Source: Ornithinimicrobium pratense
GTDB taxonomy: Bacteria; Actinomycetota; Actinomycetes; Actinomycetales; Dermatophilaceae
Reading direction: 5' to 3'
Assembly (NCBI RefSeq): GCF_008843165.1
Contig: NZ_CP044427.1
Location: forward strand, 3,348,001 to 3,412,000
Length of the DNA: 64,000 nucleotides
Both the position numbers and the translations under genes were made by a program. The notes under the pieces were generated by a model. The model saw nothing but the letters and a program-made list of their open reading frames with translations, was not told where the DNA came from and did no database searches. Positions 1 to 64,000 of the stretch are shown in pieces (position 1 is the stretch's first letter; every line of letters starts with the position of its first letter).

Positions 1-261
1 GTCCGAGATCGGCTGGCCGTGCGCTGTGGTCATGCGGGGCACGCCGTCGCCCGGCAGCTGATGCAGCTCGCCGCCGCGCCCGGGCTCGGTGCTGGCGGTG
101 TAGAGCGGGTTGTCCGCGTGGGCGCCCGCGACGCTCGGGGTGGGCGGCCGGGGAACGGGAGGGCCCTGCGGGTAATCCGGCAGGTGGGGGCCGCCGTCCT
201 CGACGGCCGGCGGACGGGCCTCGGGCTGGTCGGTGGCGGGGGTGGTCCGGTCGGTGGCCAT
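1..261 (-). CDS. Catalase, N-terminal part (cut by window start)
   Basis: Only the first 87 codons are in the window; the gene continues beyond base 1. The ATG at 261 follows an AAAGGGA-like ribosome site. About 70 Pro/Asp-rich residues precede MTTAHGQPISD, which resembles the start of haem catalase cores (MTTxxGxPVxDNQNS). The haem and catalytic residues lie outside the window, so activity cannot be judged. The long N-terminal extension may be a disordered leader. Call rests on this short motif alone. Confidence 0.6.
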   Translation of the reverse strand, partial: MATDRTTPATDQPEARPPAVEDGGPHLPDYPQGPPVPRPPTPSVAGAHADNPLYTASTEPGRGGELHQLPGDGVPRMTTAHGQPISD

Positions 262-388
262 GGCATCGATCCCTTTCGCGGGCGGGACGCGGGGACGCCC
301 GCATCTCCGACGCTAGGCGGCCACGCCGACCACGTCACCCCGGAACGACATGGGACCGGCACCTGCCGCCCGGGGAGGACGACCTGGC

Positions 389-910
389 CTACTTCGGGCG
401 GGTCCAGCGCCACCCGGAGCGCGGCTTGGTGCCGAGCGCGAAGGCGCGCACTCGGACGTCGCTCATCGTGGACCAGCCGGAGATCACCACCCGGGTGCCG
501 GTGGGTGGGGCGCCCTGGGCCTTGGCGTCCACCTCCAGACGTGCACCACCCATGCTGGCGTTGACCTGCAGGGCGACCTCGGTGCCCGGCGGGACGACGA
601 GGCGCAGGTTGCTCATCCACATGGCGAGCCGGATCTCGATCGTCTCGCCGGGCGCGATCACCTCGCGCAGGTCCAGCCGCACGGTGCTCATCCCGGCGTT
701 GACCCGGGTCTCCCGGGCGAGCGGGAAGCGCCCGATCCGGTCGACCTGCCCGAAGTAGGTGTCGATCCGGTCCTGGGGCTCGCGGACGGCGCCACCGGCC
801 CCCGCCCTCGCAGGGGGCTGGTAGGACGGGATGACCTCGGGGATGCCACCGCTCACACCGTCCGGCCGGGGCAGCGGGGGCGGCTGGTCGTCCTGCGGGC
901 GCTGCGTCAT
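389..910 (-). CDS. LiaF-like C-terminal beta-repeat protein, paralogue 1
   Basis: A 173-residue protein of unknown function. The start at 910 (MTQRPQDD) matches the start context of its paralogue at 2129-2701. A Pro-rich N-terminus of about 45 residues is followed by short beta repeats with the pattern hydrophobic-R-hydrophobic, then 'VVPPGTEV'. This is the layout of LiaF/YvqF-type cell-envelope stress proteins and related small actinobacterial domains. No membrane segment is visible. Compared with paralogue 2, the FGDV turns have become FGQV, MSTV, MSNL, MGGA and MSDV, so the repeat core has drifted. It is transcribed away from the aldo/keto reductase gene. Function unknown; an envelope-stress link is inference from the fold. 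Confidence 0.65.
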   Translation of the reverse strand: MTQRPQDDQPPPLPRPDGVSGGIPEVIPSYQPPARAGAGGAVREPQDRIDTYFGQVDRIGRFPLARETRVNAGMSTVRLDLREVIAPGETIEIRLAMWMSNLRLVVPPGTEVALQVNASMGGARLEVDAKAQGAPPTGTRVVISGWSTMSDVRVRAFALGTKPRSGWRWTRPK

Positions 911-1014
911 ACCGCCCACGCTACCGACACTCCGAGCCATACCCCGGGGGCAACCCACGTCCCGCGCTTCTTCCGATGCGGTTCCGGGCCGTTTCGGCAC
1001 CTACTGTGACCGGT

Positions 1015-2019
1015 ATGGAGTTTCGATACCTGGGCCGCAGCGGCCTGAAGATCAGTGAAATCACCTACGGCAACTGGCTCACCCACGGCAGCCAGGTGGA
1101 GAACGAGGTGGCGCACCGGTGCGTGCGGGCCGCGCTGGACGCGGGGATCAGCACCTTCGACACCGCGGACGTCTACGCCAACACCAAGGCCGAGTCCGTG
1201 CTCGGCGAGGCGCTGAAGGGCGAGCGCCGAGAGAGCCTGGAGATCTTCACCAAGGTCTACTGGCCGACCGGGCCGGGCGGCAAGAACGACACCGGGCTCT
1301 CCCGCAAGCACATCATGGAGTCCATCGACGGCAGCCTGCGGCGGCTGCAGACCGACTACGTCGACCTCTACCAGGCCCACCGCTACGACACCGAGACGCC
1401 GCTGGAGGAGACGATGCAGGCCTTCGCCGACATCGTGCGGGCCGGCAAGGCGCTCTACATCGGCGTCAGCGAGTGGACCGCCGACCAGATCCGCGAGGGG
1501 CACGCGCTCAGCAAGCAGCTCGGCTTCCAGCTCATCTCCTCCCAGCCGCAGTACTCCATGCTGTGGCGGGTCATCGAGCCCGAGGTCGTCCCGACCTGCG
1601 AGGAGCTGGGCATCTCCCAGATCGTCTGGAGCCCGATGGCCCAGGGCGTACTGTCCGGCAAGTACCTCCCCGGCCAGCAGCCCACCGAGGGCCGCGCCGC
1701 CGACGAGGCCATGGGCAAGGGCATGCAGGGCTTCATGTCCGATGACGTGCTGACGGCCGTGCAGGAGCTGAAGCCGCTGGCGCAGGAGGCCGGGCTGACC
1801 ATGCCGCAGCTGGCAGTCGCCTGGGTCCTGCAGAACCCGAACGTCGCCGCCGCGCTGATCGGCGCCTCCCGGCCCGAGCAGGTCGAGGACAACGTCAAGG
1901 CGGCCGGGGTGAAGCTCGACGCCGACCTGATGGCCAAGATCGACGAGGTGCTCGGCGACGCCGCCGTGCGCGACCCGGGCAAGACGGCCGAGCGGGCGCC
2001 GCAGCAGCGCGTGGCCTGA
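1015..2019 (+). CDS. Aldo/keto reductase
   Basis: A 334-residue NADP(H)-dependent aldo/keto reductase of the group related to voltage-gated potassium channel beta subunits. The catalytic tetrad is visible: D49 and Y54 in FDTADVY, K80 in FTKVYW and H122 in YQAHRYD. The (beta/alpha)8 fold motifs SSQPQYSML, SPMAQGVLSGKY and GASRPEQVEDN follow in the usual order. Start chosen at the ATG at 1015 (MEFRYLGRSGLKIS), which is where family members begin. It stands alone between two LiaF-like paralogues on the other strand and ends before a strong hairpin. Natural substrate unknown; members reduce aldehydes and ketones. Confidence 0.9.
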   Translation: MEFRYLGRSGLKISEITYGNWLTHGSQVENEVAHRCVRAALDAGISTFDTADVYANTKAESVLGEALKGERRESLEIFTKVYWPTGPGGKNDTGLSRKHIMESIDGSLRRLQTDYVDLYQAHRYDTETPLEETMQAFADIVRAGKALYIGVSEWTADQIREGHALSKQLGFQLISSQPQYSMLWRVIEPEVVPTCEELGISQIVWSPMAQGVLSGKYLPGQQPTEGRAADEAMGKGMQGFMSDDVLTAVQELKPLAQEAGLTMPQLAVAWVLQNPNVAAALIGASRPEQVEDNVKAAGVKLDADLMAKIDEVLGDAAVRDPGKTAERAPQQRVA

Positions 2020-2077
2020 CCGCGTGGCCTGACGGCGTCGGGCTCAGCCCACTGCCGCAGCACACCGGGCGGTTCCG

Positions 2078-2117
2078 CCGCGACATCGTGGTCCTCCTGA
2101 CGACCACGATGTCGCGG
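2078..2117. terminator. Bidirectional hairpin between convergent genes
   Basis: A perfect 16-bp stem (left arm CCGCGACATCGTGGTC) with an 8-base loop lies between the ends of the aldo/keto reductase and LiaF-like genes. No U-run follows on either side, as is common in actinobacteria. Confidence 0.8.
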
Positions 2118-2128
2118 CCGGGCCGCGC

Positions 2129-2701
2129 TCAGCGCACCCGCAGCCAGCGCCACCCCCTGGGCGGCTGCGCGCCAGCGGCGATCTCGCGCACCCGGACCTC
2201 GCCGAAGACCGAGTTGACGTGCACCACCAGCCGGGCGCCGGTGCGCGGCGCCTGGCCCTGGGGGGTGGTCTCGGCGCGGACGTCGCCGAAGACGGTGCCG
2301 CCGTTGACCTCGACGTCGGTGCCCGGCGGCACCGCGATCCGCACGTCCCCGAACATCGACCAGCTGGTCACCTCGAGGGTCTCCCCGGGTTGCAGGACCT
2401 CGCGCAGGTCGAGCTTGACGTCACCGAAGAGCTGGTAGAAGGAGCTGCGGCGGCTGGCGCTCCAGCGTCCCTTGCGGACGACGTCGCCGAAGACCGACCA
2501 GATCTCCTCGCTCTCGCGGCGGGCAGGCAGGTTGGCCGAGCCGTACTGCGGCAGGGGCGCCACCTGGCCGGGGACCACCTCCGCCGGGGGCTGTGCGCCC
2601 TGTGGAGTGGGGAGCGGCGGTGGCGCCGGCTCCCCCCACGTGTACGGCACCTCGCTCGGGCCCTCCCACGGACGCCCCTGCTCACCCGGTCGCTGCGACA
2701 T
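2129..2701 (-). CDS. LiaF-like C-terminal beta-repeat protein, paralogue 2
   Basis: A 190-residue protein. A Pro-rich N-terminus of about 75 residues is followed by five copies of an FGDV/FGEV turn (VFGDV, LFGDVKLDL, MFGDVRIAV, VFGDVRAE, VFGEVRVRE). This is the right-handed beta repeat of LiaF-type C-terminal domains. 'VPPGTDVEV' and 'GWRWLRVR' at the end align with paralogue 1 at 389-910. The ATG at 2701 sits in the same GGTATGnCGCAGCG context as paralogue 1. No transmembrane helix is seen, unlike full-length LiaF, so it would be cytosolic or peripheral. Function unknown. Confidence 0.7.
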   Translation of the reverse strand: MSQRPGEQGRPWEGPSEVPYTWGEPAPPPLPTPQGAQPPAEVVPGQVAPLPQYGSANLPARRESEEIWSVFGDVVRKGRWSASRRSSFYQLFGDVKLDLREVLQPGETLEVTSWSMFGDVRIAVPPGTDVEVNGGTVFGDVRAETTPQGQAPRTGARLVVHVNSVFGEVRVREIAAGAQPPRGWRWLRVR

Positions 2702-2779
2702 ACCCCAAACCTAGCCTGTGCAGCGTGAGCGGGACACCAGCCTTTCCCACGTTCGCGGGCATGGGGCAAGGTGGGCGGC

Positions 2780-3937
2780 ATGGCCTCCCCCTTCGACCTG
2801 ACCCTGGAACAGCTGCGCGAGCACCGGTCCGCCAAGTGGAGCCGGGTGCCGGCCGACGTGCTGCCCGCCTGGACCGCCGAGATGGATGTGCGCACGGCGC
2901 CCGCGATCACCGACGCCCTGCACCTGGCGGTGGAGCGTTCGGACTTCGGATATGCCGGAGACCCGGCCCCTGTGATCAGCGCCTTCACCGGATTCGCCCG
3001 GGACACCTGGGGCTGGGACCCGGCCGAGGGTGGGGGCACGATGCGGCTGTTCGCCGACGTGGGCCAGGCCGCGATCGAGGTGCTCCGCGCGGTGACGTCG
3101 CCGGGTGACCGGGTGATCATCAACCCGCCGGTCTACCTGTCCTTCTACCCCTGGCTGCAGTCCGTCGGGGTGGAGCCGCTGGAGGTGCCGCTGCTCGACG
3201 TCGCCTCCGGTGGGCGCCTGGACCTGGCGGGTATGGAGCACGCCCTTGCCTCGGGTGCGCGCGTGGTGCTGCTCTGCACCCCGCACAACCCGCTCGGGCA
3301 TGTCTACACGCAGGAGGAGCTGGCGGCGGTCGCCGACCTGGCCGCGGCGCACGACGCGCTGGTGATCTCCGATGAGATCCACGCCCCCCTGGTGCACCCC
3401 GGCAGCCCCACGCCGTTCCGCCCGTTCCTCACCGTCTCGGAGGCGGCCCGGCGGGTCGGGATCGCGCTGCACTCCCCGTCCAAGGCGTGGAACATCGCGG
3501 GCCTGAAGACCGCGATCGGGATCACGGCCACCCCGGGCCGCTGGCCCGGTCTGCGCGAGGATCTGGACTGGTCTTCCTCGATCCTGGGGCAGTACGCAGC
3601 GGTCGCCGCCTACACCGACAGCCGGGAGTGGTTGGGGACTGTCCGGGCTGAGGTCGAGCAGCGCACCCACCAGCTGGTCGACCTGCTCGCCGAGCATCTG
3701 CCGGCCGTGCGGTACACCCCCGGGCACGCCTCATACCTGGCCTGGTTGGACTGCCGCGACCTGGGCCTGGGCGACAACCCGGCGGCGACCTTCCTCGAAC
3801 GGGGCAAGGTGGCGCTCTCGCCCGGGCCGGCCTTCGGGATCGGCGGTGCCGGGTTCGCCCGGCTCAACATCGGCACCAGCCAGGAGCTGATGACCGAGGC
3901 GGTGCGGCGGATGGCGGCGGCCCTCCACTCGGGGTGA
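2780..3937 (+). CDS. MalY/PatB-type PLP-dependent aminotransferase / C-S lyase
   Basis: A 385-residue fold-type I PLP enzyme of the MalY/PatB branch, whose characterised members cleave cystathionine (beta C-S lyase) or transaminate. The PLP lysine is K235 in HSPSKAWNIAGLK, a signature of this branch. D198 (SDEIHAPLV) contacts the pyridine nitrogen, and TPHNPLG and NPPVY are the other active-site loops. The N-terminus SAKWSRVPADVLPAWTAEMD is typical. Start at the ATG at 2780 behind AAGGTGGG, rather than the GTG at 2771. Probable role is methionine/cysteine metabolism; substrate is inferred. Confidence 0.88.
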   Translation: MASPFDLTLEQLREHRSAKWSRVPADVLPAWTAEMDVRTAPAITDALHLAVERSDFGYAGDPAPVISAFTGFARDTWGWDPAEGGGTMRLFADVGQAAIEVLRAVTSPGDRVIINPPVYLSFYPWLQSVGVEPLEVPLLDVASGGRLDLAGMEHALASGARVVLLCTPHNPLGHVYTQEELAAVADLAAAHDALVISDEIHAPLVHPGSPTPFRPFLTVSEAARRVGIALHSPSKAWNIAGLKTAIGITATPGRWPGLREDLDWSSSILGQYAAVAAYTDSREWLGTVRAEVEQRTHQLVDLLAEHLPAVRYTPGHASYLAWLDCRDLGLGDNPAATFLERGKVALSPGPAFGIGGAGFARLNIGTSQELMTEAVRRMAAALHSG

Positions 3938-4028
3938 CGTACCGCACCCGGGGGGACACCGCGACCGCCCGACGGCGCCCGTCACGGATCGGGTCGCCCG
4001 TGTCGGACCCCGGGTCTAGCGTGGCGAC

Positions 4029-4484
4029 ATGACATTCCCGACCGACCCTACGCAGCCGCCGCTCGACGTGCCGGAGAGCGACCCGACCGGCAACCCCGGC
4101 CCCGACACCCCGGCCCCGTCGCAACCCGTCGCCGACCCCCCGCAGGAGCCGCTGCCGGGGTCAGTGCCCCAGCCAGGTCCGGGGCCGGAGCCGGGCGCCG
4201 ATCCGGCCCCGGAGCCGCTGCCGAGGGCGGCCGCCAATAACGCCCAGGCCTCCGAGGTGCTCGGTTCCTCCACGCCACAGGATGACCCGGGCCAGCTCCA
4301 GCGTGACCCCGAGGAGTGGGTGACCGGAGACGACCCGGCGACCGAGGCCCAGAAGTCCTACCTCGACCGGCTCGCCAGCAGCGCCGGCGAGCAGATCCCG
4401 GCCGAGGGCCTGACGAAGGCACAGGCCTCGGAGCACATCGACCGCCTGCAGGACCGGACAGGGATAGAGCCTCGCCAGTCCTGA
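4029..4484 (+). CDS. DUF3072 domain protein
   Basis: A 151-residue protein. The first 90 residues are Pro/Gly/Asp-rich and probably disordered. The C-terminal 60 residues (WVTGDDPATEAQKSYLDRL to KAQASEHIDRLQDRTG) match the DUF3072 pattern, a small helical domain of unknown function common in actinobacteria and rhizobia. No signal peptide or membrane segment is present. It lies alone between the aminotransferase and saccharopine dehydrogenase genes, all on the plus strand. Confidence 0.8.
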   Translation: MTFPTDPTQPPLDVPESDPTGNPGPDTPAPSQPVADPPQEPLPGSVPQPGPGPEPGADPAPEPLPRAAANNAQASEVLGSSTPQDDPGQLQRDPEEWVTGDDPATEAQKSYLDRLASSAGEQIPAEGLTKAQASEHIDRLQDRTGIEPRQS

Positions 4485-4569
4485 GGCGTCCTCCGCGGTA
4501 GGGCAGACGCGGCCCTTGCATCTGGCGCACGGTCGCGCCGCGGGGCGGGACACCTCATACCCTGTGTCC

Positions 4570-5625
4570 ATGACCCGCCCCCACCTGTGGATCCGTGCCG
4601 AGGCCCGCCCGACCGAGCAGCGCGTGCCGATCGTCCCGGCCGACGCGCGCCGGCTGATCGAGGACGGCTTCACCGTCACCGTCGAGGAGTCCCCGACCCG
4701 GGTGATCTCGCTGGCGGAGTATGTCGAGGCCGGGTGCGCGGTGGCGCCGCGCGGCTCGTGGGTGGACGCGCCAGAGGGGGCCGTGGTCGTCGGCATCAAA
4801 GAGCTGCCGGAGGACCCGGACGACCTCGCACACACGCATGTCTTCTTCGCCCACGCCTACAAGGGCCAGGAGGGCGCCGATCGGGTGCTCGACCGGTTCC
4901 GCCGCGGGGGCGGGGAGCTGCTGGACGTGGAGTACCTCACCGTGGACGGCAAGCGGGTCGTCGCCTTCGGCTTCTGGGCCGGGTATGTCGGCGCCGCACT
5001 GGCCGTGCTGCGGCACCGCGGTCTGCTGACCGGCGGGGTCTCGCCGATGTCCCGCGAGGAGCTGGACGCGATGCTGCAGCAGGGGCCCGCGCTGGCCTCG
5101 GGCGCCCCGGCAGGTGCCACGGCCGAGCCGGAACGGGCGCTGGTCATTGGGTCCCAGGGCCGGTCGGGCACCGGCGCGATGGCGGCGTTGGCGGTGGCCG
5201 GCTGCGCCCTCACCCGCTGGGACCGGGCCGACACCGAGGTCATCGACAAGAACGCGCTGCTGGCGCACGACATCATGGTCAACTGCGTCGCCAGCGACCG
5301 GCCGCGGGAGCCCTTCCTCGCGACGGCCGATGTCGACGTCCCGCGCCGGCTGCGGACGGTCGCCGACGTGACCTGTGACGTCACCTCCGAGGCCAACCTG
5401 CTGCCGTTCAACACCGCGATCACCACCTGGGAGGAGCCGGTCCGGGCCTTCGGGTCGGTCGGCAACCCGCTGGAGGTCATCGCCATCGACAACCTGCCCT
5501 CGCTGCTGCCGCGCGAGTCCTCGGAGTCGTTCTCGGCCGAGCTCACCCCGCTGCTGCCCGACCTGGCCGACCGGCAGGGCCCGTGGGCGGCCAGCCTGGA
5601 GTGGTTCCGACGGCACCTGCGCTGA
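4570..5625 (+). CDS. Saccharopine dehydrogenase (NAD+, L-lysine-forming) family protein
   Basis: A 351-residue protein of the alanine dehydrogenase/PNT-like LYS1 family. The N-terminus LWIRAEARPTEQRVPIVPADARRLIEDGFTV carries the conserved ExxRxPxxP segment. FAHAYKGQ and YLTVDGKRVVAFGFWAGYVGA are characteristic of LYS1 proteins. A Rossmann segment (VIGSQGRSGTGAMAAL) and a DVTCDVTSEANLLPF block follow. The start at ATG 4570 gives the usual length of about 350-370. LYS1 enzymes interconvert saccharopine with lysine and 2-oxoglutarate. In a bacterium this may serve lysine catabolism, but no partner gene is nearby, so the pathway is not settled. Confidence 0.85.
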   Translation: MTRPHLWIRAEARPTEQRVPIVPADARRLIEDGFTVTVEESPTRVISLAEYVEAGCAVAPRGSWVDAPEGAVVVGIKELPEDPDDLAHTHVFFAHAYKGQEGADRVLDRFRRGGGELLDVEYLTVDGKRVVAFGFWAGYVGAALAVLRHRGLLTGGVSPMSREELDAMLQQGPALASGAPAGATAEPERALVIGSQGRSGTGAMAALAVAGCALTRWDRADTEVIDKNALLAHDIMVNCVASDRPREPFLATADVDVPRRLRTVADVTCDVTSEANLLPFNTAITTWEEPVRAFGSVGNPLEVIAIDNLPSLLPRESSESFSAELTPLLPDLADRQGPWAASLEWFRRHLR

Positions 5626-5661
5626 GCCGCGGCCGGGTGTCGACCTGGCCGGGATGGGGCT

Positions 5662-6570
5662 CTAGGTCTCCAGGTCGGCCCAGGCCCGGCGGATCGCCCG
5701 CACAGCGGCCTCCACCGCGGGGCGGCGCTCGGCGGCCTGCCGGTGGGCCAGGAAGACCCGCCGGGTGGGGGGATCGTGCAGGGGGAGCACCACCACCGAG
5801 TCCGGGACGAGATCTCGACCCAGCCGGGGGACGAGGGTGACACCAAACCCGGCTCCTGCCAACGCCAGCTTGCCGGGGTAGGTGTCCACGGTGGCCCCGA
5901 TCCGATAGCTCAGCCCCGCCTCGCGCAGGGTGCCCAGCAACCAGTCGCTGTAGACGCCTGGCGTGTCGTCGATCCAGGTCTGGCCGTCCAGCTCGTGCAG
6001 GTCCACCCGCCCGTCCCGGCGTCGGGGCAGGCTCATCCCGACCGGGGCCACGAGGTCCACGACGTCCTGGCCGATGTCGTGGGTGCTCAGTCCGGCCGGG
6101 AGGGTCAGCCGGTAGTCGGTCCAGTCGTGGACGACGGCGAGGTCCAGCTGCCCCCCGCGGACCAGGTCCAGGCTCAGCTCGGGCTCTGCCTCCCGGATCG
6201 TCGGCGCGAGGTGCGGATGCGCCCGCCTCAGGTCGGTCAGCGCGGCGGGGAGCAGCGCCCGCACCGCCGTCGCGAAGGCCCCCACCACCAGGGGGCCGGA
6301 GACGTCCTTCGTCAGGCGTTCCAGCTCAGCCCGGGCTGACTCATCGAGCCGCTGGACCTCCTCGGCCATCCGCACCAGCACGGCGGCCGCGTCGGTGGGC
6401 GCCAGGTTGCGCCCACGCCGCACCAGGACCGCCTGCCCGGCCTCCTGCTGGAGCCGGGCCAGCTGCTGGCTGACGGCTGAGGGCGTCAGCCCCATGAGGT
6501 CCGCCGCTGCCACCAGCGTCCCCTCCTCGACGACCGTCCGCAGGGTGCGCAGGTGCTCAGGGTTAAACAT
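5662..6570 (-). CDS. LysR-family transcriptional regulator
   Basis: A 302-residue LysR regulator. The winged HTH is at residues 2-60 (LRTLRTVVEEGTLVAAADLMGLTPSAVSQQLARLQ), followed by the linker helix and a two-lobed effector-binding domain from about residue 90. The ATG at 6570 lies 8 bases after AAGGA, preferred over an upstream in-frame start that adds six residues. It is divergent from a 52-residue ORF and convergent with saccharopine dehydrogenase. LysR proteins usually control the divergent neighbour and themselves; the target here is unknown. Confidence 0.9.
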   Translation of the reverse strand: MFNPEHLRTLRTVVEEGTLVAAADLMGLTPSAVSQQLARLQQEAGQAVLVRRGRNLAPTDAAAVLVRMAEEVQRLDESARAELERLTKDVSGPLVVGAFATAVRALLPAALTDLRRAHPHLAPTIREAEPELSLDLVRGGQLDLAVVHDWTDYRLTLPAGLSTHDIGQDVVDLVAPVGMSLPRRRDGRVDLHELDGQTWIDDTPGVYSDWLLGTLREAGLSYRIGATVDTYPGKLALAGAGFGVTLVPRLGRDLVPDSVVVLPLHDPPTRRVFLAHRQAAERRPAVEAAVRAIRRAWADLET

Positions 6571-6696
6571 GTAGCAATCCTTACACATATACCCTAAACA
6601 TATTCACTTGTGCTGCACGGTTTTTTCGCAGATGCTGGGGTTCTCGGGCCCGGTGACACTGTGGCTGGGCCGATCCACGATCTGAAGGGATTTCTC
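6571..6696. promoter_or_regulatory. AT-rich divergent promoter region of lysR and small ORF
   Basis: The only clearly AT-rich stretch nearby. It contains two direct ACATAT repeats 13 bases apart close to the lysR start (around 6584-6602) and a run of six T at about 6621. Position between divergent genes fits a LysR binding region (T-N11-A type), but exact boxes cannot be assigned by eye. Confidence 0.4.
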
Positions 6697-6855
6697 ATGT
6701 TCTTCGCGATGGCCGTCACCGCCGTCCTGGGTCTATCCGTCCTCGGCCAGCACGCCTCGGGCTACACCTGCGAGCAGGGGACCGTGCTGCGCGGGCTCAA
6801 GGTGCTCACCGACTTCGGTGCCAACAACCTGCGGCCGGTGGACCACCTGCGCTGA
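6697..6855 (+). CDS. Small hypothetical protein (52 aa)
   Basis: A 52-residue ORF starting MFFAMAVTAVLGLSVLG, preceded by GAAGGGA at a good distance from the ATG at 6697. The first 17 residues are hydrophobic and could be a signal or anchor; one Cys is at residue 24. The rest (GTVLRGLKVLTDFGANNLRPVDHLR) resembles nothing I recognise. It is divergent from the LysR regulator, whose target it may be. It could also be a chance ORF. Confidence 0.4.
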   Translation: MFFAMAVTAVLGLSVLGQHASGYTCEQGTVLRGLKVLTDFGANNLRPVDHLR

Positions 6856-6910
6856 GGCGGGCAGAGCGACACCGTCCACGTCTGTGGGCGGCACCCGGCA
6901 TGATGGACTC

Positions 6911-8107
6911 ATGCTCGGTGAAGAGGTCTTCCTGCTCGACGCTGTCCGCACCCCGTTCGGCAAGCTGCGCGGCGGCCTGTCGCACGTGCGCACCGACGAC
7001 CTGGCCGCAGTGCCCCTGCGCTCGTTGCTGGAGCGTCACCCGGGGCTGGACCCGGCGCGGGTCGAAGACGTCTACTACGGCAACACCAACGGCGCAGGCG
7101 AGGAGAACCGCAACGTGGCCCGGATGGCGGCCCTGCTGGCCGGCCTGCCGGTGACCGTGCCGGGAGCGACGACCAACCGGCTGTGCGCCTCGGGCTCGGA
7201 GGCCCTGGTCCAGGCCGCCCGCTCGATCGCCGTGGGGGACGCGGACCTGGTGGTGGCCGGCGGGGTCGAGGGGATGAGCCGCGCTCCCTATGTGCTGCCC
7301 AAGCCCGACGAGGCGCTGCCCCGTGCCGTGGAGCTGCACCAGACGACGGTCGGCTGGCGGATGGTCAACCCCGCTTTCCCGGCGGAGTGGACCACCTCGC
7401 TGGGGGCCAGCGCGCAGGCCGTCGCCACCGAGCGGGGCATCGGACGCGAGGAGATGGATGAGTATGCCGTCCGCTCCCACCAGCGGGTGCACGCCGCCTA
7501 CGAGGCCGCTGCGCACAAGGGCTTCGTGGAGCCGCTGGAGGGGGTGGAGCGCGACGAGTCGCTGCGGCCGGCGGCCTCCATGGAGACCTTGGGCGCGCTG
7601 CGGCCGGCCTTCACCCGGGACGGCACGGTGACCGCCGGCAACTCCTCCCCGGTCAACGACGGCGCGATGGCGGCCCTGGTCGGCACGGCGGCGATGGCGC
7701 AGGAGCTGGGGCTGGAGCCGATCGCCCGGATCGTGGCCTCCCGCACGGTTGCGGTGTCCCCGGAGCAGTTCGCGGTCGCCCCGGTGCCGGCCATCCGGCA
7801 GCTGCTGGAGCGGACCGGCAAGGGCTTCGGCGACGTCGACCTGTGGGAGATCAACGAGGCTTTCGCCGCGATGGTGCTCTCCACGCTGCACGACCTGCCC
7901 GAGCTGGGCCGTGACGCCCTCGAGTCCCACGTCAACGTCAACGGCGGCGCGATCGCGATCGGTCACCCGCTGGGGGCGAGCGCCCCCCGCGTGGTCGTCG
8001 ACCTGGCTAGAGAGCTGCGCCGGCGCGGTGGCGGCATCGGCGTCGCAGCAGCCTGCATCGGCGTCGGCCAGGGCACGGCGCTGATGATCGAGGTCCCCCG
8101 CCCCTGA
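6911..8107 (+). CDS. Acetyl-CoA C-acyltransferase (thiolase, PaaJ/PcaF-like)
   Basis: A 398-residue thiolase. The nucleophile is C92 (TTNRLCASGSEAL), with H352 (NGGAIAIGHPLG) and C382 (AAACIGVGQG) completing the site. The start at ATG 6911 (MLGEEVFLLDAVRTPFG) matches family members; an upstream extension is not thiolase-like. Degradative thiolases split 3-oxoacyl-CoA with CoA. The YYGNTNGAGEENRNVARMAALLAG segment resembles 3-oxoadipyl-CoA thiolases. It sits at the edge of the aromatic-acid island and could supply its last step, but it is not in the same operon as the ring-attacking enzymes. Confidence 0.9.
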   Translation: MLGEEVFLLDAVRTPFGKLRGGLSHVRTDDLAAVPLRSLLERHPGLDPARVEDVYYGNTNGAGEENRNVARMAALLAGLPVTVPGATTNRLCASGSEALVQAARSIAVGDADLVVAGGVEGMSRAPYVLPKPDEALPRAVELHQTTVGWRMVNPAFPAEWTTSLGASAQAVATERGIGREEMDEYAVRSHQRVHAAYEAAAHKGFVEPLEGVERDESLRPAASMETLGALRPAFTRDGTVTAGNSSPVNDGAMAALVGTAAMAQELGLEPIARIVASRTVAVSPEQFAVAPVPAIRQLLERTGKGFGDVDLWEINEAFAAMVLSTLHDLPELGRDALESHVNVNGGAIAIGHPLGASAPRVVVDLARELRRRGGGIGVAAACIGVGQGTALMIEVPRP

Positions 8108-8297
8108 CCCTGCCCCCTCCCCGACAGAACACGGGAAAAGTCCCCAAAGAACGCGCGAAGTCCACCGATCACGGTTGGCTACGCGCCAGGGTCGAGCACG
8201 AAGATCGTGGTCGCGACCCGGGTCGGTCCACGCGCGCCCGACCAGCTGCCCTGATGGGCCCTTTCGCGTGCTCTGTGAGGCCTTGTGGCGTGTTCGG
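8108..8297. repeat. Degenerate inverted repeat between convergent genes
   Basis: The gap between the thiolase and mutase ends holds two arms of about 45 bases in opposite orientation. Each reads roughly GAACACG..AAAG..C..AGA.C.CGCGAA. A central imperfect hairpin (CACGA/TCGTG around 8199-8211) lies between them. It may terminate both genes and looks like a dispersed intergenic repeat. No ORF is credible here. Confidence 0.45.
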
Positions 8298-9833
8298 TCA
8301 GAACTCGGCGGAGGGGCGCCAGGTACCCAGCTCGTCGCGGAGGACCTCGACGACCTCGCCGAGGGTGGCGTAGGCCTTGACCGCCTCGATCGTGGCCGGC
8401 ATCACCGAGCGACCCTCGCGGACGTCCTGCGCCAGCTGGGCCAGCGCCGAGTCCACGGCCGTCTGGTCGCGGGTGTGCCGCAGGCGTCGCACCGACTCGG
8501 CCTGGGCCTGCTCGGTGCCGGGGTCGATGGTGAAGACCTCCAGCGGCTCGGTCGGCGCGGGGAACTTGTTCACCCCGACCACGGTCCGCTCCCCCGTCTC
8601 CACCTGCTGGGAGTGCCGGTAGGCCGCCTCCGCCAGGTCTCGCGCGAACCGGCCCGAGCCGATCGCCTCCAGCGCCCCGCCGCGCTCCTCGATGTCCTCC
8701 ATCAGCGACCAGATCGAGGCCTCGAGCTCGTCGGTGAGCGTCTCCACGGCATACGCGCCGGCGAGCGGATCGAGGGTGGTGGTGAGCCCGGTCTCGAAGG
8801 CGACCACCTGCTGGGTGCGCAGCGCGAGCGTCGCGGCGTGCTCGGTCGGCACCCCGAGCGCCTCGTCGTAGGCCGAGACGTGCAGGGTCTGCACGCCGGC
8901 CAGCGCCGCGACGGTGGCCTCCACGGAGGTACGGACGACGTTGTTGAGCGGCTGCTGCGCGGTGAGCGTCGAGCCCGCGGTGAAGGCGAAGATCCGCAGC
9001 TGCTCCGAGCGCGGGTCCCGCGCGCCATACCTCTCCCGCATCAGCCGAGCCCACACCCGGCGGGCGGCACGGAACTTGGCGACCTCGGGCAGCACATCGG
9101 TGGTGATCGCCAGGAAGGTGAACAGCGTCGGGGCCACCTGGTCGACGTCGACCCCGCGCCGCACGCACTCATCGAGGTAGGCGCGCGCATTGGCGAAGGT
9201 GAAGGCGATCTCCTGCGTGGCCGAGGCCCCGGACTCGCGGATGTGGTAGCCGCTCATCGCCAGCGGGACCCAGCTCGGCGCCTCCCGGCTGACGTACTCG
9301 ATGGTGTCGACGGACAACCGCAGCGAGGCCTCCGGCGGGAAGATCTGGGTGCCGCGGGCGATGAACTCCTTGAGCACGTCGTTCTGGATGAACATCCCGA
9401 ACTGGTCCGGGTGCACGCCCCGCTTCTCGGCCAGCGCGACGAAGAGCGCGGCCCACAGGTAGCCGATCGAGTTCGCGGTGGTGCGGACCTGGGACAGCTC
9501 CTCCAGGGGTATGCCGTCCATCAGCACCTCGATGTCGGCCAGTGAGTCGATCGCCACCCCGACCCGGCCGACCTCGCCCGCGGCGCGCGGGTCATCGGAG
9601 TCGATGCCCATCTGGCTGGGCAGGTCCATCGCCACCGAGAAACCGGTGACCCCCGCCTCGAGCAGGGCGCGGAAGCGGACGTTGGACTCCTTGGCGGTCC
9701 CGAAGCCGGCGTACTGGCCCATGATCCAGACCTTGGGCTCAGCGCTGACCCCGCGGGAGTAGGGGTACTGGCCCGGGCGCTCGGCACCCTCCGGCGCGTA
9801 GTCGACCCGCAGCTGCGGGTCCTCCCAGCTCAC
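8298..9833 (-). CDS. Acyl-CoA mutase large subunit (methylmalonyl-CoA mutase family, no B12 domain)
   Basis: A 511-residue TIM-barrel domain of the B12-dependent acyl-CoA mutases. The C-terminal cobalamin-binding (DxHxxG) domain is absent, so a separate small subunit is required; none lies in the window. Aligned to Propionibacterium MutB, substrate residues Y89 and R207 correspond to Y41 (QYAGF) and R160 (EFIARGT). Y243-H244 correspond to Y196-H197 ([10 protein letters not shown]). Isobutyryl- and hydroxyisobutyryl-CoA mutases replace the Y/R pair, so this protein keeps the carboxylate-recognising type. GTG start at 9833 overlaps the upstream ligase stop by four bases. It is the last gene of a four-gene operon with the aminobenzoyl-CoA monooxygenase. 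Substrate unknown. Confidence 0.9.
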
Positions 9834-11383
9834 GGCATACCCTCCTGCTCCTGCTCTTGTTCCAGGTCGGCGCGCAGCACCTTCTTGGCGATCTTGCCGG
9901 TGGAGTTGAGGGGGAACTCGCTCACCACCCGCACCTCCTTGGGCTTCTTGTAGGACGCCATCCGCGTGGCGCAGTGCTCGCGCACCCGCTCAGGATCGAC
10001 TTCCGCGCCGGCCCGCGCGGTAACGAGCGCGACGACTCGCTGCCCCCAGTCGGCGTCGGCGACCCCCACCACCGCGACCTCGCCGACCTCGGGCACCTCG
10101 GCGATGACCTCCTCGACCTCGCGCGGGTAGATGTTGTAGCCGCCGGAGATGATCATGTCGCCCTTACGGTCGATGAGCCACAGATGACCGTCCCCGGAGA
10201 GGCGGCCGAGGTCACCGGTGTGCAGCCACCCGTCGACGACCGCCTTGGACAGGTCGGTCCGCTGCTCGGCGTTGTAGTAGCCGGCCATGACGTGGTCGCC
10301 GCGGGTGATCACCTCACCGACCTCCCCGTCGGGGACGGGCCGGCCGTCCTCGTCCACGACCGCGAGCTCGACCCCGAGGGCCGGGCGCCCGGCGCTGGTG
10401 AGCAGCTCGGGCTGGTCGGCCAGGCCGCGGGCGTGGTCGGTGGCGTCGAGCACAGTCACCGGGGGGATCGCCTCGACGAGCCCGTAGTACTGCACCAGGT
10501 GCGGCGTGAGCCGCTCGTGCGCGCGGCGCATCTGCTCCGGCGGCATCGGGGCACCCGCGTAACCGAGCATCTTCAGCCCGGCCAGGTCCTCGCGGGTCGT
10601 GCCGTGGGAGAGCAGCCGCGCGACCATGGTGGGCACGAGCGCGGTGTGGGTCGCGCCCCGCTCCCCGACCGCCTCCAGGAAGGTCTGCGGGTCCCAGGTC
10701 GGCAGCACGATCTGCCGGGCACCGGCGACGAAGAAGGGCAGCACGAACAGGCCGGAGGTATGGGTGACCGGCCCGGCGTGCACGTAGCAGTCGTCCGGAC
10801 CGGGCGGGCCGTCGAGCACGTCGTGGGTCATGTTCACCACGGACGCGAACCAGTTGCGGTGCGTGCGCTGGGCGCCCTTGGGATGGCCGGTCGTGCCGGA
10901 GGAGTAGTGCAGGCCGCACAGGTCCCCCGGGTCGCGCACCGACAGCGGACCGGCGGTGGCCCCCGTCGCTAAGGCCTCCAGGTCGGTCTCGGGTCCCTCG
11001 CCGACGACCACGACGTGCGGCACCTGCTCACGGACCGGGGCGATGTCGTCGGCGAACCGCTCGTGGTAGATCAGGCCGCGGGCGGTGCAGTCGGTCGCGA
11101 TCCGCTGCCAGTCCGAGGGGTGCAGGCGGTAGTTGAGCGCCACCCGGACCAGCCCGGCCGCGCGGATCGCCAGGTCCGTCTCCAGGTATGCCGTGCTGTT
11201 GCTCTGCAGGTCCAGCACCCGATCACCAGGCTCCAGGCCGAGCGCCCTCAGGCCGCTCGCGATGCGGGTGACCCGGTCGGCCAGCTCGGCAAAGCTGCGG
11301 CGGTCGGCAGCGGTCGACCCCTCGACCGCCACGCGGTCGCCGAACCGGCGACCGGCGCGGGTGAGCATCGTGCCGACGTCCAT
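9830..11383 (-). CDS. AMP-forming acyl-CoA synthetase (class I adenylate-forming)
   Basis: A 517-residue ATP-dependent CoA ligase. The P-loop motif is YSSGTTGHPKGAQRTH, followed by the aromatic/substrate motif YYGLVEAIPPVT. Then come LHTGDLGRL and DRKGDMIISGGYNIYPREVEEV, and the C-terminal catalytic lysine lies in LNSTGKIAKK. The start is the ATG at 11383, four bases after the upstream stop; the longer open frame upstream is only a shadow of the upstream gene. Operon context with 13610-15988 suggests an aromatic or ring-derived acid as substrate, but sequence alone does not tell. Confidence 0.9.
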   Translation of the reverse strand: MDVGTMLTRAGRRFGDRVAVEGSTAADRRSFAELADRVTRIASGLRALGLEPGDRVLDLQSNSTAYLETDLAIRAAGLVRVALNYRLHPSDWQRIATDCTARGLIYHERFADDIAPVREQVPHVVVVGEGPETDLEALATGATAGPLSVRDPGDLCGLHYSSGTTGHPKGAQRTHRNWFASVVNMTHDVLDGPPGPDDCYVHAGPVTHTSGLFVLPFFVAGARQIVLPTWDPQTFLEAVGERGATHTALVPTMVARLLSHGTTREDLAGLKMLGYAGAPMPPEQMRRAHERLTPHLVQYYGLVEAIPPVTVLDATDHARGLADQPELLTSAGRPALGVELAVVDEDGRPVPDGEVGEVITRGDHVMAGYYNAEQRTDLSKAVVDGWLHTGDLGRLSGDGHLWLIDRKGDMIISGGYNIYPREVEEVIAEVPEVGEVAVVGVADADWGQRVVALVTARAGAEVDPERVREHCATRMASYKKPKEVRVVSEFPLNSTGKIAKKVLRADLEQEQEQEGMP

Positions 11384-11387
11384 GTCT

Positions 11388-13613
11388 TCAGTCCTCCTCG
11401 TCGGCCAGGGCCAGGGCGGCGTCGAGGATGCGCACCCCGTCGCCCTCGGCGAGCACGGTGATGGGGTTGAGATCCAGCTCGGCGCCCGCCGGGAGCGTCG
11501 CGGCCAGGTCGGCGAGCGCGGCGATGGTGTCCACCAGGGCCGCGCGGTCGGCCGGCGGTCGACCCCGGGCGCCAGCCAAGAGCAGGCGCAGGCGGGTCTC
11601 ATCCACCATCTCCTCGACATCCTGCCGGTCGATGGGCAGCAGCCGCAACGCGACGTCGGCGACGACCTCGGTGAGCACCCCGCCGACACCCACGGTGAGG
11701 ATCCGGCCGAGCGGGGTGTCGGCGCTGCCGACCAGGACCTCGACACCGGGTGGCACCATCTCCTCCACGAGCACCTGCCCGGCGCTCCCGTCCGGCCCCC
11801 GCAGGGCCCCGAGCCGGTCATAGACCTCGGCCGCGCGCTCCGACGTGACGTCGAGCACGACGCCGCCGGCCTCCGACTTGTGCAGCAGGCCGGGGACGAC
11901 GGCCTTGAAGACCGCCTGGCCACCAGCCTGCTCGACGGCCGCCAGGGCGTCGTCGCGGTCGCTGACGAGGCGGCCGACGGGTACCGGCAGTCCCGCGCCA
12001 GCCAGCGCCTGCTTGAGCGAGCTCTCGTCGGTGTGCGCCCAGAGGTCGGGTGGGGCGTGCCCGGCGGGCTGGTCCCGGTCGTTGCCCCCCGCGCGGGACC
12101 CTGCCTGCACGAACTGCGCCAGGGCCGCCACCGCCCGCACGGCGCGGGCCGGTGTGGGGTAGACCGGCAGACCGGCCGCACGCATCGTGGCCGCGGCGTC
12201 GGGGGCGAGGTGGTCGGCACCGGTGCGGGTCACCACGACGGGCACGCCGGTGCGCTCCCGGACCCGGGCCAGGGCTTGGACGACGGCGTCGACGTCGGAG
12301 CCGGTGAGCACGCAGAAGCAGGCCACGATCGCGTCCACGCCTGGGTCCTGGGCGATCGTGGTCAACGCCTGGTCGAACAGGTCCGGGTTGCTCATCACCG
12401 AGGCGGTGACGTCGACCGGGTTGGCCGTGGAGCCGTACGCCGGCACGATCTGGTCCAGGTCGGCGAGCGTGTCGTCGGCGAGCGCGGCCAGCTCCAGCCC
12501 TCGGGCCTCGATCGCGTCGGCCGCCAGGATCCCCGAGCCCCCCGAGGTGGTGACCACCGCGATCCGGCGCAGGCGGGCCCCACCGGGCTGCCGCAGCGGC
12601 GCACCCGGCGCACGCCCCGGCACACCGTCGGAACCCACCTGTCGGTCCTGCACCAGCGGCACCAGCACCATCACGTCCCCGACGTCGAGCAGCTCCTCGA
12701 CATCGTCCACGCGCACCACCCCGGCCCGGCGCAGCGCCGCGTCCACGACCTTGTCACCGGTCGCCAGCGCCCCGGTGTGCGACGCCGCGGCGCGCGCCCC
12801 GGCGTCGGAGCGGCCGGCCTTGAGCATCGCCACCGGCACCCCGGAGGCCGTCACCCGGGCGAGCGAGCTGAGGTCGCCCAGCGACTCGGCATACCCGAGC
12901 AGGCCGGTGCAGCGAGGTTGCTGCTCCTCGGCGAGCGCGGCCATCACCTCCGTGGCGCCGATGTCGGCCTCGTTGCCGGTGTTGACGACCCACCCCAGCC
13001 CCAACCCACGCTCGAAGGCGAGCGAGACCGCGCCATAGCCCAGAGCCCCGCTCTGGCTGACGAAGCCGATCCCGCCTGGGACCAACTGGGTCGAGGCACC
13101 GGAGAAGAGCGGGGAGAAGGAGCTCACCTGCCCGGTCGCGGTGCCGACGGTCCCGATGCAGTTGGGGCCCAATACCCGCACGCCGAGCTCGCCGGCGACC
13201 CGGACCAGCTCGTCCTGCAGGGCCGCGCCGGCCGGACCGGTCTCGGCGAAGCCGCTGGAGCAGACGATGACCACGCCGACGCCCGCGGCCGCACAGTCCT
13301 GCACCGCCGCGACCACCTTGTCGGCGGCCACCATTACCATCGCCACGTCCACCTCGCCTGCCCGGGCCGCCTCCTCGACCGAGGGATATGAGGTGAGCCC
13401 GGCAACCGGTGCCCCGTCCGGACGGACCGGGTAGATGCCGCCGGTGTAGCCGTAGCGCTGCAGGAACTGGACTGGCAGCCGACCGACGGCCCCGGCCCGG
13501 TCGCTGGCACCGACCACAGCGATGCCGCGGGCGACCCAGAGGGGGCGCAGGGCTGCAGGGCGCGCGTCCGGTCGGGCGGGAAGGGGGGAGGCGGACGCCT
13601 GCTCGGACGTCAT
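11388..13613 (-). CDS. ADP-forming acyl-CoA synthetase family protein (ACS/Acd, fused alpha-beta)
   Basis: A 741-residue fused acetyl-CoA synthetase (ADP-forming)-type protein. Residues 20-150 form a CoA-binding Rossmann domain (GIAVVGASDRAGAVG). A succinyl-CoA-synthetase-like flavodoxin region follows (GPNCIGT, GFVSQSGALG), with the likely phosphohistidine in AAASHTGALATGD. The C-terminal third is an ATP-grasp domain (QAVFKAVVPGLLHKSEAGGVVLDV). The ATG at 13613 overlaps the upstream stop by four bases and follows GGTGGAGG. Such enzymes convert acyl-CoA plus ADP and phosphate to acid plus ATP, or the reverse. Having both AMP- and ADP-type synthetases in one operon is notable. Confidence 0.88.
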   Translation of the reverse strand: MTSEQASASPLPARPDARPAALRPLWVARGIAVVGASDRAGAVGRLPVQFLQRYGYTGGIYPVRPDGAPVAGLTSYPSVEEAARAGEVDVAMVMVAADKVVAAVQDCAAAGVGVVIVCSSGFAETGPAGAALQDELVRVAGELGVRVLGPNCIGTVGTATGQVSSFSPLFSGASTQLVPGGIGFVSQSGALGYGAVSLAFERGLGLGWVVNTGNEADIGATEVMAALAEEQQPRCTGLLGYAESLGDLSSLARVTASGVPVAMLKAGRSDAGARAAASHTGALATGDKVVDAALRRAGVVRVDDVEELLDVGDVMVLVPLVQDRQVGSDGVPGRAPGAPLRQPGGARLRRIAVVTTSGGSGILAADAIEARGLELAALADDTLADLDQIVPAYGSTANPVDVTASVMSNPDLFDQALTTIAQDPGVDAIVACFCVLTGSDVDAVVQALARVRERTGVPVVVTRTGADHLAPDAAATMRAAGLPVYPTPARAVRAVAALAQFVQAGSRAGGNDRDQPAGHAPPDLWAHTDESSLKQALAGAGLPVPVGRLVSDRDDALAAVEQAGGQAVFKAVVPGLLHKSEAGGVVLDVTSERAAEVYDRLGALRGPDGSAGQVLVEEMVPPGVEVLVGSADTPLGRILTVGVGGVLTEVVADVALRLLPIDRQDVEEMVDETRLRLLLAGARGRPPADRAALVDTIAALADLAATLPAGAELDLNPITVLAEGDGVRILDAALALADEED

Positions 13614-15988
13614 ACCCCGGGCCTCCACCGAGCGTGTCGGCTCCCGGTCTCGCCCTCACGGACCAGCTGCAGGCGCGGCTTGGGACCATCGGAGCGCCCG
13701 GTCTGCGGCTTGCGGCGACCCGCGCGCCACGGCAGCGGCCACACCGCGCCCGGACCGTCATAGTCCTGCTCGACCGCGGCGTGCAGGGTCCAGTTCGGGT
13801 TGTAGAGGTGGGCGCGGCCGACCGCGCACAGGTCGGCGCGGCCGGCGAGGACGATCGAGTTCACATCGTCCCAGGAGGAGATGATCCCCACGGCGATCGT
13901 CGGGATCCCGACCCGGTTGCGGATCGCGTCGGCGAACGGGGTCTGGTAGGAGCGGCCGAATGCGGGCTGCTCGTCGGGGGTGACCTGGCCGGAGGAGACG
14001 TCGATGGCGTCCGCGCCGGCGTCCTTGAACGCCTGGGCGATCTGCACCGCGTCCTCGACGCCGATGCCGCCCTCGACCCAGTCGGTCGCCGAGATCCGCA
14101 CGGTCATCGGCCGCTCCGCGGGCCAGACCTCGCGCATCGCGGTGAAGACCTCCAGCGGGTAGCGCAGCCGCCCGGCCAGCCCAGCACCACCGCCGCCTCC
14201 GTACTCATCCGTGCGCTGGTTGGTCACCGGGGAGATGAAGGAGGAGAGGAGGTAGCCGTGGGCGCAGTGCAGCTCTAGCAGGTCGAAACCGGCTTCCGCG
14301 CCGCGTCGGGCAGCATCGACGTGCTCCTCTTTGATCGCCTCCAGGTCCTCACTGGTCAGCTCGCGCGGCACCTGGCTGCCGCCAGGGCGGTAGGGCAGCG
14401 GCGAGGGCGCGACCACCTCCCAGTTGCCCTCCTCCAGCGGCTGGTCCATGCCCTCCCACATGAGCTTGGTCGAGCCCTTGCGACCGGAGTGCCCGACCTG
14501 CAGACCGATCTTGGCGCTGCTCAGCCGGTGCACCTCGTCCACGATGCGCCGCCATGCGGCGGCCTGCTCGTCGGTCCAGATGCCGGTGCAGCCTGGGGTG
14601 ATCCGCCCTTCCGGGGAGGTGCACACCATCTCGGTCATCACCAGCCCGGCGCCGCCCATCGCCTTGCCGCCCAGGTGGACCAGGTGGAAGTCGGTCGGCA
14701 TCCCGTCGCCGGGTGAGACGTACATGTCCATCGGGGAGACCACGATCCGGTTGGTCAGCTCCAGCCCGCCCAGCCGGAAGGGCTGGAACATCGGCGGGGT
14801 GTCCGGCCGTCCGCCCGGGGTGGTGCGGGCGAACCAGTCGTCGATCTGCCGCACGAACTCCGGGTCGCGGACCTTGAGGTTGTCGTGGGTGACCCGCCGG
14901 CTGCGGGTCATGATGTTGAAGGCGAACTGCTCGGGCTCCTGGTCCATGTACTGGTCCAGGTTCTCGAACCACTCCAGGGAGGCCTGGGCGGCGCGCTGGG
15001 TCGACTCCACGACCGGCTTGCGCTCCTCCTCGTAGGCACTGAGTGCCGCGTCGAGGTCGTCGTGCTCGTGCAGGCAGGCGGCCAGGGCCAGGGCGTCCTC
15101 CATCGCCAGCTTGGTGCCCGAGCCGATCGAGAAGTGGGCGGTATGCGCCGCGTCGCCGAGGATGACGATGTTGCCGCGCTCCCCGGCCCGCCAGGTCTCG
15201 TTGCGGATCGTGGTGAAGGTGATCCAGCGGGAGTTGTTGGCCATCACCTCGTGGCCCTCGAAGATGTCGGCGCACAGCTCCTGGACCCGGGCGATCGACT
15301 CCTCGTCGCTCTCCCCCGGCACCCAGGCCCGGTCTTCGGCGTGGTCGAACCCGGCCGCGCGCCATACGTCCTCGCGCATCTCCAGGATGAAGGTGGAGCC
15401 GGTCGCGTCGTAGGGGTAGCCGTGGACCTGCATCACCCCCCACTGGGTGCGCAAGACGTAGAACTTGAAGGCGTCGAAGACCTTGGTGGTCCCGAGCCAC
15501 ATGTACTTGCAGGTGCGGGCGTCCAGGGTGGGCCGGAAGGTGTCCTGGTAGCGGTGCCGGACGCCGGAGTTGAGCCCGTCGGCGGCCAGCACCAGGTCGT
15601 AGTCGGCAGCCAGCTCGTCCACGTCGGGGGCCTGGGAGCGGAAGTGCAGGGTGATGCCCAGCTCCCGGCAGCGGGCCTGCAGGATCTCCAGCAGCCGCTT
15701 GCGGGTCATCGCCGCGAAGCCGTGACCGCCGGAGGTCCAGACCTGCCCGTCCAGGTGGACGTCGATGTCGTCCCAGCGCGCGAACTCCGCTTCCATCGCC
15801 TCGTAGACCGCGCGGTCGGCGTGCTCGATGCCGCCGAGGGTCTCGTCGGAAAAGACGACGCCGAAGCCGAAGGTGTCGTCGGGAGCGTTCCGCTCCCACA
15901 CCGTGATCTCGTGGGACGGGTCCAGCGCCTTGGTCAGCGCGGCGAAGTACAGCCCGCCCGGACCCCCACCGATGATCGCGATGCGCAT
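13610..15988 (-). CDS. 2-aminobenzoyl-CoA monooxygenase/reductase (salicylyl-CoA 5-hydroxylase type), two-domain
   Basis: A 792-residue fusion of two flavoproteins. Residues 1-395 are a class A FAD monooxygenase with GGGPGG at 7-12 and GDAAHTAHFSIGSG at 278-291. Residues 400-745 are an old-yellow-enzyme-like FMN domain (FRLGGLELTNRIVVSP, LQVGHSGRKG, HCAHGYLLSSFISP). This architecture is that of 2-aminobenzoyl-CoA monooxygenase/reductase of Azoarcus evansii. That enzyme hydroxylates and reduces the ring to 2-amino-5-oxocyclohex-1-ene-1-carbonyl-CoA. Homologues in Streptomyces act on salicylyl-CoA. The ATG at 15988 has a strong AAGGAG site. It is the first gene of the minus-strand operon; substrate choice (anthranilate or salicylate) is inferred from context. 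Confidence 0.9.
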   Translation of the reverse strand: MRIAIIGGGPGGLYFAALTKALDPSHEITVWERNAPDDTFGFGVVFSDETLGGIEHADRAVYEAMEAEFARWDDIDVHLDGQVWTSGGHGFAAMTRKRLLEILQARCRELGITLHFRSQAPDVDELAADYDLVLAADGLNSGVRHRYQDTFRPTLDARTCKYMWLGTTKVFDAFKFYVLRTQWGVMQVHGYPYDATGSTFILEMREDVWRAAGFDHAEDRAWVPGESDEESIARVQELCADIFEGHEVMANNSRWITFTTIRNETWRAGERGNIVILGDAAHTAHFSIGSGTKLAMEDALALAACLHEHDDLDAALSAYEEERKPVVESTQRAAQASLEWFENLDQYMDQEPEQFAFNIMTRSRRVTHDNLKVRDPEFVRQIDDWFARTTPGGRPDTPPMFQPFRLGGLELTNRIVVSPMDMYVSPGDGMPTDFHLVHLGGKAMGGAGLVMTEMVCTSPEGRITPGCTGIWTDEQAAAWRRIVDEVHRLSSAKIGLQVGHSGRKGSTKLMWEGMDQPLEEGNWEVVAPSPLPYRPGGSQVPRELTSEDLEAIKEEHVDAARRGAEAGFDLLELHCAHGYLLSSFISPVTNQRTDEYGGGGGAGLAGRLRYPLEVFTAMREVWPAERPMTVRISATDWVEGGIGVEDAVQIAQAFKDAGADAIDVSSGQVTPDEQPAFGRSYQTPFADAIRNRVGIPTIAVGIISSWDDVNSIVLAGRADLCAVGRAHLYNPNWTLHAAVEQDYDGPGAVWPLPWRAGRRKPQTGRSDGPKPRLQLVREGETGSRHARWRPGV

Positions 15989-16027
15989 CCGGGACTCCTT
16001 CGTCGTTGTCGGTACCAGCCTGGCCAG

Positions 16028-16055
16028 ACTATGTTGGATTCGAAACGGTCGTCAA
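16028..16055 (-). promoter_or_regulatory. Promoter of the monooxygenase operon with PaaX-type candidate operator
   Basis: Read on the minus strand: -35 TTGACG (16050-16055), 16-base spacer, -10 CATAGT (16028-16033), about 40 bases before the start codon. The -35 overlaps a half-palindrome TGACGACCGTTT (16043-16054). The same layout and TGACGAC core recur at 19982-20009 and 27063-27090. Confidence 0.65.
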
Positions 16056-16073
16056 CAAGACAGGATAATTGCC

Positions 16074-16841
16074 ATGGAGGTCGGGTCGTTCGCCGGCAAG
16101 GTCGTGGTCGTCACCGGCGGTACGGGGGGCATCGGGCGCGCCGTGTGCGAGGGCTTTGCCGAGCAGGGCGCCTCGGTCGCCGTCCTGGACGTGCGCGGCA
16201 CCGAGCAGGTGGCGAGCGAGGTCTCAAAGCGGTATGGCGTGCCCGCAGAGGGGTACGAGCTCGACGTCAGCGACCGCTCGGCGGTGGTGCGGGTGATGGA
16301 CGCCGTCGTCGCCGACCTGGGCGGGCTGGACGTGCTGGTCACCCTGGCCGGCGGGTCGCTGGGCACCCCCAAGGGACTGGATGAGATCGAGGAGGAGCAC
16401 GTCGACCTGGTGGTGGACGTCAACGTCAAGGGCACCTTCTACTGCGCGCAGGCGGCGCTGGCCCGGATGCCCGACGACGGCGCCGTCGTCACCGTCTCCT
16501 CGATCGGCGGCCGCCAGCCGTCTCCGGTGACCGGCGTCCCGTATGCCGCGTCCAAGGCCGCCGTGCTGGGCCTGACCCGTCGGCTGGCCAGGGAGGTGGG
16601 CGGCCGGGGGCAACGGGTCAACGCCGTTGCACCAGGGCTCTTCCTCACCGGCCGGCTGCAGCAGATGTATGACGAGATGCCCGCCGCCGAGCGCGACGAG
16701 GTGCTCGGCGCCATTCCGCTGGGTCGTTTCCCCGAGCTGCGCGAGATCGTCGACCCGGTGCTCTTCCTGGCCGGACCGGGGGCGTCATACATCACCGGGG
16801 TCGTGCTCGACGTCAACGGCGGGCGGTTCATGCCGCTCTGA
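16074..16841 (+). CDS. SDR-family oxidoreductase (probable ring or 3-hydroxyacyl-CoA dehydrogenase)
   Basis: A 255-residue classical short-chain dehydrogenase. The cofactor motif is TGGTGGIG near the N-terminus, with D in VAVLDVRG favouring NAD. Catalytic residues are S (SSIGGRQ), Y and K (PYAASKAAV). The start at ATG 16074 follows AGGATAATTGCC, where GATAAT (16064-16069) could serve as a -10 for a near-leaderless message or AGGA as a ribosome site. It is divergent from the monooxygenase operon and 20 bp upstream of a DsbA-like gene. A role in reducing the 5-oxo group or oxidising a hydroxyacyl-CoA is inferred. Confidence 0.88.
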   Translation: MEVGSFAGKVVVVTGGTGGIGRAVCEGFAEQGASVAVLDVRGTEQVASEVSKRYGVPAEGYELDVSDRSAVVRVMDAVVADLGGLDVLVTLAGGSLGTPKGLDEIEEEHVDLVVDVNVKGTFYCAQAALARMPDDGAVVTVSSIGGRQPSPVTGVPYAASKAAVLGLTRRLAREVGGRGQRVNAVAPGLFLTGRLQQMYDEMPAAERDEVLGAIPLGRFPELREIVDPVLFLAGPGASYITGVVLDVNGGRFMPL

Positions 16842-16861
16842 CCGCCACGTACGCTGGTGGG

Positions 16862-17701
16862 GTGCGTATCGATGTGTGGTCCGACCTGCTCTGCCCGTTC
16901 TGCCACCTGGGGCGGCGCCATCTCGCGCTTGCCCTGACGGAGTTCGAGCACGCCGACCAGGTCTCGGTGATCTGGCACAGCTACCAGTTGGACCCGGACG
17001 CCCCGGCCACGCTCGAGGGCAGCAATGTCCAGCGCCTCGCGGAGAAGTACGGCGTCGACCGCGACCAGATGGTCGCCACCCAGGAGCAGCTGGCCGCGGA
17101 CGCTGCGGAGGTGGGGCTGGACTACCGGTGGGAGCAGACGGTCGGCGGCAACTCCTACGACGCCCACCGGGTCATCCACCTCGCCCGCTTCCAGGGCCTA
17201 GAGGAGGCCGTGACCAGCCGCATCATGCAGGCCTGGTTCACCGAGGGCCGCTCGATCGGCGACCAGGACGTCCTCGTCGAGCTGGCCGCGGACGCCGGGC
17301 TGGACCCCGAGGATGTCCGCGGCGTGCTGGCGCAGGACTCCTTCGGCGCTGAGGTCCGCGCAGACATCGACCTGGCGACCCGGATCGGGATCTCCGCCGT
17401 GCCAACGTTCGTGCTCGACCAGAAGTTCGGCGTCACTGGCGTCCAGCCGGTCGAGACGATGGTCGGCGCGCTGCGCTACGCCTGGGCGGACCAGGGCAAC
17501 ACCGCCGGCGGCGGCTGCGGCGGCAACTGCGGCTGCGGCGGTGGCGCACCCGCCGAGCAGGTGGCGCCGGAGCCGGCCGCGCAGGGCGGCTGCGGCTCAG
17601 GGGCCTGCGGCTGCGGCGGCGGCGCACCCGCCGAGTCCGCGCGCGAGCCGGAACCGGCCGCGGTGGGCGGCTGCGGCTCAGGGACCTGCGGCTGCCGCTG
17701 A
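16862..17701 (+). CDS. DsbA/FrnE-family thioredoxin-fold protein with Cys-Gly-rich tail
   Basis: A 279-residue protein. Residues 1-215 are a DsbA-like 2-hydroxychromene-2-carboxylate isomerase/FrnE domain with the CPFC active site at the N-terminus (DLLCPFCHLG) and the cis-proline region GISAVPTFVLDQKFGVTG. The last 60 residues are unusual: three clusters (GGCGGNCGCGGG, GGCGSGACGCGGG, GGCGSGTCGCR) separated by Pro/Ala/Glu linkers, giving nine cysteines. FrnE proteins normally stop at about 210-240 residues. No signal peptide, so cytosolic. GTG start at 16862. It could be a disulphide oxidoreductase or isomerase; the tail may bind metal or act in thiol exchange. Confidence 0.8.
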   Translation: MRIDVWSDLLCPFCHLGRRHLALALTEFEHADQVSVIWHSYQLDPDAPATLEGSNVQRLAEKYGVDRDQMVATQEQLAADAAEVGLDYRWEQTVGGNSYDAHRVIHLARFQGLEEAVTSRIMQAWFTEGRSIGDQDVLVELAADAGLDPEDVRGVLAQDSFGAEVRADIDLATRIGISAVPTFVLDQKFGVTGVQPVETMVGALRYAWADQGNTAGGGCGGNCGCGGGAPAEQVAPEPAAQGGCGSGACGCGGGAPAESAREPEPAAVGGCGSGTCGCR

Positions 17702-17728
17702 CGGCGGGGCCCTGATGGGCGCCCGCGG

Positions 17729-18136
17729 CTACCCGTCCGCGTGGCTCTCCAGCCGTTCGCGGACCTCGGGCGGCCAGGGGCATGCGCCGCCTGCGGACCC
17801 CGCCGAGTCCACGGCACCGACGTTGACGCAGATCATCCGGCCCCGGGCCGCCGCGCCGCGCGGGCCCACGACCTCGAAGGCGTAGGCCAGCGAGGAGGTC
17901 CCGACCTTCTCGACCCACAGCGTCGTGCCCACCTGCTCCCGGAACCACAGCCGGTCCAGGTAGTCCACCTCGTACCGGACCCGGGGTGCGGTGCCGAAGA
18001 GGTCCAGCAGACCCAGCTCCTCGTGCAGGGCGTTCTCGGCGGCCTCCACCCACCGGATGACCGCCGAGTGGTGGTAGTGGCCGGCCGCGTCGGTGTCGAC
18101 CCAGTCGACGGTGCGGGTGACGACGACCTGGGTCAC
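17729..18136 (-). CDS. Hotdog-fold acyl-CoA thioesterase (4-hydroxybenzoyl-CoA thioesterase type)
   Basis: A 135-residue single hotdog domain. VDWVDTDAAGHYHHSAVIRWVEAAE is the 4HBT-type motif containing the catalytic Asp, followed by the VRYEVDYLDRLWFREQV strand. GTG start at 18136 overlaps the upstream ligase stop by four bases, so the two are coupled. Thioesterases in aromatic-acid clusters release CoA from dead-end or excess aroyl-CoA. That housekeeping role for aminobenzoyl-CoA is likely but inferred. Confidence 0.88.
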   Translation of the reverse strand: MTQVVVTRTVDWVDTDAAGHYHHSAVIRWVEAAENALHEELGLLDLFGTAPRVRYEVDYLDRLWFREQVGTTLWVEKVGTSSLAYAFEVVGPRGAAARGRMICVNVGAVDSAGSAGGACPWPPEVRERLESHADG

Positions 18137-19931
18137 GAGGGGACCGCCCCCGGCGACGGCGAGCCCGTGGCTGCCGCCGCCTCCGTGCGCAGCACGAACC
18201 GCTGCACCTTCCCGGTCGAGGTCCGCGGCAGCGCATCGAGGAACTCAATCTTGCGCGGGTACTTGTACGGCGCGATGATGCCCTTCACGTGGTCCTGCAG
18301 GGCCTTACGCAGCGTCGCCTCGCCGTCCTCCCCACCCAGCTGCCCAAGGCCGCCGCGCGGCACGACGTAGGCCTTGACGACATACCCCCGCTCCTCGTCG
18401 GGGGCGGCGACCACGGCGCACTCCATCACCTCCGGGTGGGAGATCAGCGCCTCCTCCACCTCGGTGCCGGAGATGTTGTAGCCCGAGCTGATGATCATGT
18501 CGTCCGAGCGGGCCTGATACCAGAAATAGCCGTCCTCGTCCCGGATGAAGGTGTCGCCGGTGATGTTCCAGCCGTCCTGGACGTAGACGCTCTGCCGCTC
18601 GTCGGCGAGGTAGCGGCACCCGGTCGGGCCCTTGACCGCGAGCCGTCCAGCCACGCCGTCGGGGGCATCCCGCCCGGCCTTGTCGACGATCTTGGCCTGG
18701 TAACCGGGCACCGGCCGCCCGGTCGAGCCGGGCCGGATCTCGTCGTCGGAGGAGCCGATGAAGATGTGCAGCATCTCGGTCGAGCCGATGCCGTCGATGA
18801 GCTTGAGCCCCGTGGCCTCGTGGAACTCCTCCCACGTCGCGCGCGGCAGGTGCTCCCCCGCCGAGACCGCGCGGCGCAGGCCGGTCAGCGCCGGCGCCCT
18901 GCCCTTGGCCAACATCGCCTTGTATGCCGTGGGCGCGGTGAAGCAGACGGTGGCCCCCAGCTCCTGGATCAGGTCGACCAGCTGCTCCGGGGTCGCCTTC
19001 TCGACCATGATCGTGCTGGCCCCGACCCGCAGCGGGAAGATGACCAGCCCGCCCAGACCGAAGGTGAAGGCGATGGGCGGTGTGCCGATGAAGACGTCGG
19101 CCGGCTGCGGTTTGAGCACGTAGCGGGAGAAGGTGTCGGCGTTGGCCAGGATGTCGCGGTGAAAGTGCATCGTGGCCTTGGGGCGGCCGGTCGTGCCGGA
19201 GGTGAAGGCCAACATCGAGACGTCGTCGGCGGCGGTCGCAACATCCTCGAAGGTGGCCGGCTTGTCCTGCGCCATGGCCAGGATGTCCTCCAGGCCCTCG
19301 CTCGTATCCTCGCGCTCTCCTCGCCGCTCCGTGTCCTCGGTCGCGCTCCTCGGCGCTGCGGGCCTCGCTCGTCCCTCGCTCGTATCCTCGCGCTCTCCTC
19401 GCCGCTCCGACCCGCCGTAGGTCAGCGTCCGCAACCCGGGGATCTGCGAGTTGAGCAGGTCCTTGGTGAACCGGTGGTCGCACACGGCCAGGTTGAAGTT
19501 GCCGATCTCGCAGATCGTCCGCAGCTCCTTGGAGCGCAGCATCGGCATCGTCGGGACGATCACCGCGCCGGCCTTGAGTGCGGCAATCCAGATCGCCACC
19601 AGCCACGGGTTGTTCGGCCCGCGCAGCAGCACCCGGTTGCCGGGCACGAGGCCCAGGTCGTCGACGAAGACGTGCGCGATCCGGTTGGCATGTTCGCGCA
19701 GCTCGCCGTAGGTCCAGCGGGTGCCGTCGGGCGCGAGGATGCACGGACGGTCGGCCCCGCCCCGGTCGATCACGTCGTCCAGCAGCACCGTGCCGACGTT
19801 GAGCTGCGCCGGGTACTGCACCTCGGGCACGTCGAAGATGAACTCCGGCCATAGCTCGCGGGGGGCAGGTTGTCCCGGCAGAAGGTGTCGACGTGCGCGC
19901 TCGGCGAGAGCGACAGGGGACCGTCCGGCAT
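18133..19931 (-). CDS. 2-aminobenzoate-CoA ligase-like protein; apparent 1-base frameshift near the 5' end
   Basis: A benzoate-CoA-ligase-type AMP-forming enzyme. Motifs: AFTSGTTGRPKATMHFHRDILANADTFS, IDGIGSTEML, DGWNITGDTF, DDMIISSGYNISGTEVEEAL and C-terminal lysine in RTSTGKVQRF. The HFHRDILA segment is typical of 2-aminobenzoate-CoA ligases. The uninterrupted frame starts only at a GTG at 19830. The family N-terminus (MPDGPLSLSPSAHVDTFCRDNLPP) is present upstream in another frame from ATG 19931, behind AGAGG. The frames would join as NLPPRELWPEF if the run of six G at 19860-19865 had seven. This is a real mutation, slippage or a sequencing error. A further in-frame insertion occupies residues 141-180 counted from the GTG. 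Confidence 0.85.
19295..19409 (-). repeat. Two exact 37-bp direct repeats inside the ligase gene
   Basis: Copies at 19295-19331 and 19373-19409 are identical and 78 bp apart, so the duplication is 26 codons and keeps frame. Each encodes ERRGEREDTSEG. The segment sits in a surface loop between two conserved blocks of the ligase. It looks like a charged repeat inserted or duplicated in frame. Confidence 0.85.
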
Positions 19932-19981
19932 CAGGAGACCTCTCTTCTCGGCACCTTCGGCGACGGTGCCCGGTGCCTCCC

Positions 19982-20009
19982 AGTATGTTAGCTGTGTGAC
20001 GACAGTCAA
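19982..20009. promoter_or_regulatory. Overlapping divergent promoters of ligase and paaX-like gene
   Basis: Minus strand: -35 TTGACT (20004-20009), 16-base spacer, -10 CATACT (19982-19987). Plus strand: a -10 TATGTT (19984-19989) six bases before the GTG at 19996, which implies a leaderless message. The near-palindrome TGACGACAGTCA (19997-20008) overlaps both, a good position for autorepression by the regulator. Confidence 0.65.
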
Positions 20010-20862
20010 GGGCACGACATCACAAGCGGGTGACACCGGTCGCCCCGGGACCGCGGTCGACGCGGGCCTGCGCGCGCTCATCGTGACCATCTACGGCCTC
20101 TACGCCCGCGAGGTCGGGGGCTGGCTGAGCGTCAGTACCCTCATCCGGCTGATGACCCGCCTGGACGTGGACGAGCCGGCGGTACGCTCCTCGATCTCCC
20201 GGCTCAAGCGCCGCGGCATCCTGGAGCCGGAGCGGATCGACGGCCGGGCGGGCTACGCCCTGTCCGCCCAGGCCCGCGAGATCCTTGACGCCGGTGACCG
20301 GCGCATCTTCCGCCGCCGCAGGGGGACCGTCGACGAGGGCTGGGTGCTGGCCGTCTTCAGCGTTCCGGAGTCCGAGCGCCGCCGGCGGCATACCCTGCGC
20401 TCGCGGCTGTCCTGGCTGGGCTTCGGCTCGGTCGGCCCCGGCGTCTGGGTGGCGCCGGCCCACCTCTACGACGAGGCGCGCGAGATGTTGCTGCGCGAGG
20501 ACCTGGCTGAGTATGTCGACCTGTTCCAGGCCACCTACCTCGGCTTCTCCGCCGCGGCCGAGGAGGTGGCCCGCTGGTGGGACCTGGAGGGCCTGGGCGA
20601 GCTCTACGAGCAGTTCTACGCCGAGCACGCCCCGGTGCTGGCGAGCTGGCGGGCCCGGCGAGGCAAGGACGACGCGGGTATGGCGTTCGCCGACTACGTG
20701 CGCGTGCTCACCGCCTGGCGGCGCCTGCCCTACCTCGACCCGGGCCTGGCCCCCGAGCTGCTCCCTCGGGACTGGGCCGGGACGCGGTCGGCCGACCTGT
20801 TCTTCGCGCTGCAGCGCCGGCTCGAGGGCCCCTCGCACCGGTTCGTGGACGAGGTCAGCTGA
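19996..20862 (+). CDS. PaaX-family transcriptional regulator
   Basis: A 288-residue PaaX-type repressor. Residues 15-95 form the winged HTH (IVTIYGLYAREVGGWLSVSTLIRLMTRLDVDEPAVRSSISRLKRRGIL). Then come the central YJR-like region (DEGWVLAVFSVPESERRRRHTLRSRLSWLGFGSVGPGVWVAP) and the PaaX C-terminal domain with YRxLPYLDPGLPPELLP-like text (WRRLPYLDPGLAPELLPRDW). The GTG at 19996 is chosen because a -10 box lies six bases upstream and the family starts here; a longer frame upstream is not conserved-looking. PaaX represses phenylacetate genes and is relieved by the aryl-CoA. By analogy this protein may sense aminobenzoyl-CoA. Confidence 0.88.
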   Translation: MTTVKGTTSQAGDTGRPGTAVDAGLRALIVTIYGLYAREVGGWLSVSTLIRLMTRLDVDEPAVRSSISRLKRRGILEPERIDGRAGYALSAQAREILDAGDRRIFRRRRGTVDEGWVLAVFSVPESERRRRHTLRSRLSWLGFGSVGPGVWVAPAHLYDEAREMLLREDLAEYVDLFQATYLGFSAAAEEVARWWDLEGLGELYEQFYAEHAPVLASWRARRGKDDAGMAFADYVRVLTAWRRLPYLDPGLAPELLPRDWAGTRSADLFFALQRRLEGPSHRFVDEVS

Positions 20863-20877
20863 GGCGTCCCACCTCGA

Positions 20878-20985
20878 CCGGCGACACGGCCCGCGCGCAA
20901 CCGGCGACACGGCCCGCGCGCAACCGGCGACACACCCCGCAGACCGTGTCGCCGGTGAGGAACAGACCGTGTCGCCGGTGGTCAG
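20878..20985. repeat. 23-bp iterated repeats and hairpin between convergent genes
   Basis: Two exact 23-bp units (20878-20900 and 20901-20923, core CCGGCGACACGG) and a partial third are followed by two units in inverse orientation from 20945 (core CGTGTCGCCGGT). Facing copies form an 11-bp stem, ACCGGCGACAC with GTGTCGCCGGT, that could terminate both genes. A related 23-bp array is at 46981-47071. Confidence 0.75.
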
Positions 20986-21749
20986 ATGCCGAGCAGCTCC
21001 TCGGCGCGGGTGCGGTTGCGGCGGAACTCGTCGACGGACACGTCCCAGTGCACCGCGCCCTTCTGCATGACGACCACGTGGTCGGCGACGGACAGGGCCA
21101 AGCGCAGGTTCTGCTCCACGACGAGCACGGTCATCCCGGCGGCGCAGACCTCGCGGACGACCTCACCGACCTGCTGGACGATCGCCGGCGCCAGCCCGTC
21201 GGAGGGTTCGTCGAGCAGCAGGATCGTGGGGTTGGTCAGCAGCGCCCTGGCGATCGCCAGCATCTGCTGCTCGCCGCCGGAGAGCTGGTCGCCGCGGTTG
21301 CGCATCCGCTCGCCCAGCCGGGGCAGCAGGTCGATCACGCGCTCCCGGGTCCAGGCGCCCTGCCGACCGGACCGGTCGGAGATGTCGAGGTGCTCGGCGA
21401 CGGTCAGCGGCCCGTAGACGCGTCGTCCCTGCGGCACCAGACCGACGCCCAGCTTGGCGATCCGGTCCGGCCGCGCGCCGGCCACCTCCTGCCCGGCGAC
21501 GGTCACCGAGCCGGCCATCGGGCGGACCAGCCCCATGATCGTGTTGATCAGGGTCGACTTACCCACGCCGTTGCGGCCCAGCAGGGCCAGCACCCCACCC
21601 TCGGGGATGGCGATGTCGACCCCGTGCAGGACCCGGGACCCGTCGTAGCCGGAGACCAGCCCGCGGGTGGCGAGGATGGGCGTGCTGGGTGGGGCGGGCG
21701 GCATACCGGTCCCTTCTGCGGGGTCTGGCGTGGACGCGGCGGAGCTCAT
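20982..21749 (-). CDS. Branched-chain amino acid-type ABC transporter ATPase (LivF-like)
   Basis: A 255-residue ABC ATPase of the LivF group. Walker A is GRNGVGKST, the signature is LSGGEQQMLAIARAL, Walker B is ILLLDEPSDGLAP, and the H-loop follows in VLVVEQNL. ATG at 21749 overlaps the LivG-like stop by four bases. It is the last gene of the import operon. By context the system imports an aromatic acid (anthranilate or similar), as related HAAT systems do in aromatic clusters; the substrate is inferred. Confidence 0.9.
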   Translation of the reverse strand: MSSAASTPDPAEGTGMPPAPPSTPILATRGLVSGYDGSRVLHGVDIAIPEGGVLALLGRNGVGKSTLINTIMGLVRPMAGSVTVAGQEVAGARPDRIAKLGVGLVPQGRRVYGPLTVAEHLDISDRSGRQGAWTRERVIDLLPRLGERMRNRGDQLSGGEQQMLAIARALLTNPTILLLDEPSDGLAPAIVQQVGEVVREVCAAGMTVLVVEQNLRLALSVADHVVVMQKGAVHWDVSVDEFRRNRTRAEELLGI

Positions 21750-22576
21750 CCCGGCCCGTCCTCGAGGAACAGCTCCGAGGTGTCCTCGGCGCCCAGGTAG
21801 GCGTGCTGCACGGCGTCGCTGGCCCGCACCTCGTCCGGGTCCCCCGTGAGCAGGTGCTCGCCGAGGTGCAGGACGGTGACGCGGTCGGCCACCCCGAAGA
21901 CGAGGTCGAGATCGTGCTCGACGAGCAGGACCGTGACCTCGGCCGGCAGCCCCAGCACCAGCTCCTGGAAGGCCATCGTGTCGGCCGGGGACATCCCGGC
22001 AGCCGGCTCGTCCAGCAGGAGCACCGAGGGCCGGGTCGCCAGCGCGACGGCGACCTCCAGCTGGCGTCGCTCACCGTGGGACAGCGAGCCCGCGGTCGCG
22101 CCGGAACGGTCCTGGAGCATGAGCTGTTCCAGGACCTCGTCCGCCTCGGCAAGCAGGGCCCGGCGCCGGGTCACCGCCCGCCAGGGCTGCCCCTGCACGC
22201 CGTGGCGGCGCTGCACGGCGATGAGGATGTTCTCCCGGGCGGTGGCGGAGAGGAAGAGGGAGGAGTGCTGGAAGGTACGGACCAGCCCGCGGCGGGCCCG
22301 GGCGTGCTCGGACAGTTTCGTCACGTCGTCGCCGTGCAGCATCACCGTCCCCGCCGTCGCCGGGAGTGCCCCGGCGACCAGCGCGAAGAGGGTGGACTTG
22401 CCCGCCCCGTTGGGCCCGATGACGGCGTGCCGGGCGCCGGGGGCGACGTCGAAGCTGACGTCCTTGACCGCCGACAGGCTGCCGAAGTCCTTGCCCAGGC
22501 CGTGCAGGCGCAGCGCGGGTGCGCCCGAAGAGCCCTGGGTATGGGGCGTGTCGCGGGTGTCCGGTCGGCTCGTCAT
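21746..22576 (-). CDS. Branched-chain amino acid-type ABC transporter ATPase (LivG-like)
   Basis: A 276-residue ABC ATPase of the LivG group. Walker A GPNGAGKST, signature LSHGERRQLEVAVALA, Walker B VLLLDEPAAGMSP, H-loop VLLVEHDLDLVFGVADR. LivG-specific FSLPxxARRGLVRTFQ-like text (ARARRGLVRTFQHSSLF) is present. An N-terminal stretch of about 20 residues is extra. Four-base overlaps with both neighbours show tight coupling. Confidence 0.9.
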   Translation of the reverse strand: MTSRPDTRDTPHTQGSSGAPALRLHGLGKDFGSLSAVKDVSFDVAPGARHAVIGPNGAGKSTLFALVAGALPATAGTVMLHGDDVTKLSEHARARRGLVRTFQHSSLFLSATARENILIAVQRRHGVQGQPWRAVTRRRALLAEADEVLEQLMLQDRSGATAGSLSHGERRQLEVAVALATRPSVLLLDEPAAGMSPADTMAFQELVLGLPAEVTVLLVEHDLDLVFGVADRVTVLHLGEHLLTGDPDEVRASDAVQHAYLGAEDTSELFLEDGPG

Positions 22577-23646
22577 ACCTCCACCTCCCCCGCGGCGCTC
22601 TTACGCAGTCGCCGCAGCAGCCCGCCCCACTGTCTCGGGCCGCCCGCCAAGCCCTTGGGCAGCAGGTAGACGGCGAGGACGAAGAGGATGCCGAGCAGCA
22701 GGGGCCCGTGCCCGGAGGCCATCTGACCCAGGTAGTCGCGGGTGAAGATGACCACCATCGCGCCCAGGCAGGCGCCCCACATCGACCCGACGCCGCCGAC
22801 GATGACCGCCAGCAGGGCCAGCGCCGCGACCTGGAAGCCCATGTCGCCGGGCGCGACGAAGCGCTGGGAGGAGGTCCACAGGGAGCCGGCGAGCGCGGCG
22901 AGGCCACCGGCGATGACGTAGGCGGCGAGTGCGTAGCTGCCGGTGCGGTAACCGACGGCCCGCAGCCGCGACTCGTTGTCGCGCAGCCCGCGCAGGGTCA
23001 GGCCCAGGGGCGAGCGCAGCAGGATGGCCACCAGGACGTAGGCGAGGATCGCGACCGCGAGCACGTAGTAGTAGATGTAGCCCTGGTTGCGCAGGCCCTC
23101 CATCCCGGGCGCGACCACCACCGGCGGGATGCCGGACAGCCCGTCGGTGCCGCGGGTGATGCCGTGCAGCTGGCCGGCGGCGCTGTAGGCGATCTCGCCG
23201 ATGGCCAGGGTGATCATCAGGAAGGCGACGCCGCGGGCCCGGATGGCGACCGGTCCGGTGAGCAGCGCGGCGATGACCCCGGCGCCCACCGCGACGAGGA
23301 TCTGCACGATGCCCAGCTCGGAGAAGTGGATCGCGGTGAGCGCGCCGGCGTAGGCGCCAACCCCGAAGTAGGCGGCCTGGCCCAGCGTGGGCAGGCCGGT
23401 GATCCCGGTGAGCAGGTTCACGCTCATGGCCAGCACGGCGAAGATCAGGATCTTGGTGAAGGTCATCACCGCATACGTGCCCAGCACCCACGGGATGGCG
23501 AGCAGCGCGACCAGGACGGCACCGACGACGACGCTGGTCCGCAGGTCGGGGCGGAACGGGCGCCGCGGGTCGGCCTGCGGACGGGCCCCCTGTCGGGCCC
23601 CTCGGGTGGCCTGCCGGGCCTGCGGCGCTGGCTGCGTGGTGCTCAT
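22573..23646 (-). CDS. Branched-chain amino acid-type ABC transporter permease (LivM-like)
   Basis: A 357-residue membrane protein of the LivM family with about 9-10 hydrophobic helices. GITGLPTLGQAAYFGVGAYAGAL is the conserved cytoplasmic loop, and VIVGGVGSMWGACLGAMVV the second conserved loop. The first 35 residues are polar and Arg/Gln-rich, longer than usual. Start at ATG 23646 overlaps the LivH-like stop. Confidence 0.9.
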   Translation of the reverse strand: MSTTQPAPQARQATRGARQGARPQADPRRPFRPDLRTSVVVGAVLVALLAIPWVLGTYAVMTFTKILIFAVLAMSVNLLTGITGLPTLGQAAYFGVGAYAGALTAIHFSELGIVQILVAVGAGVIAALLTGPVAIRARGVAFLMITLAIGEIAYSAAGQLHGITRGTDGLSGIPPVVVAPGMEGLRNQGYIYYYVLAVAILAYVLVAILLRSPLGLTLRGLRDNESRLRAVGYRTGSYALAAYVIAGGLAALAGSLWTSSQRFVAPGDMGFQVAALALLAVIVGGVGSMWGACLGAMVVIFTRDYLGQMASGHGPLLLGILFVLAVYLLPKGLAGGPRQWGGLLRRLRKSAAGEVEV

Positions 23647-24521
23647 GCGGTCTTCCCCGTCGCGAACAACCCTTGCGGCCGCACGGCCAGGACGAAGAGC
23701 ATCGCTCCGAAGAGCAGGAACGGAGCGTAGGTGGGCAGCAGGGCCACGCCCAGCGTCTGGACCTGGCCGATGAGCAGCGCCCCCAGCAGCGCGCCGCGCA
23801 CCGAGCCCAGCCCGCCGATGACCACGACGACCAGGGACAGCACCAGCACCCGTTGGTCAACGTGCGGCCCGGGCGCCAGGATCGGGGCACCCAGGACGCC
23901 GCCGAGGGTGGCCAGCGCGGCCCCGAAGGCGAAGACGCCGAAGAGGATCTTGCGGGTGTCGACCCCCATGGCCCGCACCATGTCGCGGTCGGCGACGGTG
24001 GCCCGGACCAGGGCCCCGACCGAGGACCGCTCGAAGGCCAGGTAGACCAGCGCCGCGAGCACGCCGGCCACTCCGATGAAGACCAGCCGGTAGAGGGGGT
24101 AGGTGTAGCCCAGGACGGTGATGGAGCCGGCCAGTGCGGCGGGCGGGGCGGCGGAGAGCGTCTCGGCGGAGAAGACCATGAGGAAGATCTCCGCGACGAT
24201 GAACGAGATGCCCAGCGTCAGCGCCGCCTGGTCCAGGTGCCCGCGCCCTTGCAGCGGCGCCACGGCCGCGGCGAGCAACCCACCGCCCAGGACGCCCACG
24301 AGCAGGCCCACCACGATGGCGATGAGCAGGCCCAGCCAGCTGCCGTCGGAGAGCGCGTAGGCCGTGTAGGCCCCGGCCAGGTAGAGCGTGCCGTGCGCGA
24401 GGTTCAGCACGTCCATCATCCCGAAGACCAGGGACAGACCGACCGCCAGGGTGAACAGGAGCAGCCCGAAGGCGACCCCGTCGATCATGCTGACGAGGTT
24501 CTGGTCGAGCCAGGTGATCAC
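23643..24521 (-). CDS. Branched-chain amino acid-type ABC transporter permease (LivH-like)
   Basis: A 292-residue LivH-family permease with eight or so membrane helices. MMDVLNLAHGTLYLAGAYTAYAL is the conserved GxxNxAHG loop, and VVIGGLGSVRGALLGALLIG the second. GTG start at 24521 lacks an obvious ribosome site. It lies 42 bp after the binding-protein gene on the same strand. Confidence 0.9.
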   Translation of the reverse strand: MITWLDQNLVSMIDGVAFGLLLFTLAVGLSLVFGMMDVLNLAHGTLYLAGAYTAYALSDGSWLGLLIAIVVGLLVGVLGGGLLAAAVAPLQGRGHLDQAALTLGISFIVAEIFLMVFSAETLSAAPPAALAGSITVLGYTYPLYRLVFIGVAGVLAALVYLAFERSSVGALVRATVADRDMVRAMGVDTRKILFGVFAFGAALATLGGVLGAPILAPGPHVDQRVLVLSLVVVVIGGLGSVRGALLGALLIGQVQTLGVALLPTYAPFLLFGAMLFVLAVRPQGLFATGKTA

Positions 24522-24563
24522 GGTGCGGGCGGCAGGCGGTGCGCTGTGGACCGGGCAGGAACC

Positions 24564-25742
24564 TTAGCCACCCAGCTCACCCAGCTCTTCGACCACGACG
24601 TTGGTCAGCTCGCCGTCGACCTCCTGGACCTCGCGCAGGTACCACATCTGGATCGGGGTGCCGTTGTCGTTGAACCGCCAGGTGCCGCGCGGCGACTCGA
24701 TCTCACCCAGTCCACCGATGGCCTCGTTGATCGCCTGGGAGTCGGGCCCGCCCGCCTCGGCGATGGCGAGGTCCAACACCTTCGCGGCGTCGTAGGAGGC
24801 CATCGCGTAGGTCGTGGGTTTGCGGTCGGTCTTCTCCTCGTAGTCGGCAACGAACTGGGCGTTGAGCTCGTTCTCCAGGTCGTAGTTGTAGTTCATCGAG
24901 GTGAAGGTGCCCAGTGCGGAGTCGCCTTGCCCGTCGAGCACGCCGCCCTCGGTGAGGAAGCCGGCGGAGTAGTGGGTGATCTCGTCCTTGAGGCCAAACT
25001 GCTCATACTGCTTGACGAACTCGACCGCGGCACCACCGGCGTAGAAGGTGAACATCGCCTCGGCGCCTGAGGAGCGGGCGTTGGCCAGGAACGGCTGGAA
25101 GTTGGTCGTGGCCGGGAACGGGGTGTAGACCTCACCCGCGATCTCGCCGGCGGCGGGCTCGAAGGTGCTCTTGAAGCCGGTGACCTCGTCGATGCCGGCC
25201 TGGTAGTCGGCGGCGAGGAAGTAGACGCTGCCCTCGGTGTTCTCCGCCACATAGGCGCCCAGTGCCTCACCCGGCTCGTCGTTGACGTAGGACGTGCGCC
25301 AGATGTACTCGACGTCGGTGAGGGTGGTCGGGGAGGCGTTGGAGCCGACCAGCGGGATCTCCCCGCCCTCGAAGAGGTCGACGATGCCGTTCATCACCGC
25401 GGAGTTCACCACGCCGGTCACCACGTGGACCTGGTCCTGCTGGACGAGGCGGTCGGCCGCCGCGCGCCCACTGTCTGCGGTCTCCCCCTCGTCGGCCAGG
25501 ATCACCTCGACCTCCTGGCCACCGAGCTGGTTGTCGTGCTGGTCGAGGTAGACCTCGAAGCCGGCCCGCATGTCGTCGCCCAGGCTGGTGTAGACGCCCG
25601 ACTGCGGCACGAGCAGGCCGATCTTGACCGGGCCCTCGTCGTCGTCCCCGCCGCCGCCCAGGGTGCCACCTCCGCAGGCACCGAGCGTGAGCGAGCCGGC
25701 CGCCACCAGAGCGAGCAGGTATGTCTTCGGTCGTGCGGTCAT
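24564..25742 (-). CDS. ABC transporter substrate-binding lipoprotein (Leu/Ile/Val-binding type)
   Basis: A 392-residue periplasmic-binding-protein type I lipoprotein. The signal peptide (KTYLLALVAAGSLTLGAC) ends in a lipobox with Cys23, followed by a Gly/Asp linker. VKIGLLVPQSGVYTSLGDDMRAGFEVYLD is the family start. The ATG at 25742 follows GAGGAAGGG. It is first in the importer operon, and its leader has an operator-like palindrome (25815-25837). Related proteins in aromatic clusters bind benzoate-like acids; the ligand here is inferred from neighbours. Confidence 0.9.
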   Translation of the reverse strand: MTARPKTYLLALVAAGSLTLGACGGGTLGGGGDDDEGPVKIGLLVPQSGVYTSLGDDMRAGFEVYLDQHDNQLGGQEVEVILADEGETADSGRAAADRLVQQDQVHVVTGVVNSAVMNGIVDLFEGGEIPLVGSNASPTTLTDVEYIWRTSYVNDEPGEALGAYVAENTEGSVYFLAADYQAGIDEVTGFKSTFEPAAGEIAGEVYTPFPATTNFQPFLANARSSGAEAMFTFYAGGAAVEFVKQYEQFGLKDEITHYSAGFLTEGGVLDGQGDSALGTFTSMNYNYDLENELNAQFVADYEEKTDRKPTTYAMASYDAAKVLDLAIAEAGGPDSQAINEAIGGLGEIESPRGTWRFNDNGTPIQMWYLREVQEVDGELTNVVVEELGELGG

Positions 25743-25766
25743 CGCTGGAAACCCTTCCTCGGGTGC

Positions 25767-25786
25767 ACCCGGCTCCGTCGCCGGGT
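25767..25786 (-). promoter_or_regulatory. Leader hairpin before the binding-protein gene
   Basis: Seven-bp perfect stem ACCCGGC/GCCGGGT with a six-base loop in the 5' leader, 25 bases before the start codon. It could affect translation or mRNA stability; a chance GC hairpin is also possible. Confidence 0.35.
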
Positions 25787-25814
25787 CGGGCTGATGGCTT
25801 GCACCATATGTCGC

Positions 25815-25837
25815 TTCTGTATCGCTCGTCTACAGAA
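25815..25837. promoter_or_regulatory. Operator-like palindrome upstream of the importer operon
   Basis: Perfect 7-bp inverted repeat TTCTGTA/TACAGAA with a 9-base spacer, in the AT-rich gap between the RidA-like and binding-protein genes. It differs from the TGACGAC sites in the rest of the island, so a second regulator is suggested. Confidence 0.5.
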
Positions 25838-25863
25838 CGCAATAAAAAAGTGATCTGGGAGGG

Positions 25864-26277
25864 TCAGTCGGCCAGGCCTTCCCGAGGCTCTACGACGGCC
25901 ATCCCCTGCACCTCGACCAGCGCCTCGAGGTCCCAGAGCCGCGCGACGCCGATCCCGGCGGTGGCCGGGTAGTGCGCTCCCATGAGCTTCCTCCAGACCT
26001 TTCCGATCTCGCGGCCGTGGGCCTTGTAGTCGTCCACGTCGACGATGTAGATCGTCAGGGTGGCCAGGTCGGTCGGCTCACCCCCTGCCGCGTGCAGGGA
26101 GACGAGCAGGTTGGACAGCGCCCGCTCGAACTGCTCGACGACCGTGTCGCCGACGATGACCCCCTCGGGACTGAGGGCGGTCTGCCCGGCCAGGAAGACC
26201 GTCCTGCCGGTGCCGACGACCGCATGGCTGAAGCCCTTGGGCTGGCCCAGCTCGGGCGGGTTGACGAGTTCGATCAT
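25864..26277 (-). CDS. RidA/YjgF-family protein (candidate enamine/imine deaminase)
   Basis: A 137-residue single RidA domain with VFLAGQTAL, ERALSNLLVSLHAAGGEPTDLATLTIYI and VEVQGMAVV blocks. The start at ATG 26277 overlaps the SDR stop by four bases. In E. coli RidA the catalytic Arg105 lies in FPARSCVEVARL. The aligned text here is YPATAGIGVARL, with T106 in that place, so archetypal imine deamination may be altered. An enamine is precisely what the aminobenzoyl-CoA route produces, so deamination of 2-amino-5-oxocyclohexene-carbonyl-CoA is an attractive but unproven role. Confidence 0.85.
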   Translation of the reverse strand: MIELVNPPELGQPKGFSHAVVGTGRTVFLAGQTALSPEGVIVGDTVVEQFERALSNLLVSLHAAGGEPTDLATLTIYIVDVDDYKAHGREIGKVWRKLMGAHYPATAGIGVARLWDLEALVEVQGMAVVEPREGLAD

Positions 26278-27041
26278 GACTGGAGCCCTCCTCCGTCGAC
26301 GTTGATCCCCTGGCCGGTCATGCCGCTGTTGCGCACGCAGGTCAGCACCGCCTCGACGACCTCCTCGACGGTGATGAGCCGGTGGAGGGGGGACTTGGCC
26401 TCCAGCGCGGCGAGCGCCTGCTCGGGGGTGCGCCCGGTCTTGTCCACGATGCCCTGCACGGTCTGGGCGGTCATCGGCGTGTCCACGTAGCCGGGGCACA
26501 CGGCGTTGACGGTGACGCCCGTCCGGGCGAGCTCGGCGGCGGCGGAGCGCACCAGCCCGAGGACCCCGTGCTTGCTGGCGGTGTAGGCCGAGATGTAGGG
26601 CTCGCCGAGCTTGGCCGCCACGGAGGCGACGACGACGATCCGGCCGTGCTCGGCCTGCTTCATCGCGGGGATGGTGCGGCGCAGCAGCCGGAACGGGGCG
26701 GTGAGGTTGAGGTCGAGCATCTGCTGCCACTGCTCGTCGGTGGTCCGGTCCACCGAGGCGGAGACCCCTGCTCCGGCGTTGGCGACGACCACCTGCGGTG
26801 CAGCCCACTCCTGCTCGACCCGGTCGACCACCTCCTCGATCGCTCCTGGTGCCGTCAGGTCCGTCGGGAGCACGAGGGTGGGGCCGGCGCACCGGGCCGC
26901 GGTCTCCTCCAGCTGGTCGCGGCTGCGGGAGGTGAGGGCCACGGCATACCCCTCGTTGCTGAGGGCGGCGGCGACCCCCGCACCGATCCCGCGACCCGCC
27001 CCGGTGACCAGGGCGACGGGCTGCTCCAGACGTCTCGACAC
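26274..27041 (-). CDS. SDR-family oxidoreductase (3-oxoacyl/3-hydroxyacyl-CoA type)
   Basis: A 255-residue classical SDR. Cofactor motif TGAGRGIG, NAGAG, catalytic S in VASVAAKLG, Y and K in YTASKHGVLG, and PGYVDTPMT. SRSRDQLEE after strand 2 favours NADP(H) over NAD. GTG start at 27041 behind AAGG. First gene of a two-gene unit with the RidA-like gene and divergent from the hydrolase gene at 27119, sharing its operator region. Probably reduces or oxidises an alicyclic CoA intermediate. Confidence 0.87.
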   Translation of the reverse strand: MSRRLEQPVALVTGAGRGIGAGVAAALSNEGYAVALTSRSRDQLEETAARCAGPTLVLPTDLTAPGAIEEVVDRVEQEWAAPQVVVANAGAGVSASVDRTTDEQWQQMLDLNLTAPFRLLRRTIPAMKQAEHGRIVVVASVAAKLGEPYISAYTASKHGVLGLVRSAAAELARTGVTVNAVCPGYVDTPMTAQTVQGIVDKTGRTPEQALAALEAKSPLHRLITVEEVVEAVLTCVRNSGMTGQGINVDGGGLQS

Positions 27042-27062
27042 GCTGTGACCTTGCCACTATCC

Positions 27063-27090
27063 GTGACGACCGTCAAGATGGCGACATACT
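27063..27090 (+). promoter_or_regulatory. Promoter with perfect 12-bp palindrome TGACGACCGTCA
   Basis: -35 GTGACG (27063-27068), 16-base spacer, -10 CATACT (27085-27090), reading toward the BadI-like gene. The -35 overlaps TGACGACCGTCA (27064-27075), a perfect 5-2-5 palindrome. Same arrangement as at 16028-16055 and 19982-20009. It lies in the divergent gap with the SDR gene. Confidence 0.7.
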
Positions 27091-27118
27091 GAAAACGCGC
27101 CGCGACGAGGGAGCACAC

Positions 27119-27916
27119 ATGATCAGGCCCGAGGACTTCACCGACGTCACCTACGAGGTGGAGGAGAGCTGGGCGGTGGTCACCATCAACCGTCCGGAGC
27201 GCTACAACTCCTTCCGGGGCCGCACCGTCGATGAGCTGATCGCCGCCCTGAAGCACGCCTGGGCCGACTCGCGGGTGGCCTGCGTGATCCTCACCGGTGC
27301 GGGCGAGAAGGCCTTCTGCGCCGGCGGAGACGTCAAGGAACGGGCCGAGACCGGCAGCTACGGCGAGACCGAGTGGGGGTTGTTCCAGATCCAGCAGCTG
27401 CACCAGGTCATCCGCGACATCCCCAAGCCGGTCATCGCGGCCGTCAACGGCGTCGCGGTCGGCGGTGGCCACGTGCTGCACGTGCTGTGCGACCTGTCGG
27501 TGGCCAGCAGCACCGCCCGGTTCGGGCAGAGCGGGCCGCGGGTGGGCTCCTTCGACGCGGGCTTCGGCTCGGCCTACCTCGCGCGGGTGGTCGGCGAGAA
27601 GCGGGCTCGGCAGATCTGGTTCCTGCTCGATCTCTACGACGCCGAGACCGCCGAGCGCTGGGGCCTGGTCAACGACGTGGTCCCGCCGGAGCAGCTGATG
27701 GACAAGGCGCGCGAGTATGCCGCCAAGATCTCTTCTTACTCCCCCACCGCCCTGCGCTTCCTCAAGCACAGCTTCAACGCCGACTCCGACCACATGCAGG
27801 GCCTGGGAAATATCGCCTTCGCCGGCCTGGACCTGTTCGTGCAGACCGAGGAAGCCAAGGAGGGCGCCAACGCCTTCAGCGAGAAGCGGACGCCGGACTT
27901 CAGCCCCTGGCGCTGA
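27119..27916 (+). CDS. Enoyl-CoA hydratase/isomerase family, BadI/MenB-like ring hydrolase candidate
   Basis: A 265-residue crotonase-fold protein. The oxyanion-hole segments are CAGGDVKER and GVAVGGGHVLHVLCDLSVAS. The text GSFDAGFGSAYLARVVGEKRARQIWFL, with FDAG, is the hallmark of MenB and of BadI (2-oxocyclohexanecarboxyl-CoA hydrolase) rather than ordinary hydratases. BadI opens a 2-oxocyclohexane-carboxyl-CoA ring by hydrolysis. Deamination of the monooxygenase product would give exactly a 2-oxo ring CoA ester. ATG at 27119 follows GAGGGAG. Ring-opening is inferred; a plain hydratase role is the alternative. No other menaquinone gene is nearby, which argues against MenB. Confidence 0.85.
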   Translation: MIRPEDFTDVTYEVEESWAVVTINRPERYNSFRGRTVDELIAALKHAWADSRVACVILTGAGEKAFCAGGDVKERAETGSYGETEWGLFQIQQLHQVIRDIPKPVIAAVNGVAVGGGHVLHVLCDLSVASSTARFGQSGPRVGSFDAGFGSAYLARVVGEKRARQIWFLLDLYDAETAERWGLVNDVVPPEQLMDKAREYAAKISSYSPTALRFLKHSFNADSDHMQGLGNIAFAGLDLFVQTEEAKEGANAFSEKRTPDFSPWR

Positions 27917-28018
27917 GTCGCTCCCCTCGGCAGGACACGCGGGGTGGCCCCAGTGGCGGGCCACGGCGGCCGTCCGCTGCAGGTCGCGCGGTCGCAGAGC
28001 GCGCGAGATGATGCCGAG

Positions 28019-28834
28019 ATGACCACCACCCGAGAGTCCCTGGAGAGCGCCTCGGAGGCGCGTGGCCTGGCCGAGCTAGTGCTCGTGCGGCACGGCGAGA
28101 GTATGGGCAACCTGGCCGACCGTGCGGCGTTGGACGCAGGCGAGGCCTACATCGACATCGACGTCCGAGACGCCGATGTCGAACTGTCCGAGACCGGCAT
28201 CGAGCAGGCCCAGGCGGTGCGGGACTACCTGCGCAGCCTGCCTGAGGACCGGCGCCCGACCGCGGTGCTCAGCTCCCCATACCGTCGGGCCCGGCAGACG
28301 GCCGAGATCGTCGTCGAGGGTCTGGACCTGCCCCTCGTCGTCGACGAACGAGTTCGGGAGCGGGACCTCGGCGCCTTCGACGGGATGACCTGGATCGGCA
28401 TCGAGCAGGAGCACGCGGACGAGTCCCGTCGGCGTCAACGGGTCGGCAAGTACTACTACCGTCCGCCCGGCGGCGAGAGCTGGGTGGACGTGGTGCAGCG
28501 GGTGCGGCAGATCCTGCTCGAGCTGCAGGAGAGGTATGCCGGGGAGCGGCTGTGGGTGTTCTCCCACCAGGCCACGGTCATGAGCTTCCGGGTGGCCGTG
28601 GAGGGGCTAGGGGAGGCTGAGGTGTTGGCCGCCGACAAGAAGACGCCGCTGGCGAACTGCTCGACGACTGTCTATCGCGCCGGCGACGACGGCCTTGAGC
28701 TGGTGACCTACGGCGACACGACGGCGGTCGACCGGGCCGGTGAGGATGTGACCCACGAGCCGTCGCACGGGGCCGGCGACGGGCAGGACGAGAGCCACCA
28801 GAGCTCCCGGCGCGCCGCGGGGCAGGGCCGATGA
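28019..28834 (+). CDS. Histidine phosphatase family protein
   Basis: A 271-residue phosphoglycerate-mutase-like phosphatase. LVRHGESMGN holds the phosphorylated His, SSPYRRARQTAE the second Arg, ERDLGAFDG the acid segment, and VFSHQATVM the second His. A Gly/Asp/Ser-rich tail of about 40 residues is probably disordered. Start ATG 28019 (MTTTRESLES). The stop overlaps the ATG of the next gene by four bases, so it is co-translated with the NAD(P)H-hydrate dehydratase. Substrate unknown. Confidence 0.88.
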   Translation: MTTTRESLESASEARGLAELVLVRHGESMGNLADRAALDAGEAYIDIDVRDADVELSETGIEQAQAVRDYLRSLPEDRRPTAVLSSPYRRARQTAEIVVEGLDLPLVVDERVRERDLGAFDGMTWIGIEQEHADESRRRQRVGKYYYRPPGGESWVDVVQRVRQILLELQERYAGERLWVFSHQATVMSFRVAVEGLGEAEVLAADKKTPLANCSTTVYRAGDDGLELVTYGDTTAVDRAGEDVTHEPSHGAGDGQDESHQSSRRAAGQGR

Positions 28835-29715
28835 GCCGGCCTGCGCCGGAGGTCGTTACCCCGCACCTGCTGCGGGGATGGCCGCTGCCCGAGCTGAAGG
28901 CCGACAAGGAGTCCCGGGGCCGGGTCCTGATCGTGGGCGGCAGCCGCTACAACCCCGGCGGGGCGCTGCTCGCGGCCGAGGCCGCCCTGCGCGTGGGTGC
29001 GGGCAAGGTCCAGGTCGTGACCACCGAGTCCACCGCCACCGCACTGGCCGTCGCCCTGCCCGAGACGATGGTCCGGGGCGTGTCCGAGGACAGCACCGGG
29101 CAGCTGACGCTGGAGGCTGCTGACATCGCCGTCGAGCTGGCGCAGGAGTGCGAGGCGGTGCTCATCGGCCCCGGCCTGGGCGACCCGGAGTCGGCTCGAG
29201 CACTGACGGCCCGGATCCTGCCGGGTCTGCAGACGAGCGTGGTGCTCGACGCGCTGGCGCTGGTCGCCGTCACCGAGGATCCGTCCTGCCTGGAGCACCT
29301 GCAGGGCCGGGCCGTCCTCACCCCCAACCTGACCGAGCTGGCCCGCACCTTGGGCTGGGAGGACGCCAAGGTGGAGGCCGACCCGCGCGAGGCGGCGCTC
29401 CGGCTCGCCGCCCGGACCGGCGTCTGCATCTCCTCGGGCGGCGTCGTGACCTGGACGGCCCACCCCGACGGCCGGTCGTGGGCCGGCGCGGTCGGTGGGC
29501 CGGGACTGGGCACCTCCGGCTCGGGTGACGTCAAGGCGGGGGCGGTCACCGGCCTCTGCGGTCGCGGGGCCGAACCCTCCCAGGCCGCGGTGTGGGGCAG
29601 CCACCTGCACGGCAGCGCCGGCGACCGGCTCACGGCTGAGCTGGGGCCGGCCGGCTTCCTGGCGCGAGAGCTCACCCTGCAGATCCCACGGGTACTGGCT
29701 GAGCTGGATACCTGA
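28831..29715 (+). CDS. nnrD: ADP-dependent NAD(P)H-hydrate dehydratase
   Basis: A 294-residue ribokinase-fold protein of the YjeF C-terminal family, which repairs hydrated NAD(P)H. RGRVLIVGGSRYNPGGALLAAEAALRVGAGKV is the family start, followed by GPGLG, TPNLTELARTLG and the nucleotide site GGPGLGTSGSGDVKAGAVTGL. Length matches stand-alone NnrD without the epimerase domain. It overlaps the phosphatase gene by four bases and ends before a strong hairpin. Confidence 0.88.
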   Translation: MSRPAPEVVTPHLLRGWPLPELKADKESRGRVLIVGGSRYNPGGALLAAEAALRVGAGKVQVVTTESTATALAVALPETMVRGVSEDSTGQLTLEAADIAVELAQECEAVLIGPGLGDPESARALTARILPGLQTSVVLDALALVAVTEDPSCLEHLQGRAVLTPNLTELARTLGWEDAKVEADPREAALRLAARTGVCISSGGVVTWTAHPDGRSWAGAVGGPGLGTSGSGDVKAGAVTGLCGRGAEPSQAAVWGSHLHGSAGDRLTAELGPAGFLARELTLQIPRVLAELDT

Positions 29716-29790
29716 AGCGTCGGCGTTCTTCTTCCACCGGCCTGGTGTCCGGGGAGGCTGTCCCAACCCGCACACACGGGCGCACACGGG

Positions 29791-29826
29791 CGGTGCCCCG
29801 CCGACGGGGAGGTCGACGGGGCACCG
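29791..29826. terminator. Hairpin between nnrD and the subtilisin gene
   Basis: Stem arms of 15 bases (CGGTGCCCCGCCGAC and its near-complement, one mismatch) with a six-base loop, between convergent genes. Likely serves both. Confidence 0.75.
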
Positions 29827-29845
29827 CGTGCGGGGGCTAGCCAGG

Positions 29846-32800
29846 TCAGTCGCGACCCAGCAGGTCCTCCAGCTCCTCGATCACCTTGTCGGCGACCGCG
29901 TCGGTCCCACCGAGCACGACGACCTTCTCCGGCCACAACCGCTCCAGAGCACGCTCGATCGCACCGGGCAGACCATCATGGCGGGTGATCAACAACGGCT
30001 CATGATCCGAGCCAGCCTTCGCGCCACCAGCCAACGCATCCGGCCAGTTCTGACCAGAAGCCAGGTAGACCGTGTCCGCGCTCGCGACCTCAGCGAACAA
30101 CCGGGCCGAGGTGATCCACCGGTTCAGACCACCAGTACGCGTCGTCGGCGCCCACTGACGCAGCTCACGCACCACCGACTGGTCCACCGCACCCTCAGCA
30201 CCCAGGACCGTGATCTGGCTCGGAGCCAGCGCATCCAGAGCAGCAGCAGTCGCCGACGGGATCTCCGTACGACGGACCAACAGCACCGGGTAGTCCAACG
30301 CACCAGCACGAGCCGCCGCGGACAACGCGTCCGGGAAGTCCACACCAGTAGCGACGAACACCCGATCCGCAGTACCAAACTCGGCAGCCACCGCAGCAGC
30401 AGTGCCATACCGGTTCGTACCCGCGACCCGCTCCACCGGCGCACCTGTCACAGCCGCAGCCTCGACCAGCACAGCATCCGAAACCGCGACCGGACCACCC
30501 AGCACCACCACCCGCTCCGGAGCCAGACGCTCCAGCTCAGCGATCGTGGAGTTCGGCAGCGCACCGTGCCGGGTCAGCAGCACTGGAGCATCCAACGAAC
30601 CAGCCAGGGCCGAACCCGTCAACGCGTCCGGGTAGTCCAGACCAGTGGCCAAGAACACCACCTCGGCGCCCGCCTCATACGTCGAGGACACCGCCGCAGC
30701 CGTGCCATACCGGTTCCTACCTTCCCACCGCTCGACCTCAAAACCGGGCTCCGGCTCCTCCCCGGCCTCAACGACCAGGGTCACCGAGATCGACTCCAGC
30801 TCCTGCCCGGTGTCGGTGGTCACCTCCACCTGCGTGGTGTAGGTGCCCGCCTCCAGCCCGGCAGCGTCGGTGGTGAACGCGACGTCGACCGAGTCATCGG
30901 CCTCCACCGTGAACTCCTCCGGAGCCACCGTCAGCCAGTCCGCGTCGTGAGCCAGGCTCACCTCGGCGTCGGCGTCACCGGTGTTGGAGAAGGCCACCTC
31001 GGTCGTCTCCGAGCCACCGAACTCCACCGTGTGCTCCACCGTGGTCGGCTCGACCTCGATCACGCCCACCGGGGGCTCGGTGTCATCGGTGACGGTCATC
31101 GTGACCGGGATGTCGTCGACGGACTGGGGGGTGTTGCTCCGCACCCGGATGGCTGCGGAGTAGGTGCCCAGGTCCAGACCGGTGGAGTCGGTGGTGACCG
31201 TCACCTCGACGGAGTCACCGGCCTCCACGGTGAAGGTCTGGGGGTCCAGGTCCAGCCACTCGACATCGGTCGTGGTGACACAGTCGTCCCAGCCGGGCAG
31301 GCGCTCGGCGTTGGCGACCGGCGTGAATCCGCCGGTGGAGCCGCCGACCTTGACGATCCCGCAGGCGATGTCACCTCGGTAGACCGGCGTCCCGGCCGGA
31401 GCCAGCGTGGTCCACTGCCCGCCGTCAAAGGCGTAGGTGGCGTTGCTGACCGCACCCGCGCCCGCTCCCTGGACACCGCCCTGGACCACGAACATACCGT
31501 TGGCCGTCGTGGCACCGGCGGCCCAGTGCGGGGCCGGGGCGTTCTCCGCCGGGCTCCAGGCATCCGCGCCCACGTCGTAGACGTAGGTGGAGGCAATGCC
31601 GCCGGAGCCGGGGTTACCTCCGGAGCAGACCAGCTCGCCCTCGACCGCGCCGCACACCGCGAACGCGGCGCCCGTCGGGTAGTTGGCGAGGCTCTCCCAG
31701 GTGTCCGACGCCACGTCGTAGGCCATCGTGACGTTGCTCATCGGGGTGCAGTCGTTGGTGGAGCACCCACCGACGACGTACATGACCCCGTCGATCACCG
31801 CGGTCCCCGAGGCGGAGACCGCGGTCGGGGCCGAGGCCACCTGGGTCCAGGAGTTGGCACCCGCGTCGTAGACGAAGGTGTCGGTGGTGGTGGCGCTCGC
31901 CACCCAGCCGCCGCTGACGACGATCTGGTCCCCGACGGCCTCCGCGTTCATCGCCGAGGTCGCCTGCGGCAACGGCGCGGCAGCCTGCCAGGTCTGCGTG
32001 TCGGCGTCGAACCGGTTGACGTCCGCGAAGGCCGCGGTCCCGGTCGTTCCGCCCAGCACGTAGGCCTCACCCTCGAGGTTGACCATCCGGTTGTCCATCA
32101 CGACCCGCGGGTAGTTCGGCAGCGACTCCCAGGTGTCGTTCGGGGCCAGGACGCCCTCATCGAGGGTGCCCACCGCGGCCTCGTCGTCCGCGAAGGCAGC
32201 GAAGCTGGTCGGGACGTCCAGCAGGACCGGCTCCAGGTCGGCGCCCTGGGCGGCCGGTGCCGTGTAGCCACCGTCCCGCTCCAGCAGCTCGACCTCGACG
32301 GTGCTGGTGCCCTCGTTGGTGATGGTCAGGGTGTGCTCCTCGACCTCGTCTGGACCCTGCGTCGAGTTGATCTCGGTCGGGTCCACGACGATCAGGCCCG
32401 AACCGAGGACGAAGTCCGCGCGCACGACGTCGCCGTCGACGACGGTCACGTCCTGCGACTGGGTCTCGTAGTTGGTGGCCGAGGCCTGGAAGGTGTTCTC
32501 CCCCGTGGTGTTGGAGAAGATCCAGTAGAACCCGTCGTCGAGGTTGTCGTCAGCCGGCGTCGCCGCCGTCAGGCCGCTCTGGTCCTCCTCGTCCACGTTG
32601 GTCACCGTGGCGCCCACGATGCCCTCGCCAGCACCGTCATAGACGTTGCCGACGACATAACCGCCTTCACCGGCGGGGACGCAGGAACGCTCGCCGACGA
32701 AGACGTCGTCGATCTGCCACCACCAGCCCCAGGTGCCCTGGTAGGTGAACCCGACGCGCACGTCGCTCTCTCCAGCCGCCATGGGCAGCTGGAGCATCTC

Positions 32801-35146
32801 CTCGCGCGGACCCCTGCGAGAGGCGGTCCACTGCTCGACGTCCTCCCAGGTCTCCCCACCGTCCAGGCTGACCCGGACGGTCGCACTGTCGTTGGTGAAC
32901 CGGTAGTAGTCGGATTTGAAACCGACCGCCGGAGATTCATTGTCGGACATGTCGACCGACGGGGTCGCCAGAGTGGTGTTCTGGGTCTGTCCACTGCCGT
33001 AGGCGTCGGAGTTGACCACGGCGAAGCCACCCTCGCCACCGGTGAGGTTGCCCCGGTTGCCCGGGTCGTCGAAGCGCCATACCTGGCCGTTGCCCTGGTG
33101 GTCGATCACGTCCCAGCCCTCGGGCGCGCTCTCCTCGTCAAAAGTCTCCCAGACGCCGTCGGTGGTGATGTGGTAGCCGGGGGCCGTGCAGGTCACTGCG
33201 TCGACCGGGACTGCAAAATTCTCCGTCGCGTCGCCGCTGACCGTGACCTCCCGTGAGGGGGTGGTGTACCCGGGGTACTGCACCTGCACGCTGAGCGTGT
33301 AGGTGGCGCCCGAGGGGATGTCCAGGGAGTACTCCCCCGTCTCGGGGTCTGAGTAGGTGGCCTCAGGCGTGCCGTCCACCGCAATCCGGGCGTACAGCGG
33401 GAAGCCGTAGCCGGACCCGTCGGTGACGACGCCGCTGAGGCTCGCCGTGTCTGCCGGGTCGAGCGCGATGTTGACCGTGGCGGTCTCATCAGCGACGACC
33501 GTCACCGTTTCCGTCTCGGTCTCGTAACCGAACGCGCTGACCGTCAGGTCGTACTCACCGGCCGACAGCATGGTGCTGAACGCACCCTCGCTGTTGGTGA
33601 CCACGGTGCGGTCCATCGGCCCGACCACGTGCACCGAGGCGTTCGCGATCGCCGAGTCGTCGGTGCTGTCGGTCACCACACCGGCGAGCGTGCCGGCGCC
33701 ATCGATCGGAGCCGCGTCCACCAGGGCGCGGGCGTCGAGGCGACCCTCACCGAAGACGTTGTTGTTCTCCGGGGTGCCGCCGCACTGCAGGTTCTCGGTG
33801 TCGATCGCGGTCCCGTCGAGCAGGTTCCGCGTTCCCTCGACATCGCCCCGCAGGGCCGGCGCAGCCGACCAGGCCAGGGCAACGGCACCCGCCACGTGCG
33901 GGGAGGCCATCGAGGTGCCGTTGTAGCTGGCGTAGCCGTTGCCGGGGATGGAGGAGCGGACCGCCGTGCCGGGGGCGGAGATGTCCGGCTTGATGGTGCC
34001 GTCCTCGCCGTAGCCGCGGCCCGAGCCGGGGTTGATGGTGTGACTACTGGTGTGATTGCCCACCGAGTAGGAGATGGCCAGGCTGCCCGGTGCTCCGGAG
34101 CTCTGGCAGCCCAGGGCGCCGGAGTTGCCGTTGGCGAAGACGCCGAACTGGCCGGAGGCCGCCCAGGCCTCGATGACATCCGCCATGAACGGGTCGTTCG
34201 ACGGCTGGGTCGTGCCCCAGGAGTTGTTGATGATGTGCGGGCGCATGCTGACGTCAGGGTTCTGACCGCTCAGGTCGGTCGGGGCCAGCATCCACTGACC
34301 CGATGACAGGAGGGCCGCGTCCGAGGGGCAGCAGCCGTTGGCCGCGATCCACTTGGCCCCCGGCGCCACACCGATCTGGTTGTCGCCGCCGTCGTCACCC
34401 ACCATCGTGCCGGTGACGTGGGTGCCGTGCCCATTGGTGTCAGCGGGGACGCTGGGAGAGGTCCCCGCCGCGTCGAACCAGCTGTAGTTGTGGTCCGCTG
34501 TGCCGGTCTCGGCGTCCCAGCCGCGGTACTGCTCCTTCAATGCCGGGTGGTCCCACTGGGCGCCGGTGTCGATCGAGGCGACGACGATGTCCTCACCCTC
34601 GAAGCCGTCCGCCCACACCTCGGGTGCCTTGACGTCGTTGACGCCCCACTCGACCGCGTTCGGCGCCTTCTCCGGCACCGTGGGGACGATCTCGGGGATC
34701 TCGATCTGCATGGTCGGATAGATGCCCTCGACCCCCGCAGCGAGCGACATCGAGTTGACCAGGTCGGCGTCTGCGGCGCTGACCCGGATCGAGTTGGTCG
34801 CCCAGAAAGCCTCATAGTCCACCCCCTGGACGTCCAGGCTGGAGCGCAGCGTGTCCTGGCTGGACTCGGCGGTCGCCTGGAGAGCGTCCACCACCGCCTG
34901 CCCGCGCGCGTTCCAGTCCGAGATCGCAGCGAACTGCGACATGTCCGGCCGCTCGGCGAACCGGACCCAGACGTCCGCCCGCCCCTCGGCCTGCAGCTCG
35001 GCGCTCACATCGGCATCGATGGAGCCTCCTGAGCCATTCCCGTCAGGGGTGGGTGCTGCCGCAGCGGGCAACCCTGCCATCCCCGAGGTCACTAACGACG
35101 CGGCGGCCAGTGTGGCCCACCAACGCCGTCGACCCGAATGTTCCAT
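29846..35146 (-). CDS. Secreted subtilisin (S8) protease with kelch and cell-wall-binding (CWB2) repeats
   Basis: A 1766-residue secreted protein. A signal peptide (residues 1-31, ending AAAA) is followed by a propeptide-like region and the S8 catalytic domain with D193 (ASIDTG), H240 (GHGTHV) and S412 (NGTSMASPHVAG). Two carboxypeptidase-regulatory/PEGA-like beta domains follow (about 485-640), then a region like the C-terminus of immune-inhibitor-type proteases (665-820). Kelch-type repeats (about 1000-1250), two beta-sandwich repeats, and three PF04122 CWB2 repeats (about 1470-1760, RYGTAA..FLATG..PDALTG) complete it. CWB2 repeats hold proteins on the cell wall. ATG 35146 follows GAGAGGA. 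The CWB2 part has visibly different codon use. Confidence 0.9.
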   Translation of the reverse strand: MEHSGRRRWWATLAAASLVTSGMAGLPAAAAPTPDGNGSGGSIDADVSAELQAEGRADVWVRFAERPDMSQFAAISDWNARGQAVVDALQATAESSQDTLRSSLDVQGVDYEAFWATNSIRVSAADADLVNSMSLAAGVEGIYPTMQIEIPEIVPTVPEKAPNAVEWGVNDVKAPEVWADGFEGEDIVVASIDTGAQWDHPALKEQYRGWDAETGTADHNYSWFDAAGTSPSVPADTNGHGTHVTGTMVGDDGGDNQIGVAPGAKWIAANGCCPSDAALLSSGQWMLAPTDLSGQNPDVSMRPHIINNSWGTTQPSNDPFMADVIEAWAASGQFGVFANGNSGALGCQSSGAPGSLAISYSVGNHTSSHTINPGSGRGYGEDGTIKPDISAPGTAVRSSIPGNGYASYNGTSMASPHVAGAVALAWSAAPALRGDVEGTRNLLDGTAIDTENLQCGGTPENNNVFGEGRLDARALVDAAPIDGAGTLAGVVTDSTDDSAIANASVHVVGPMDRTVVTNSEGAFSTMLSAGEYDLTVSAFGYETETETVTVVADETATVNIALDPADTASLSGVVTDGSGYGFPLYARIAVDGTPEATYSDPETGEYSLDIPSGATYTLSVQVQYPGYTTPSREVTVSGDATENFAVPVDAVTCTAPGYHITTDGVWETFDEESAPEGWDVIDHQGNGQVWRFDDPGNRGNLTGGEGGFAVVNSDAYGSGQTQNTTLATPSVDMSDNESPAVGFKSDYYRFTNDSATVRVSLDGGETWEDVEQWTASRRGPREEMLQLPMAAGESDVRVGFTYQGTWGWWWQIDDVFVGERSCVPAGEGGYVVGNVYDGAGEGIVGATVTNVDEEDQSGLTAATPADDNLDDGFYWIFSNTTGENTFQASATNYETQSQDVTVVDGDVVRADFVLGSGLIVVDPTEINSTQGPDEVEEHTLTITNEGTSTVEVELLERDGGYTAPAAQGADLEPVLLDVPTSFAAFADDEAAVGTLDEGVLAPNDTWESLPNYPRVVMDNRMVNLEGEAYVLGGTTGTAAFADVNRFDADTQTWQAAAPLPQATSAMNAEAVGDQIVVSGGWVASATTTDTFVYDAGANSWTQVASAPTAVSASGTAVIDGVMYVVGGCSTNDCTPMSNVTMAYDVASDTWESLANYPTGAAFAVCGAVEGELVCSGGNPGSGGIASTYVYDVGADAWSPAENAPAPHWAAGATTANGMFVVQGGVQGAGAGAVSNATYAFDGGQWTTLAPAGTPVYRGDIACGIVKVGGSTGGFTPVANAERLPGWDDCVTTTDVEWLDLDPQTFTVEAGDSVEVTVTTDSTGLDLGTYSAAIRVRSNTPQSVDDIPVTMTVTDDTEPPVGVIEVEPTTVEHTVEFGGSETTEVAFSNTGDADAEVSLAHDADWLTVAPEEFTVEADDSVDVAFTTDAAGLEAGTYTTQVEVTTDTGQELESISVTLVVEAGEEPEPGFEVERWEGRNRYGTAAAVSSTYEAGAEVVFLATGLDYPDALTGSALAGSLDAPVLLTRHGALPNSTIAELERLAPERVVVLGGPVAVSDAVLVEAAAVTGAPVERVAGTNRYGTAAAVAAEFGTADRVFVATGVDFPDALSAAARAGALDYPVLLVRRTEIPSATAAALDALAPSQITVLGAEGAVDQSVVRELRQWAPTTRTGGLNRWITSARLFAEVASADTVYLASGQNWPDALAGGAKAGSDHEPLLITRHDGLPGAIERALERLWPEKVVVLGGTDAVADKVIEELEDLLGRD

Positions 35147-35200
35147 GAACAGTCCTCTCCGTTGAGAAAGGGCGGCCGACACGCCACCCACACTGTTGTG

Positions 35201-35229
35201 ACACTAGGTTCAGCCACCGAGGGGGGCAA
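35201..35229 (-). promoter_or_regulatory. Promoter of the subtilisin gene
   Basis: Minus strand: -35 TTGCCC (35224-35229), 17-base spacer, -10 TAGTGT (35201-35206), about 55 bases before the start codon. Confidence 0.55.
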
Positions 35230-35239
35230 TGGCTGTTCA

Positions 35240-35254
35240 TGCACGAAACGTGCA
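35240..35254. promoter_or_regulatory. Palindrome TGCACG-AAA-CGTGCA just upstream of the -35
   Basis: Perfect 6-bp arms with an AAA centre, ten bases upstream of the -35 of the subtilisin promoter; a candidate binding site for an activator or repressor. Regulator not identified. Confidence 0.5.
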
Positions 35255-35349
35255 CAAACGAGGCAGTTGATGTACAAGACGTCGTCCGGGTCGGTTTCCG
35301 CACCGAGAACGGCCTGCTCAGGCCCCCAACCCCCCGGAGCAGCGATCGA

Positions 35350-36066
35350 CTAAGACGTCCCGCAGGCGTGGGCCTCCAGCGCGGCGAGCCCGGCGAGGTC
35401 ACCCTCACCCAGCTCGCTCTGGCCGTGGTGCCGGGCCGCCATCAGCTGTCCCGACTCCTGCGTGTGACCTAGCCCCAGGACGTGCAGCAGCTCGTGCACC
35501 AGCACGGCCTCCTCGTCCATCCCGCGGAACCAGCCGCGTGGCAGGTCGGTGTCGATGACGACGGTCCCGGTGACCGACCGGGCACCTCCCGGGCCGCTCA
35601 CGTACGAGGGACCGCCGAGACCGGCGACCGGCCCGACCAGGTCCGGCACCTCCTCCTCGCTGGCCCAGCCGAGCAGCACCGGCCCAGGAGGCCGGTCGAA
35701 GAACTGCCTATCGTCGGTCTCGGCCACAACCTCGAAGGTGAAGCTGCTGGCCTCGTTGACGGTGGCGAGCGCGGAGGCGACCAGCTCTGCATACCCCTCC
35801 GGAGCACCCTGGGGGTTGACCTCTACCTCGATGATCGCTTCGCACGCCCAGGTGACGGGCGCCCCGCTCTGGCTGGTGGCGAGGTAGGAATAGCCCTCGC
35901 CGCCGGAGCCGGGGACACCGTCCAGCCGGTCATGGGTGAGCACGGTGCGGCGGACGTCGCCGAAATCGACGACCGGCGAGATGGCGATGACGCTGGTGAT
36001 CACCAGGGCGAGCACGACCATGGTCGCGAGCACGCCCGCGCACCCCGATCTTGCTCGCCCTGCCAC
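35350..36066 (-). CDS. Membrane-anchored metzincin-like metalloprotease, paralogue A
   Basis: A 238-residue protein. One N-terminal transmembrane helix (VLATMVVLALVITSVIAI) is followed by an extracytoplasmic domain ending in the zinc motif HELLHVLGLGH, the HExxHxxGxxH pattern of matrixin-like metzincins. PGSGGEGYSYLATSQSGAPVTWACEAIIEVEVNPQGAPEGY and FTFEVVAETDDRQFF match paralogue B at 38825-39691. GTG at 36066 chosen because the frame upstream is out of character; ATG at about 36021 is an alternative. It starts inside the 3' end region of the flavin reductase gene on the same strand. Substrate unknown. Confidence 0.8.
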   Translation of the reverse strand: MAGRARSGCAGVLATMVVLALVITSVIAISPVVDFGDVRRTVLTHDRLDGVPGSGGEGYSYLATSQSGAPVTWACEAIIEVEVNPQGAPEGYAELVASALATVNEASSFTFEVVAETDDRQFFDRPPGPVLLGWASEEEVPDLVGPVAGLGGPSYVSGPGGARSVTGTVVIDTDLPRGWFRGMDEEAVLVHELLHVLGLGHTQESGQLMAARHHGQSELGEGDLAGLAALEAHACGTS

Positions 36067-36079
36067 GGATCCGGCGCTG

Positions 36080-36736
36080 TCACTGACCGAGGTCGGCCAG
36101 CATGCTCTCAAAGTCGGTGATCTCGGGGTGCACGGCGGTCCCCGAGCGTCTCTGCGGGGTGGCGTGCGGGGCGAAGCCGGCGACCGAGCCGCTCTCGGAC
36201 ACGACCAGGTTCGCCAGCTCGGTGGCCGCGCGGGCGACCCGCCGGCCCAGCTGGTCGCTCTCGCCACCGCCGAAGTCCTCGGTAGCGGCGAACACGCCAG
36301 TCGGCACCACGATCGCGCGCAGGTAGGTGAACACCGGACGCAGGGCGTGGTCGAGGACCAGCGAGTGCCGGGCGGTGCCAGCCGTCGCGGCGATGATCAC
36401 CGGCATCCCGGTCATCGAGTCCGGGTCCAGGACGTCGAGGAACATCTTGAACAGCCCGGAGTAGCTCGCGGTGAAGACCGGGGTGACCGCGATCACGCCG
36501 TCCGCGGCAGAGACGGCGTCCCGGGCGCGCGCCACGGCGGGGGTCGGCATGCCTGCCGTGGTCATGGTGGTAGCCAGGTCCTGCGCCAGCTCCCGCAGCT
36601 CGATGACCTCCACCTGCGCGGCCTCGCCGCGGGCGGACACCTGGGAGGTGACCGCGTCGGCGATCCGGTCGGCGAGCAGCCGGGTGGAGCTGGGCTGGGA
36701 CAGGCCTGCGGTGATGACGACGATCCTGCGGCTCAT
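36080..36736 (-). CDS. NAD(P)H-dependent FMN reductase, CE1759 type
   Basis: A 218-residue flavodoxin-fold reductase (VVITAGLSQPSSTRLLADRIADAV, TPVFTASYSGLFKMFLDVLD, GTARHSLVLDHALRPVFTYLRA). This is the partner family that occurs beside CE1758-type luciferase-like monooxygenases in actinobacteria. It lies 53 bp downstream of such a gene. It would supply reduced FMN to it. ATG at 36736. Confidence 0.88.
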   Translation of the reverse strand: MSRRIVVITAGLSQPSSTRLLADRIADAVTSQVSARGEAAQVEVIELRELAQDLATTMTTAGMPTPAVARARDAVSAADGVIAVTPVFTASYSGLFKMFLDVLDPDSMTGMPVIIAATAGTARHSLVLDHALRPVFTYLRAIVVPTGVFAATEDFGGGESDQLGRRVARAATELANLVVSESGSVAGFAPHATPQRRSGTAVHPEITDFESMLADLGQ

Positions 36737-36788
36737 CGTGTCCTTTCGGGTCTGCTGGGGTGGTCGTGGAGCGGGACAGCCAGGTGGC

Positions 36789-37934
36789 TCAGGCGCTCAC
36801 GCGGGTGGCGGCGCGCTCGGCCGCCGGAACGGCGGGGGCCACCAGGTGGTGCTTGGCCTCCGGGCCGGCCGCGACCAGGGAGGCGTGCGTGGGCGGGTCG
36901 CTGGGGACGTGTGCGGGCCGGCGGGCCTCGAACTGCGTGCGGAGCACGGGCACGACCTCCCGGCCGAGGATCTCCAACTGCTCGAGGACCATCGGCAGGG
37001 GCAACCCTGCGTGGTCCATGAGGAAGAGCTGGCGCTGGTAGTCACCGACCGCGTCGGCGAAGCCCAACGTGCGCTCGATGACCATCTCGGGGGTGCCGAC
37101 GGTCAGCGGCGTGGCGTGGGTGAACTGCTCCAGGCTGGGCCCGTGACCGTAGACGGGGGCGTTGTCGAAGTACGGGCGGAAGACCCTCTTGGCCTGCGCC
37201 TCGGTCTCGGCCATGAACGCCTGCCCACCCAGCCCGACGATCGCCTGGTCGGCGGCGCCGTGGCCGTAGTGCTCGAAGCGTCGGCGGTAGAGCGCCACCA
37301 TCTGGGCGGTGTGCTCCATGTTCCAGAAGATGTTGTTGTGGAAGAACCCGTCCCCGTAGTAGGCGGCCTGCTCGGCGATCTCGGTGGACCGGATCGAGCC
37401 GTGCCAGACGAAGGGCGGGGTCCCGTCAAGGGGGCGCGGGGTGGCGGTGAAGCCCTGCAGTGGGGTGCGGAACTTGCCCTGCCAGTCCACTGCCTCCTCG
37501 CGCCACAGCCGGCGCAGCAGGTGGTAGTTCTCCACGGCCAGCGGGATGCCTTGCCGGATGTCCTTGCCGAACCACGGGTAGACCGGGCCGGTGTTGCCGC
37601 GGCCCATCATCAGGTCGACGCGGCCCTTGGCCACGTGCTGGAGGACGGCGTAGTCCTCCGCGATGCGCACCGGGTCGGTGGTGGTGATCAGGGTGGTGGC
37701 GGTGGACAGGATCAACCGCTCGGTCTGCGCGGCGATGAAGCCCAGGTGGGTGGTGGGCGAGGACACGGTGAACGGCGGGTTGTGGTGCTGCCCGGTCGCG
37801 AAGACGTCGAGGCCGACCTCTTCCGCCTTGAGGGCGATCTGGGTGATCGCGTCGATGCGCTCGCCGTCGGTCGGAGTGCGTCCCGTGGTGGGGTCCGTGG
37901 TCACGTCGCCGACGGTGAAGATCCCGAACTGCAT
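36789..37934 (-). CDS. LLM-class flavin-dependent oxidoreductase, CE1758 type
   Basis: A 381-residue luciferase-like (beta/alpha)8 monooxygenase. MQFGIFTVGDVTTDPTTGRTPTDGERI, ATGQHHNPPFTVSSPTTHLGFIAAQTERLILSTATTLITTTDPVRIAEDYAVLQHVAKGRVDLMMGRGNTGPVYPW is the typical start of this sub-family. It is paired with the FMN reductase downstream. A perfect MarR-like palindrome lies just upstream of the ATG at 37934. Substrate of the pair is not known. Confidence 0.9.
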   Translation of the reverse strand: MQFGIFTVGDVTTDPTTGRTPTDGERIDAITQIALKAEEVGLDVFATGQHHNPPFTVSSPTTHLGFIAAQTERLILSTATTLITTTDPVRIAEDYAVLQHVAKGRVDLMMGRGNTGPVYPWFGKDIRQGIPLAVENYHLLRRLWREEAVDWQGKFRTPLQGFTATPRPLDGTPPFVWHGSIRSTEIAEQAAYYGDGFFHNNIFWNMEHTAQMVALYRRRFEHYGHGAADQAIVGLGGQAFMAETEAQAKRVFRPYFDNAPVYGHGPSLEQFTHATPLTVGTPEMVIERTLGFADAVGDYQRQLFLMDHAGLPLPMVLEQLEILGREVVPVLRTQFEARRPAHVPSDPPTHASLVAAGPEAKHHLVAPAVPAAERAATRVSA

Positions 37935-37956
37935 GGCTGCTCCGGCCTCTCGTAAG

Positions 37957-37974
37957 TAGTTGATGTGTCAACTA
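37957..37974. promoter_or_regulatory. MarR-type palindrome TAGTTGATGTGTCAACTA
   Basis: Perfect 7-bp arms with a 4-base centre, 22 bases upstream of the LLM gene start and facing the CPBP gene. The TTGA/TCAA core is typical of MarR-family operators. No MarR gene lies in the window. Confidence 0.7.
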
Positions 37975-38049
37975 GGCTAACAGGTGGTCGAGCTCCCCTA
38001 TTCCAACCCCTGGTCTGCCGTGGTGTTCCCGACGCGTAGCGTCGACTCC

Positions 38050-38778
38050 ATGTCGTCGTCAGTGCCAGGGCCCGCCCCGACGACCGCCGCGCCAGGCCGT
38101 GTGCGCACCTTTGAGCGGCCCGTCACCCACGCCGACCTGCTGGTCACGCTGGGCGGGTTCATCGCTTCCTCCGCCCTGGGCGGAGTGCTGATCACCGTGC
38201 TCATCCTGGCCGGTGTGGAGCCAGCCGCGGTGGTGACCGGCGGGATCCCGACGACGGTGGCGTTGTGGTTCCTGGCACTTTGGTACGGCCTGCGCGCACG
38301 GGGCTGGACGTGGGCCGACCTCGGCCTGGGTGGGCTGCCGGGCCTGCGCCGGTGGTGGTGGCAGGTCGCGCTGGCCTACCTCGGGGTGGTGCTCCTGGCC
38401 TCTCTGGTGGTCTCCCAGCTGTCGGCGCCCGGCGAGCAGCCGAACGTCATGGAGGGCGGGGTGCAGTTCGGGCCGGTCGCCATCGCGGCCATCTGGGTGG
38501 CCGTCGCCCTGGTCGGCCCCCTCGTCGAGGAGGTCATCTTCCGCAGGATCCTGCTGGGCTGGCTGGAGTCCCGGATCGGTCTGGTCCTGGCTGTGCTGGT
38601 CCAGGCGGTCCTCTTCGCCGTGATGCACGTGGTGCCTGCGGCAATGGTGCTGACCTTCCTCCTGGGCCTGACAGCGGCATTGCTGGCCCGACGGCATCAC
38701 TCGCTGTGGCCGGCCGTGGCGCTGCACACACTGAACAACCTGATCGCCGTCTCGGTGCTCCTCGCGGCCCTGCGCTGA
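38050..38778 (+). CDS. CPBP-family intramembrane metalloprotease
   Basis: A 242-residue membrane protein with about seven helices. The CPBP motifs are present: E160-E161xxxR165 (EEVIFR), FxxxH (LFAVMHV) and HxxxN (HTLNNL). In eukaryotic relatives these motifs process CAAX proteins. Bacterial members act in bacteriocin immunity or unknown processing. ATG at 38050 (MSSSVPGP) chosen; upstream frame is less plausible. Stands alone, divergent from the LLM operon. Confidence 0.88.
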   Translation: MSSSVPGPAPTTAAPGRVRTFERPVTHADLLVTLGGFIASSALGGVLITVLILAGVEPAAVVTGGIPTTVALWFLALWYGLRARGWTWADLGLGGLPGLRRWWWQVALAYLGVVLLASLVVSQLSAPGEQPNVMEGGVQFGPVAIAAIWVAVALVGPLVEEVIFRRILLGWLESRIGLVLAVLVQAVLFAVMHVVPAAMVLTFLLGLTAALLARRHHSLWPAVALHTLNNLIAVSVLLAALR

Positions 38779-38824
38779 GGCTGCCACCGAGCAGCCTGGT
38801 CCGGGACGCACGCGTTCGCACCCC

Positions 38825-39691
38825 TTAGGAGCAGGCTTCGCGCAGGTGGCGCAGACCGGCCAGGTCGCCCGAGCCAAGCTGGGTCTGGCCCAGGCTGACC
38901 GGCTGCATGAGCTCACCGCCGGTGTCCGTGTGGCCCAGGCCGAGCACGTGGGCCAGCTCGTGGATGACGATCGCCTCCGCCACCGGGGTCGGGAGGCCGC
39001 CAAACAGCTCCGAGTCCAGCACCACCATCCCGCCGACGGCGACGCGGGGGCCACCGATCGAGCGTTGGGCGTGCACCGCGCCCCCGAGCCCGGCCGTCGG
39101 CCCACCCAGTGCGGGCACCTCGTCCGCGTCCGCGAAACCGAGCAGCACCGGCCCGGCGCCCCGGTTGACGAAGGTGCGGTCGTCCGTCTCGCCCACCACC
39201 TCGAAGGTGAACCCACTGGCGTCGTTGATGCGCGTCACGGTGGAGGCCACCAGATCGGCATACCCCTCCGGCGCGCCCTGCGGGTTCACCTCCATCGGGA
39301 TCGTGCCCTCGCACGGCCAGGTGACGGGCGAGACCCCGTCCGGCTGGGTCACCGCAAAGGTGTAACCCTCCCCGCCCGAGCCCGGCTCGCCGTCCATGCC
39401 GTCACTGAAGGCCCGGTCGGCCAGGCCGGTGTCGTTCGTCAACCGATCCAGCAGGGAGCGTGCCTCGGGCAGCAGCTGCGGGGCGAAGAGGTAGGCCGAG
39501 ATCGCCCCCATCGCCAGGACCAGCAGCAGCGTCAACAGCCCGGAGCAGCCCCCGGACCTGCGGGCCGGTCGGGGCGCGGCGGCGACGGGTGTGCCCAGGC
39601 CGTAGCGGCGGTCGAGGTCGTCGAGCTCGCGCAGCTGGCGCTCGATCTCGCGGACACGCCTGCGCCTCGCCCGCTCCTCCTGCCAGCTCAC
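38825..39691 (-). CDS. Membrane-anchored metzincin-like metalloprotease, paralogue B
   Basis: A 288-residue protein. An Arg/Glu-rich cytoplasmic coiled segment (EERARRRRVREIERQLRELDDLDRRYG) is followed by one transmembrane helix (GLLTLLLVLAMGAISAYLF). The extracytoplasmic domain ends in HELAHVLGLGH, a zinc HExxHxxGxxH motif. PGSGGEGYTF..VTWPCEGTIPMEVNPQGAPEGYADLVASTVTRIND aligns with paralogue A. GTG at 39691 has AGGA upstream; a GTG six codons earlier is possible. Both paralogues end with a Cys-containing GDLAGLxxL tail. Confidence 0.82.
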   Translation of the reverse strand: MSWQEERARRRRVREIERQLRELDDLDRRYGLGTPVAAAPRPARRSGGCSGLLTLLLVLAMGAISAYLFAPQLLPEARSLLDRLTNDTGLADRAFSDGMDGEPGSGGEGYTFAVTQPDGVSPVTWPCEGTIPMEVNPQGAPEGYADLVASTVTRINDASGFTFEVVGETDDRTFVNRGAGPVLLGFADADEVPALGGPTAGLGGAVHAQRSIGGPRVAVGGMVVLDSELFGGLPTPVAEAIVIHELAHVLGLGHTDTGGELMQPVSLGQTQLGSGDLAGLRHLREACS

Positions 39692-39707
39692 CGCGCCATC
39701 CTGCCGC

Positions 39708-39736
39708 ACCTGGCTGGACGCGCCGTCCAGCCAGGT
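39708..39736 (-). terminator. Perfect 13-bp hairpin downstream of the SDR gene
   Basis: Arms ACCTGGCTGGACG and its exact complement with a 3-base loop, 16 bases after the SDR stop and just before the protease start. Probably terminates the SDR message. Confidence 0.75.
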
Positions 39737-39752
39737 CAGCCGGGCAGGATGG

Positions 39753-40592
39753 TTACCCCAGCAGGTGAGCCATCTGCTTGGCGACCAGGTCGGTGGCCCG
39801 CTGGGGTGCCAGACGCGAGAGCCGGTCCAGCATGGCGGCGTCCCGGCCCACGATCACCCGGTACTGGCCCTTTTTCACCGCGTCCTCGACAATCTTGCGG
39901 GCGGCGTCGCGGGCCGGCATGGTGCGATGCTTGGCGTCCTTGGCGCCATCCTCGACGCCCTGGAGGGCCGCCTCCTCCGGGCTGGTCCTGCCCGGCACGC
40001 GGACCCCGGAGTTGCTGGTGATCTCGGTCTCGATGGCGCCGGGAAAGACGATGGTGACGGCCACGGGGGTCTGGCGCAGCTCGGCGTACAGGCCCTCGGT
40101 GAGCAGCTTGACGGCGGCCTTGCTCGCGCCGTACATCGTCTGGCCCGGCACCGGGGCGAAGCCGCCCATGCTGGAGACGTTGACCAGGCAGGCCTCCGGC
40201 CGCTCGACCAGGTGCGGCAGGAACGCCTTGCTGGTGTGCACCACGCCCCAGAGGTTGACGCCCAGGACCCGCTCCATCTGCTCGTAGGACAGGTCGGCAA
40301 AGGGGACGAACTCCTGGATGATCCCGGCGACGTTGAGCAGCCCGTCGATGTGGCCGTGCGCCTGCAGCACCTGCTCGGGCAGCGACTCGACGGACCGGCG
40401 CTCGGTGATGTCGAGGGTATGCAGCGTGAGCCGCTCCCCCACCCGGACCCGCCGTCCCAGGTCGACGAGAGACTCCTCGCGCAGGTCGACCGCGGCCACC
40501 CGACCACCCCGCCTGAGAAGGTCCAGGACCACCTCCCGCCCGATGCCGTTGCCCGCTCCGGTGACGACGAAGACCTTGTTCTGCACCTGCAT
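39753..40592 (-). CDS. SDR-family oxidoreductase
   Basis: A 279-residue classical SDR. Cofactor motif TGAGNGIG, D in AVDLREE suggests NAD preference, VAG, catalytic S in VSSMGG, Y and K in YGASKAAVK, PGAIETEI. The C-terminal 60 residues resemble larger SDRs acting on lipophilic substrates. ATG at 40592 follows GAGGAG. Substrate unknown. Confidence 0.88.
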   Translation of the reverse strand: MQVQNKVFVVTGAGNGIGREVVLDLLRRGGRVAAVDLREESLVDLGRRVRVGERLTLHTLDITERRSVESLPEQVLQAHGHIDGLLNVAGIIQEFVPFADLSYEQMERVLGVNLWGVVHTSKAFLPHLVERPEACLVNVSSMGGFAPVPGQTMYGASKAAVKLLTEGLYAELRQTPVAVTIVFPGAIETEITSNSGVRVPGRTSPEEAALQGVEDGAKDAKHRTMPARDAARKIVEDAVKKGQYRVIVGRDAAMLDRLSRLAPQRATDLVAKQMAHLLG

Positions 40593-40763
40593 GACCGTGC
40601 TCCTCGTGAGGTGTGTCGGTGGCTCCAGCCTACTACTACGTGCTGTCAGATTCGCCGCCGGCAGGGCCTTCGAGCGGGTCCGCGCGGCCGAACGGCTGCA
40701 CCGTCTGGCGGGTCTGTCCGCACCCCGGCCCCGGGGTCGGCACCATGCTCCAGGGACGGCCAG

Positions 40764-40790
40764 GGGGCCTCGCCGCCGCCGCCGGGCGAG
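40764..40790 (-). terminator. Hairpin downstream of the CDF gene
   Basis: CCTCGCC and GGCGAGG arms around a GCC-rich loop, followed by CACCGC/GCGGTG nearer the stop codon. The 240 bp between the CDF end and the SDR start hold only GC-rich palindromes and no credible ORF. Confidence 0.5.
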
Positions 40791-40835
40791 GTCAAATAGG
40801 ACACCCGGGGTGGCACCGCTCGCGGTGGCCCAGTC

Positions 40836-41825
40836 TCAAGGATGGTGGCCGCGTTCGTGCTCGGCGTGGCCGGGGGGCTCGATCTGGAAGGTGGAGTGCT
40901 CGACGCTGACCTCGAAGTGGGAGGCCACGCACTGCTGCAGAGCGTCGAGCAGCTGCGGGGTGCAGCCGTCGCGCCAGCACTGCTCCTCGACGACGATGTG
41001 GGCGGTCAGGACGGGCAGGCCAGTGCCGATCCGCGAGGCGTGCAGGTCGTGAACGTCCACCACATGCTCCAGCTCCAGCAGGTGGGCCCGGACGTCGTCT
41101 AGGTCCAGCCCTGGCGGGGTGGCCTCGAGCAGCACGCTGCCGGCCTCGCGCAGGATCACCACCGCCCGGGGCATGATCAGCAGCGCGATAAAGATGCCGG
41201 CGACCGCGTCCGCACGGTCCCAGCCGAGGGTGAGGATGAGCACGCTGCTGACGATCACCGCCACCGATCCCAGGGCATCGTTGACGACCTCCAGAAAGGC
41301 GGCCCGCAGGTTGAGGTTGGCCCGGCGCTCTCCGGCGAGCACGGCCAGGGCGACCAGGTTCGCGACCAGGCCCACCGCGCCGAAGACCAGGACCCACTGG
41401 CCGGGGATCTGCGGGGGCGCGGCTGCGAGGAGCCGCCGGGCCCCCTCCACCAGCGCGAAACCTCCCACACCGAGCAGCACGGTGGCCTGGGCACCGGCCG
41501 CCAGCACCTCTACCCGCGCGAATCCCCAGGTCCGGCGAGGGTTTGGCGGACGTTGCATCAAGGTGGCGGCGACGAGGGCCAGAAGCAGCCCCGCGCTGTC
41601 GGTGATGCCGTGCACGGCGTCGACGAGCAGGGCCAGGGAGCCAGTGAGGGCCGCGCCGACGACCTGGGCCAGGACGACCACCAGCGTCAGGGCGAAGGCG
41701 ATTGCCAGGCGCGGCCTGGTCGCGGAGGCGTGGTCGTGACTGTGGTGGCGGGCTGGAGTCTGGCTGCGGCGGGATGCCCGCGTCTGCACCCGCCCCAACC
41801 TCCCGTCCCCCTCGCGCCTCCTCAT
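40836..41825 (-). CDS. Cation diffusion facilitator (CDF) metal efflux protein
   Basis: A 329-residue CDF transporter with six helices from about residue 38. The metal site is in LLVDAVHGITDSAGLLLAL (DxxH..D), repeated in helix 5 (FLEVVNDALGSVAVIVSS). The C-terminal cytoplasmic domain contains VHDLHASRIGTGLPVLTAHIVV. His-rich segments lie at both ends (HHSHDH, HAEHERGHH). ATG 41825 is used; a GTG at 41789 with GGGAGG upstream is an alternative. The CsoR-like palindrome at 41840-41864 suggests metal induction. Exports Zn, Co or similar divalent ions. Confidence 0.88.
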   Translation of the reverse strand: MRRREGDGRLGRVQTRASRRSQTPARHHSHDHASATRPRLAIAFALTLVVVLAQVVGAALTGSLALLVDAVHGITDSAGLLLALVAATLMQRPPNPRRTWGFARVEVLAAGAQATVLLGVGGFALVEGARRLLAAAPPQIPGQWVLVFGAVGLVANLVALAVLAGERRANLNLRAAFLEVVNDALGSVAVIVSSVLILTLGWDRADAVAGIFIALLIMPRAVVILREAGSVLLEATPPGLDLDDVRAHLLELEHVVDVHDLHASRIGTGLPVLTAHIVVEEQCWRDGCTPQLLDALQQCVASHFEVSVEHSTFQIEPPGHAEHERGHHP

Positions 41826-41839
41826 ACCGAACCAGTCTA

Positions 41840-41864
41840 CCGCATACCCCCAAGGGGTATGCGG
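41840..41864. promoter_or_regulatory. CsoR/RcnR-like operator palindrome
   Basis: A perfect palindrome with 11-bp arms (CCGCATACCCC and complement) and a CAA centre. The ATACCCC...GGGGTAT core is characteristic of CsoR/RcnR-type metal-sensor sites. It lies 15 bases upstream of the CDF start and 54 bases upstream of the divergent HEAT gene. No csoR gene in the window. Confidence 0.75.
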
Positions 41865-41917
41865 GATGAGACGCTGAGGGAGCGGACGAGACGGTCCCCC
41901 GACCGGAGAGGAGAGCA

Positions 41918-42712
41918 GTGAGCGCTGAGACTCCGCTTCAGCAGGCCCTGCGCGCCGCGCTGTCCCCCGACCTGCTGGCCCGGCAGTGGGGGGCGCTGCG
42001 GCTGGGCACCCTGGCCGACGCCAGCGTCGCCGGTGACCTGGTGGCGCTGCTGGTGTCCGAGTCTGACCCGTTCGTGCGGGAGACGCTCACCTGGGCCGTG
42101 GTGCGCCAGGCACCCGCCACCGTCCCGCACCTGCTCGCCGCACTGGCGGGACAGGACGAGTCGCGCGGACAGGTGCTGCACGCCCTGGCCAAGATCCAGG
42201 ACCCGCAGAGCGTCCAGCACGCACTACCTCTGGTCCACGACCCCCACCCCGTGGTCGCCGCCAAGGCGTGGTGGATGGTCGGGCGCACGGCCGTCCCCGA
42301 GACCGCCCCGGTCCTGCTGGGCCTGCTCGGCCAACAACAGGATGAGGAGCAGCGCCGCGCCCTGACCAGGGCCCTCGCGCAGATGGGCGAGGTGGCGGTG
42401 CCTGGCCTCGCGGAGGCACTCGGTGCCGAGCACCCGGAGGTACGGCGACACGCCGCCGAGGTGCTCGTGGCGGTCGGCGACCCGGCCGTCGGCGCCCTGG
42501 ACGCGCTGCTCGCCGTCGCCCAGGGTGAGGATCGCGAACTCGTCATGCTCGCGCTGGAGGCGCTCGGCCCGCTCGGGGCACCCGAGGTCGACGAGGTGCT
42601 CCTCCGCCTCCGCGACGGCCACAGCCGCTGGCTGGCGACGGTTGCCGACTGGTTGATCAACGACCGTGCCGAGCGCCGGGCACGGCAGCGCACCCGTGCG
42701 GAGCGCCGCTAG
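41918..42712 (+). CDS. HEAT-repeat protein
   Basis: A 264-residue all-helical protein with about six HEAT/PBS-lyase-type repeats (SDPFVRETLTWAVVRQ, HDPHPVVAAKAWWMVGR, EHPEVRRHAAEVLVAVGDPAV, EDRELVMLALEALGPLGAPEV). Such proteins are protein-binding scaffolds. GTG at 41918 behind GGAGAGGAG. Divergent from the CDF gene and sharing the CsoR-like site, which hints at metal-linked regulation. Confidence 0.82.
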   Translation: MSAETPLQQALRAALSPDLLARQWGALRLGTLADASVAGDLVALLVSESDPFVRETLTWAVVRQAPATVPHLLAALAGQDESRGQVLHALAKIQDPQSVQHALPLVHDPHPVVAAKAWWMVGRTAVPETAPVLLGLLGQQQDEEQRRALTRALAQMGEVAVPGLAEALGAEHPEVRRHAAEVLVAVGDPAVGALDALLAVAQGEDRELVMLALEALGPLGAPEVDEVLLRLRDGHSRWLATVADWLINDRAERRARQRTRAERR

Positions 42713-42761
42713 CCAGCAGGCCCGGGCCGGGCCGTTCGCGGCACCCACTAGGTTCTGCCGG

Positions 42762-42905
42762 GTGGACTTGCTGCTGCTCGGCCTGGCGCTCGGCGCGGGC
42801 GTGGGGGCAACCCCGGGGCGCCTCCTGGTCGCGGCCAGGATGCTCCTGGGCTTCGTCGGCGTCCTGGCGCTGGTGGAGCGCCGGCCGCGGATGGTGGACG
42901 GTTGA
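42762..42905 (+). CDS. Small membrane protein (47 aa), hypothetical
   Basis: A 47-residue ORF from a GTG at 42762 with one or two hydrophobic segments (LLLLGLALGAGVGA and LLVAARMLLGFVGVLALV). It overlaps the ATG of the transporter gene by one base (TGATG), the usual sign of translational coupling. No recognised family; could be a spurious ORF. Confidence 0.4.
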   Translation: MDLLLLGLALGAGVGATPGRLLVAARMLLGFVGVLALVERRPRMVDG

Positions 42906-43882
42906 TGAAGCTCGAGGTCGCCACGCTCACCACCGCGCTGCTGCCGACTGCTGTGCTCATCGGCCTGGGCTGGGCGCTGCGCAGCCGGTTCCGCTTCACC
43001 GAGGTGTTCTGGCGCGACCTGGAGCGGCTGGCCTACTTCGTGCTCCTGCCCGCACTGTTCGTCTCCGGGCTGGCCCGCGCCGACTTCACCGGGCTGCAGG
43101 TGGGCCGGATGGCGTTGGTCCTCGCGCTGTCCTCGGTGGCGGCGGCCGCGCTGGTGTGGCTGCTGCGACGCTGGATCGCTCCCGGTGACGGGCCCGCGTT
43201 CACCTCGGTCTTCCAGGGCGGGATCCGGTTCAACAACTACATCGGCCTGGTCGTGGCCACCGCGCTGCTCGGCGCCGACGGCCTGGCGCTCGCGGCCCTG
43301 TCCAACGCCGTGCTGGTGCCGCTGGTCAATATCACCTCGACGCTGACCCTGGCCCGACACGGGCAGGGCCAGGCGGGCTGGTCCCGGGTGCCGCGCGAGG
43401 TGCTCAGCAACCCACTCGTGCTGGCCTGTGCGGCGGGTATGGCGGTGCACCTGGTGGGCGCGACAGCCACGGGTGAGGCGGCGGTCAGGGCGCCGGTGCT
43501 GGGTGAGCTACTGGCGGGGCTGGGCGAGCTGGTCCTGATCCTGGGCGGCGCGGCGCTGCCCATCGGGCTGCTCTGCGTCGGCGCCGGCCTGCGCCGGCCC
43601 AAGGGCACCCGCGAGACCGCCCGCCTGATCGGCTGGTCGATGGCCTTCCGCTTCCTCGCCGTCCCAGCCCTGGCCACCGGGGTCGCTCTGGCGCTCGGCC
43701 TGTCCGGCCCCGCCGCCGTCGTCGCCGTGCTCTTCCAGTCGATCCCCACCGCCTCCAGCGCCTACGTGCTGGCCCGCCGGCTCGGTGGCGACGCCCCGCT
43801 CATGGCGGCGATCATCGCGGTGCAGACCTTCGCGGGCGCGGTGACCATCCCGCTGTGGCTGCTGGTCGGTCAGGCCCTGTGA
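42905..43882 (+). CDS. AEC-family transporter (auxin efflux carrier type)
   Basis: A 325-residue membrane protein with about ten helices in two inverted halves. GGIRFNNYIGLVVATALLG and IPTASSAYVLARRLGGD are the conserved half-site motifs. Bacterial AEC members export organic acids such as malate or malonate. ATG at 42905. Substrate cannot be told. Confidence 0.88.
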   Translation: MKLEVATLTTALLPTAVLIGLGWALRSRFRFTEVFWRDLERLAYFVLLPALFVSGLARADFTGLQVGRMALVLALSSVAAAALVWLLRRWIAPGDGPAFTSVFQGGIRFNNYIGLVVATALLGADGLALAALSNAVLVPLVNITSTLTLARHGQGQAGWSRVPREVLSNPLVLACAAGMAVHLVGATATGEAAVRAPVLGELLAGLGELVLILGGAALPIGLLCVGAGLRRPKGTRETARLIGWSMAFRFLAVPALATGVALALGLSGPAAVVAVLFQSIPTASSAYVLARRLGGDAPLMAAIIAVQTFAGAVTIPLWLLVGQAL

Positions 43883-43935
43883 CGGGGGACCGGTGACCGG
43901 GCCCGGTGTCGGTGGCCGCTCCTAGGCTGCCGGGC

Positions 43936-45195
43936 ATGTACTCGACCGTCGCCGTCAGCGGCTACCGTTCCCTGCGCGACGTGCTGCTCCCGCTCGGCCG
44001 GCTGACCGTGGTGACCGGCGCAAACGGCACCGGCAAGTCCAGCGTCTACCGCGCCCTGCGCCTGCTGGCCGCTTGCGGGCGCGGGGAGGTGGTGGGTGCG
44101 CTCGCGCGCGAGGGCGGCCTGGAGTCCGCGCTCTGGGCCGGCCCGGAGTCGCTCGGGCAGGCGCGTCGAGGGCACGAGGTGCAGGGCAGCATGCGCAAGG
44201 AGCGGATCTCGGTGCGGCTCGGGGTGGGCGCCGCCGGGCCGGGCGAGCCCTCCTACCTCGTCGACCTCGGCATCCCGGTGCAGGGGGTGGTGGTGGACGC
44301 AGGCGGCGGCCGTCACCCGTCGGCCTTCAACCGGGACCCCGAGGTCAAGCGCGAAGCCGTGTGGACCGGGCCGGTGATGCGGCCGGCCACCCTGGCCGCC
44401 CGGCGCAAGCACTACGCGGTCGAGCTGAGGGACGAGGACGGGGTATGGCGCAAGGCGCCGGTCAGTGTCGCGCCATGGGCCAGCATCCTCAGCGAGATCG
44501 TGGACCCGCTGGACGCGCCCGAGGTGTGGGCGGTGCGCGAGGAGCTGCGCTCGTGGCGTTTTTACGACGGCTTCCGGGTGGACCCCGACGCGGCGGCTCG
44601 GCGCCCCCAGGTGGGCACCCGCACCTGGGCGCTCGCGGAGGACGGCTCGGACCTCGCGGCGGCGCTGCAGACGATCGAGGAGGACTCGCCCGGGTCGCTG
44701 GACCAGGCGGTCGCTGACGCCTTCGACGGTGCCCGCCTGCGGGTGACGGTGACCGACGGGCTCTTCGATGTCGAGCTGCACCAGCCGGGGATGCTGCGCC
44801 CCCTGCGTTCGGCCGAGCTCTCGGACGGGACGCTGCGCTACCTGCTGTGGCTGGCGGCGCTGATGACCCCGGTGCCGCCCCGGCTGATGGCGCTCAACGA
44901 GCCCGAGACCAGCCTGCATCCCTCGCTCGTGCCGCCGCTGGCCCGTGCGATCGCCCGGGCCTCGGCCCGCGCACAGGTCGTGGTGGTGACTCACTCCGCC
45001 GCGCTGGTGGAGGCGCTGACCGAGACGGTCGACGGCGTGGCCGACTCCGAGGAGCCGGACGACTGGGCCGATCCCGGCGACCAGGGCGGGGTGCCCGACC
45101 TGCGCCTGGTGGAGCTCACCAAGGACCTCGGGGAGACGCTGGTTGTCGGTCAGGGGATGCTCAGCACCCCGTCGTGGGAGTGGGGTCGGAGGTGA
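43936..45195 (+). CDS. AAA-family ATPase (SMC/RecF-like, COG4637 type)
   Basis: A 419-residue ATPase. Walker A is GANGTGKSS (28-36), with the N-terminal VSGYRSLRDVLLPL strand typical of RecF/OLD-like heads. The ABC-like signature LSDGTLRYLLWL and Walker B LMALNEPETSLHPSL are near residue 300, and the H-switch follows in VVVTHSAALVEAL. There is no coiled coil long enough for SMC and no TOPRIM domain, so it is not a full OLD nuclease. ATG at 43936. Convergent with a DNA-polymerase-like gene. Function unknown. Confidence 0.85.
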   Translation: MYSTVAVSGYRSLRDVLLPLGRLTVVTGANGTGKSSVYRALRLLAACGRGEVVGALAREGGLESALWAGPESLGQARRGHEVQGSMRKERISVRLGVGAAGPGEPSYLVDLGIPVQGVVVDAGGGRHPSAFNRDPEVKREAVWTGPVMRPATLAARRKHYAVELRDEDGVWRKAPVSVAPWASILSEIVDPLDAPEVWAVREELRSWRFYDGFRVDPDAAARRPQVGTRTWALAEDGSDLAAALQTIEEDSPGSLDQAVADAFDGARLRVTVTDGLFDVELHQPGMLRPLRSAELSDGTLRYLLWLAALMTPVPPRLMALNEPETSLHPSLVPPLARAIARASARAQVVVVTHSAALVEALTETVDGVADSEEPDDWADPGDQGGVPDLRLVELTKDLGETLVVGQGMLSTPSWEWGRR

Positions 45196-45204
45196 TGCGG
45201 CGGA

Positions 45205-45221
45205 CCGGGCATCTCGCCCGG
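45205..45221. terminator. Short hairpin between convergent genes
   Basis: CCGGGC and GCCCGG arms with a 5-base loop in the 55-bp gap between the ATPase and polymerase genes. Confidence 0.45.
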
Positions 45222-45250
45222 CTGGTGGCTCAGCTCACTCGGCCGGCGGC

Positions 45251-46936
45251 TCAGTCGGCCTGGTCGTAGGACTCGACCACCGCCACGTCGAGGGGGAACT
45301 GCACCGGGAACCCGCCGAAGAGCAGGCTCCCGGCAGCACGCGCCGCCTCGCGGACCGCTTGGGCGACGTCATCGGCATGCTGGCGCGGTGTGTGCACGAT
45401 GACCTCGTCGTGCAGGAAGTAGACCAGCTCGGGCCGCGGCGCACCCGCCTGCGCCGACCCACCATAGGTGTCGTCGAGGAGCCGCCGCAGGTGGCCCAGC
45501 CAGCACGACGCCCACTCGGCGGCCGTGCCCTGGACCACGAAATTGCGGGTAAACCGGCCCCAGTCCCGGGCCGCCTGGCGGGCCCGGCGCTCGGGGCCCT
45601 CCCCGGCCCCCGACTGCTGGGCGGCGTCCTGAAGGTCGCGCCACCGCGCCGGCGGCGGCGGGGAGGTCCGGCCGAGCCAGGTCTGGACCTGGTCGCCACG
45701 CTCCCCGGCCTGGGCGGCCGCGTCGACCATCCCGATCGCCCGTGGGTAGGCGCGGCGAAGGACCGGCATGAGCGCGCCGGCCTCGCCGGTCGTGGCGCCG
45801 TACATCGCGCCGAGCATGGCCACCTTGGCCAGCTGCCGCGTGGCCAGCACCCCCTGGTCGACGAGCCCCTGGTAGAGATCGCCGGCAGCGGCGGCCTGCG
45901 CCATCGCCTCATCTCCGGACATCGCGGCGAGCACGCGAGGCTCGAGCTGGGCGGCGTCGGCGACGACCAGCCGCCAGCCCGGCTCCGCCCGGACCGCGGA
46001 CCGGATCTGCCGCGGCAGCTGCAGGGCGCCCCCGCCCCGGCTGGCCCACCGCCCGGTCACCACCCCGCCCACCACCCAGTCGGGCCGGAACCGGTCCTCC
46101 CGCACCCAGGACGCTAGCCAGGCCCACCCGTTGGCGGTGTGCAGACGGCTGAGCTTGCGGTAGGTCAGCAGTGGAGCGATGACCGGGTGGTCGATCCGCT
46201 CCAGCTCCCACTGCCTGGTCGTGGTGATCTCGAGCCCGGCCCGGCGCAGGGCGGTGACCAGGTCCGGCGCGGAGTCGGGGTTGAGCCCGGGCGCGGCCAG
46301 AGCCTCCCGTACCTGCCCGCAGAGCTCGACCATTCGGGCCGGGCGGCCACCGTGCGGGTCCGGCTCGCCCAGGAGCTCGCGGAGCAGGCGGTCGTGGGTG
46401 GCCGAGCTGAACGGCACCCCGACCTGGTTCAGCTCCTGGGCGATGAGCGCACCGACCGACTCCGCGTGGCAGAGCAGCCGCAGCCTGGGGTCGCCCACCT
46501 GAGCCAGGCACTCCTGCTGGGCCAGGTGCTCGGCCAGGCACTCCTCGATCGTGGGGCCAGTGCTCGGCAGGTCGAACAGGGTCGTCTCGGGGTCCACGTG
46601 GGCAGCGGCCCCGTGCTGGCCGAAGTCGGCCCCCGGCAGGTCGAGGGCCGTGGCTGGAGCCGTGGCGTACGCCGTGCCGGCCGCTGCGGCGGACCGACGC
46701 AGGATGACTCGCACCAGCCGCAGGTCGACGGCGTGCCGCACCCGCACCCCGGCGCGCAGCAGCACGGCATACACCTCGGCGGAGTCCGCCCACACCCACC
46801 GTGCGCCGACGGCTTCCCGGCCCGCGGCCCAGCCGGGCAGGTCCGCGCGCGGCACGCGCCAGCGCTCCCCCGGCACGCCGTCGCGGACCTCGACGATGTG
46901 GGCGACGCCGTCGGCGAGCGCCACGACGAGGTCCAT
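45251..46936 (-). CDS. DNA polymerase I-like (family A) protein
   Basis: A 561-residue family A polymerase as found in many actinobacteria beside full-length PolA. Motif A is VVADAAQLEPRVLAAMSGD with the catalytic Asp. Motif B is RQLAKVAMLGAMYG, lacking the usual Phe-Gly-Tyr spacing but with the Lys. Motif C is YFLHDEVIVHTP with the second Asp. The N-terminal 180 residues sit where the 3'-5' exonuclease should be, but no clear DEDD residues are seen, so proofreading is doubtful. ATG at 46936. A repair role is likely. Confidence 0.85.
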   Translation of the reverse strand: MDLVVALADGVAHIVEVRDGVPGERWRVPRADLPGWAAGREAVGARWVWADSAEVYAVLLRAGVRVRHAVDLRLVRVILRRSAAAAGTAYATAPATALDLPGADFGQHGAAAHVDPETTLFDLPSTGPTIEECLAEHLAQQECLAQVGDPRLRLLCHAESVGALIAQELNQVGVPFSSATHDRLLRELLGEPDPHGGRPARMVELCGQVREALAAPGLNPDSAPDLVTALRRAGLEITTTRQWELERIDHPVIAPLLTYRKLSRLHTANGWAWLASWVREDRFRPDWVVGGVVTGRWASRGGGALQLPRQIRSAVRAEPGWRLVVADAAQLEPRVLAAMSGDEAMAQAAAAGDLYQGLVDQGVLATRQLAKVAMLGAMYGATTGEAGALMPVLRRAYPRAIGMVDAAAQAGERGDQVQTWLGRTSPPPPARWRDLQDAAQQSGAGEGPERRARQAARDWGRFTRNFVVQGTAAEWASCWLGHLRRLLDDTYGGSAQAGAPRPELVYFLHDEVIVHTPRQHADDVAQAVREAARAAGSLLFGGFPVQFPLDVAVVESYDQAD

Positions 46937-46980
46937 GGGCGAAGAATAAGGCCGGGTGGCAGGTCTGCTTGACGAACCGC

Positions 46981-47071
46981 GTCGCCGGTCGGGGTCAGAC
47001 CCTGTCGCCGGTCGGGGTCAGACCCTGTCGCCGGTCGGGGTCAGACCGTGTCGCCGGTCGGGGGGACCGGG
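46981..47071. repeat. Tandem 23-bp repeats (about four copies)
   Basis: Units GTCGCCGGTCGGGGTCAGACC(C/G)T at 46981, 47004 and 47027, plus a partial copy at 47050. The last copies run into the 3' end of the GDSL gene, whose stop codon (47041-47043) lies within copy 3. The GTCGCCGGT core is shared with the array at 20878-20985. Confidence 0.85.
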
Positions 47072-47889
47072 TCCCGCCATACCTCCAGCGGCAGGACGTC
47101 CGGGCGCTTGGCCGAGCGGCCGTCGCCGGAGCTCTCACCGCGCAGCCGCCGGCGGATCCAGGGCCGCAGGTGTGCGGCGATCCACTCGCGGTTGGCCCGC
47201 ACTGACTCGAACCGACCCAGGGGCGGGAGCGCCTCCAGGGGCTGGCGCCAGTCGCGCAGGTCGGGCTCCAGACCTAGGGTCCAGGCGGCCTGGGCGGCGA
47301 CGCGCGCGTGCCCCTCGGAGGAGAGGTGGATCCGGTCCACGCCCCACATCCGGGGGTCGCGCAGCGCGGCGAGGGTGTAGATGTCGACGACGTAGGAGCC
47401 GGTGCGCTGGCCGATGCCCCACAGGTGGGCGGTGTATTCGACCATCCGTGGGTGGACGCGGTTGACCAGCGGCGTGCTGGAGACGTCCGGCGCGGTGACG
47501 AGGATGACGTCGGCGCCGGTGGCTCGGATCCGGGAGGTGGCCTCTTCCAGCTTGCCCATCACCTCGGGCAGGGAGACCTTGGGCCGCAGCACGTCGTTGC
47601 CGCCGGCGGACAGGCTCACCAGGTCGGGCGTCAGGTCTAACGCCGGCTGCAGCTGCTCCTCGAGGATGGCGTCGATCAGCCGGCCGCGGATGGCCAGGTT
47701 GGCGTAACCGAACGGGACGTCGGCCTCGCCGTTGCGGCGCGCCAGCCGGTTGGCCAGCCGGTCGGCCCACCCCACGTACTCCCCCTCGCCCCGCGGGTCG
47801 GCGTCGACCATGCCCTCGGTGAACGAGTCGCCGAGCGCCACGAACCGCTGCCACCAGCGGGGCTCGGGGTGGTCTTGGAAGTCGGCCAT
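47041..47889 (-). CDS. SGNH/GDSL hydrolase
   Basis: A 282-residue esterase/lipase-type SGNH hydrolase. The nucleophile is S22 in FVALGDSFTEG, the oxyanion residues are in IRGRL and SAGGNDVL, and the Asp/His pair is in DRIHLSSEGH. No signal peptide is present, so it is likely cytosolic. ATG 47889. The last residues (VPPTGDTV) are encoded by the 23-bp repeat array, so the original C-terminus has been extended or replaced by repeat expansion. Substrate unknown. Confidence 0.88.
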   Translation of the reverse strand: MADFQDHPEPRWWQRFVALGDSFTEGMVDADPRGEGEYVGWADRLANRLARRNGEADVPFGYANLAIRGRLIDAILEEQLQPALDLTPDLVSLSAGGNDVLRPKVSLPEVMGKLEEATSRIRATGADVILVTAPDVSSTPLVNRVHPRMVEYTAHLWGIGQRTGSYVVDIYTLAALRDPRMWGVDRIHLSSEGHARVAAQAAWTLGLEPDLRDWRQPLEALPPLGRFESVRANREWIAAHLRPWIRRRLRGESSGDGRSAKRPDVLPLEVWRDPVPPTGDTV

Positions 47890-47967
47890 GGGCTCAGGGT
47901 ATGAGGTGGCGTGGGGTGCGTGGGGCCGCCCGTCGGGGATGGCTGGGCGTTGCGGCTGGACGCACAG

Positions 47968-47999
47968 CGCCCGGTCACCCCTGACGAGGGGACCGGGCG
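47968..47999 (-). terminator. Terminator hairpin of the HU gene
   Basis: Perfect 9-bp outer stem CGCCCGGTC/GACCGGGCG with an inner CCC/GGG stem, 18 bases after the HU stop codon. Confidence 0.75.
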
Positions 48000-48017
48000 T
48001 GGCACAACGTGTCGGCG

Positions 48018-48293
48018 TCAGCTGGAGACGCGCTCCTTCAGCTTGGACCCGGCCTTGAAGGCGGGGGCCTTGCTCGCGGCGATCTGGATCTCGGCGCCGG
48101 TCTGCGGGTTGCGGCCCGTGCGGGCGGCGCGCTCACGCACCTCGAAGGTGCCAAAGCCGGGGAAGGACACCTTCTCGCCCTTGGCCAGCTCGGCGGAGAT
48201 GGCCTCCAGGACGGAGCTGACAGCCTTCTCGGCAGCGGCCTGGGTCATGCCCGCTTCGCGGGCAACGGCCTCGACAATGACCTTCTTGCTCAT
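48018..48293 (-). CDS. hup: HU-family DNA-binding protein
   Basis: A 91-residue HU protein. MSKKVIVEAVAREAGMTQAAAEKAVSSVLEAI forms the dimer helices. FPGFGTFEVRERAARTGRNPQTGAEIQI is the DNA-binding arm and KAPAFKAGSKLKERV the C-terminal helix. It lacks the Lys/Ala-rich tail of mycobacterial HupB. ATG 48293 follows GAAAGGG. Monocistronic with its own terminator. Confidence 0.95.
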   Translation of the reverse strand: MSKKVIVEAVAREAGMTQAAAEKAVSSVLEAISAELAKGEKVSFPGFGTFEVRERAARTGRNPQTGAEIQIAASKAPAFKAGSKLKERVSS

Positions 48294-48555
48294 GGGTACA
48301 GCCCTTTCATCGTGCTGATATGTCGGTCAACCGTAGGCAGACGGCGGGCTGCTTAGCCACCATGGGGGCCCGCGCGTCGCGGAAAATCCGCCGTAAAAGT
48401 GGCTTTCGGGCCCCAATCTAACCCTCTCGTCCCCCTACCGGCACCCACGGCGACGACGGAGCGTCGGCGGCGGCGTCGGGCCTGGGCGGTCCTGGAGCGG
48501 GTGGCCGCAGCCTCGGGCCGACTCCGACGGACGCGGGGCATACCCCCTGCGTCCG
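48294..48555. other. Divergent intergenic region between hup and the B12 riboswitch
   Basis: Holds the hup promoter (minus strand; not resolved by eye) and the start of the B12 operon transcript. AT-rich patches at 48381-48405 interrupt GC-rich sequence. No credible ORF, repeat or tRNA was seen. Confidence 0.5.
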
Positions 48556-48705
48556 GGATAGACTGCCTAGGTCGCGCAGACGAAGTCCGGTGCAAATCCG
48601 GCACTGTCCCGCAACGGTGGAGTCCCCTGACCAGACCAGGTCACGGCGGACCAAGTCCGGTCGAACTGCCCGATGATCCGCAACCACTCGCCCTCGAGGA
48701 CATAG
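48556..48705 (+). ncRNA. Cobalamin riboswitch
   Basis: The conserved core GAAGTCCGGTGCAAATCCGGC is followed by ACTGTCCCGCAACGGT, both hallmarks of cobalamin riboswitches. A degenerate B12 box AGTCCGGTCGAACTGCC is at about 48655-48672. A possible expression-platform hairpin (CCGGT/ACCGG) lies at 48711-48728, and the btuF-like ribosome site (AGGAGA) is at 48770. It should repress the downstream uptake/salvage operon when B12 is plentiful. Outer limits are approximate. Confidence 0.92.
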
Positions 48706-48779
48706 GGCCGGTTCGGACGGCGGACCGGTGATCAGGTCCTGTCGCTCGAGACCAGCCACCTCGACCGACAGGAGACCAG

Positions 48780-49868
48780 ATGACCCATCCTGCCCCCTTC
48801 ACCCGCTCCCGCGCCGTTGCTGCGGCGCTCGCCCTGAGCCTGGCCCTGGCAGCGTGTGGTGACGACGCCGAGGACACCGACACCGCAGGCACTGACTCCA
48901 CCGCCACCGACGACACCGCCACCGACGACACCGCCGAGGACACGGCAGCTGACGACACTGCTGCCGACACCGAGGACCCCACACAGGACGCCGACACCGA
49001 GGGCGCCACCGAGGACGCCGACACCAAGGACGCGGCGGCCGGCGACTTCCCGGTCACCGTCGACGCCGAGAACGGGGAGGTGACCATCGAGTCCCGCCCG
49101 GAGCGGATCATCTCGCTCTCGCCGTCCGCCACCGAGATCCTCTTCGCCATCGGCGCTGGTGACCGGGTCATCGCCGCCGACCAGTTCTCGACCTACCCCG
49201 AGGAGGCCCCGGCGACCGACCTGTCTGGCTGGGACCCCAACGTGGAGGCGATCGTCGGCTACGAGCCCGACCTGGTCCTGATCGCCAACGACTCCAACGA
49301 CCTGGTTGCCTCGCTCGAGGCTCTCGACATCCCGGTCCTGGCCAACTCCGCCCCCGCCGACATCGAGGGCGGCTACGACGTCGTCGCCGCCATGGGGATG
49401 GCCACCGGGGAGATCGACGGCGCCGCCAGCGTCAATGAGGAGATGCGCGCCGAGCTGGAGGAGGCCTTCGAGGCCGCGCCAGAGGACCAGCAGATCCGCG
49501 TCTACCACGAACTGGACGACACCTTCTTCTCCGTGAGCAGCCACAGCTTCATCGGCTCTGTCTACGAGCAGATGGGCGCGGTCAACATCGCTGACGATGC
49601 CGACACGGACGCCACCGGCTACCCCCAGCTGACCGAGGAGGCCATCGTCGAGGCCGACCCTCAGCTCATCGTGATCACCGACCAGGTCACCTACACCGCC
49701 GAGGACGTCGCGAACCGTCCGGGCTGGTCGCAGATCGAGGCGGTGCGGAACGGCAACATCGTCACCGTCGACGCCGACATCGCCTCGCGCTGGGGCCCTC
49801 GCCTGCCCCAGCTGGTCGAGCTGGTCGCCGAGGCGATGAACTCGGTGGCCGCACCGGTTGGGCGCTGA
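48780..49868 (+). CDS. btuF: Cobalamin/cobinamide ABC transporter substrate-binding lipoprotein
   Basis: A 362-residue class III binding protein. The signal peptide ends in the lipobox LALAAC with Cys22. Residues 23-92 are an extreme Asp/Thr/Ala/Glu linker. The two-lobed domain starts at about 95 (RIISLSPSATEILFAIGAGDRVIAADQFSTYPEEA), with VEAIVGYEPDLVLIA and ADPQLIVITDQVTY. ATG 48780 follows AGGAGA. It is directly downstream of the B12 riboswitch and upstream of permease and ATPase genes, so a B12-type ligand is strongly supported by context. Confidence 0.9.
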   Translation: MTHPAPFTRSRAVAAALALSLALAACGDDAEDTDTAGTDSTATDDTATDDTAEDTAADDTAADTEDPTQDADTEGATEDADTKDAAAGDFPVTVDAENGEVTIESRPERIISLSPSATEILFAIGAGDRVIAADQFSTYPEEAPATDLSGWDPNVEAIVGYEPDLVLIANDSNDLVASLEALDIPVLANSAPADIEGGYDVVAAMGMATGEIDGAASVNEEMRAELEEAFEAAPEDQQIRVYHELDDTFFSVSSHSFIGSVYEQMGAVNIADDADTDATGYPQLTEEAIVEADPQLIVITDQVTYTAEDVANRPGWSQIEAVRNGNIVTVDADIASRWGPRLPQLVELVAEAMNSVAAPVGR

Positions 49869-49911
49869 CCGGCACGCGGCGACCGAACCCCACTGACCGC
49901 AGACCGACACG

Positions 49912-51006
49912 ATGAAGTCGACGACCCCCTCCACGCGCGCGCAGCCCGCGCCGGACGCCCTTGAGGCGTCCGTCACCAAGGCCTTCCGGCTGCCGGTCAG
50001 CGCTCTGCTGGGCACCTTGGCCCTGCTCCTGCTCGCCGTGCTCGCCTCCGCAAGCCAAGGCGCGGCCGGGCTGCCGGTGGAAGGGGTCGTCCGCGCGCTC
50101 GCCGACACGCTGCCCGGGGTGGGCGTCGAGCAGACGCTGACTCCCCAGCAGGAGCAGGTGCTGTGGCAGATCCGGCTGCCGCGCACCGTGCTGGCCGCAC
50201 TGGTGGGAGGCAGCCTGGCCGTCGCCGGGGCCGGCTACCAGGGTGTCTTCCGCAACCCGCTCGCCGACCCCTACCTGCTCGGCGTGTCCGCCGGGGCCGG
50301 ACTGGGCGCGGTCCTGGCCCTGGGTTTCGGCCTCGACCTGTCCTGGGGCCCCATCGCTGCGCTGCCGATGGCCGCCTTCCTCGGCGCGCTCGTCGCGGTG
50401 ACCGGATCGGTGCTGGTCGCCCGCGCCTCCTTCCGGGACCCGGCGACCCTCTTGCTGGCCGGCGTCGCGATGGCGGCCCTCTTCTCCGCCGCTCAGACCT
50501 ACGCCCTGACTCGCCTGGACGAGACACGCGCCCGTGAGGTGCTGTCCTGGCTGTTCGGCCGGCTGGCCACCCACGGCTGGCAGCCGGTCGCGATGCTGCT
50601 GCCGTATGTGGTCCTGGCCGGCGCCGTCCTGCTGCTGCACGCCCGTCACCTGGACGTGCTGCGGCTCGGCGACGACGAGGCCAGGTCGCTGGGGCTCAGC
50701 CCGGCTCGCTCCCGCCTGGTCGTGGTCACCGCGGCCACCCTGATCACCGCGGCCGCGGTGTCGGTCAGCGGGCTGATCGCCTTCGTGGGCCTCGTCACCC
50801 CGCACGTGGTGCGACTGCTCGTCGGCCACTCCTACCGGCTCGTCGTGCCGCTGTCGGCCGTCCTCGGCGCAACCTTCCTGGCCTTCGTGGACATCGGCGC
50901 CCGCACCCTGGTCGCCCCCGCCGAGCTGCCGGTCGGGGTCATCACCGCATTTATCGGGGCGCCGTTCTTCTGCTTCGTGCTGTGGAGAGGCAAGGCCAGC
51001 CCATGA
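49912..51006 (+). CDS. btuC: Cobalamin ABC transporter permease (FecCD/BtuC type)
   Basis: A 364-residue FecCD-family permease with about ten helices. RLPRTVLAALVGGSLAVAGAGYQGVFRNPLADPYLLGVSAGAGLGAVLAL is the conserved block. FVGLVTPHVVRLLVGHSYRLVVPLSAVLGATFL is the second. ATG 49912. The stop overlaps the ATPase ATG by four bases. Confidence 0.92.
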   Translation: MKSTTPSTRAQPAPDALEASVTKAFRLPVSALLGTLALLLLAVLASASQGAAGLPVEGVVRALADTLPGVGVEQTLTPQQEQVLWQIRLPRTVLAALVGGSLAVAGAGYQGVFRNPLADPYLLGVSAGAGLGAVLALGFGLDLSWGPIAALPMAAFLGALVAVTGSVLVARASFRDPATLLLAGVAMAALFSAAQTYALTRLDETRAREVLSWLFGRLATHGWQPVAMLLPYVVLAGAVLLLHARHLDVLRLGDDEARSLGLSPARSRLVVVTAATLITAAAVSVSGLIAFVGLVTPHVVRLLVGHSYRLVVPLSAVLGATFLAFVDIGARTLVAPAELPVGVITAFIGAPFFCFVLWRGKASP

Positions 51007-51878
51007 ACCCACCCGCATCCGCTCCCACCGCTTCGGCCCCGACCCCCCTGCGCCCGACCCACGCCCTGCGCACCCACGACGTGCGGGTGGCCTTCCACGG
51101 GAACGAGGTGGTCCGTGGCGTGGACCTGGAGCTGCGCGCCGGCGAGTGGCTGGGTCTGATCGGGCCCAACGGCTCGGGCAAGTCGACCTACCTGCGCAGC
51201 CTGCTCGGCCTGGTCCCGCGCACCGGCACCGTGGAGCTCGGCGATGGCCGGGTGCCCGACCCGACCGACCTGTCCTTCATGCCCCAGGCACCCGAGCTGC
51301 CGCCGGGCATGACCGTCGTCGAGTACGTGCTGCTGGGCCGCACCGCCCACCTGGGCTGGCTGCGGGCGGAGTCCGTGCAGGACCGGCAGATCGTCACCAG
51401 CGTCCTGCGCCGGCTGGGGCTGGCCTCGTTCGCCGATCGGCAGGTGCGCAGCCTGTCCGGCGGAGAGGCCCAGCGGGTGGTCATCGCACGGGCCCTGACC
51501 CAGCAGGCCCCCGTGCTGCTGCTCGATGAGCCCACCAGCGCTCTGGACGTCGGTCATTCCGTCGAGGTGCTGGAGATGGTCGACGAGCTGCGCCACCAGG
51601 ACGGCCTCACTGTCGTCGCGGCCATGCATGACCTCGGCATGGCCGCCCGGTATGCCGACCGGCTTCTGCTGCTGGAGCGCGGGGCGCCCCAGGCCCTCGG
51701 TTGCCCCGAGGAGGTCCTCGACCCCGCGCTGCTGACCCGCGTGTACGGCCACCCGATCCGGGTCGTCGAGCTCGAGGGGCACATCGTCGTGGTCCCCGCG
51801 CCTCGGCCCGCCCGGCCGGCGCGGGAACCGCACACCACCATCGACCTGCAGTCCCGACGCACGGAGGAGATCTCGTGA
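51003..51878 (+). CDS. btuD: Cobalamin ABC transporter ATPase (BtuD type)
   Basis: A 291-residue ABC ATPase. Walker A GPNGSGKST, Q-loop in FMPQAPELP, signature LSGGEAQRVVIARAL, Walker B VLLLDEPTSALD, H-loop AAMHDLGMAARYADR. N-terminal 18 residues are Pro/Ala-rich. ATG 51003 overlaps the permease stop. After the stop an SD-preceded mini-ORF leads into cobQ. Confidence 0.92.
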   Translation: MNPPASAPTASAPTPLRPTHALRTHDVRVAFHGNEVVRGVDLELRAGEWLGLIGPNGSGKSTYLRSLLGLVPRTGTVELGDGRVPDPTDLSFMPQAPELPPGMTVVEYVLLGRTAHLGWLRAESVQDRQIVTSVLRRLGLASFADRQVRSLSGGEAQRVVIARALTQQAPVLLLDEPTSALDVGHSVEVLEMVDELRHQDGLTVVAAMHDLGMAARYADRLLLLERGAPQALGCPEEVLDPALLTRVYGHPIRVVELEGHIVVVPAPRPARPAREPHTTIDLQSRRTEEIS

Positions 51879-51925
51879 CCACCACCAGTCCCGCACCCAG
51901 CCTCGCTACGACTGGCGCGAGCTGA
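51875..51925 (+). CDS. 16-residue mini-ORF coupled to cobQ
   Basis: A GTG at 51875, overlapping the ATPase stop and preceded by a strong GGAGGAG site, opens a 16-residue frame (MTTTSPAPSLATTGAS). It stops at 51925, immediately before the cobQ GTG at 51926. It is either a coupling leader peptide or the remnant of a deleted gene. cobQ itself lacks its own ribosome site. Confidence 0.35.
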   Translation: MTTTSPAPSLATTGAS

Positions 51926-53548
51926 GTGGCACCGACTACTGAGGGGACCGGACCCGCATCGTCACGACCCCGTCCCGCGCAGGGGGCGGCACGGGGTCGT
52001 GGCGCTGCGCTCATGGTGGTGGGCACCACCAGCGGCGCAGGCAAGTCCACGCTCGTTACCGCCCTGTGCCGCGCGCTGGCCCGAACCGGGCTCGAGGTGG
52101 CGCCGTTCAAGGCGCAGAACATGTCCAACCACGGTGCCGTCACCCCCGACGGCGGCGAGATCGGGCGGGCGCAGGCGATGCAGGCCCTCGCGGCCCGGGT
52201 CGAGACCGACCGGCGGATGGGGCCGGTGCTGCTCAAGCCCTCCGGGGCCCGCACCTCACACCTGGTCGTCCTCGGCGAGGAGGTGGGGGTCGCCGACGCG
52301 GTCGGGTATGGCGAGCGCGCCGCCCGGTTGCGTCCCGTCGTCCTGGCGGCCCTGCAGTCGCTGCGGGCCGAGCATGAGGTGACCGTCCTCGAGGGTGCCG
52401 GGGGTGCGGCGGAGATCAACCTGCTGGACCGCGACCTGGTCAACCTGCCCCTGGCCGCCGCGGCCGGCGTCCCGGCCGTGCTGGTCGTCGACATCGAGCG
52501 GGGCGGTGCGTTCGCGGCGGCCTACGGCACCTGGGCGCTGCTTCCAGAACGCCTGCGCGCGTGCCTGCGCGGCGTCGTCATCAACTCCTTCCGCGGCGAC
52601 GTCTCCCTCCTGGAGCCGGGCCTGCGGGACCTGGAGAAGCGAACGGGCATACCCGTCCTGGGGGTGCTTCCGCACCTGGGTGAGCACCTGATGCTGGGGG
52701 TGGAGGACTCCCTCGACCTCACGGCTGCCCCACCCTCGGCACCCCGGTCGGGCCCGACGGGCCGTCCGGTCCGGGTCGGCGTGGTCCGGCTGCCGCACCT
52801 GGCCAACCCCTCGGACCTGGACCCGCTCGTCCTCGAGCCCGGTGTCGAGCTGCGCTGGGCAAGCGCCCCTGGCGACCTGACCGACGTCGACCTCGTGGTC
52901 CTGCCGGGCAGCCGGTCCACGGTCGCCGACCTGGGTTGGCTGCGGGAGCGCGGGCTCGACCGGGCGCTGGCAGACCTGCGCCGCGACGCGGACGGGCCGT
53001 TCGTGCTGGGCATCTGCGCCGGCTACCAGATGCTGGGGCACACGATCCACGACCAGATCGAGTCGGAGGCCGGCACGGTGACCGGTCTCGGGTTGCTGCC
53101 CGTGCGGACCGTTTTCACCTCCCCCAAGACCGTCCGCCGTGCCCACGGTGTCGTGGACAACCGGCCGGGCACCCCGGTGGCGGGTTACGAGATCCGTTGG
53201 GGCAGACCGGAAGCGGTGCACGGGGAGGATGGCGAGCCGTGGCTCCGGCTCACTGACGAGGATGACGAAAACGACGGGCGGGCCGAGGGCCGCATCAGCA
53301 GCGACGGCCGGGTGCGGGGCACCTCCCTGCACGGCGTCCTCGACGCCGACGCCCTGCGGCACGGCCTGCTCCGGGCTGTCGCCGCTGCCCGGGGCCGCAC
53401 CTTCAGCCCGGCTGCCCAGCCCTACGCGCAGGCCCTTGACACCCACGTCGACCACCTGGCCGACTGGGTCGAGGAGCATCTGGACCTGCCAACGTTGCTC
53501 GACCTGGCCCGCTGCGCCACCCGGGTCGAGGACGCGCCGGGTTGGTGA
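51926..53548 (+). CDS. cobQ: Cobyric acid synthase
   Basis: A 540-residue CobQ. An N-terminal ATP-binding dethiobiotin-synthetase-like domain has VVGTTSGAGKSTLVTALCR, APFKAQNMSNHGAVT and the EGAGGAAEINL block. A class I glutaminase domain follows, with Cys in LGICAGYQMLG and His in GTSLHGVLD. It amidates four side chains of adenosylcobyrinic a,c-diamide. About 28 disordered residues precede the core; the ATG at 52013 is an alternative start. In this salvage operon it acts on cobyrinate taken up or made elsewhere. Confidence 0.93.
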   Translation: MAPTTEGTGPASSRPRPAQGAARGRGAALMVVGTTSGAGKSTLVTALCRALARTGLEVAPFKAQNMSNHGAVTPDGGEIGRAQAMQALAARVETDRRMGPVLLKPSGARTSHLVVLGEEVGVADAVGYGERAARLRPVVLAALQSLRAEHEVTVLEGAGGAAEINLLDRDLVNLPLAAAAGVPAVLVVDIERGGAFAAAYGTWALLPERLRACLRGVVINSFRGDVSLLEPGLRDLEKRTGIPVLGVLPHLGEHLMLGVEDSLDLTAAPPSAPRSGPTGRPVRVGVVRLPHLANPSDLDPLVLEPGVELRWASAPGDLTDVDLVVLPGSRSTVADLGWLRERGLDRALADLRRDADGPFVLGICAGYQMLGHTIHDQIESEAGTVTGLGLLPVRTVFTSPKTVRRAHGVVDNRPGTPVAGYEIRWGRPEAVHGEDGEPWLRLTDEDDENDGRAEGRISSDGRVRGTSLHGVLDADALRHGLLRAVAAARGRTFSPAAQPYAQALDTHVDHLADWVEEHLDLPTLLDLARCATRVEDAPGW

Positions 53549-54243
53549 GCAGGATGGTCGACGTGGTGCACCTCATCGAACGGGACGGGGCATTGCTCTT
53601 CCCCGTGCCCCCAGGCTGGCTCGCACTGAGCTCGGCCTCCGTCGGGGGTGGTCTGGTCTGGCCCCGGCTCGTGGTCAACCTCGGGGTCGGCGACGGGTTC
53701 CTGCGCACCGACCTCGACACGTATGTCGGGGAGCGGCTGGCTGCCCTGGGGCGAGATGATGCGCCGGTGGTGGCCCTGCTCACCGCGGCCGATGTGCGGT
53801 GCTGGACCGGCGGCGAGGCGGACGGTGTCCAGGCCTGGGCGACGGTCGCGGCCTCGAAGCCGACCTGGGCCGCACGGCCGGGCGGCCTGGGCGTGCGTCT
53901 GGACGAGGACCTGCCTCCGGAGCCGGGCACCGTCAACATCGTCGTCACCGTCCCTGCCCCGCTCACCGGCTCCGCCCTCGTCCAGGCCGTGGGCACCGTC
54001 ACCGAGGCCAAGGCCCAGGCGCTGCTGCACGCGGGGGTGCCCGGGACCGGCACGGCCAGCGACGCGATCGTCGTGCTCTGCCCCGACGCGGTGGAGGGCC
54101 GCCCGCCGGTGCCCTTCGCCGGGGTCCGTTCTCCCTGGGGCCACCGGGTGGCTGAGGCGGTGCGCCAGGCGGTCAGCACCGGTATGCAGGTCAACCCCTG
54201 GCCGCGCGTCGCCGCGGACCCCGACCCGGAGCGGATCTGGTGA
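53545..54243 (+). CDS. cbiZ: Adenosylcobinamide amidohydrolase
   Basis: A 232-residue CbiZ-family protein. GTVTEAKAQALLHAGVPGTGTASDAIVVLCP is the family signature, and the N-terminal LALSSASVGGGLVWPRLVVNLGVG fits. CbiZ removes the aminopropanol side chain from adenosylcobinamide to give adenosylcobyric acid, allowing salvage of foreign corrinoids. The GTG at 53545 overlaps the cobQ stop by four bases; an ATG at 53554 is an alternative. Its place before cobD, which re-attaches aminopropanol phosphate, makes biochemical sense. Confidence 0.9.
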   Translation: MSRMVDVVHLIERDGALLFPVPPGWLALSSASVGGGLVWPRLVVNLGVGDGFLRTDLDTYVGERLAALGRDDAPVVALLTAADVRCWTGGEADGVQAWATVAASKPTWAARPGGLGVRLDEDLPPEPGTVNIVVTVPAPLTGSALVQAVGTVTEAKAQALLHAGVPGTGTASDAIVVLCPDAVEGRPPVPFAGVRSPWGHRVAEAVRQAVSTGMQVNPWPRVAADPDPERIW

Positions 54244-55301
54244 GCAGGCAGGCGGCGAGCAGACCTCCGGTGAGCGGGCAGCCGGCGGCGCGCGGGTTGC
54301 GCCTCGGCGGGCGCGCACTCGGCGTCACCCTCGGACTGACCCTCGACCGGCTGCTCGGTGAGCCTCCGGACGCCTGGCACCCGGTGGCCTGGTTCGGCAC
54401 GACCATGGGCCGGGTGGAACGGTGCTTGTATGCCGATGCCCGCCTACCCGGTGCGGCCTACGCGCTGGTCGGGGTCGGGGTGGGTGCCGGGGCCGGCTGG
54501 GCGCTGGACCGCCTGGGTCGCAGGCTGCCGGGGCACGGGACGGCAGCGGTAGCGACCGCCGTCGGGTTGGCCTGCGCGGGCAGGATGCTGCGCGAGACCT
54601 CGGCGCGGATCGAGGACCGGCTCGGTGCCGGTGACCTCGACGGGGCACGCGAGCTGCTGCCGTGGCTGGTGGGCAGGGACCCGAGCGCTCTCGACGCGGG
54701 CGGCGTGTCGGCCGCGGTCGTGGAGTCGCTGGCGGAGAACACCGTCGACGCCGTCGTGGCACCGGTCTTCTGGGGGCTGGTGGCCGGGGCGCCCGGTGTG
54801 CTGGCGCACCGGGCGGTCAACACGATGGACGCGATGGTGGGTCACCGCAGCACGCGCTACGCCCGGTTTGGGACGGCTGCTGCCCGTCTCGACGACGCCA
54901 TGGCGTGGGCGCCCGCGCGAGTCTTCGCCGCGCTCGTCGCGGTCCTGGCCGTGGCGCCACCCAGGGCGGGCCGTGACGTGCTGGCGACCGTGCGCCGGGA
55001 TGCTCCCGCACACCCCTCCCCCAACTCGGGCGTGGCCGAGAGCGCCGCCGCCGCCGCCCTCGGGGTGGAGCTGGGCGGGCCGCTGCGGTACGGCGACCGG
55101 GTGGAGAACCGGCCACGTCTGGGGGACGGGCCCCGGCCCGACCACTCGACGATCCGGGCGGCTCGGCGCCTGGTCGACCGCGTCGAGATCACCGCCGCCG
55201 CTCTGTGCGTGGTGCTGGCCGCCGTGGTGGCGGGCCACACCAGCCGCACCCGCCCGCAGAGCCCATACGAAGAAAGCCCATACGAAGAGAGCCCACGATG
55301 A
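54240..55301 (+). CDS. cobD: Adenosylcobinamide-phosphate synthase
   Basis: A 353-residue membrane protein of the CobD/CbiB family. LGLTLDRLLGEPPDAWHPVAWFGTTMGRVE is the signature start. Then SLAENTVDAVVAPVFWGLVAGAPG, VNTMDAMVGHRSTRYARFGTAAARLDD and HPSPNSGVAESAAAAALGVELGG follow. It joins aminopropanol phosphate to cobyric acid. GTG 54240 overlaps the cbiZ stop. The C-terminus carries a short repeat, SPYEESPYEESP, from a 15-bp duplication. Confidence 0.93.
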   Translation: MSRQAASRPPVSGQPAARGLRLGGRALGVTLGLTLDRLLGEPPDAWHPVAWFGTTMGRVERCLYADARLPGAAYALVGVGVGAGAGWALDRLGRRLPGHGTAAVATAVGLACAGRMLRETSARIEDRLGAGDLDGARELLPWLVGRDPSALDAGGVSAAVVESLAENTVDAVVAPVFWGLVAGAPGVLAHRAVNTMDAMVGHRSTRYARFGTAAARLDDAMAWAPARVFAALVAVLAVAPPRAGRDVLATVRRDAPAHPSPNSGVAESAAAAALGVELGGPLRYGDRVENRPRLGDGPRPDHSTIRAARRLVDRVEITAAALCVVLAAVVAGHTSRTRPQSPYEESPYEESPR

Positions 55302-55825
55302 GCCTGACCTTCCTGACCGGCGGCGCCCGCAGCGGCAAGTCTGCCCTGGCCGTGCGCCGGGCCCAGGGCTCCGGCTTGCCGGTGGTCTTCGTCGCCACCG
55401 GCCAGGCGCGTGATGAGGAGATGACCGACCGGATCGCCCGGCACCAGGCAGAACGGCCCGAGGGCTGGGAGACGGTCGAGGCGCCCGTCGCCCTGGTCGA
55501 CGCCGTGCGCGGGCTACCTGCCGACCGCTGTGTCGTCGTCGACTGCCTGTCGCTGTGGGTGAGCAACCTGATGGAGCACGGTGACGACGAGGCCACCACG
55601 GTGAGCCGGGCGCTGGCACTGGGCCGCTGGGCGGCCGCATACCCGGGCAGCGTGATCGTGGTGACCAACGAGGTCGGGCTCGGGATCGTCCCCATGCACC
55701 CGGTGAGCCGGGACTACCGTGACCGGCTGGGACGGGTCAACGCGATCCTGTCCCGGCATGCCCACCGCGCCCAGCTCGTCGTCGCCGGGCGCACCCTGAC
55801 CCTGGACCCACTGGAGGAGCGATGA
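55298..55825 (+). CDS. cobU: Adenosylcobinamide kinase / guanylyltransferase
   Basis: A 175-residue CobU. P-loop GGARSGKS at residues 8-15, the His-containing IARHQAERPEGWETVE that carries the GMP, LVVDCLSLWVSNL, and VTNEVGLGIVPMHPVSRDYRDRLGRVN. It phosphorylates adenosylcobinamide and transfers GMP. ATG 55298 overlaps the cobD stop by four bases. Confidence 0.95.
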   Translation: MSLTFLTGGARSGKSALAVRRAQGSGLPVVFVATGQARDEEMTDRIARHQAERPEGWETVEAPVALVDAVRGLPADRCVVVDCLSLWVSNLMEHGDDEATTVSRALALGRWAAAYPGSVIVVTNEVGLGIVPMHPVSRDYRDRLGRVNAILSRHAHRAQLVVAGRTLTLDPLEER

Positions 55826-56922
55826 GCGCAGAGGGAACGACCCCCAGCCCCCGCGAGCTGATCGAGCAGACGCTGCAGCAGATCCGCCCGCTGGACCATG
55901 AGGCCGGCGCCGCCGCGGCGGGGGCCATGGACGGCAAGGTGAAACCGTTGGGCAGCCTGGGCCAGCTGGAGACCCTCGCGGCCAGGCTCGCCGGGATCCA
56001 GGCGACCACGGAGCCGCACGTGGAGGCGCCGGCAGTGGTCATCTGCGCGGGCGACCACGGGATCACGGCGACCGGGGTGAGCGCGTACCCCCAGGAGGTG
56101 ACCGCGCTGATGCTCGGCGGTTTCGCCGCGGGGACGGCCGCTGTCGGGGTGCTGGCCCGCGAGGCTGGCATCCGGCTCCTCGTCGCCGACCTCGGGGTGA
56201 TCCAGGCGCCCGTCATCGAGTCTGGCCAGAACGTCGTGCTGGATCGTCGTGTCCGCGCGGGGACGGCGAACTCCTTGGAGGGGCCGGCGATGACTCTGGC
56301 GCAGGCCCAGCAGGCCGTCGCCCATGGGGTCGGGCTTGCCGACCTGCTCATCGACGACGGTGCCGACCTGATCGGCCTGGGTGAGATGGGCATCGGCAAC
56401 ACGACCGCGGCGAGCGCCCTGACCGCCTCCCTCCTCGATCGCGACCCGGCCCGCGTGACCGGCCCGGGCACCGGGGTCACCGGCGAGGCCCTGACAGCCA
56501 AGATCGCCGCAGTCGACGCCGTGCTGCGCCGCCATGGCGACCTGGATGATCCGTGGCAGATCTTGGCCGCCGTGGGCGGGCTGGAGATCGCGGCGCTCAC
56601 CGGGGTGGTGCTGCGCTGCGCGGCCCGGCGCGTGCCGGTCCTGCTGGACGGCTTTGTCGCCACCGCGGCGGCGCTGGTCGCCTGGCGGATCGAGCCCCGC
56701 AGCGCCGACGCGATGATCGCCGCGACCTTGTCGCCGGAGCCCGGCCACGCGGTGCAGCTGGAGGCTCTGGGGCTGGAGCCGGTGCTGCGGCTCGGGATGC
56801 GCCTGGGTGAGGGCAGCGGGGCGGCGCTGGCCGTCCCCATCCTGCGCTCGGCCGCAGCGGTGCTGCGGGACATGGGCAGCTTCGCCGACCTCGGCCTGGC
56901 GGACGAGAAGCCGACGGCCTGA
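55822..56922 (+). CDS. cobT: Nicotinate-nucleotide-dimethylbenzimidazole phosphoribosyltransferase
   Basis: A 366-residue CobT. KPLGSLGQLETLAARLAGIQ, VICAGDHGITATGVSAYPQEVTALM, LIGLGEMGIGNTTAASAL and PVLLDGFVATAAALVAWRI are family blocks; the catalytic Glu region is in EPGHAVQLEALGLEPVLRLGMRLGEGSGA. Activates dimethylbenzimidazole as the ribotide for the lower ligand. ATG overlaps the cobU stop. Confidence 0.95.
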   Translation: MSAEGTTPSPRELIEQTLQQIRPLDHEAGAAAAGAMDGKVKPLGSLGQLETLAARLAGIQATTEPHVEAPAVVICAGDHGITATGVSAYPQEVTALMLGGFAAGTAAVGVLAREAGIRLLVADLGVIQAPVIESGQNVVLDRRVRAGTANSLEGPAMTLAQAQQAVAHGVGLADLLIDDGADLIGLGEMGIGNTTAASALTASLLDRDPARVTGPGTGVTGEALTAKIAAVDAVLRRHGDLDDPWQILAAVGGLEIAALTGVVLRCAARRVPVLLDGFVATAAALVAWRIEPRSADAMIAATLSPEPGHAVQLEALGLEPVLRLGMRLGEGSGAALAVPILRSAAAVLRDMGSFADLGLADEKPTA

Positions 56923-56970
56923 CGTGAGGCCGCGGGACAGCAGGGCCAGCACCGGGGGCGAGAGCGACCG

Positions 56971-57750
56971 GTGAGCGTCCTCGGGTCCTTCCTGGACGCC
57001 GTCGCCTTTCTGACCAGGGTGCCGGTGCCGCCTCGGCGGCGGTTCGACCTGGCCCGCGCGGCCTGGGCCTTCCCCGTGGTGGGCGGACTGCTGGGGTTGC
57101 TCCTGGGCACGCTCGGGGTGCTGGCGGCCGACCCGCTCGGCTGGTTCGTCGCGGCCGTGGTGGTCGTCGCCGTCGAGGTGGTCCTCACCGGCGCGCTGCA
57201 CCTGGACGGGCTGGCCGACTGCGCCGACGGGACGGGGGGCGCTGACCGGCAGGCCCGGCTGCGGATCATGAAGGACCACTCGGTCGGGGTGTATGGAGTG
57301 GCTGCGGTCGTCCTGGATGTGCTCTTGAAGGTGGCCCTGATCGGTGGCCTGCTGCAGACCACCGCTCCTGGCGTGGCCATGATCACCATGACCCTGGCAT
57401 GGACGCTGTCCCGCGCAGCGATGCTCCCGCTGGCGGCATGGCTGCCCTACGCCCGGGACGAGGGGACCGGACGCAGCCTGGTGGAGGGCCTGTCGGCCGG
57501 ACGGCTATGGGCCGGGGTGCTGGTGGCGGCGGTGTGCGGCGGTGCGGCCACCTGGGCCGGCACCGGCCTCACCGGAGCCGGGGTCTGGATCCTCCCCCTC
57601 GCGCTGCTGCTCGCCGCCGCTCTCACCGCCCTGCTGGTCGGTGCCTGGGCGCGACGGACGCTGGGCGGGGTGACCGGGGATGTCCTCGGTGCCACCGCCG
57701 AGGTCACGCTGCTCGCTGCGCTGCTGGTCGGCGCCCTGCTGCTGGCCTGA
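56971..57750 (+). CDS. cobS: Adenosylcobinamide-GDP ribazoletransferase (cobalamin synthase)
   Basis: A 259-residue integral membrane CobS. FLTRVPVPP, WAFPVVGGLLGLL, TGALHLDGLADCADGTGG and RIMKDHSVGVYGV are diagnostic. Joins AdoCbi-GDP to alpha-ribazole in the last nucleotide-loop step. GTG 56971, 48 bp after cobT. Its last 246 bases overlap the open frame of the desuccinylase gene on the opposite strand. Confidence 0.93.
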   Translation: MSVLGSFLDAVAFLTRVPVPPRRRFDLARAAWAFPVVGGLLGLLLGTLGVLAADPLGWFVAAVVVVAVEVVLTGALHLDGLADCADGTGGADRQARLRIMKDHSVGVYGVAAVVLDVLLKVALIGGLLQTTAPGVAMITMTLAWTLSRAAMLPLAAWLPYARDEGTGRSLVEGLSAGRLWAGVLVAAVCGGAATWAGTGLTGAGVWILPLALLLAAALTALLVGAWARRTLGGVTGDVLGATAEVTLLAALLVGALLLA

Positions 57751-58746
57751 CCCGACTGCGCTCCCGTGCGTCTCGCCGAGCTCGCCGAGGTGCACCAGGG
57801 CGTCGCCCCGGTTGGCCAGCGGGGCCTCGGACCGCCCGATGACCACACCCGTGCGGTCGGCCTTGACGATGGCCAGCCGCTTGCCGAAGGAGTTGAACAG
57901 CTCGCCGAGCCGGTCTCCCTCCTTGACGTGTTGGCCCAGAGCGACGTCCATGTGCACGATGCCGGTCCGGCGGGCCCGGACCCAGCCCGAGCGCCAACAG
58001 ACGTCGCTGGGGCGGGCCGGATCGACGGCCGGCTCGGGCGGGTCGATCATCCCGAGCGTGGCCAGCACCCGCAGCACCCCGTCCACACCGGGAAGGATCG
58101 CCCACTCATCGAAGCGCCAGGCCTCCCCGGCCTCGTAGAGCAGCACCCGGGCACCGGCCTCCCGGGCGGCCGAGCGCAGCGACCCGTCCCGCAGCCGGGC
58201 GTGGTACATCACCGGCGCCCCGAAGGCCTCCGCGAGCTCACGGGTGCGCGGGTCCTCCAGGTCGCAGCGGATCTGGGGCAGGTTGGTGCGCCGGTCCGAG
58301 CCGGTGTGCAGGTCGATCCCGACGTCGCACTTTGCGATGACCTCCTGCATGAACAGGTGGGCAATCCGGCCGGCGAGCGAGCCCCGCGCCGAGCCCGGAA
58401 AGCTGCGGTTGAGGTCGCGCCGGTCCGGCAGGTAGCGGTCCCCGGTCATGACACCCAGCACGTTGACGATGGGGACGGCGATGACGGTGCCGCGGATCCT
58501 CCTCGGGTCCAGCTGACCCATCACCCGGCGGACGATCTCGATGCCGACGACCTCGTCGCCGTGGATCGCAGCGTTGACCCACACGGTCGGGCCGTCCTCG
58601 CGGCCGTGCAGCACGTGCACCGGCAGGCTCACCTCGGCACCGGTGACCAGCCGGGAGATCGGCAGGCTGACCTCGCGCCGAGAGCCGGCCCGCACCCTGA
58701 CCTCACCGATGGCGAAGGACGGACGCAGCCGCCGACGCTCGCTCAT
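57505..58746 (-). CDS. Succinylglutamate desuccinylase/aspartoacylase family protein with antisense tail
   Basis: A 413-residue protein whose first 330 residues are an AstE/AspA-like zinc carboxypeptidase-fold enzyme. The metal ligands H62 and E65 (NAAIHGDEVVG) are present, with a further His in GIDLHTGSD. A C-terminal beta-barrel (HVKEGDRLGELFNSFGKRLAIVKADRTGVVIG) follows. The family normally ends at about GDALVHLGEL (about 57770). Here no stop follows, and the frame continues 80 residues (Gln/Gly/Glu/Pro-rich) antisense to the end of cobS. ATG 58746 overlaps the protease gene stop. Probably works with the neighbouring RimK-like ligase system. Confidence 0.82.
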   Translation of the reverse strand: MSERRRLRPSFAIGEVRVRAGSRREVSLPISRLVTGAEVSLPVHVLHGREDGPTVWVNAAIHGDEVVGIEIVRRVMGQLDPRRIRGTVIAVPIVNVLGVMTGDRYLPDRRDLNRSFPGSARGSLAGRIAHLFMQEVIAKCDVGIDLHTGSDRRTNLPQIRCDLEDPRTRELAEAFGAPVMYHARLRDGSLRSAAREAGARVLLYEAGEAWRFDEWAILPGVDGVLRVLATLGMIDPPEPAVDPARPSDVCWRSGWVRARRTGIVHMDVALGQHVKEGDRLGELFNSFGKRLAIVKADRTGVVIGRSEAPLANRGDALVHLGELGETHGSAVGSGQQQGADQQRSEQRDLGGGTEDIPGHPAQRPSRPGTDQQGGESGGEQQREGEDPDPGSGEAGAGPGGRTAAHRRHQHPGP

Positions 58747-59231
58747 CCGCGGCCCCAGTTGCGGCGCCGCAGGTCTCGCGGCGGACGACCGCCAAGGTAG
58801 GACCGCGCCGGGTCGACGAGGTAGCCCTGCACGAGCGCCTCCCGACCCACGAGCATCCGGAAGCCCATCTCGTCGCGGCCGGTGAGCGTCACCTCGGCCG
58901 GGACGGTGCGCCCGCCGAGGACCAGAGGCAGGAGCACGACATACCTCTCCTCGGCGTGGCCGGAGGAGGACCGGACCGTGCGCGAGTCGTGCACAGGCAG
59001 CTCCACGACCACCTCGTCCTCGGCGGTCGCCTGCCACGGGTGGACGCCGAACCGGACCCAGTCGTGCCCGTCGCGGGTGATGGCGCGCAGGTCGAAGGCG
59101 TGCAAGGAGGAGGTCTTGGCGCCGGTGTCGACCTTGGCCTTGACCCAGTCCACCCCGACCTGCGGCAGGCGCACCCATTCCCGCCAGCCGACGACGGTCT
59201 GCTCTGTGGTGTGATGGGCTCGCTCCGACAC
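58743..59231 (-). CDS. RimB-like retropepsin-fold putative ATP-dependent zinc protease
   Basis: A 162-residue protein of the COG4067 family. KAKVDTGAKTSSLHAFDL holds D35 in the aspartyl-protease-like DTGA motif. YVVLLPLVLGGRTVPAEVTLTGRDEMGFRMLVGREAL and VDPARSYLGG complete the signature. Members sit beside RimK-type ligases and are linked to processing or regulating glutamate tails (RimB in Pseudomonas). GTG 59231 behind AGAGGA, 25 bases from the divergent rimK start. Confidence 0.85.
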   Translation of the reverse strand: MSERAHHTTEQTVVGWREWVRLPQVGVDWVKAKVDTGAKTSSLHAFDLRAITRDGHDWVRFGVHPWQATAEDEVVVELPVHDSRTVRSSSGHAEERYVVLLPLVLGGRTVPAEVTLTGRDEMGFRMLVGREALVQGYLVDPARSYLGGRPPRDLRRRNWGRG

Positions 59232-59256
59232 CAGCCCATCCTCTCAGGAAGCCGTG

Positions 59257-60459
59257 ATGAAGCTCGCCATCCTCTCCCGGTCGCTGCGCGCCTACTCCAC
59301 CCAGCGCCTGCGCACCGCCGCCCTCGACCGGGGTCACCAGGTCAAGGTGCTGGACACCCTGCGCTTCGGGATCGACCTCACGGGCGAGGAGCCGGACCTG
59401 TCCTTCCGGGGCAGGCAGTTGTCGAGCTACGACGCGGTCCTGCCCCGGATCGGGGCATCGGTCACCTACTTCGGCACCGCGGTCGTGCGGCAGTTCGAGC
59501 AGATGGACGTCTACACGCCCAACACCGCCAACGGCATCATGAACAGCCGGGACAAGCTGCGCGCCACGCAGATCCTGTCCCGCCACGCGATCGCGATGCC
59601 GGCCACCGCGTTCGTGCGCAACCGCGACGACGTGCGCAGCGCGATCGCGATGGTGGGCGGGGCGCCGGTCGTCATCAAGCTGCTGGAGGGCACGCAGGGC
59701 ATCGGGGTCATCCTGGCCCCGACCGCCAAGGTCGCTGAGGCGATCATCGAGACTCTGCACGGCACCAACCAGCAGGTCCTCATCCAGCACTTCGTCAAGG
59801 AGTCCAAGGGCAAGGACATCCGCGCCCTCGTCGTCGGAGACCGGGTGGTCGCGGCGATGCGGCGGCGCGCCCAGGGCGACGAGTTCCGCTCCAACGTCCA
59901 TCGTGGGGGCAGCGTCGAGGGGGTCGACCTGGACCCCGCCTACGCCGAGGTCGCGGTCCGTGCCGCCCACATCATGGGGCTGCGGGTCGCGGGCGTGGAC
60001 ATGCTGGAGGGCGACGAGGGCCCGCTGGTCATGGAGGTCAACTCCTCCCCCGGCCTGCAGGGCATCGAGGCGGCAACCAAGCTGGACGTGGCCGGCGCGA
60101 TCGTCGACTACATCGCCGACCAGGTCGGCTTCCCGGACATCGACGTGCGCCAGCGCCTTGCCGTCTCGACCGGGTATGGCGTGGCCGAGATCGCGGTGAT
60201 GTCTGGCTCAGACATGATCGGCAAGACGCTCGGGGAGTCCGGCCTGCGGGAGAACGACATCCAGGTGCTCACCCTGCACCGCGGCACGCGGGTGGTGCCC
60301 AACCCGCTGCCGGGCAAAGAGCTCGAGGACGGCGACCGGCTGCTCTGCTTCGGCCGGCTGGAGAACATGCGCTCCCTCATCCCGGCCCGCTCCCGCCGCC
60401 CGCGACGGGTGCGCCGGCTGCCCAAGAACCCGCTCCTGGAGCACGAGACCGCCTCGTAG
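59257..60459 (+). CDS. rimK: RimK-like ATP-grasp amino-acid ligase with C-terminal TrkA-C (RCK_C) domain
   Basis: A 400-residue protein. Residues 1-290 are RimK-type ATP-grasp: AILSRSLRAYSTQRL, LPRIGASVTYFG, TPNTANGIMNSRDKLRATQILSRH, GAPVVIKLLEGTQGIGVIL, VDMLEGDEGPLVMEVNSSPGLQGIE with the metal ligands. Residues 310-380 (VAEIAVMSGSDMIGKTLGESGLRENDIQVLTLHRG..LEDGDRLLCFG) are a TrkA-C/RCK_C ligand-binding domain, known to bind nucleotides or small ligands in potassium channels. RimK adds glutamates to a C-terminus; here target and amino acid are unknown. ATG 59257 with AGGAA upstream. Divergent from the protease/desuccinylase pair. Confidence 0.87.
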   Translation: MKLAILSRSLRAYSTQRLRTAALDRGHQVKVLDTLRFGIDLTGEEPDLSFRGRQLSSYDAVLPRIGASVTYFGTAVVRQFEQMDVYTPNTANGIMNSRDKLRATQILSRHAIAMPATAFVRNRDDVRSAIAMVGGAPVVIKLLEGTQGIGVILAPTAKVAEAIIETLHGTNQQVLIQHFVKESKGKDIRALVVGDRVVAAMRRRAQGDEFRSNVHRGGSVEGVDLDPAYAEVAVRAAHIMGLRVAGVDMLEGDEGPLVMEVNSSPGLQGIEAATKLDVAGAIVDYIADQVGFPDIDVRQRLAVSTGYGVAEIAVMSGSDMIGKTLGESGLRENDIQVLTLHRGTRVVPNPLPGKELEDGDRLLCFGRLENMRSLIPARSRRPRRVRRLPKNPLLEHETAS

Positions 60460-60519
60460 GCGGATGCCAAACCTGGAGCCGCCGCGTCGTGGTGTCGCGG
60501 CTACAGGGCCCCGGGTGCC

Positions 60520-61209
60520 TCAGCGCTGCGCGGCGGCGTCCAGCGCCTCGGCGATGGGGGTCGGCCCGTTGACGAACTCGATCATCACGCCGCCCAGGTC
60601 GTCGCGCTCGACCACGGCCGCCAGGACGCGCGCCACGTCGGCACGGGAGACCTGTGACTCCCCGACCACCGAGGGGTCGCGGTCGGTGTCGTCCGGGCCG
60701 TAGCCGACGACCAGCAGGTGCCCGGTCGGGGCCTCCAGGGACAGCGCCCCGGGCGCGACGATCGTCCACGCGAGATCGGTGCCGCGCAGGTGCTCGTCAG
60801 CGGCCGCCTTGGCCTCGGCATAGGCGAAGAAGGGGTTGTCCTCCGGCACACCGTGGTCGGTGGTCGCGCCGAGGTAGGAGACGATCAGGTAGCGCGCGAC
60901 CCCGGCCGCCGACGCGGCGTCCATGGTCCGGATAGCCGCGTCGCGGTCGACCGCGAAGGTGCGCTCTGGATCCCCACCGCCCGCGCCGGCCGACCAGAGG
61001 ACCACGTCGTGACCGCGCAGCAGCTCGGTCAGCTCCTCCGTCGACAGCGACTGCACGTCGGCCACCACGGGGGTGGCCCCGAGCTCGGCGATGTCAGCCT
61101 GCTGGTCCGGGTTGCGGATGATCGCATCGACCTCGTGGCCTGCCCGGCTCAACAGCGGGTGCAGCTCAAGGGCGATCTTGCCGTGTCCTCCGATAATGGC
61201 GATACGCAT
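60520..61209 (-). CDS. NAD(P)-binding atypical SDR (NmrA/YwnB-like)
   Basis: A 229-residue Rossmann protein. MRIAIIGGHGKIALELHPLLSRAGHEVDAIIRNPDQ is the dinucleotide-binding start (GxxGxI), WSAGAGGG and YLIVSYLGA follow, and Y-xxx-K appears as YAEAKAAADEHLRG. Related proteins act as NADPH sensors or epimerase-like enzymes. ATG 61209. It is convergent with rimK and upstream of no gene it overlaps. Confidence 0.85.
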   Translation of the reverse strand: MRIAIIGGHGKIALELHPLLSRAGHEVDAIIRNPDQQADIAELGATPVVADVQSLSTEELTELLRGHDVVLWSAGAGGGDPERTFAVDRDAAIRTMDAASAAGVARYLIVSYLGATTDHGVPEDNPFFAYAEAKAAADEHLRGTDLAWTIVAPGALSLEAPTGHLLVVGYGPDDTDRDPSVVGESQVSRADVARVLAAVVERDDLGGVMIEFVNGPTPIAEALDAAAQR

Positions 61210-61375
61210 ATCAGGTCAGCGCACCGCGCGCCCTCGATGTTCCCGCGGGTGCGTGAGGACCCAAATGATGGCCTGTCCTCGACAGGTGGGCGCAGGGCAG
61301 CGGGACGAGGCGAAACTCCGGCGGATCATCGAGGGGTCGGCCGTCACCGTGCGGGTGGCTGACCGCCAGCCGGTC

Positions 61376-61666
61376 TCAGCTGGCCTTCCCGGCTTCCTCG
61401 CTGCGGTAGATCGCTTCCCGCTCGTCCTCGGTCAGCCCGCCCCACACGCCGTAGGGCTCGCGAACGCGCAAGGCGTGCGCGCGGCAGGTGTCCAGGACCG
61501 GACAAGTGCCGCAGACCGCCTTGGCCCGCTGGACGCGGCGCTCCCGCGAGGGGCCGCGCTCCCCTTCGGGGTGGAAAAAGATGTCGGGGCTGGCGTCGCG
61601 GCAGGCACCATTCTGCTGCCATTCCCACACCTCGACCATCGGCTCCAAGGCCTCAGACTGGGTCAT
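61376..61666 (-). CDS. WhiB-family iron-sulphur transcriptional regulator (WhiB3/WhiD-like)
   Basis: A 96-residue WhiB protein. The four cluster cysteines are C22, C52, C55 and C61 (GACRD and CGTCPVLDTC), followed by the G(V/I)WGG turn in EPYGVWGGLTEDER. FFHPEGERGPSRERRVQRAKAVC is close to the WhiB3/WhiD group. ATG 61666 chosen over a TTG two codons upstream because AAGGAGGTGG lies at ideal distance. WhiB proteins bind sigma factor region 4 and sense redox or nitric oxide. Confidence 0.93.
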   Translation of the reverse strand: MTQSEALEPMVEVWEWQQNGACRDASPDIFFHPEGERGPSRERRVQRAKAVCGTCPVLDTCRAHALRVREPYGVWGGLTEDEREAIYRSEEAGKAS

Positions 61667-61743
61667 CGTCAACCACCTCCTTCACGCACTCAACCCCAGA
61701 ACTGTGCCGAAGGTTACCGATCTGGCCAAAACCAGAGTAAAGA

Positions 61744-63294
61744 TCACCCCTGAGGGTGCAAAACGGGGCTGGCCAGGGCAGTCCTACCCGGCACGGGGCC
61801 GGGCCGGCGGCCGCTCAAGGTCCGGTCCAGGTCGAGCCTGCGCACGGCGAACGCGTCGGTGAGATAGCTCTGCCGCATCCGCCACGGGTCCCGGTCACCC
61901 TGGCTGGGCAGCAGGCCCTCGGCCCGGCGCAGGTAGCCGGCGTCCAGGCCCATGAGCCTGCGCCGGTCCACCCCGGGCTCGTCCGCGGGGGCGACGACGG
62001 CATACCCCCGCTGCTGCATCCAGGAGAGCACCCGTGCGACCAGGCGCGCGGTGAGGTCCGCCCGCAGGGTCCAGGAGGCGTTGACGTAGCCGACCGTGAA
62101 GGCGAAGTTGGGCAGGCCGGTGATCATGGCGCCGGCCCAGACCAGCTGCTCGCCCAGCTGCACCGGTATGCCGTCCACCTGCGGCTCGATCCCGCCCGCT
62201 ACCTGGACGCGCAGGCCGGTGGCGGTGACCACGACGTCGGCGGGCATGACCTCCCCGGTGCTCAGCCGCACGCCCCCCGGGACGACCCGGTCGATGGTGC
62301 CGGTGACGATCCGCGCCCGGCCGCTGCGCAGGGCGGCGAAGAAGTCGCCGTCGGGCGCGGCGCAGAGCCGCTGGTCCCAGGGTGCGTAGGGCGGGGTCAG
62401 GTGGGCATCCACGTAGTCCCGCGCGGCGTCGTCACCGCCCAGGGCCTGGACCGCCCGGCCGGTCAGCACCCGGCTGGCCAACCCCGGTGCGCCCCGCATC
62501 GCTGCCCACAGCGCGGACCCGATCAGCACGTTCTTGGCCCGCGCGGCCCGGTGGGCCGGCCCCGGGGGCAGTAGCTGGCGGGCTCGGTCGGCGAACCGGT
62601 CGCGGGAGGGGATCGAGCCGACCCACGTGGGGGTGCGCTGGAGCATCGTCACCTGCGTCGCGGCCTGGCCGTCCTCGCCCGGCCCGGCCAGTGCCGGGAC
62701 CAGGGTGACCGCCGTCGCTCCGGAGCCGATCACCACGACGTGGCGCCCGTCGTAGTCGAGATCCTCCGGCCAGAACTGCGGGTGCACCACGTGGCCGGAG
62801 AAGTCCTCCAGCCCGGGGATCTGCGCGTCGTGCGGGTCGTCGTAGGAGTAGTAGCCGGTGCAGACGTGCAGAAACCGGCAGGTCCGCTCCTGGCGGCCGT
62901 CAGGGGTCTCGACGGTGAGCGTCCAACGGGCGGCTGCGTTGTCGAAGGAGGCCCCGATCACCTTGTGCCGAAGCCGGATCCTCCGGTCGATGCCGTGCTC
63001 GGCGGCGGTCCGCCGCAGGTAGTCGAGGATCTGTGACCCAGAGCCGATCGCCTCCTGCTCGCGCCAGGGGGCGAACGGGTAGGCAAGGGTGAACATGTCG
63101 GAGTCGGACCGCACGCCGGGGTAGCGGAAAAGGCTCCACGTGCCGCCCAGGTCGTCCTGGGCCTCGAGGACCTCCAGCCGCAGGTGCGGCAGCGCCGTCA
63201 GCAGTCGGTGCGCGGCCCCGATCCCGGACAACCCGGCGCCCACGACCACGACGTCGGCGTCCACCGGCGCGCCGAGGTCGGCCAGCGCGGTCAT
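61744..63294 (-). CDS. Flavin-containing (Baeyer-Villiger-type) monooxygenase
   Basis: A 516-residue NADPH/FAD monooxygenase of the EthA/BVMO type. FAD motif VVVVGAGLSGIG at 15-26, the Baeyer-Villiger fingerprint FSGHVVHPQFWP at 165-176 (FxGxxxHxxxWP), and NADPH motif VVVIGSGATAVTL. LFRYPGVRSDSDMFTLAYPF is the usual EthA-like text. It inserts oxygen into ketones to give esters or lactones. ATG 63294 overlaps the esterase stop by four bases, so the two are co-translated. Confidence 0.9.
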   Translation of the reverse strand: MTALADLGAPVDADVVVVGAGLSGIGAAHRLLTALPHLRLEVLEAQDDLGGTWSLFRYPGVRSDSDMFTLAYPFAPWREQEAIGSGSQILDYLRRTAAEHGIDRRIRLRHKVIGASFDNAAARWTLTVETPDGRQERTCRFLHVCTGYYSYDDPHDAQIPGLEDFSGHVVHPQFWPEDLDYDGRHVVVIGSGATAVTLVPALAGPGEDGQAATQVTMLQRTPTWVGSIPSRDRFADRARQLLPPGPAHRAARAKNVLIGSALWAAMRGAPGLASRVLTGRAVQALGGDDAARDYVDAHLTPPYAPWDQRLCAAPDGDFFAALRSGRARIVTGTIDRVVPGGVRLSTGEVMPADVVVTATGLRVQVAGGIEPQVDGIPVQLGEQLVWAGAMITGLPNFAFTVGYVNASWTLRADLTARLVARVLSWMQQRGYAVVAPADEPGVDRRRLMGLDAGYLRRAEGLLPSQGDRDPWRMRQSYLTDAFAVRRLDLDRTLSGRRPGPVPGRTALASPVLHPQG

Positions 63295-64000
63295 CCGCGC
63301 AACGACGCAGTCACGCCGGCCAGAAGGACGCCGCGGTCACGGCGACCCTCAGGGGTGGGCAGGAGCACGTGCACGTGCGGAGAGCCCTTCGCCGCGTGGA
63401 CGGTGATGTCCGTGCCGGCCTCCTGGCACCGGCGCTGCAGAACCGCGACGTCGGGCCAGCAGATGTCCCGGGTGCCGGAGTAGACGTGGATCGGGGGCAG
63501 GCCGGAGAGGTCGGCGAAGAGCGGGCTGACCCGCGGGTCCTGCAGGTCGCGGTCGCCGGCCCAGGCCTCCATCAGCGGCGCGGTGCCGGCCCGCGAGAGC
63601 CACGGGTCGGAGGGCTCCACCTCGGCGATGCCGGGGTTGGACTGGCTGAGGTCCAGGGCGGGGCTGATCAGGGTCACCCCCACGAGCCTTGGGTCGCCGC
63701 GCAGGTGCTGGGCGGCCAGCAGCGCGATCGCGCCGCCGGCGGAGTCGCCGGCGAGGTGAATGCGCACGACCGCCCGGTCGCCGCCGTCCCGGTGTCCGTC
63801 ACCGTCCCGGCCGGTGACCTGCTCCACCACCGCGTCGACGAGAGCGAAGATCTCCTCCCCCGTGTGCTGCGGCGCCCGGCCGTAGTGCGGCACGTACACC
63901 GGCGCACCCGTGGCGTCGGCCAGGTCGCCGACCAGGTCCCAGTGCTGGCGGGCGATGCCGTGCACGAAAGCGCCGCCGTGGAAGTAGACCACCGCGGTCC
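63291..64000 (-). CDS. Alpha/beta hydrolase (HSL-type esterase), N-terminus cut by window end
   Basis: At least 236 codons of a hormone-sensitive-lipase-type esterase; the reading frame stays open past base 64000. YFHGGAF is the oxyanion HGG motif and LAGDSAGGAIALL holds the catalytic Ser. The Asp lies in SGTRDICWPD and the His in SPHVHVL. It is first in an operon with the Baeyer-Villiger monooxygenase. Ketone to ester to alcohol plus acid is the natural joint reaction; the substrate is unknown. Confidence 0.88.
   Translation of the reverse strand, partial: TAVVYFHGGAFVHGIARQHWDLVGDLADATGAPVYVPHYGRAPQHTGEEIFALVDAVVEQVTGRDGDGHRDGGDRAVVRIHLAGDSAGGAIALLAAQHLRGDPRLVGVTLISPALDLSQSNPGIAEVEPSDPWLSRAGTAPLMEAWAGDRDLQDPRVSPLFADLSGLPPIHVYSGTRDICWPDVAVLQRRCQEAGTDITVHAAKGSPHVHVLLPTPEGRRDRGVLLAGVTASLRG

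Follow-up and report, generated by a model that had tools for sequence, protein, structure and literature searches.

The island occupies positions 6911 to 27916 of the window, i.e., the whole stretch of 64,000 nucleotides of Ornithinimicrobium pratense DNA that was analysed, and its open reading frames (ORFs) were annotated by Pfam (E<=0.001) and NCBIfam profile searches. A PcaF-like thiolase (6911..8107, plus strand; Pfam Thiolase_N/C) is followed on the minus strand by the large subunit of a coenzyme-B12 acyl-CoA mutase (8298..9833; TIGR00641), an AMP-forming acyl-CoA ligase, hereafter ligase 2 (9830..11383; Pfam AMP-binding; ATG start according to the translation), an NDP-forming acyl-CoA synthetase (11388..13613; Pfam CoA_binding_2, Succ_CoA_lig, Ligase_CoA_2, and ATP-grasp_5), and a two-domain aminobenzoyl-CoA monooxygenase/reductase (ACMR; 13610..15988) made of an FAD monooxygenase and an old-yellow-enzyme reductase (PF01494 + PF00724). 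These four genes overlap or abut as one overlapping operon, the synthetase sharing an ATGA with the ACMR stop and ligase 2 overlapping the mutase start. Divergently from ACMR lie the short-chain dehydrogenase SDR1 (16074..16841, plus; Pfam adh_short; ATG at 16074) and a DSBA-like protein (16862..17701, plus; Pfam DSBA), the latter only partly conserved, with homologues in three of the compared loci. The island continues with a 4HBT-type thioesterase (17729..18136, minus; Pfam 4HBT_2), an aroyl-CoA (anthranilate-CoA) ligase (18133..19830, minus), and a PaaX-family repressor (19870..20862, plus; Pfam PaaX, PaaX_M, and PaaX_C), whose domains begin at residue 68 of the ORF and whose true start is probably further inside. 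A Liv-type ABC importer (LivF, LivG, LivM, LivH; 20982..24521, minus; Pfam ABC_tran and BPD_transp_2), its substrate-binding protein (24564..25742, minus; Pfam Peripla_BP_6), a RidA-family protein (25864..26277, minus), SDR2 overlapping it (26274..27041, minus; Pfam adh_short), and a BadI/MenB-like hydrolase (27119..27916, plus) complete the set. All functions listed in the initial annotation (ACMR, ligase, thioesterase, PaaX, importer, RidA, SDRs, hydrolase, and thiolase) are encoded as it had stated; it had passed over the mutase, ligase 2, the NDP-forming synthetase, and the DSBA-like protein. In line with its remark that no gentisate dioxygenase is present, the Pfam scan of the island ORFs revealed neither such a domain nor any cupin (E<=0.001), nor an acyl-CoA dehydrogenase.

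ACMR, present in a single copy in the genome, scored 1234 bits against NF006101 (cut-off, 1078), an NCBIfam family named bifunctional salicylyl-CoA 5-hydroxylase/oxidoreductase, and the aroyl-CoA ligase scored 341.9 bits against benz_CoA_lig, slightly under the cut-off of 375.25. Both proteins resemble those of Arthrobacter plasmid pAL1 (53.5% identity over 97% for the ligase, 63.4% for ACMR), in agreement with the anthranilate-type aroyl-CoA island initially proposed. According to PMC3534580, the expressed pAL1 gene ARUE_113p00220, which is taken to be the gene that we matched directly before the pAL1 ACMR, confers anthranilate-CoA ligase activity, and anthranilate-grown Arthrobacter contains a CoA ester, C7H8O4, possibly cyclohexanedione-carboxyl-CoA. 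The ACMR product is given as 2-amino-5-oxocyclohex-1-enecarbonyl-CoA in an account of the Azoarcus evansii pathway (PMC4539516).

Comparison of 64 named ACMR loci revealed three lower modules beside this enzyme: (i) type A, with an acyl-CoA dehydrogenase and an enoyl-CoA hydratase; (ii) type B, with a cupin, a fumarylacetoacetate hydrolase, and a thioesterase; and (iii) type C, that of the window, with the BadI/MenB-like hydrolase, the mutase, the PcaF-like thiolase, and two CoA ligases. There were 47 loci of type A (to which, we presume, the Azoarcus evansii cluster belongs), 4 of type B, 1 of type C, and 12 unclassified, and none was mixed; the window island does not classify as canonical type A. 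SDR2 homologues occur in 40 of the 64 loci and are common in type A clusters. The RidA-family protein, with 67.3 bits against Pfam Ribonuc_L-PSP (cut-off, 27.3) and no NCBIfam match at E<=1e-20, has homologues in 47 of the 64 loci, including 39/47 of type A, 4/4 of type B, and 1/1 of type C. Since it accompanies all three modules, RidA fits deamination of the ACMR product, and we propose it as a putative enamine/imine hydrolase for that product; for the same reason, this part of the initial proposal can be kept, but not as the new part of the pathway.

Type C is rare (1/64 named loci, 1/396 phylum genomes) and was found in 12 genomes of four lineages. Among 31 genomes of the genus, the ACMR-mutase island recurs in 8 others, with the gene order unchanged wherever the contigs cover it, and the gene set is also present in three further lineages, so its assembly is not due to chance. 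Within the genus, a mutase of the same clade occurs in 9/10 genomes with ACMR and 0/21 without, and a close BadI-like gene in 8/10 and 0/21, respectively (Fisher 5e-7 and 6e-6, uncorrected for kinship). The genome G592 has ACMR and neither of these genes; an acyl-CoA dehydrogenase and an enoyl-CoA hydratase follow its ACMR, and this type A hydratase had no match at E<=1e-60 in any of the 11 type C genomes searched, that of the window included. Outside the genus, Crossiella carries the type C set in a single 16-kb stretch, it also occurs in G016, from a different family, and in a Nanopelagicales MAG the BadI-like and thiolase genes adjoin SDR2, RidA, the NDP-forming synthetase, ligase 2, and the mutase. 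In G016 and this MAG, SDR1 was spotted first and the mutase afterwards, with ACMR and the mutase on separate contigs. Beside ACMR, where it was seen in two loci (69% and 58%) whose genomes were then found to carry the clade mutase, SDR1 is a marker of type C loci.

Several type C genomes depart from the full set, which counts against the proposed pathway. No close thiolase was found in the stretches fetched from G583, a single-contig assembly, and no close BadI-like match in G605 and G016, both fragmented assemblies; in G607, no close BadI gene lies beside SDR2, and the best copy (65%) is found at another site, with an acyl-CoA dehydrogenase nearby. In G584, the thiolase, ligase 2, and the mutase occur together a second time, there lacking ACMR. 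These three enzymes therefore seem to work jointly from some free acid, and the cassette may be a general device for the breakdown of gamma-keto acids. Altogether, the makeup of the module is well supported, and the mutase, the ligases, the BadI-like enzyme, and the thiolase very probably form the lower module of this anthranilate pathway. The lower half of the CoA-dependent anthranilate route would then be exchangeable as a unit.

The hydrolase scored below the NCBIfam cut-offs both for BadI (TIGR03210; 287.8 bits versus 467.6) and for MenB (NF005637 and TIGR01929; 324.4 and 308.2 bits versus 380 and 342.7). It retains the MenB catalytic Asp (GSFD); the C-terminal Tyr, which we take to be functional in MenB, is Val or Thr in all eight close members and Ala in the 65% paralogue. 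MenB itself was rejected on these scores and on the loss of this Tyr, and a second MenB-type gene (49%; genome positions 435128-435988) is presumably the true MenB. The close hydrolase was found in type C genomes only, and we propose that it is a ring-opening 2,5-dioxocyclohexanecarbonyl-CoA hydrolase. The thiolase, whose gene in two further loci is the co-oriented neighbour of the BadI-like one, has PcaF as its nearest named type, at 433.8 to 437.5 bits, below the NCBIfam cut-offs (597 for TIGR02430, 605). Phe325 of human T2 borders the pocket for the 2-methyl group (PMC6790690); alignment by motif and by eye places a Phe at this position in the thiolase, where the following Pro is Ala. This Phe is not exclusive, since the structure 7vtr shares it. 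We propose that it acts on 2-methyl-3-oxoadipyl-CoA.

The mutase scored 551.4 bits against TIGR00641 (cut-off, 303.8), hence belonging to the large-subunit family, and its predicted model, with pLDDT below 50 in parts, including residues 17 to 41, matched 4r3u (TM 0.83); its nearest solved structure is that of the hydroxyacyl-CoA mutase HcmA. In a tree of 29 rows, the type C mutases form one clade (support 100/100), and all 13 members retain the counterparts of Tyr89 and Arg207 of methylmalonyl-CoA mutase (MCM), while TAN, G[ML][FL]IQND, and RIF[AV]F replace motifs that are conserved across the remaining 16 rows. By sequence, it seems to represent a new subfamily with altered pocket motifs. 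At the positions aligned with Ile90, Asp117, and Gln208, presumably diagnostic of HcmA, it has Tyr, Ala, and Arg. A candidate B12-binding small subunit of 150 amino acids is encoded elsewhere (genome positions 2362355-2362804; E 7.6e-43 to HcmB); a search of 11 type C genomes found it in 10, and in the Nanopelagicales MAG it shares a contig with the mutase, whereas G592 lacks it. It is expected to serve the housekeeping mutase as well.

We propose, with a probability of about 0.55 for the exact chemistry, that aerobic CoA-dependent anthranilate degradation has a third, rare lower pathway, which the island encodes. From the known protein families, the aroyl-CoA ligase would form the CoA ester of anthranilate and ACMR would convert it to 2-amino-5-oxocyclohex-1-enecarbonyl-CoA. 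RidA would then aid enamine hydrolysis to 2,5-dioxocyclohexanecarbonyl-CoA, which the BadI/MenB-like enzyme would cleave with water between C1 and C2 to 4-oxopimeloyl-CoA. Because such cleavage gives a 4-keto acyl chain unsuited to ordinary beta-oxidation, the initial view that deamination and BadI-type ring opening complete the route is not supported. Instead, the mutase, pairing its large subunit with the small subunit encoded elsewhere, would form 2-methyl-3-oxoadipyl-CoA by migration of the thioester carbonyl to the neighbouring carbon, and the thiolase would release propionyl-CoA and succinyl-CoA. We give even odds to this assignment as a coenzyme-B12-dependent 4-oxopimeloyl-CoA mutase, which would convert a gamma-keto acyl-CoA to an alpha-methyl-beta-keto acyl-CoA that thiolysis can cleave. 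The route balances carbon (7 = 3 + 4) and needs no acyl-CoA dehydrogenase. The two extra ligases may re-activate 4-oxopimelate freed by hydrolysis, ligase 2 being proposed as a 4-oxopimelate or gamma-keto acid ligase; two ligases exceed the needs of a CoA-retaining route, which counts against it.

A hydroxy variant is possible, if clearly less probable: one SDR would first reduce the 5-oxo group, the hydrolase would yield 4-hydroxypimeloyl-CoA, the mutase 3-hydroxy-2-methyladipyl-CoA, and the other SDR 2-methyl-3-oxoadipyl-CoA for the same thiolase. The conservation of both SDRs fits this variant equally and counts against the keto route, and the proximity of the mutase to HcmA points the same way; however, the three substitutions at the HcmA positions argue against it, as does chemical reasoning that a keto-adjacent radical is better stabilised. 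It is rather doubtful that the natural substrate is salicylate or another aroyl-CoA of the same enzyme family: the NCBIfam name of ACMR and the moderate identity of the ligase to the characterised one would allow it, but RidA, of an enamine/imine deaminase family, accompanies all three modules and would have no role with salicylate. Still less probable is a plain route of RidA and ring opening with beta-oxidation elsewhere, the mutase, ligases, and thiolase being passengers for another acid, as the ACMR-less set of G584 might suggest; the clade mutase is absent from all 21 ACMR-less genomes among the 31 of the genus, ACMR genomes from three lineages outside the genus also carry it, and the 4-oxo chain remains an obstacle. 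Finally, an ordinary MCM processing pathway-derived propionyl-CoA, compatible with the retained Tyr89- and Arg207-aligned residues, is very improbable given the motifs altered in 13/13 clade members, the score of 476 bits against the MCM equivalog NF006944 (cut-off, 876, which the genome's housekeeping large chain also misses at 661.5), and the presence in the same genome of another large chain (46% identical) and a fused IcmF-like mutase.

If the keto route is correct, the island would be a complete, carbon-balanced gene set and one answer to the fate of the non-aromatic ACMR product, and vitamin B12 would be tied to aerobic aromatic degradation. The mutase would extend the few known substrate types of B12 carbon-skeleton mutases by one and represent a new reaction class among these enzymes. 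Its reaction would be central to an aerobic route that conserves the carbon of an aromatic compound and yields propionyl-CoA and succinyl-CoA. The gamma-keto acid ligase-mutase-thiolase cassette could also be of interest for degrading or building levulinate-type chemicals. We found no description in the literature of an anthranilate route combining ring opening with a B12 mutase.

The island shares the CoA ligase and ACMR with the Azoarcus evansii 2-aminobenzoyl-CoA pathway, whose later steps are described as "enzymes of beta-oxidation" (PMC4539516). RidA and SDR2 are common to type A loci and the window, which has the hydrolase, mutase, thiolase, and two ligases instead of the dehydrogenase and hydratase. 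Arthrobacter pAL1, of type B, shares the ligase, ACMR, RidA, and PaaX, and has its cupin, fumarylacetoacetate hydrolase, and thioesterase where the window has the type C module. The hydrolase belongs with BadI and MenB to the crotonase family, sharing the catalytic Asp of MenB and, as proposed, BadI's cleavage by water between C1 and C2 of a 2-oxo ring CoA ester, but it differs from both in its scores and from MenB in its C-terminal residue. The BadI route of cyclohexanecarboxylate/benzoate degradation is described as leading to pimelyl-CoA and then beta-oxidation (PMC9795900). The mutase shares the large-subunit fold with MCM, HcmA, and IcmA/IcmF, and a separate small subunit with Hcm, but stands in its own clade with changed pocket motifs; the substrate groups named in PMC2847961 as described by 2010 are H, CH3, OH, and COOH, with no keto substituent among them. 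The proposed thiolysis, in turn, resembles that by the 2-methylacetoacetyl-CoA thiolase T2 of isoleucine degradation, a 2-methyl-3-oxoacyl-CoA giving propionyl-CoA, whereas the other product in the window would be succinyl-CoA, with a thiolase nearest to PcaF.

Altogether, our analysis argues for a B12-dependent lower part of the aminobenzoate island. The two-domain aminobenzoyl-CoA monooxygenase/reductase (ACMR) lies on the minus strand at 13610-15988, carries an old-yellow-enzyme domain after its flavin monooxygenase domain, and scores above the cut-off of the NCBIfam family model; its closest relatives among the named loci are actinobacterial. In the same direction are encoded an NDP-forming acyl-CoA synthetase (11388-13613) overlapping ACMR, an AMP-ligase (ligase 2, 9830-11383) separated from the synthetase by a few bases, and a B12 acyl-CoA mutase large subunit (8298-9833), the gene of which overlaps that of ligase 2. 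Further overlaps are found between the aroyl-CoA ligase and thioesterase genes and between SDR2 and RidA. All genes named in the initial annotation are encoded in the island according to Pfam and NCBIfam, from which the function names of window genes are drawn unless marked, but its list left out the mutase, ligase 2, the NDP-synthetase, and a DSBA-like protein (16862-17701) within the same coordinates. Two plus-strand open reading frames (12187-13038 and 13141-13434) have reversed codon-position GC and were dismissed as lying antisense to the NDP-synthetase gene. At the gathering threshold, no cobalamin riboswitch or other Rfam element was found in the window, the GC content of which is 68-75% per 2-kb block; the host genome is one contig of 3.54 Mb. 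Elsewhere in the window, the minus strand encodes a subtilase of 1781 aa that also has carboxypeptidase-regulatory and Kelch domains and three cell-wall-binding 2 domains (29846-35191) and an FMN reductase adjoining a luciferase-like monooxygenase (36080-37934), a pair that recurs at ~10 kb or less from the BadI-like gene in the fetched loci L170 (75%) and L171 (89%).

A scan of genome contigs gave 64 named ACMR loci, the neighbors of which were scored by tblastn (E ≤ 1e-12). RidA homologues occur at 47 loci, an aroyl-CoA ligase at 44, an SDR2 homologue at 40, the characteristic enoyl-CoA hydratase at 47, and the acyl-CoA dehydrogenase at 41; the mutase, a close BadI-like protein, the thiolase, and the NDP-synthetase occur at one, L020 of Crossiella sp. 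SN42. Under fixed thresholds, 47 loci were of type A (acyl-CoA dehydrogenase and enoyl-CoA hydratase), 4 of type B (cupin, fumarylacetoacetate hydrolase, and thioesterase), and 1 of type C, the set of the window (BadI/MenB-like hydrolase, mutase, PcaF-like thiolase, ligase 2, and NDP-synthetase), with none mixed and 12 unclassified, 5 of which are contigs under 12 kb, while others, e.g., myxobacterial ones, have full flanks. Around ACMR of Sorangium and Polyangium (L038, L040, and L071), no ligase, RidA, or lower-module match was found in the 10-kb flank. In an even sample of the order, ACMR matched at E ≤ 1e-100 in 17 of 198 genomes; of the 14 with larger stretches fetched, 2 were of type A and 11 of type B, and the last, a 4-kb contig, had no module.

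The third lower module, type B, is based on L022, where cupin (162 aa, no NCBIfam match at E ≤ 1e-20), fumarylacetoacetate hydrolase, and thioesterase genes lie near ACMR, and it may represent a third ring-opening route for anthranilate, perhaps also uncharacterized. Its clusters (L022:5430-12397, L205, and L179-L189) associate RidA, a small cupin, fumarylacetoacetate hydrolase, and an acyl-CoA thioesterase. The Arthrobacter plasmid pAL1 (L205) is of this type, with RidA present, and its ligase gene ARUE_113p00220, taken to be the one directly before ACMR, was expressed and gave anthranilate-CoA ligase activity (PMC3534580).

Within the genus, ACMR is present at no less than 80% in 10 of 31 genomes, and six more match by the reductase domain alone. 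Nine of the 10 but none of the 21 other genomes have the mutase of the window's clade (at least 87%), and the close BadI-like gene (at least 65%) is present in eight and none, respectively; Fisher tests of this co-occurrence give its scale only, the genomes being related to each other. The next mutase matches are a second copy in genome G584 (73%), then none above 49%; among the matches listed, the remaining BadI-like ones do not exceed 51% and are presumably MenB. In G592, an ACMR genome with neither clade mutase nor close BadI-like gene, acyl-CoA dehydrogenase and enoyl-CoA hydratase genes come after ACMR, so that one genus combines one upper pathway with two lower modules.

SDR1, divergent from ACMR, had been taken as a type C marker before the mutase search. 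It lies beside ACMR on two short contigs without visible mutase, at 69% in G016, from a different family of the order, and at 58% in L032 of a Nanopelagicales MAG, the latter contig also with a fumarylacetoacetate hydrolase-like match (40%). This expectation was borne out by clade mutases then found in G016 (76%) and the MAG (67%). Each of these genomes has its ACMR and mutase genes on separate contigs, and mis-binning is therefore possible in the MAG, where one strand of an ~8-kb stretch carries BadI-like (69%) and thiolase (62%) genes and the other SDR2, RidA, NDP-synthetase, ligase 2, and mutase. The type C count is thus 12 genomes, namely nine of the genus plus G016, Crossiella, and the MAG, and covers four lineages. 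Four changes of label are required to place the 12 rows of type C on a quick ACMR tree with SH-aLRT as its sole support, and three of them are forced by well-supported branches. The mutases form one clade, so the module has apparently been passed between lineages of ACMR. A phylum sample at E ≤ 1e-180 yielded the clade mutase in the own genome only (1 of 396), and 416 of 72,556 plasmid records matched at 50.2% at best, hence no clade member among them.

The mutase is a B12 acyl-CoA mutase large subunit by profile and fold, the predicted model (mean pLDDT 73.4, 11 sequences) being used for fold only. Its clade (13 rows, 100/100) stands on its own long branch. Residues aligned with MCM Tyr89, a position checked against the Y89F structure 5req, and with Arg207 are retained in all 13; HcmA differs, with Ile and Gln there. 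Motifs kept in 16 other rows (T-A-N, G-[ML]-[FL]-IQND, RIF[AV]F, and H-V-[SC]) are altered in every clade member, which points to a different substrate. Identity as the housekeeping MCM was rejected on profile scores, the other mutases of the own genome, and the clade tree with its motifs. The own genome encodes two more B12 mutases (1262796-1264376 and 2346728-2348272), one fused and IcmF-like, the other the large chain of a split, housekeeping-type enzyme. The window mutase has no B12 domain; a stand-alone, HcmB-like B12-binding protein of 150 residues matched at 67% or more in 10 of the 11 type C genomes searched, 4.8 kb beyond the mutase in the MAG, with no match in G016 (450 contigs) or in the type A genome G592. 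Six of these rows have one stop within the matched stretch, probably the normal protein end.

We propose that BadI-type cleavage would convert 2,5-dioxocyclohexanecarbonyl-CoA to 4-oxopimeloyl-CoA, which the mutase would rearrange to 2-methyl-3-oxoadipyl-CoA by moving the thioester carbonyl in a 1,2-shift, as enzymes of its family do; the PcaF-like thiolase would then split this beta-keto ester into propionyl-CoA and succinyl-CoA. Such a route would employ the type C genes, balance carbon, and require no acyl-CoA dehydrogenase, but it does not account for the two SDRs or for a need of two ligases. No close thiolase was found in the fetched stretches of G583 (L117, L118, L169, and L170; one-contig assembly), no close BadI-like match in G605 and G016 (fragmented assemblies), and no BadI-like gene beside SDR2 in G607, the best copy of which (65%) lies elsewhere. 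A hydroxy variant of this route is the rival to weigh, and we judge it unlikely without being negligible. Identity of the ring hydrolase with MenB was rejected by profile scores, genome search, and residue comparison.

For the proposed thiolytic step, the thiolase of the island, placed by motif, has Phe at the position of Phe325 of T2, the human 2-methylacetoacetyl-CoA thiolase; 7vtr also has Phe there, and the following residue in the island's thiolase is Ala, not Pro. Phe325 of T2 is described as helping to bind the 2-methyl group (PMC6790690). Moreover, in G584 thiolase, ligase 2, and mutase genes recur as a second set that lacks ACMR (L125:10492-20000 and L176; G584:C54), on DNA of lower third-position GC, with a PaaX-like regulator, CoA-transferase III, and Tct transporter nearby, which suggests that the three enzymes work in sequence from a free acid. 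This island, which also has acyl-CoA dehydrogenase-like and thiolase-like genes, may provide a route for some other gamma-keto acid. The G607 BadI/MenB-like gene (L168:7009-13626, G607:C11), 65% to that of the window, lies beside acyl-CoA dehydrogenase and enoyl-CoA hydratase-like genes, perhaps an alicyclic acid pathway.

RidA deamination, earlier put forward as part of the window's particular route, fits the pathway but is not particular to this island, and RidA was rejected as its hallmark: it occurs at 39 of 47 type A, all 4 type B, and the single type C named loci, and at 2/2 type A and 11/11 type B loci of the order sample. The eight type A loci without a match are mostly on cut contigs, and L073 has none despite 10 kb on either side. 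Deamination is thus a common property of the pathway. A CoA ester C7H8O4, possibly cyclohexanedione-carboxyl-CoA, was reported from anthranilate-grown Arthrobacter (PMC3534580), which supports deamination ahead of ring opening.

Titles and opening abstract lines of the open-licence literature yielded neither a gamma-keto acyl-CoA (4-oxopimeloyl-CoA) mutase nor any mutase in anthranilate degradation. For the known pathway, a review passage has the ACMR step followed by enzymes of beta-oxidation, in no more detail (PMC4539516). We file the window's island as a variant of the known kind of anthranilate CoA pathway, probably with a new enzyme subfamily.
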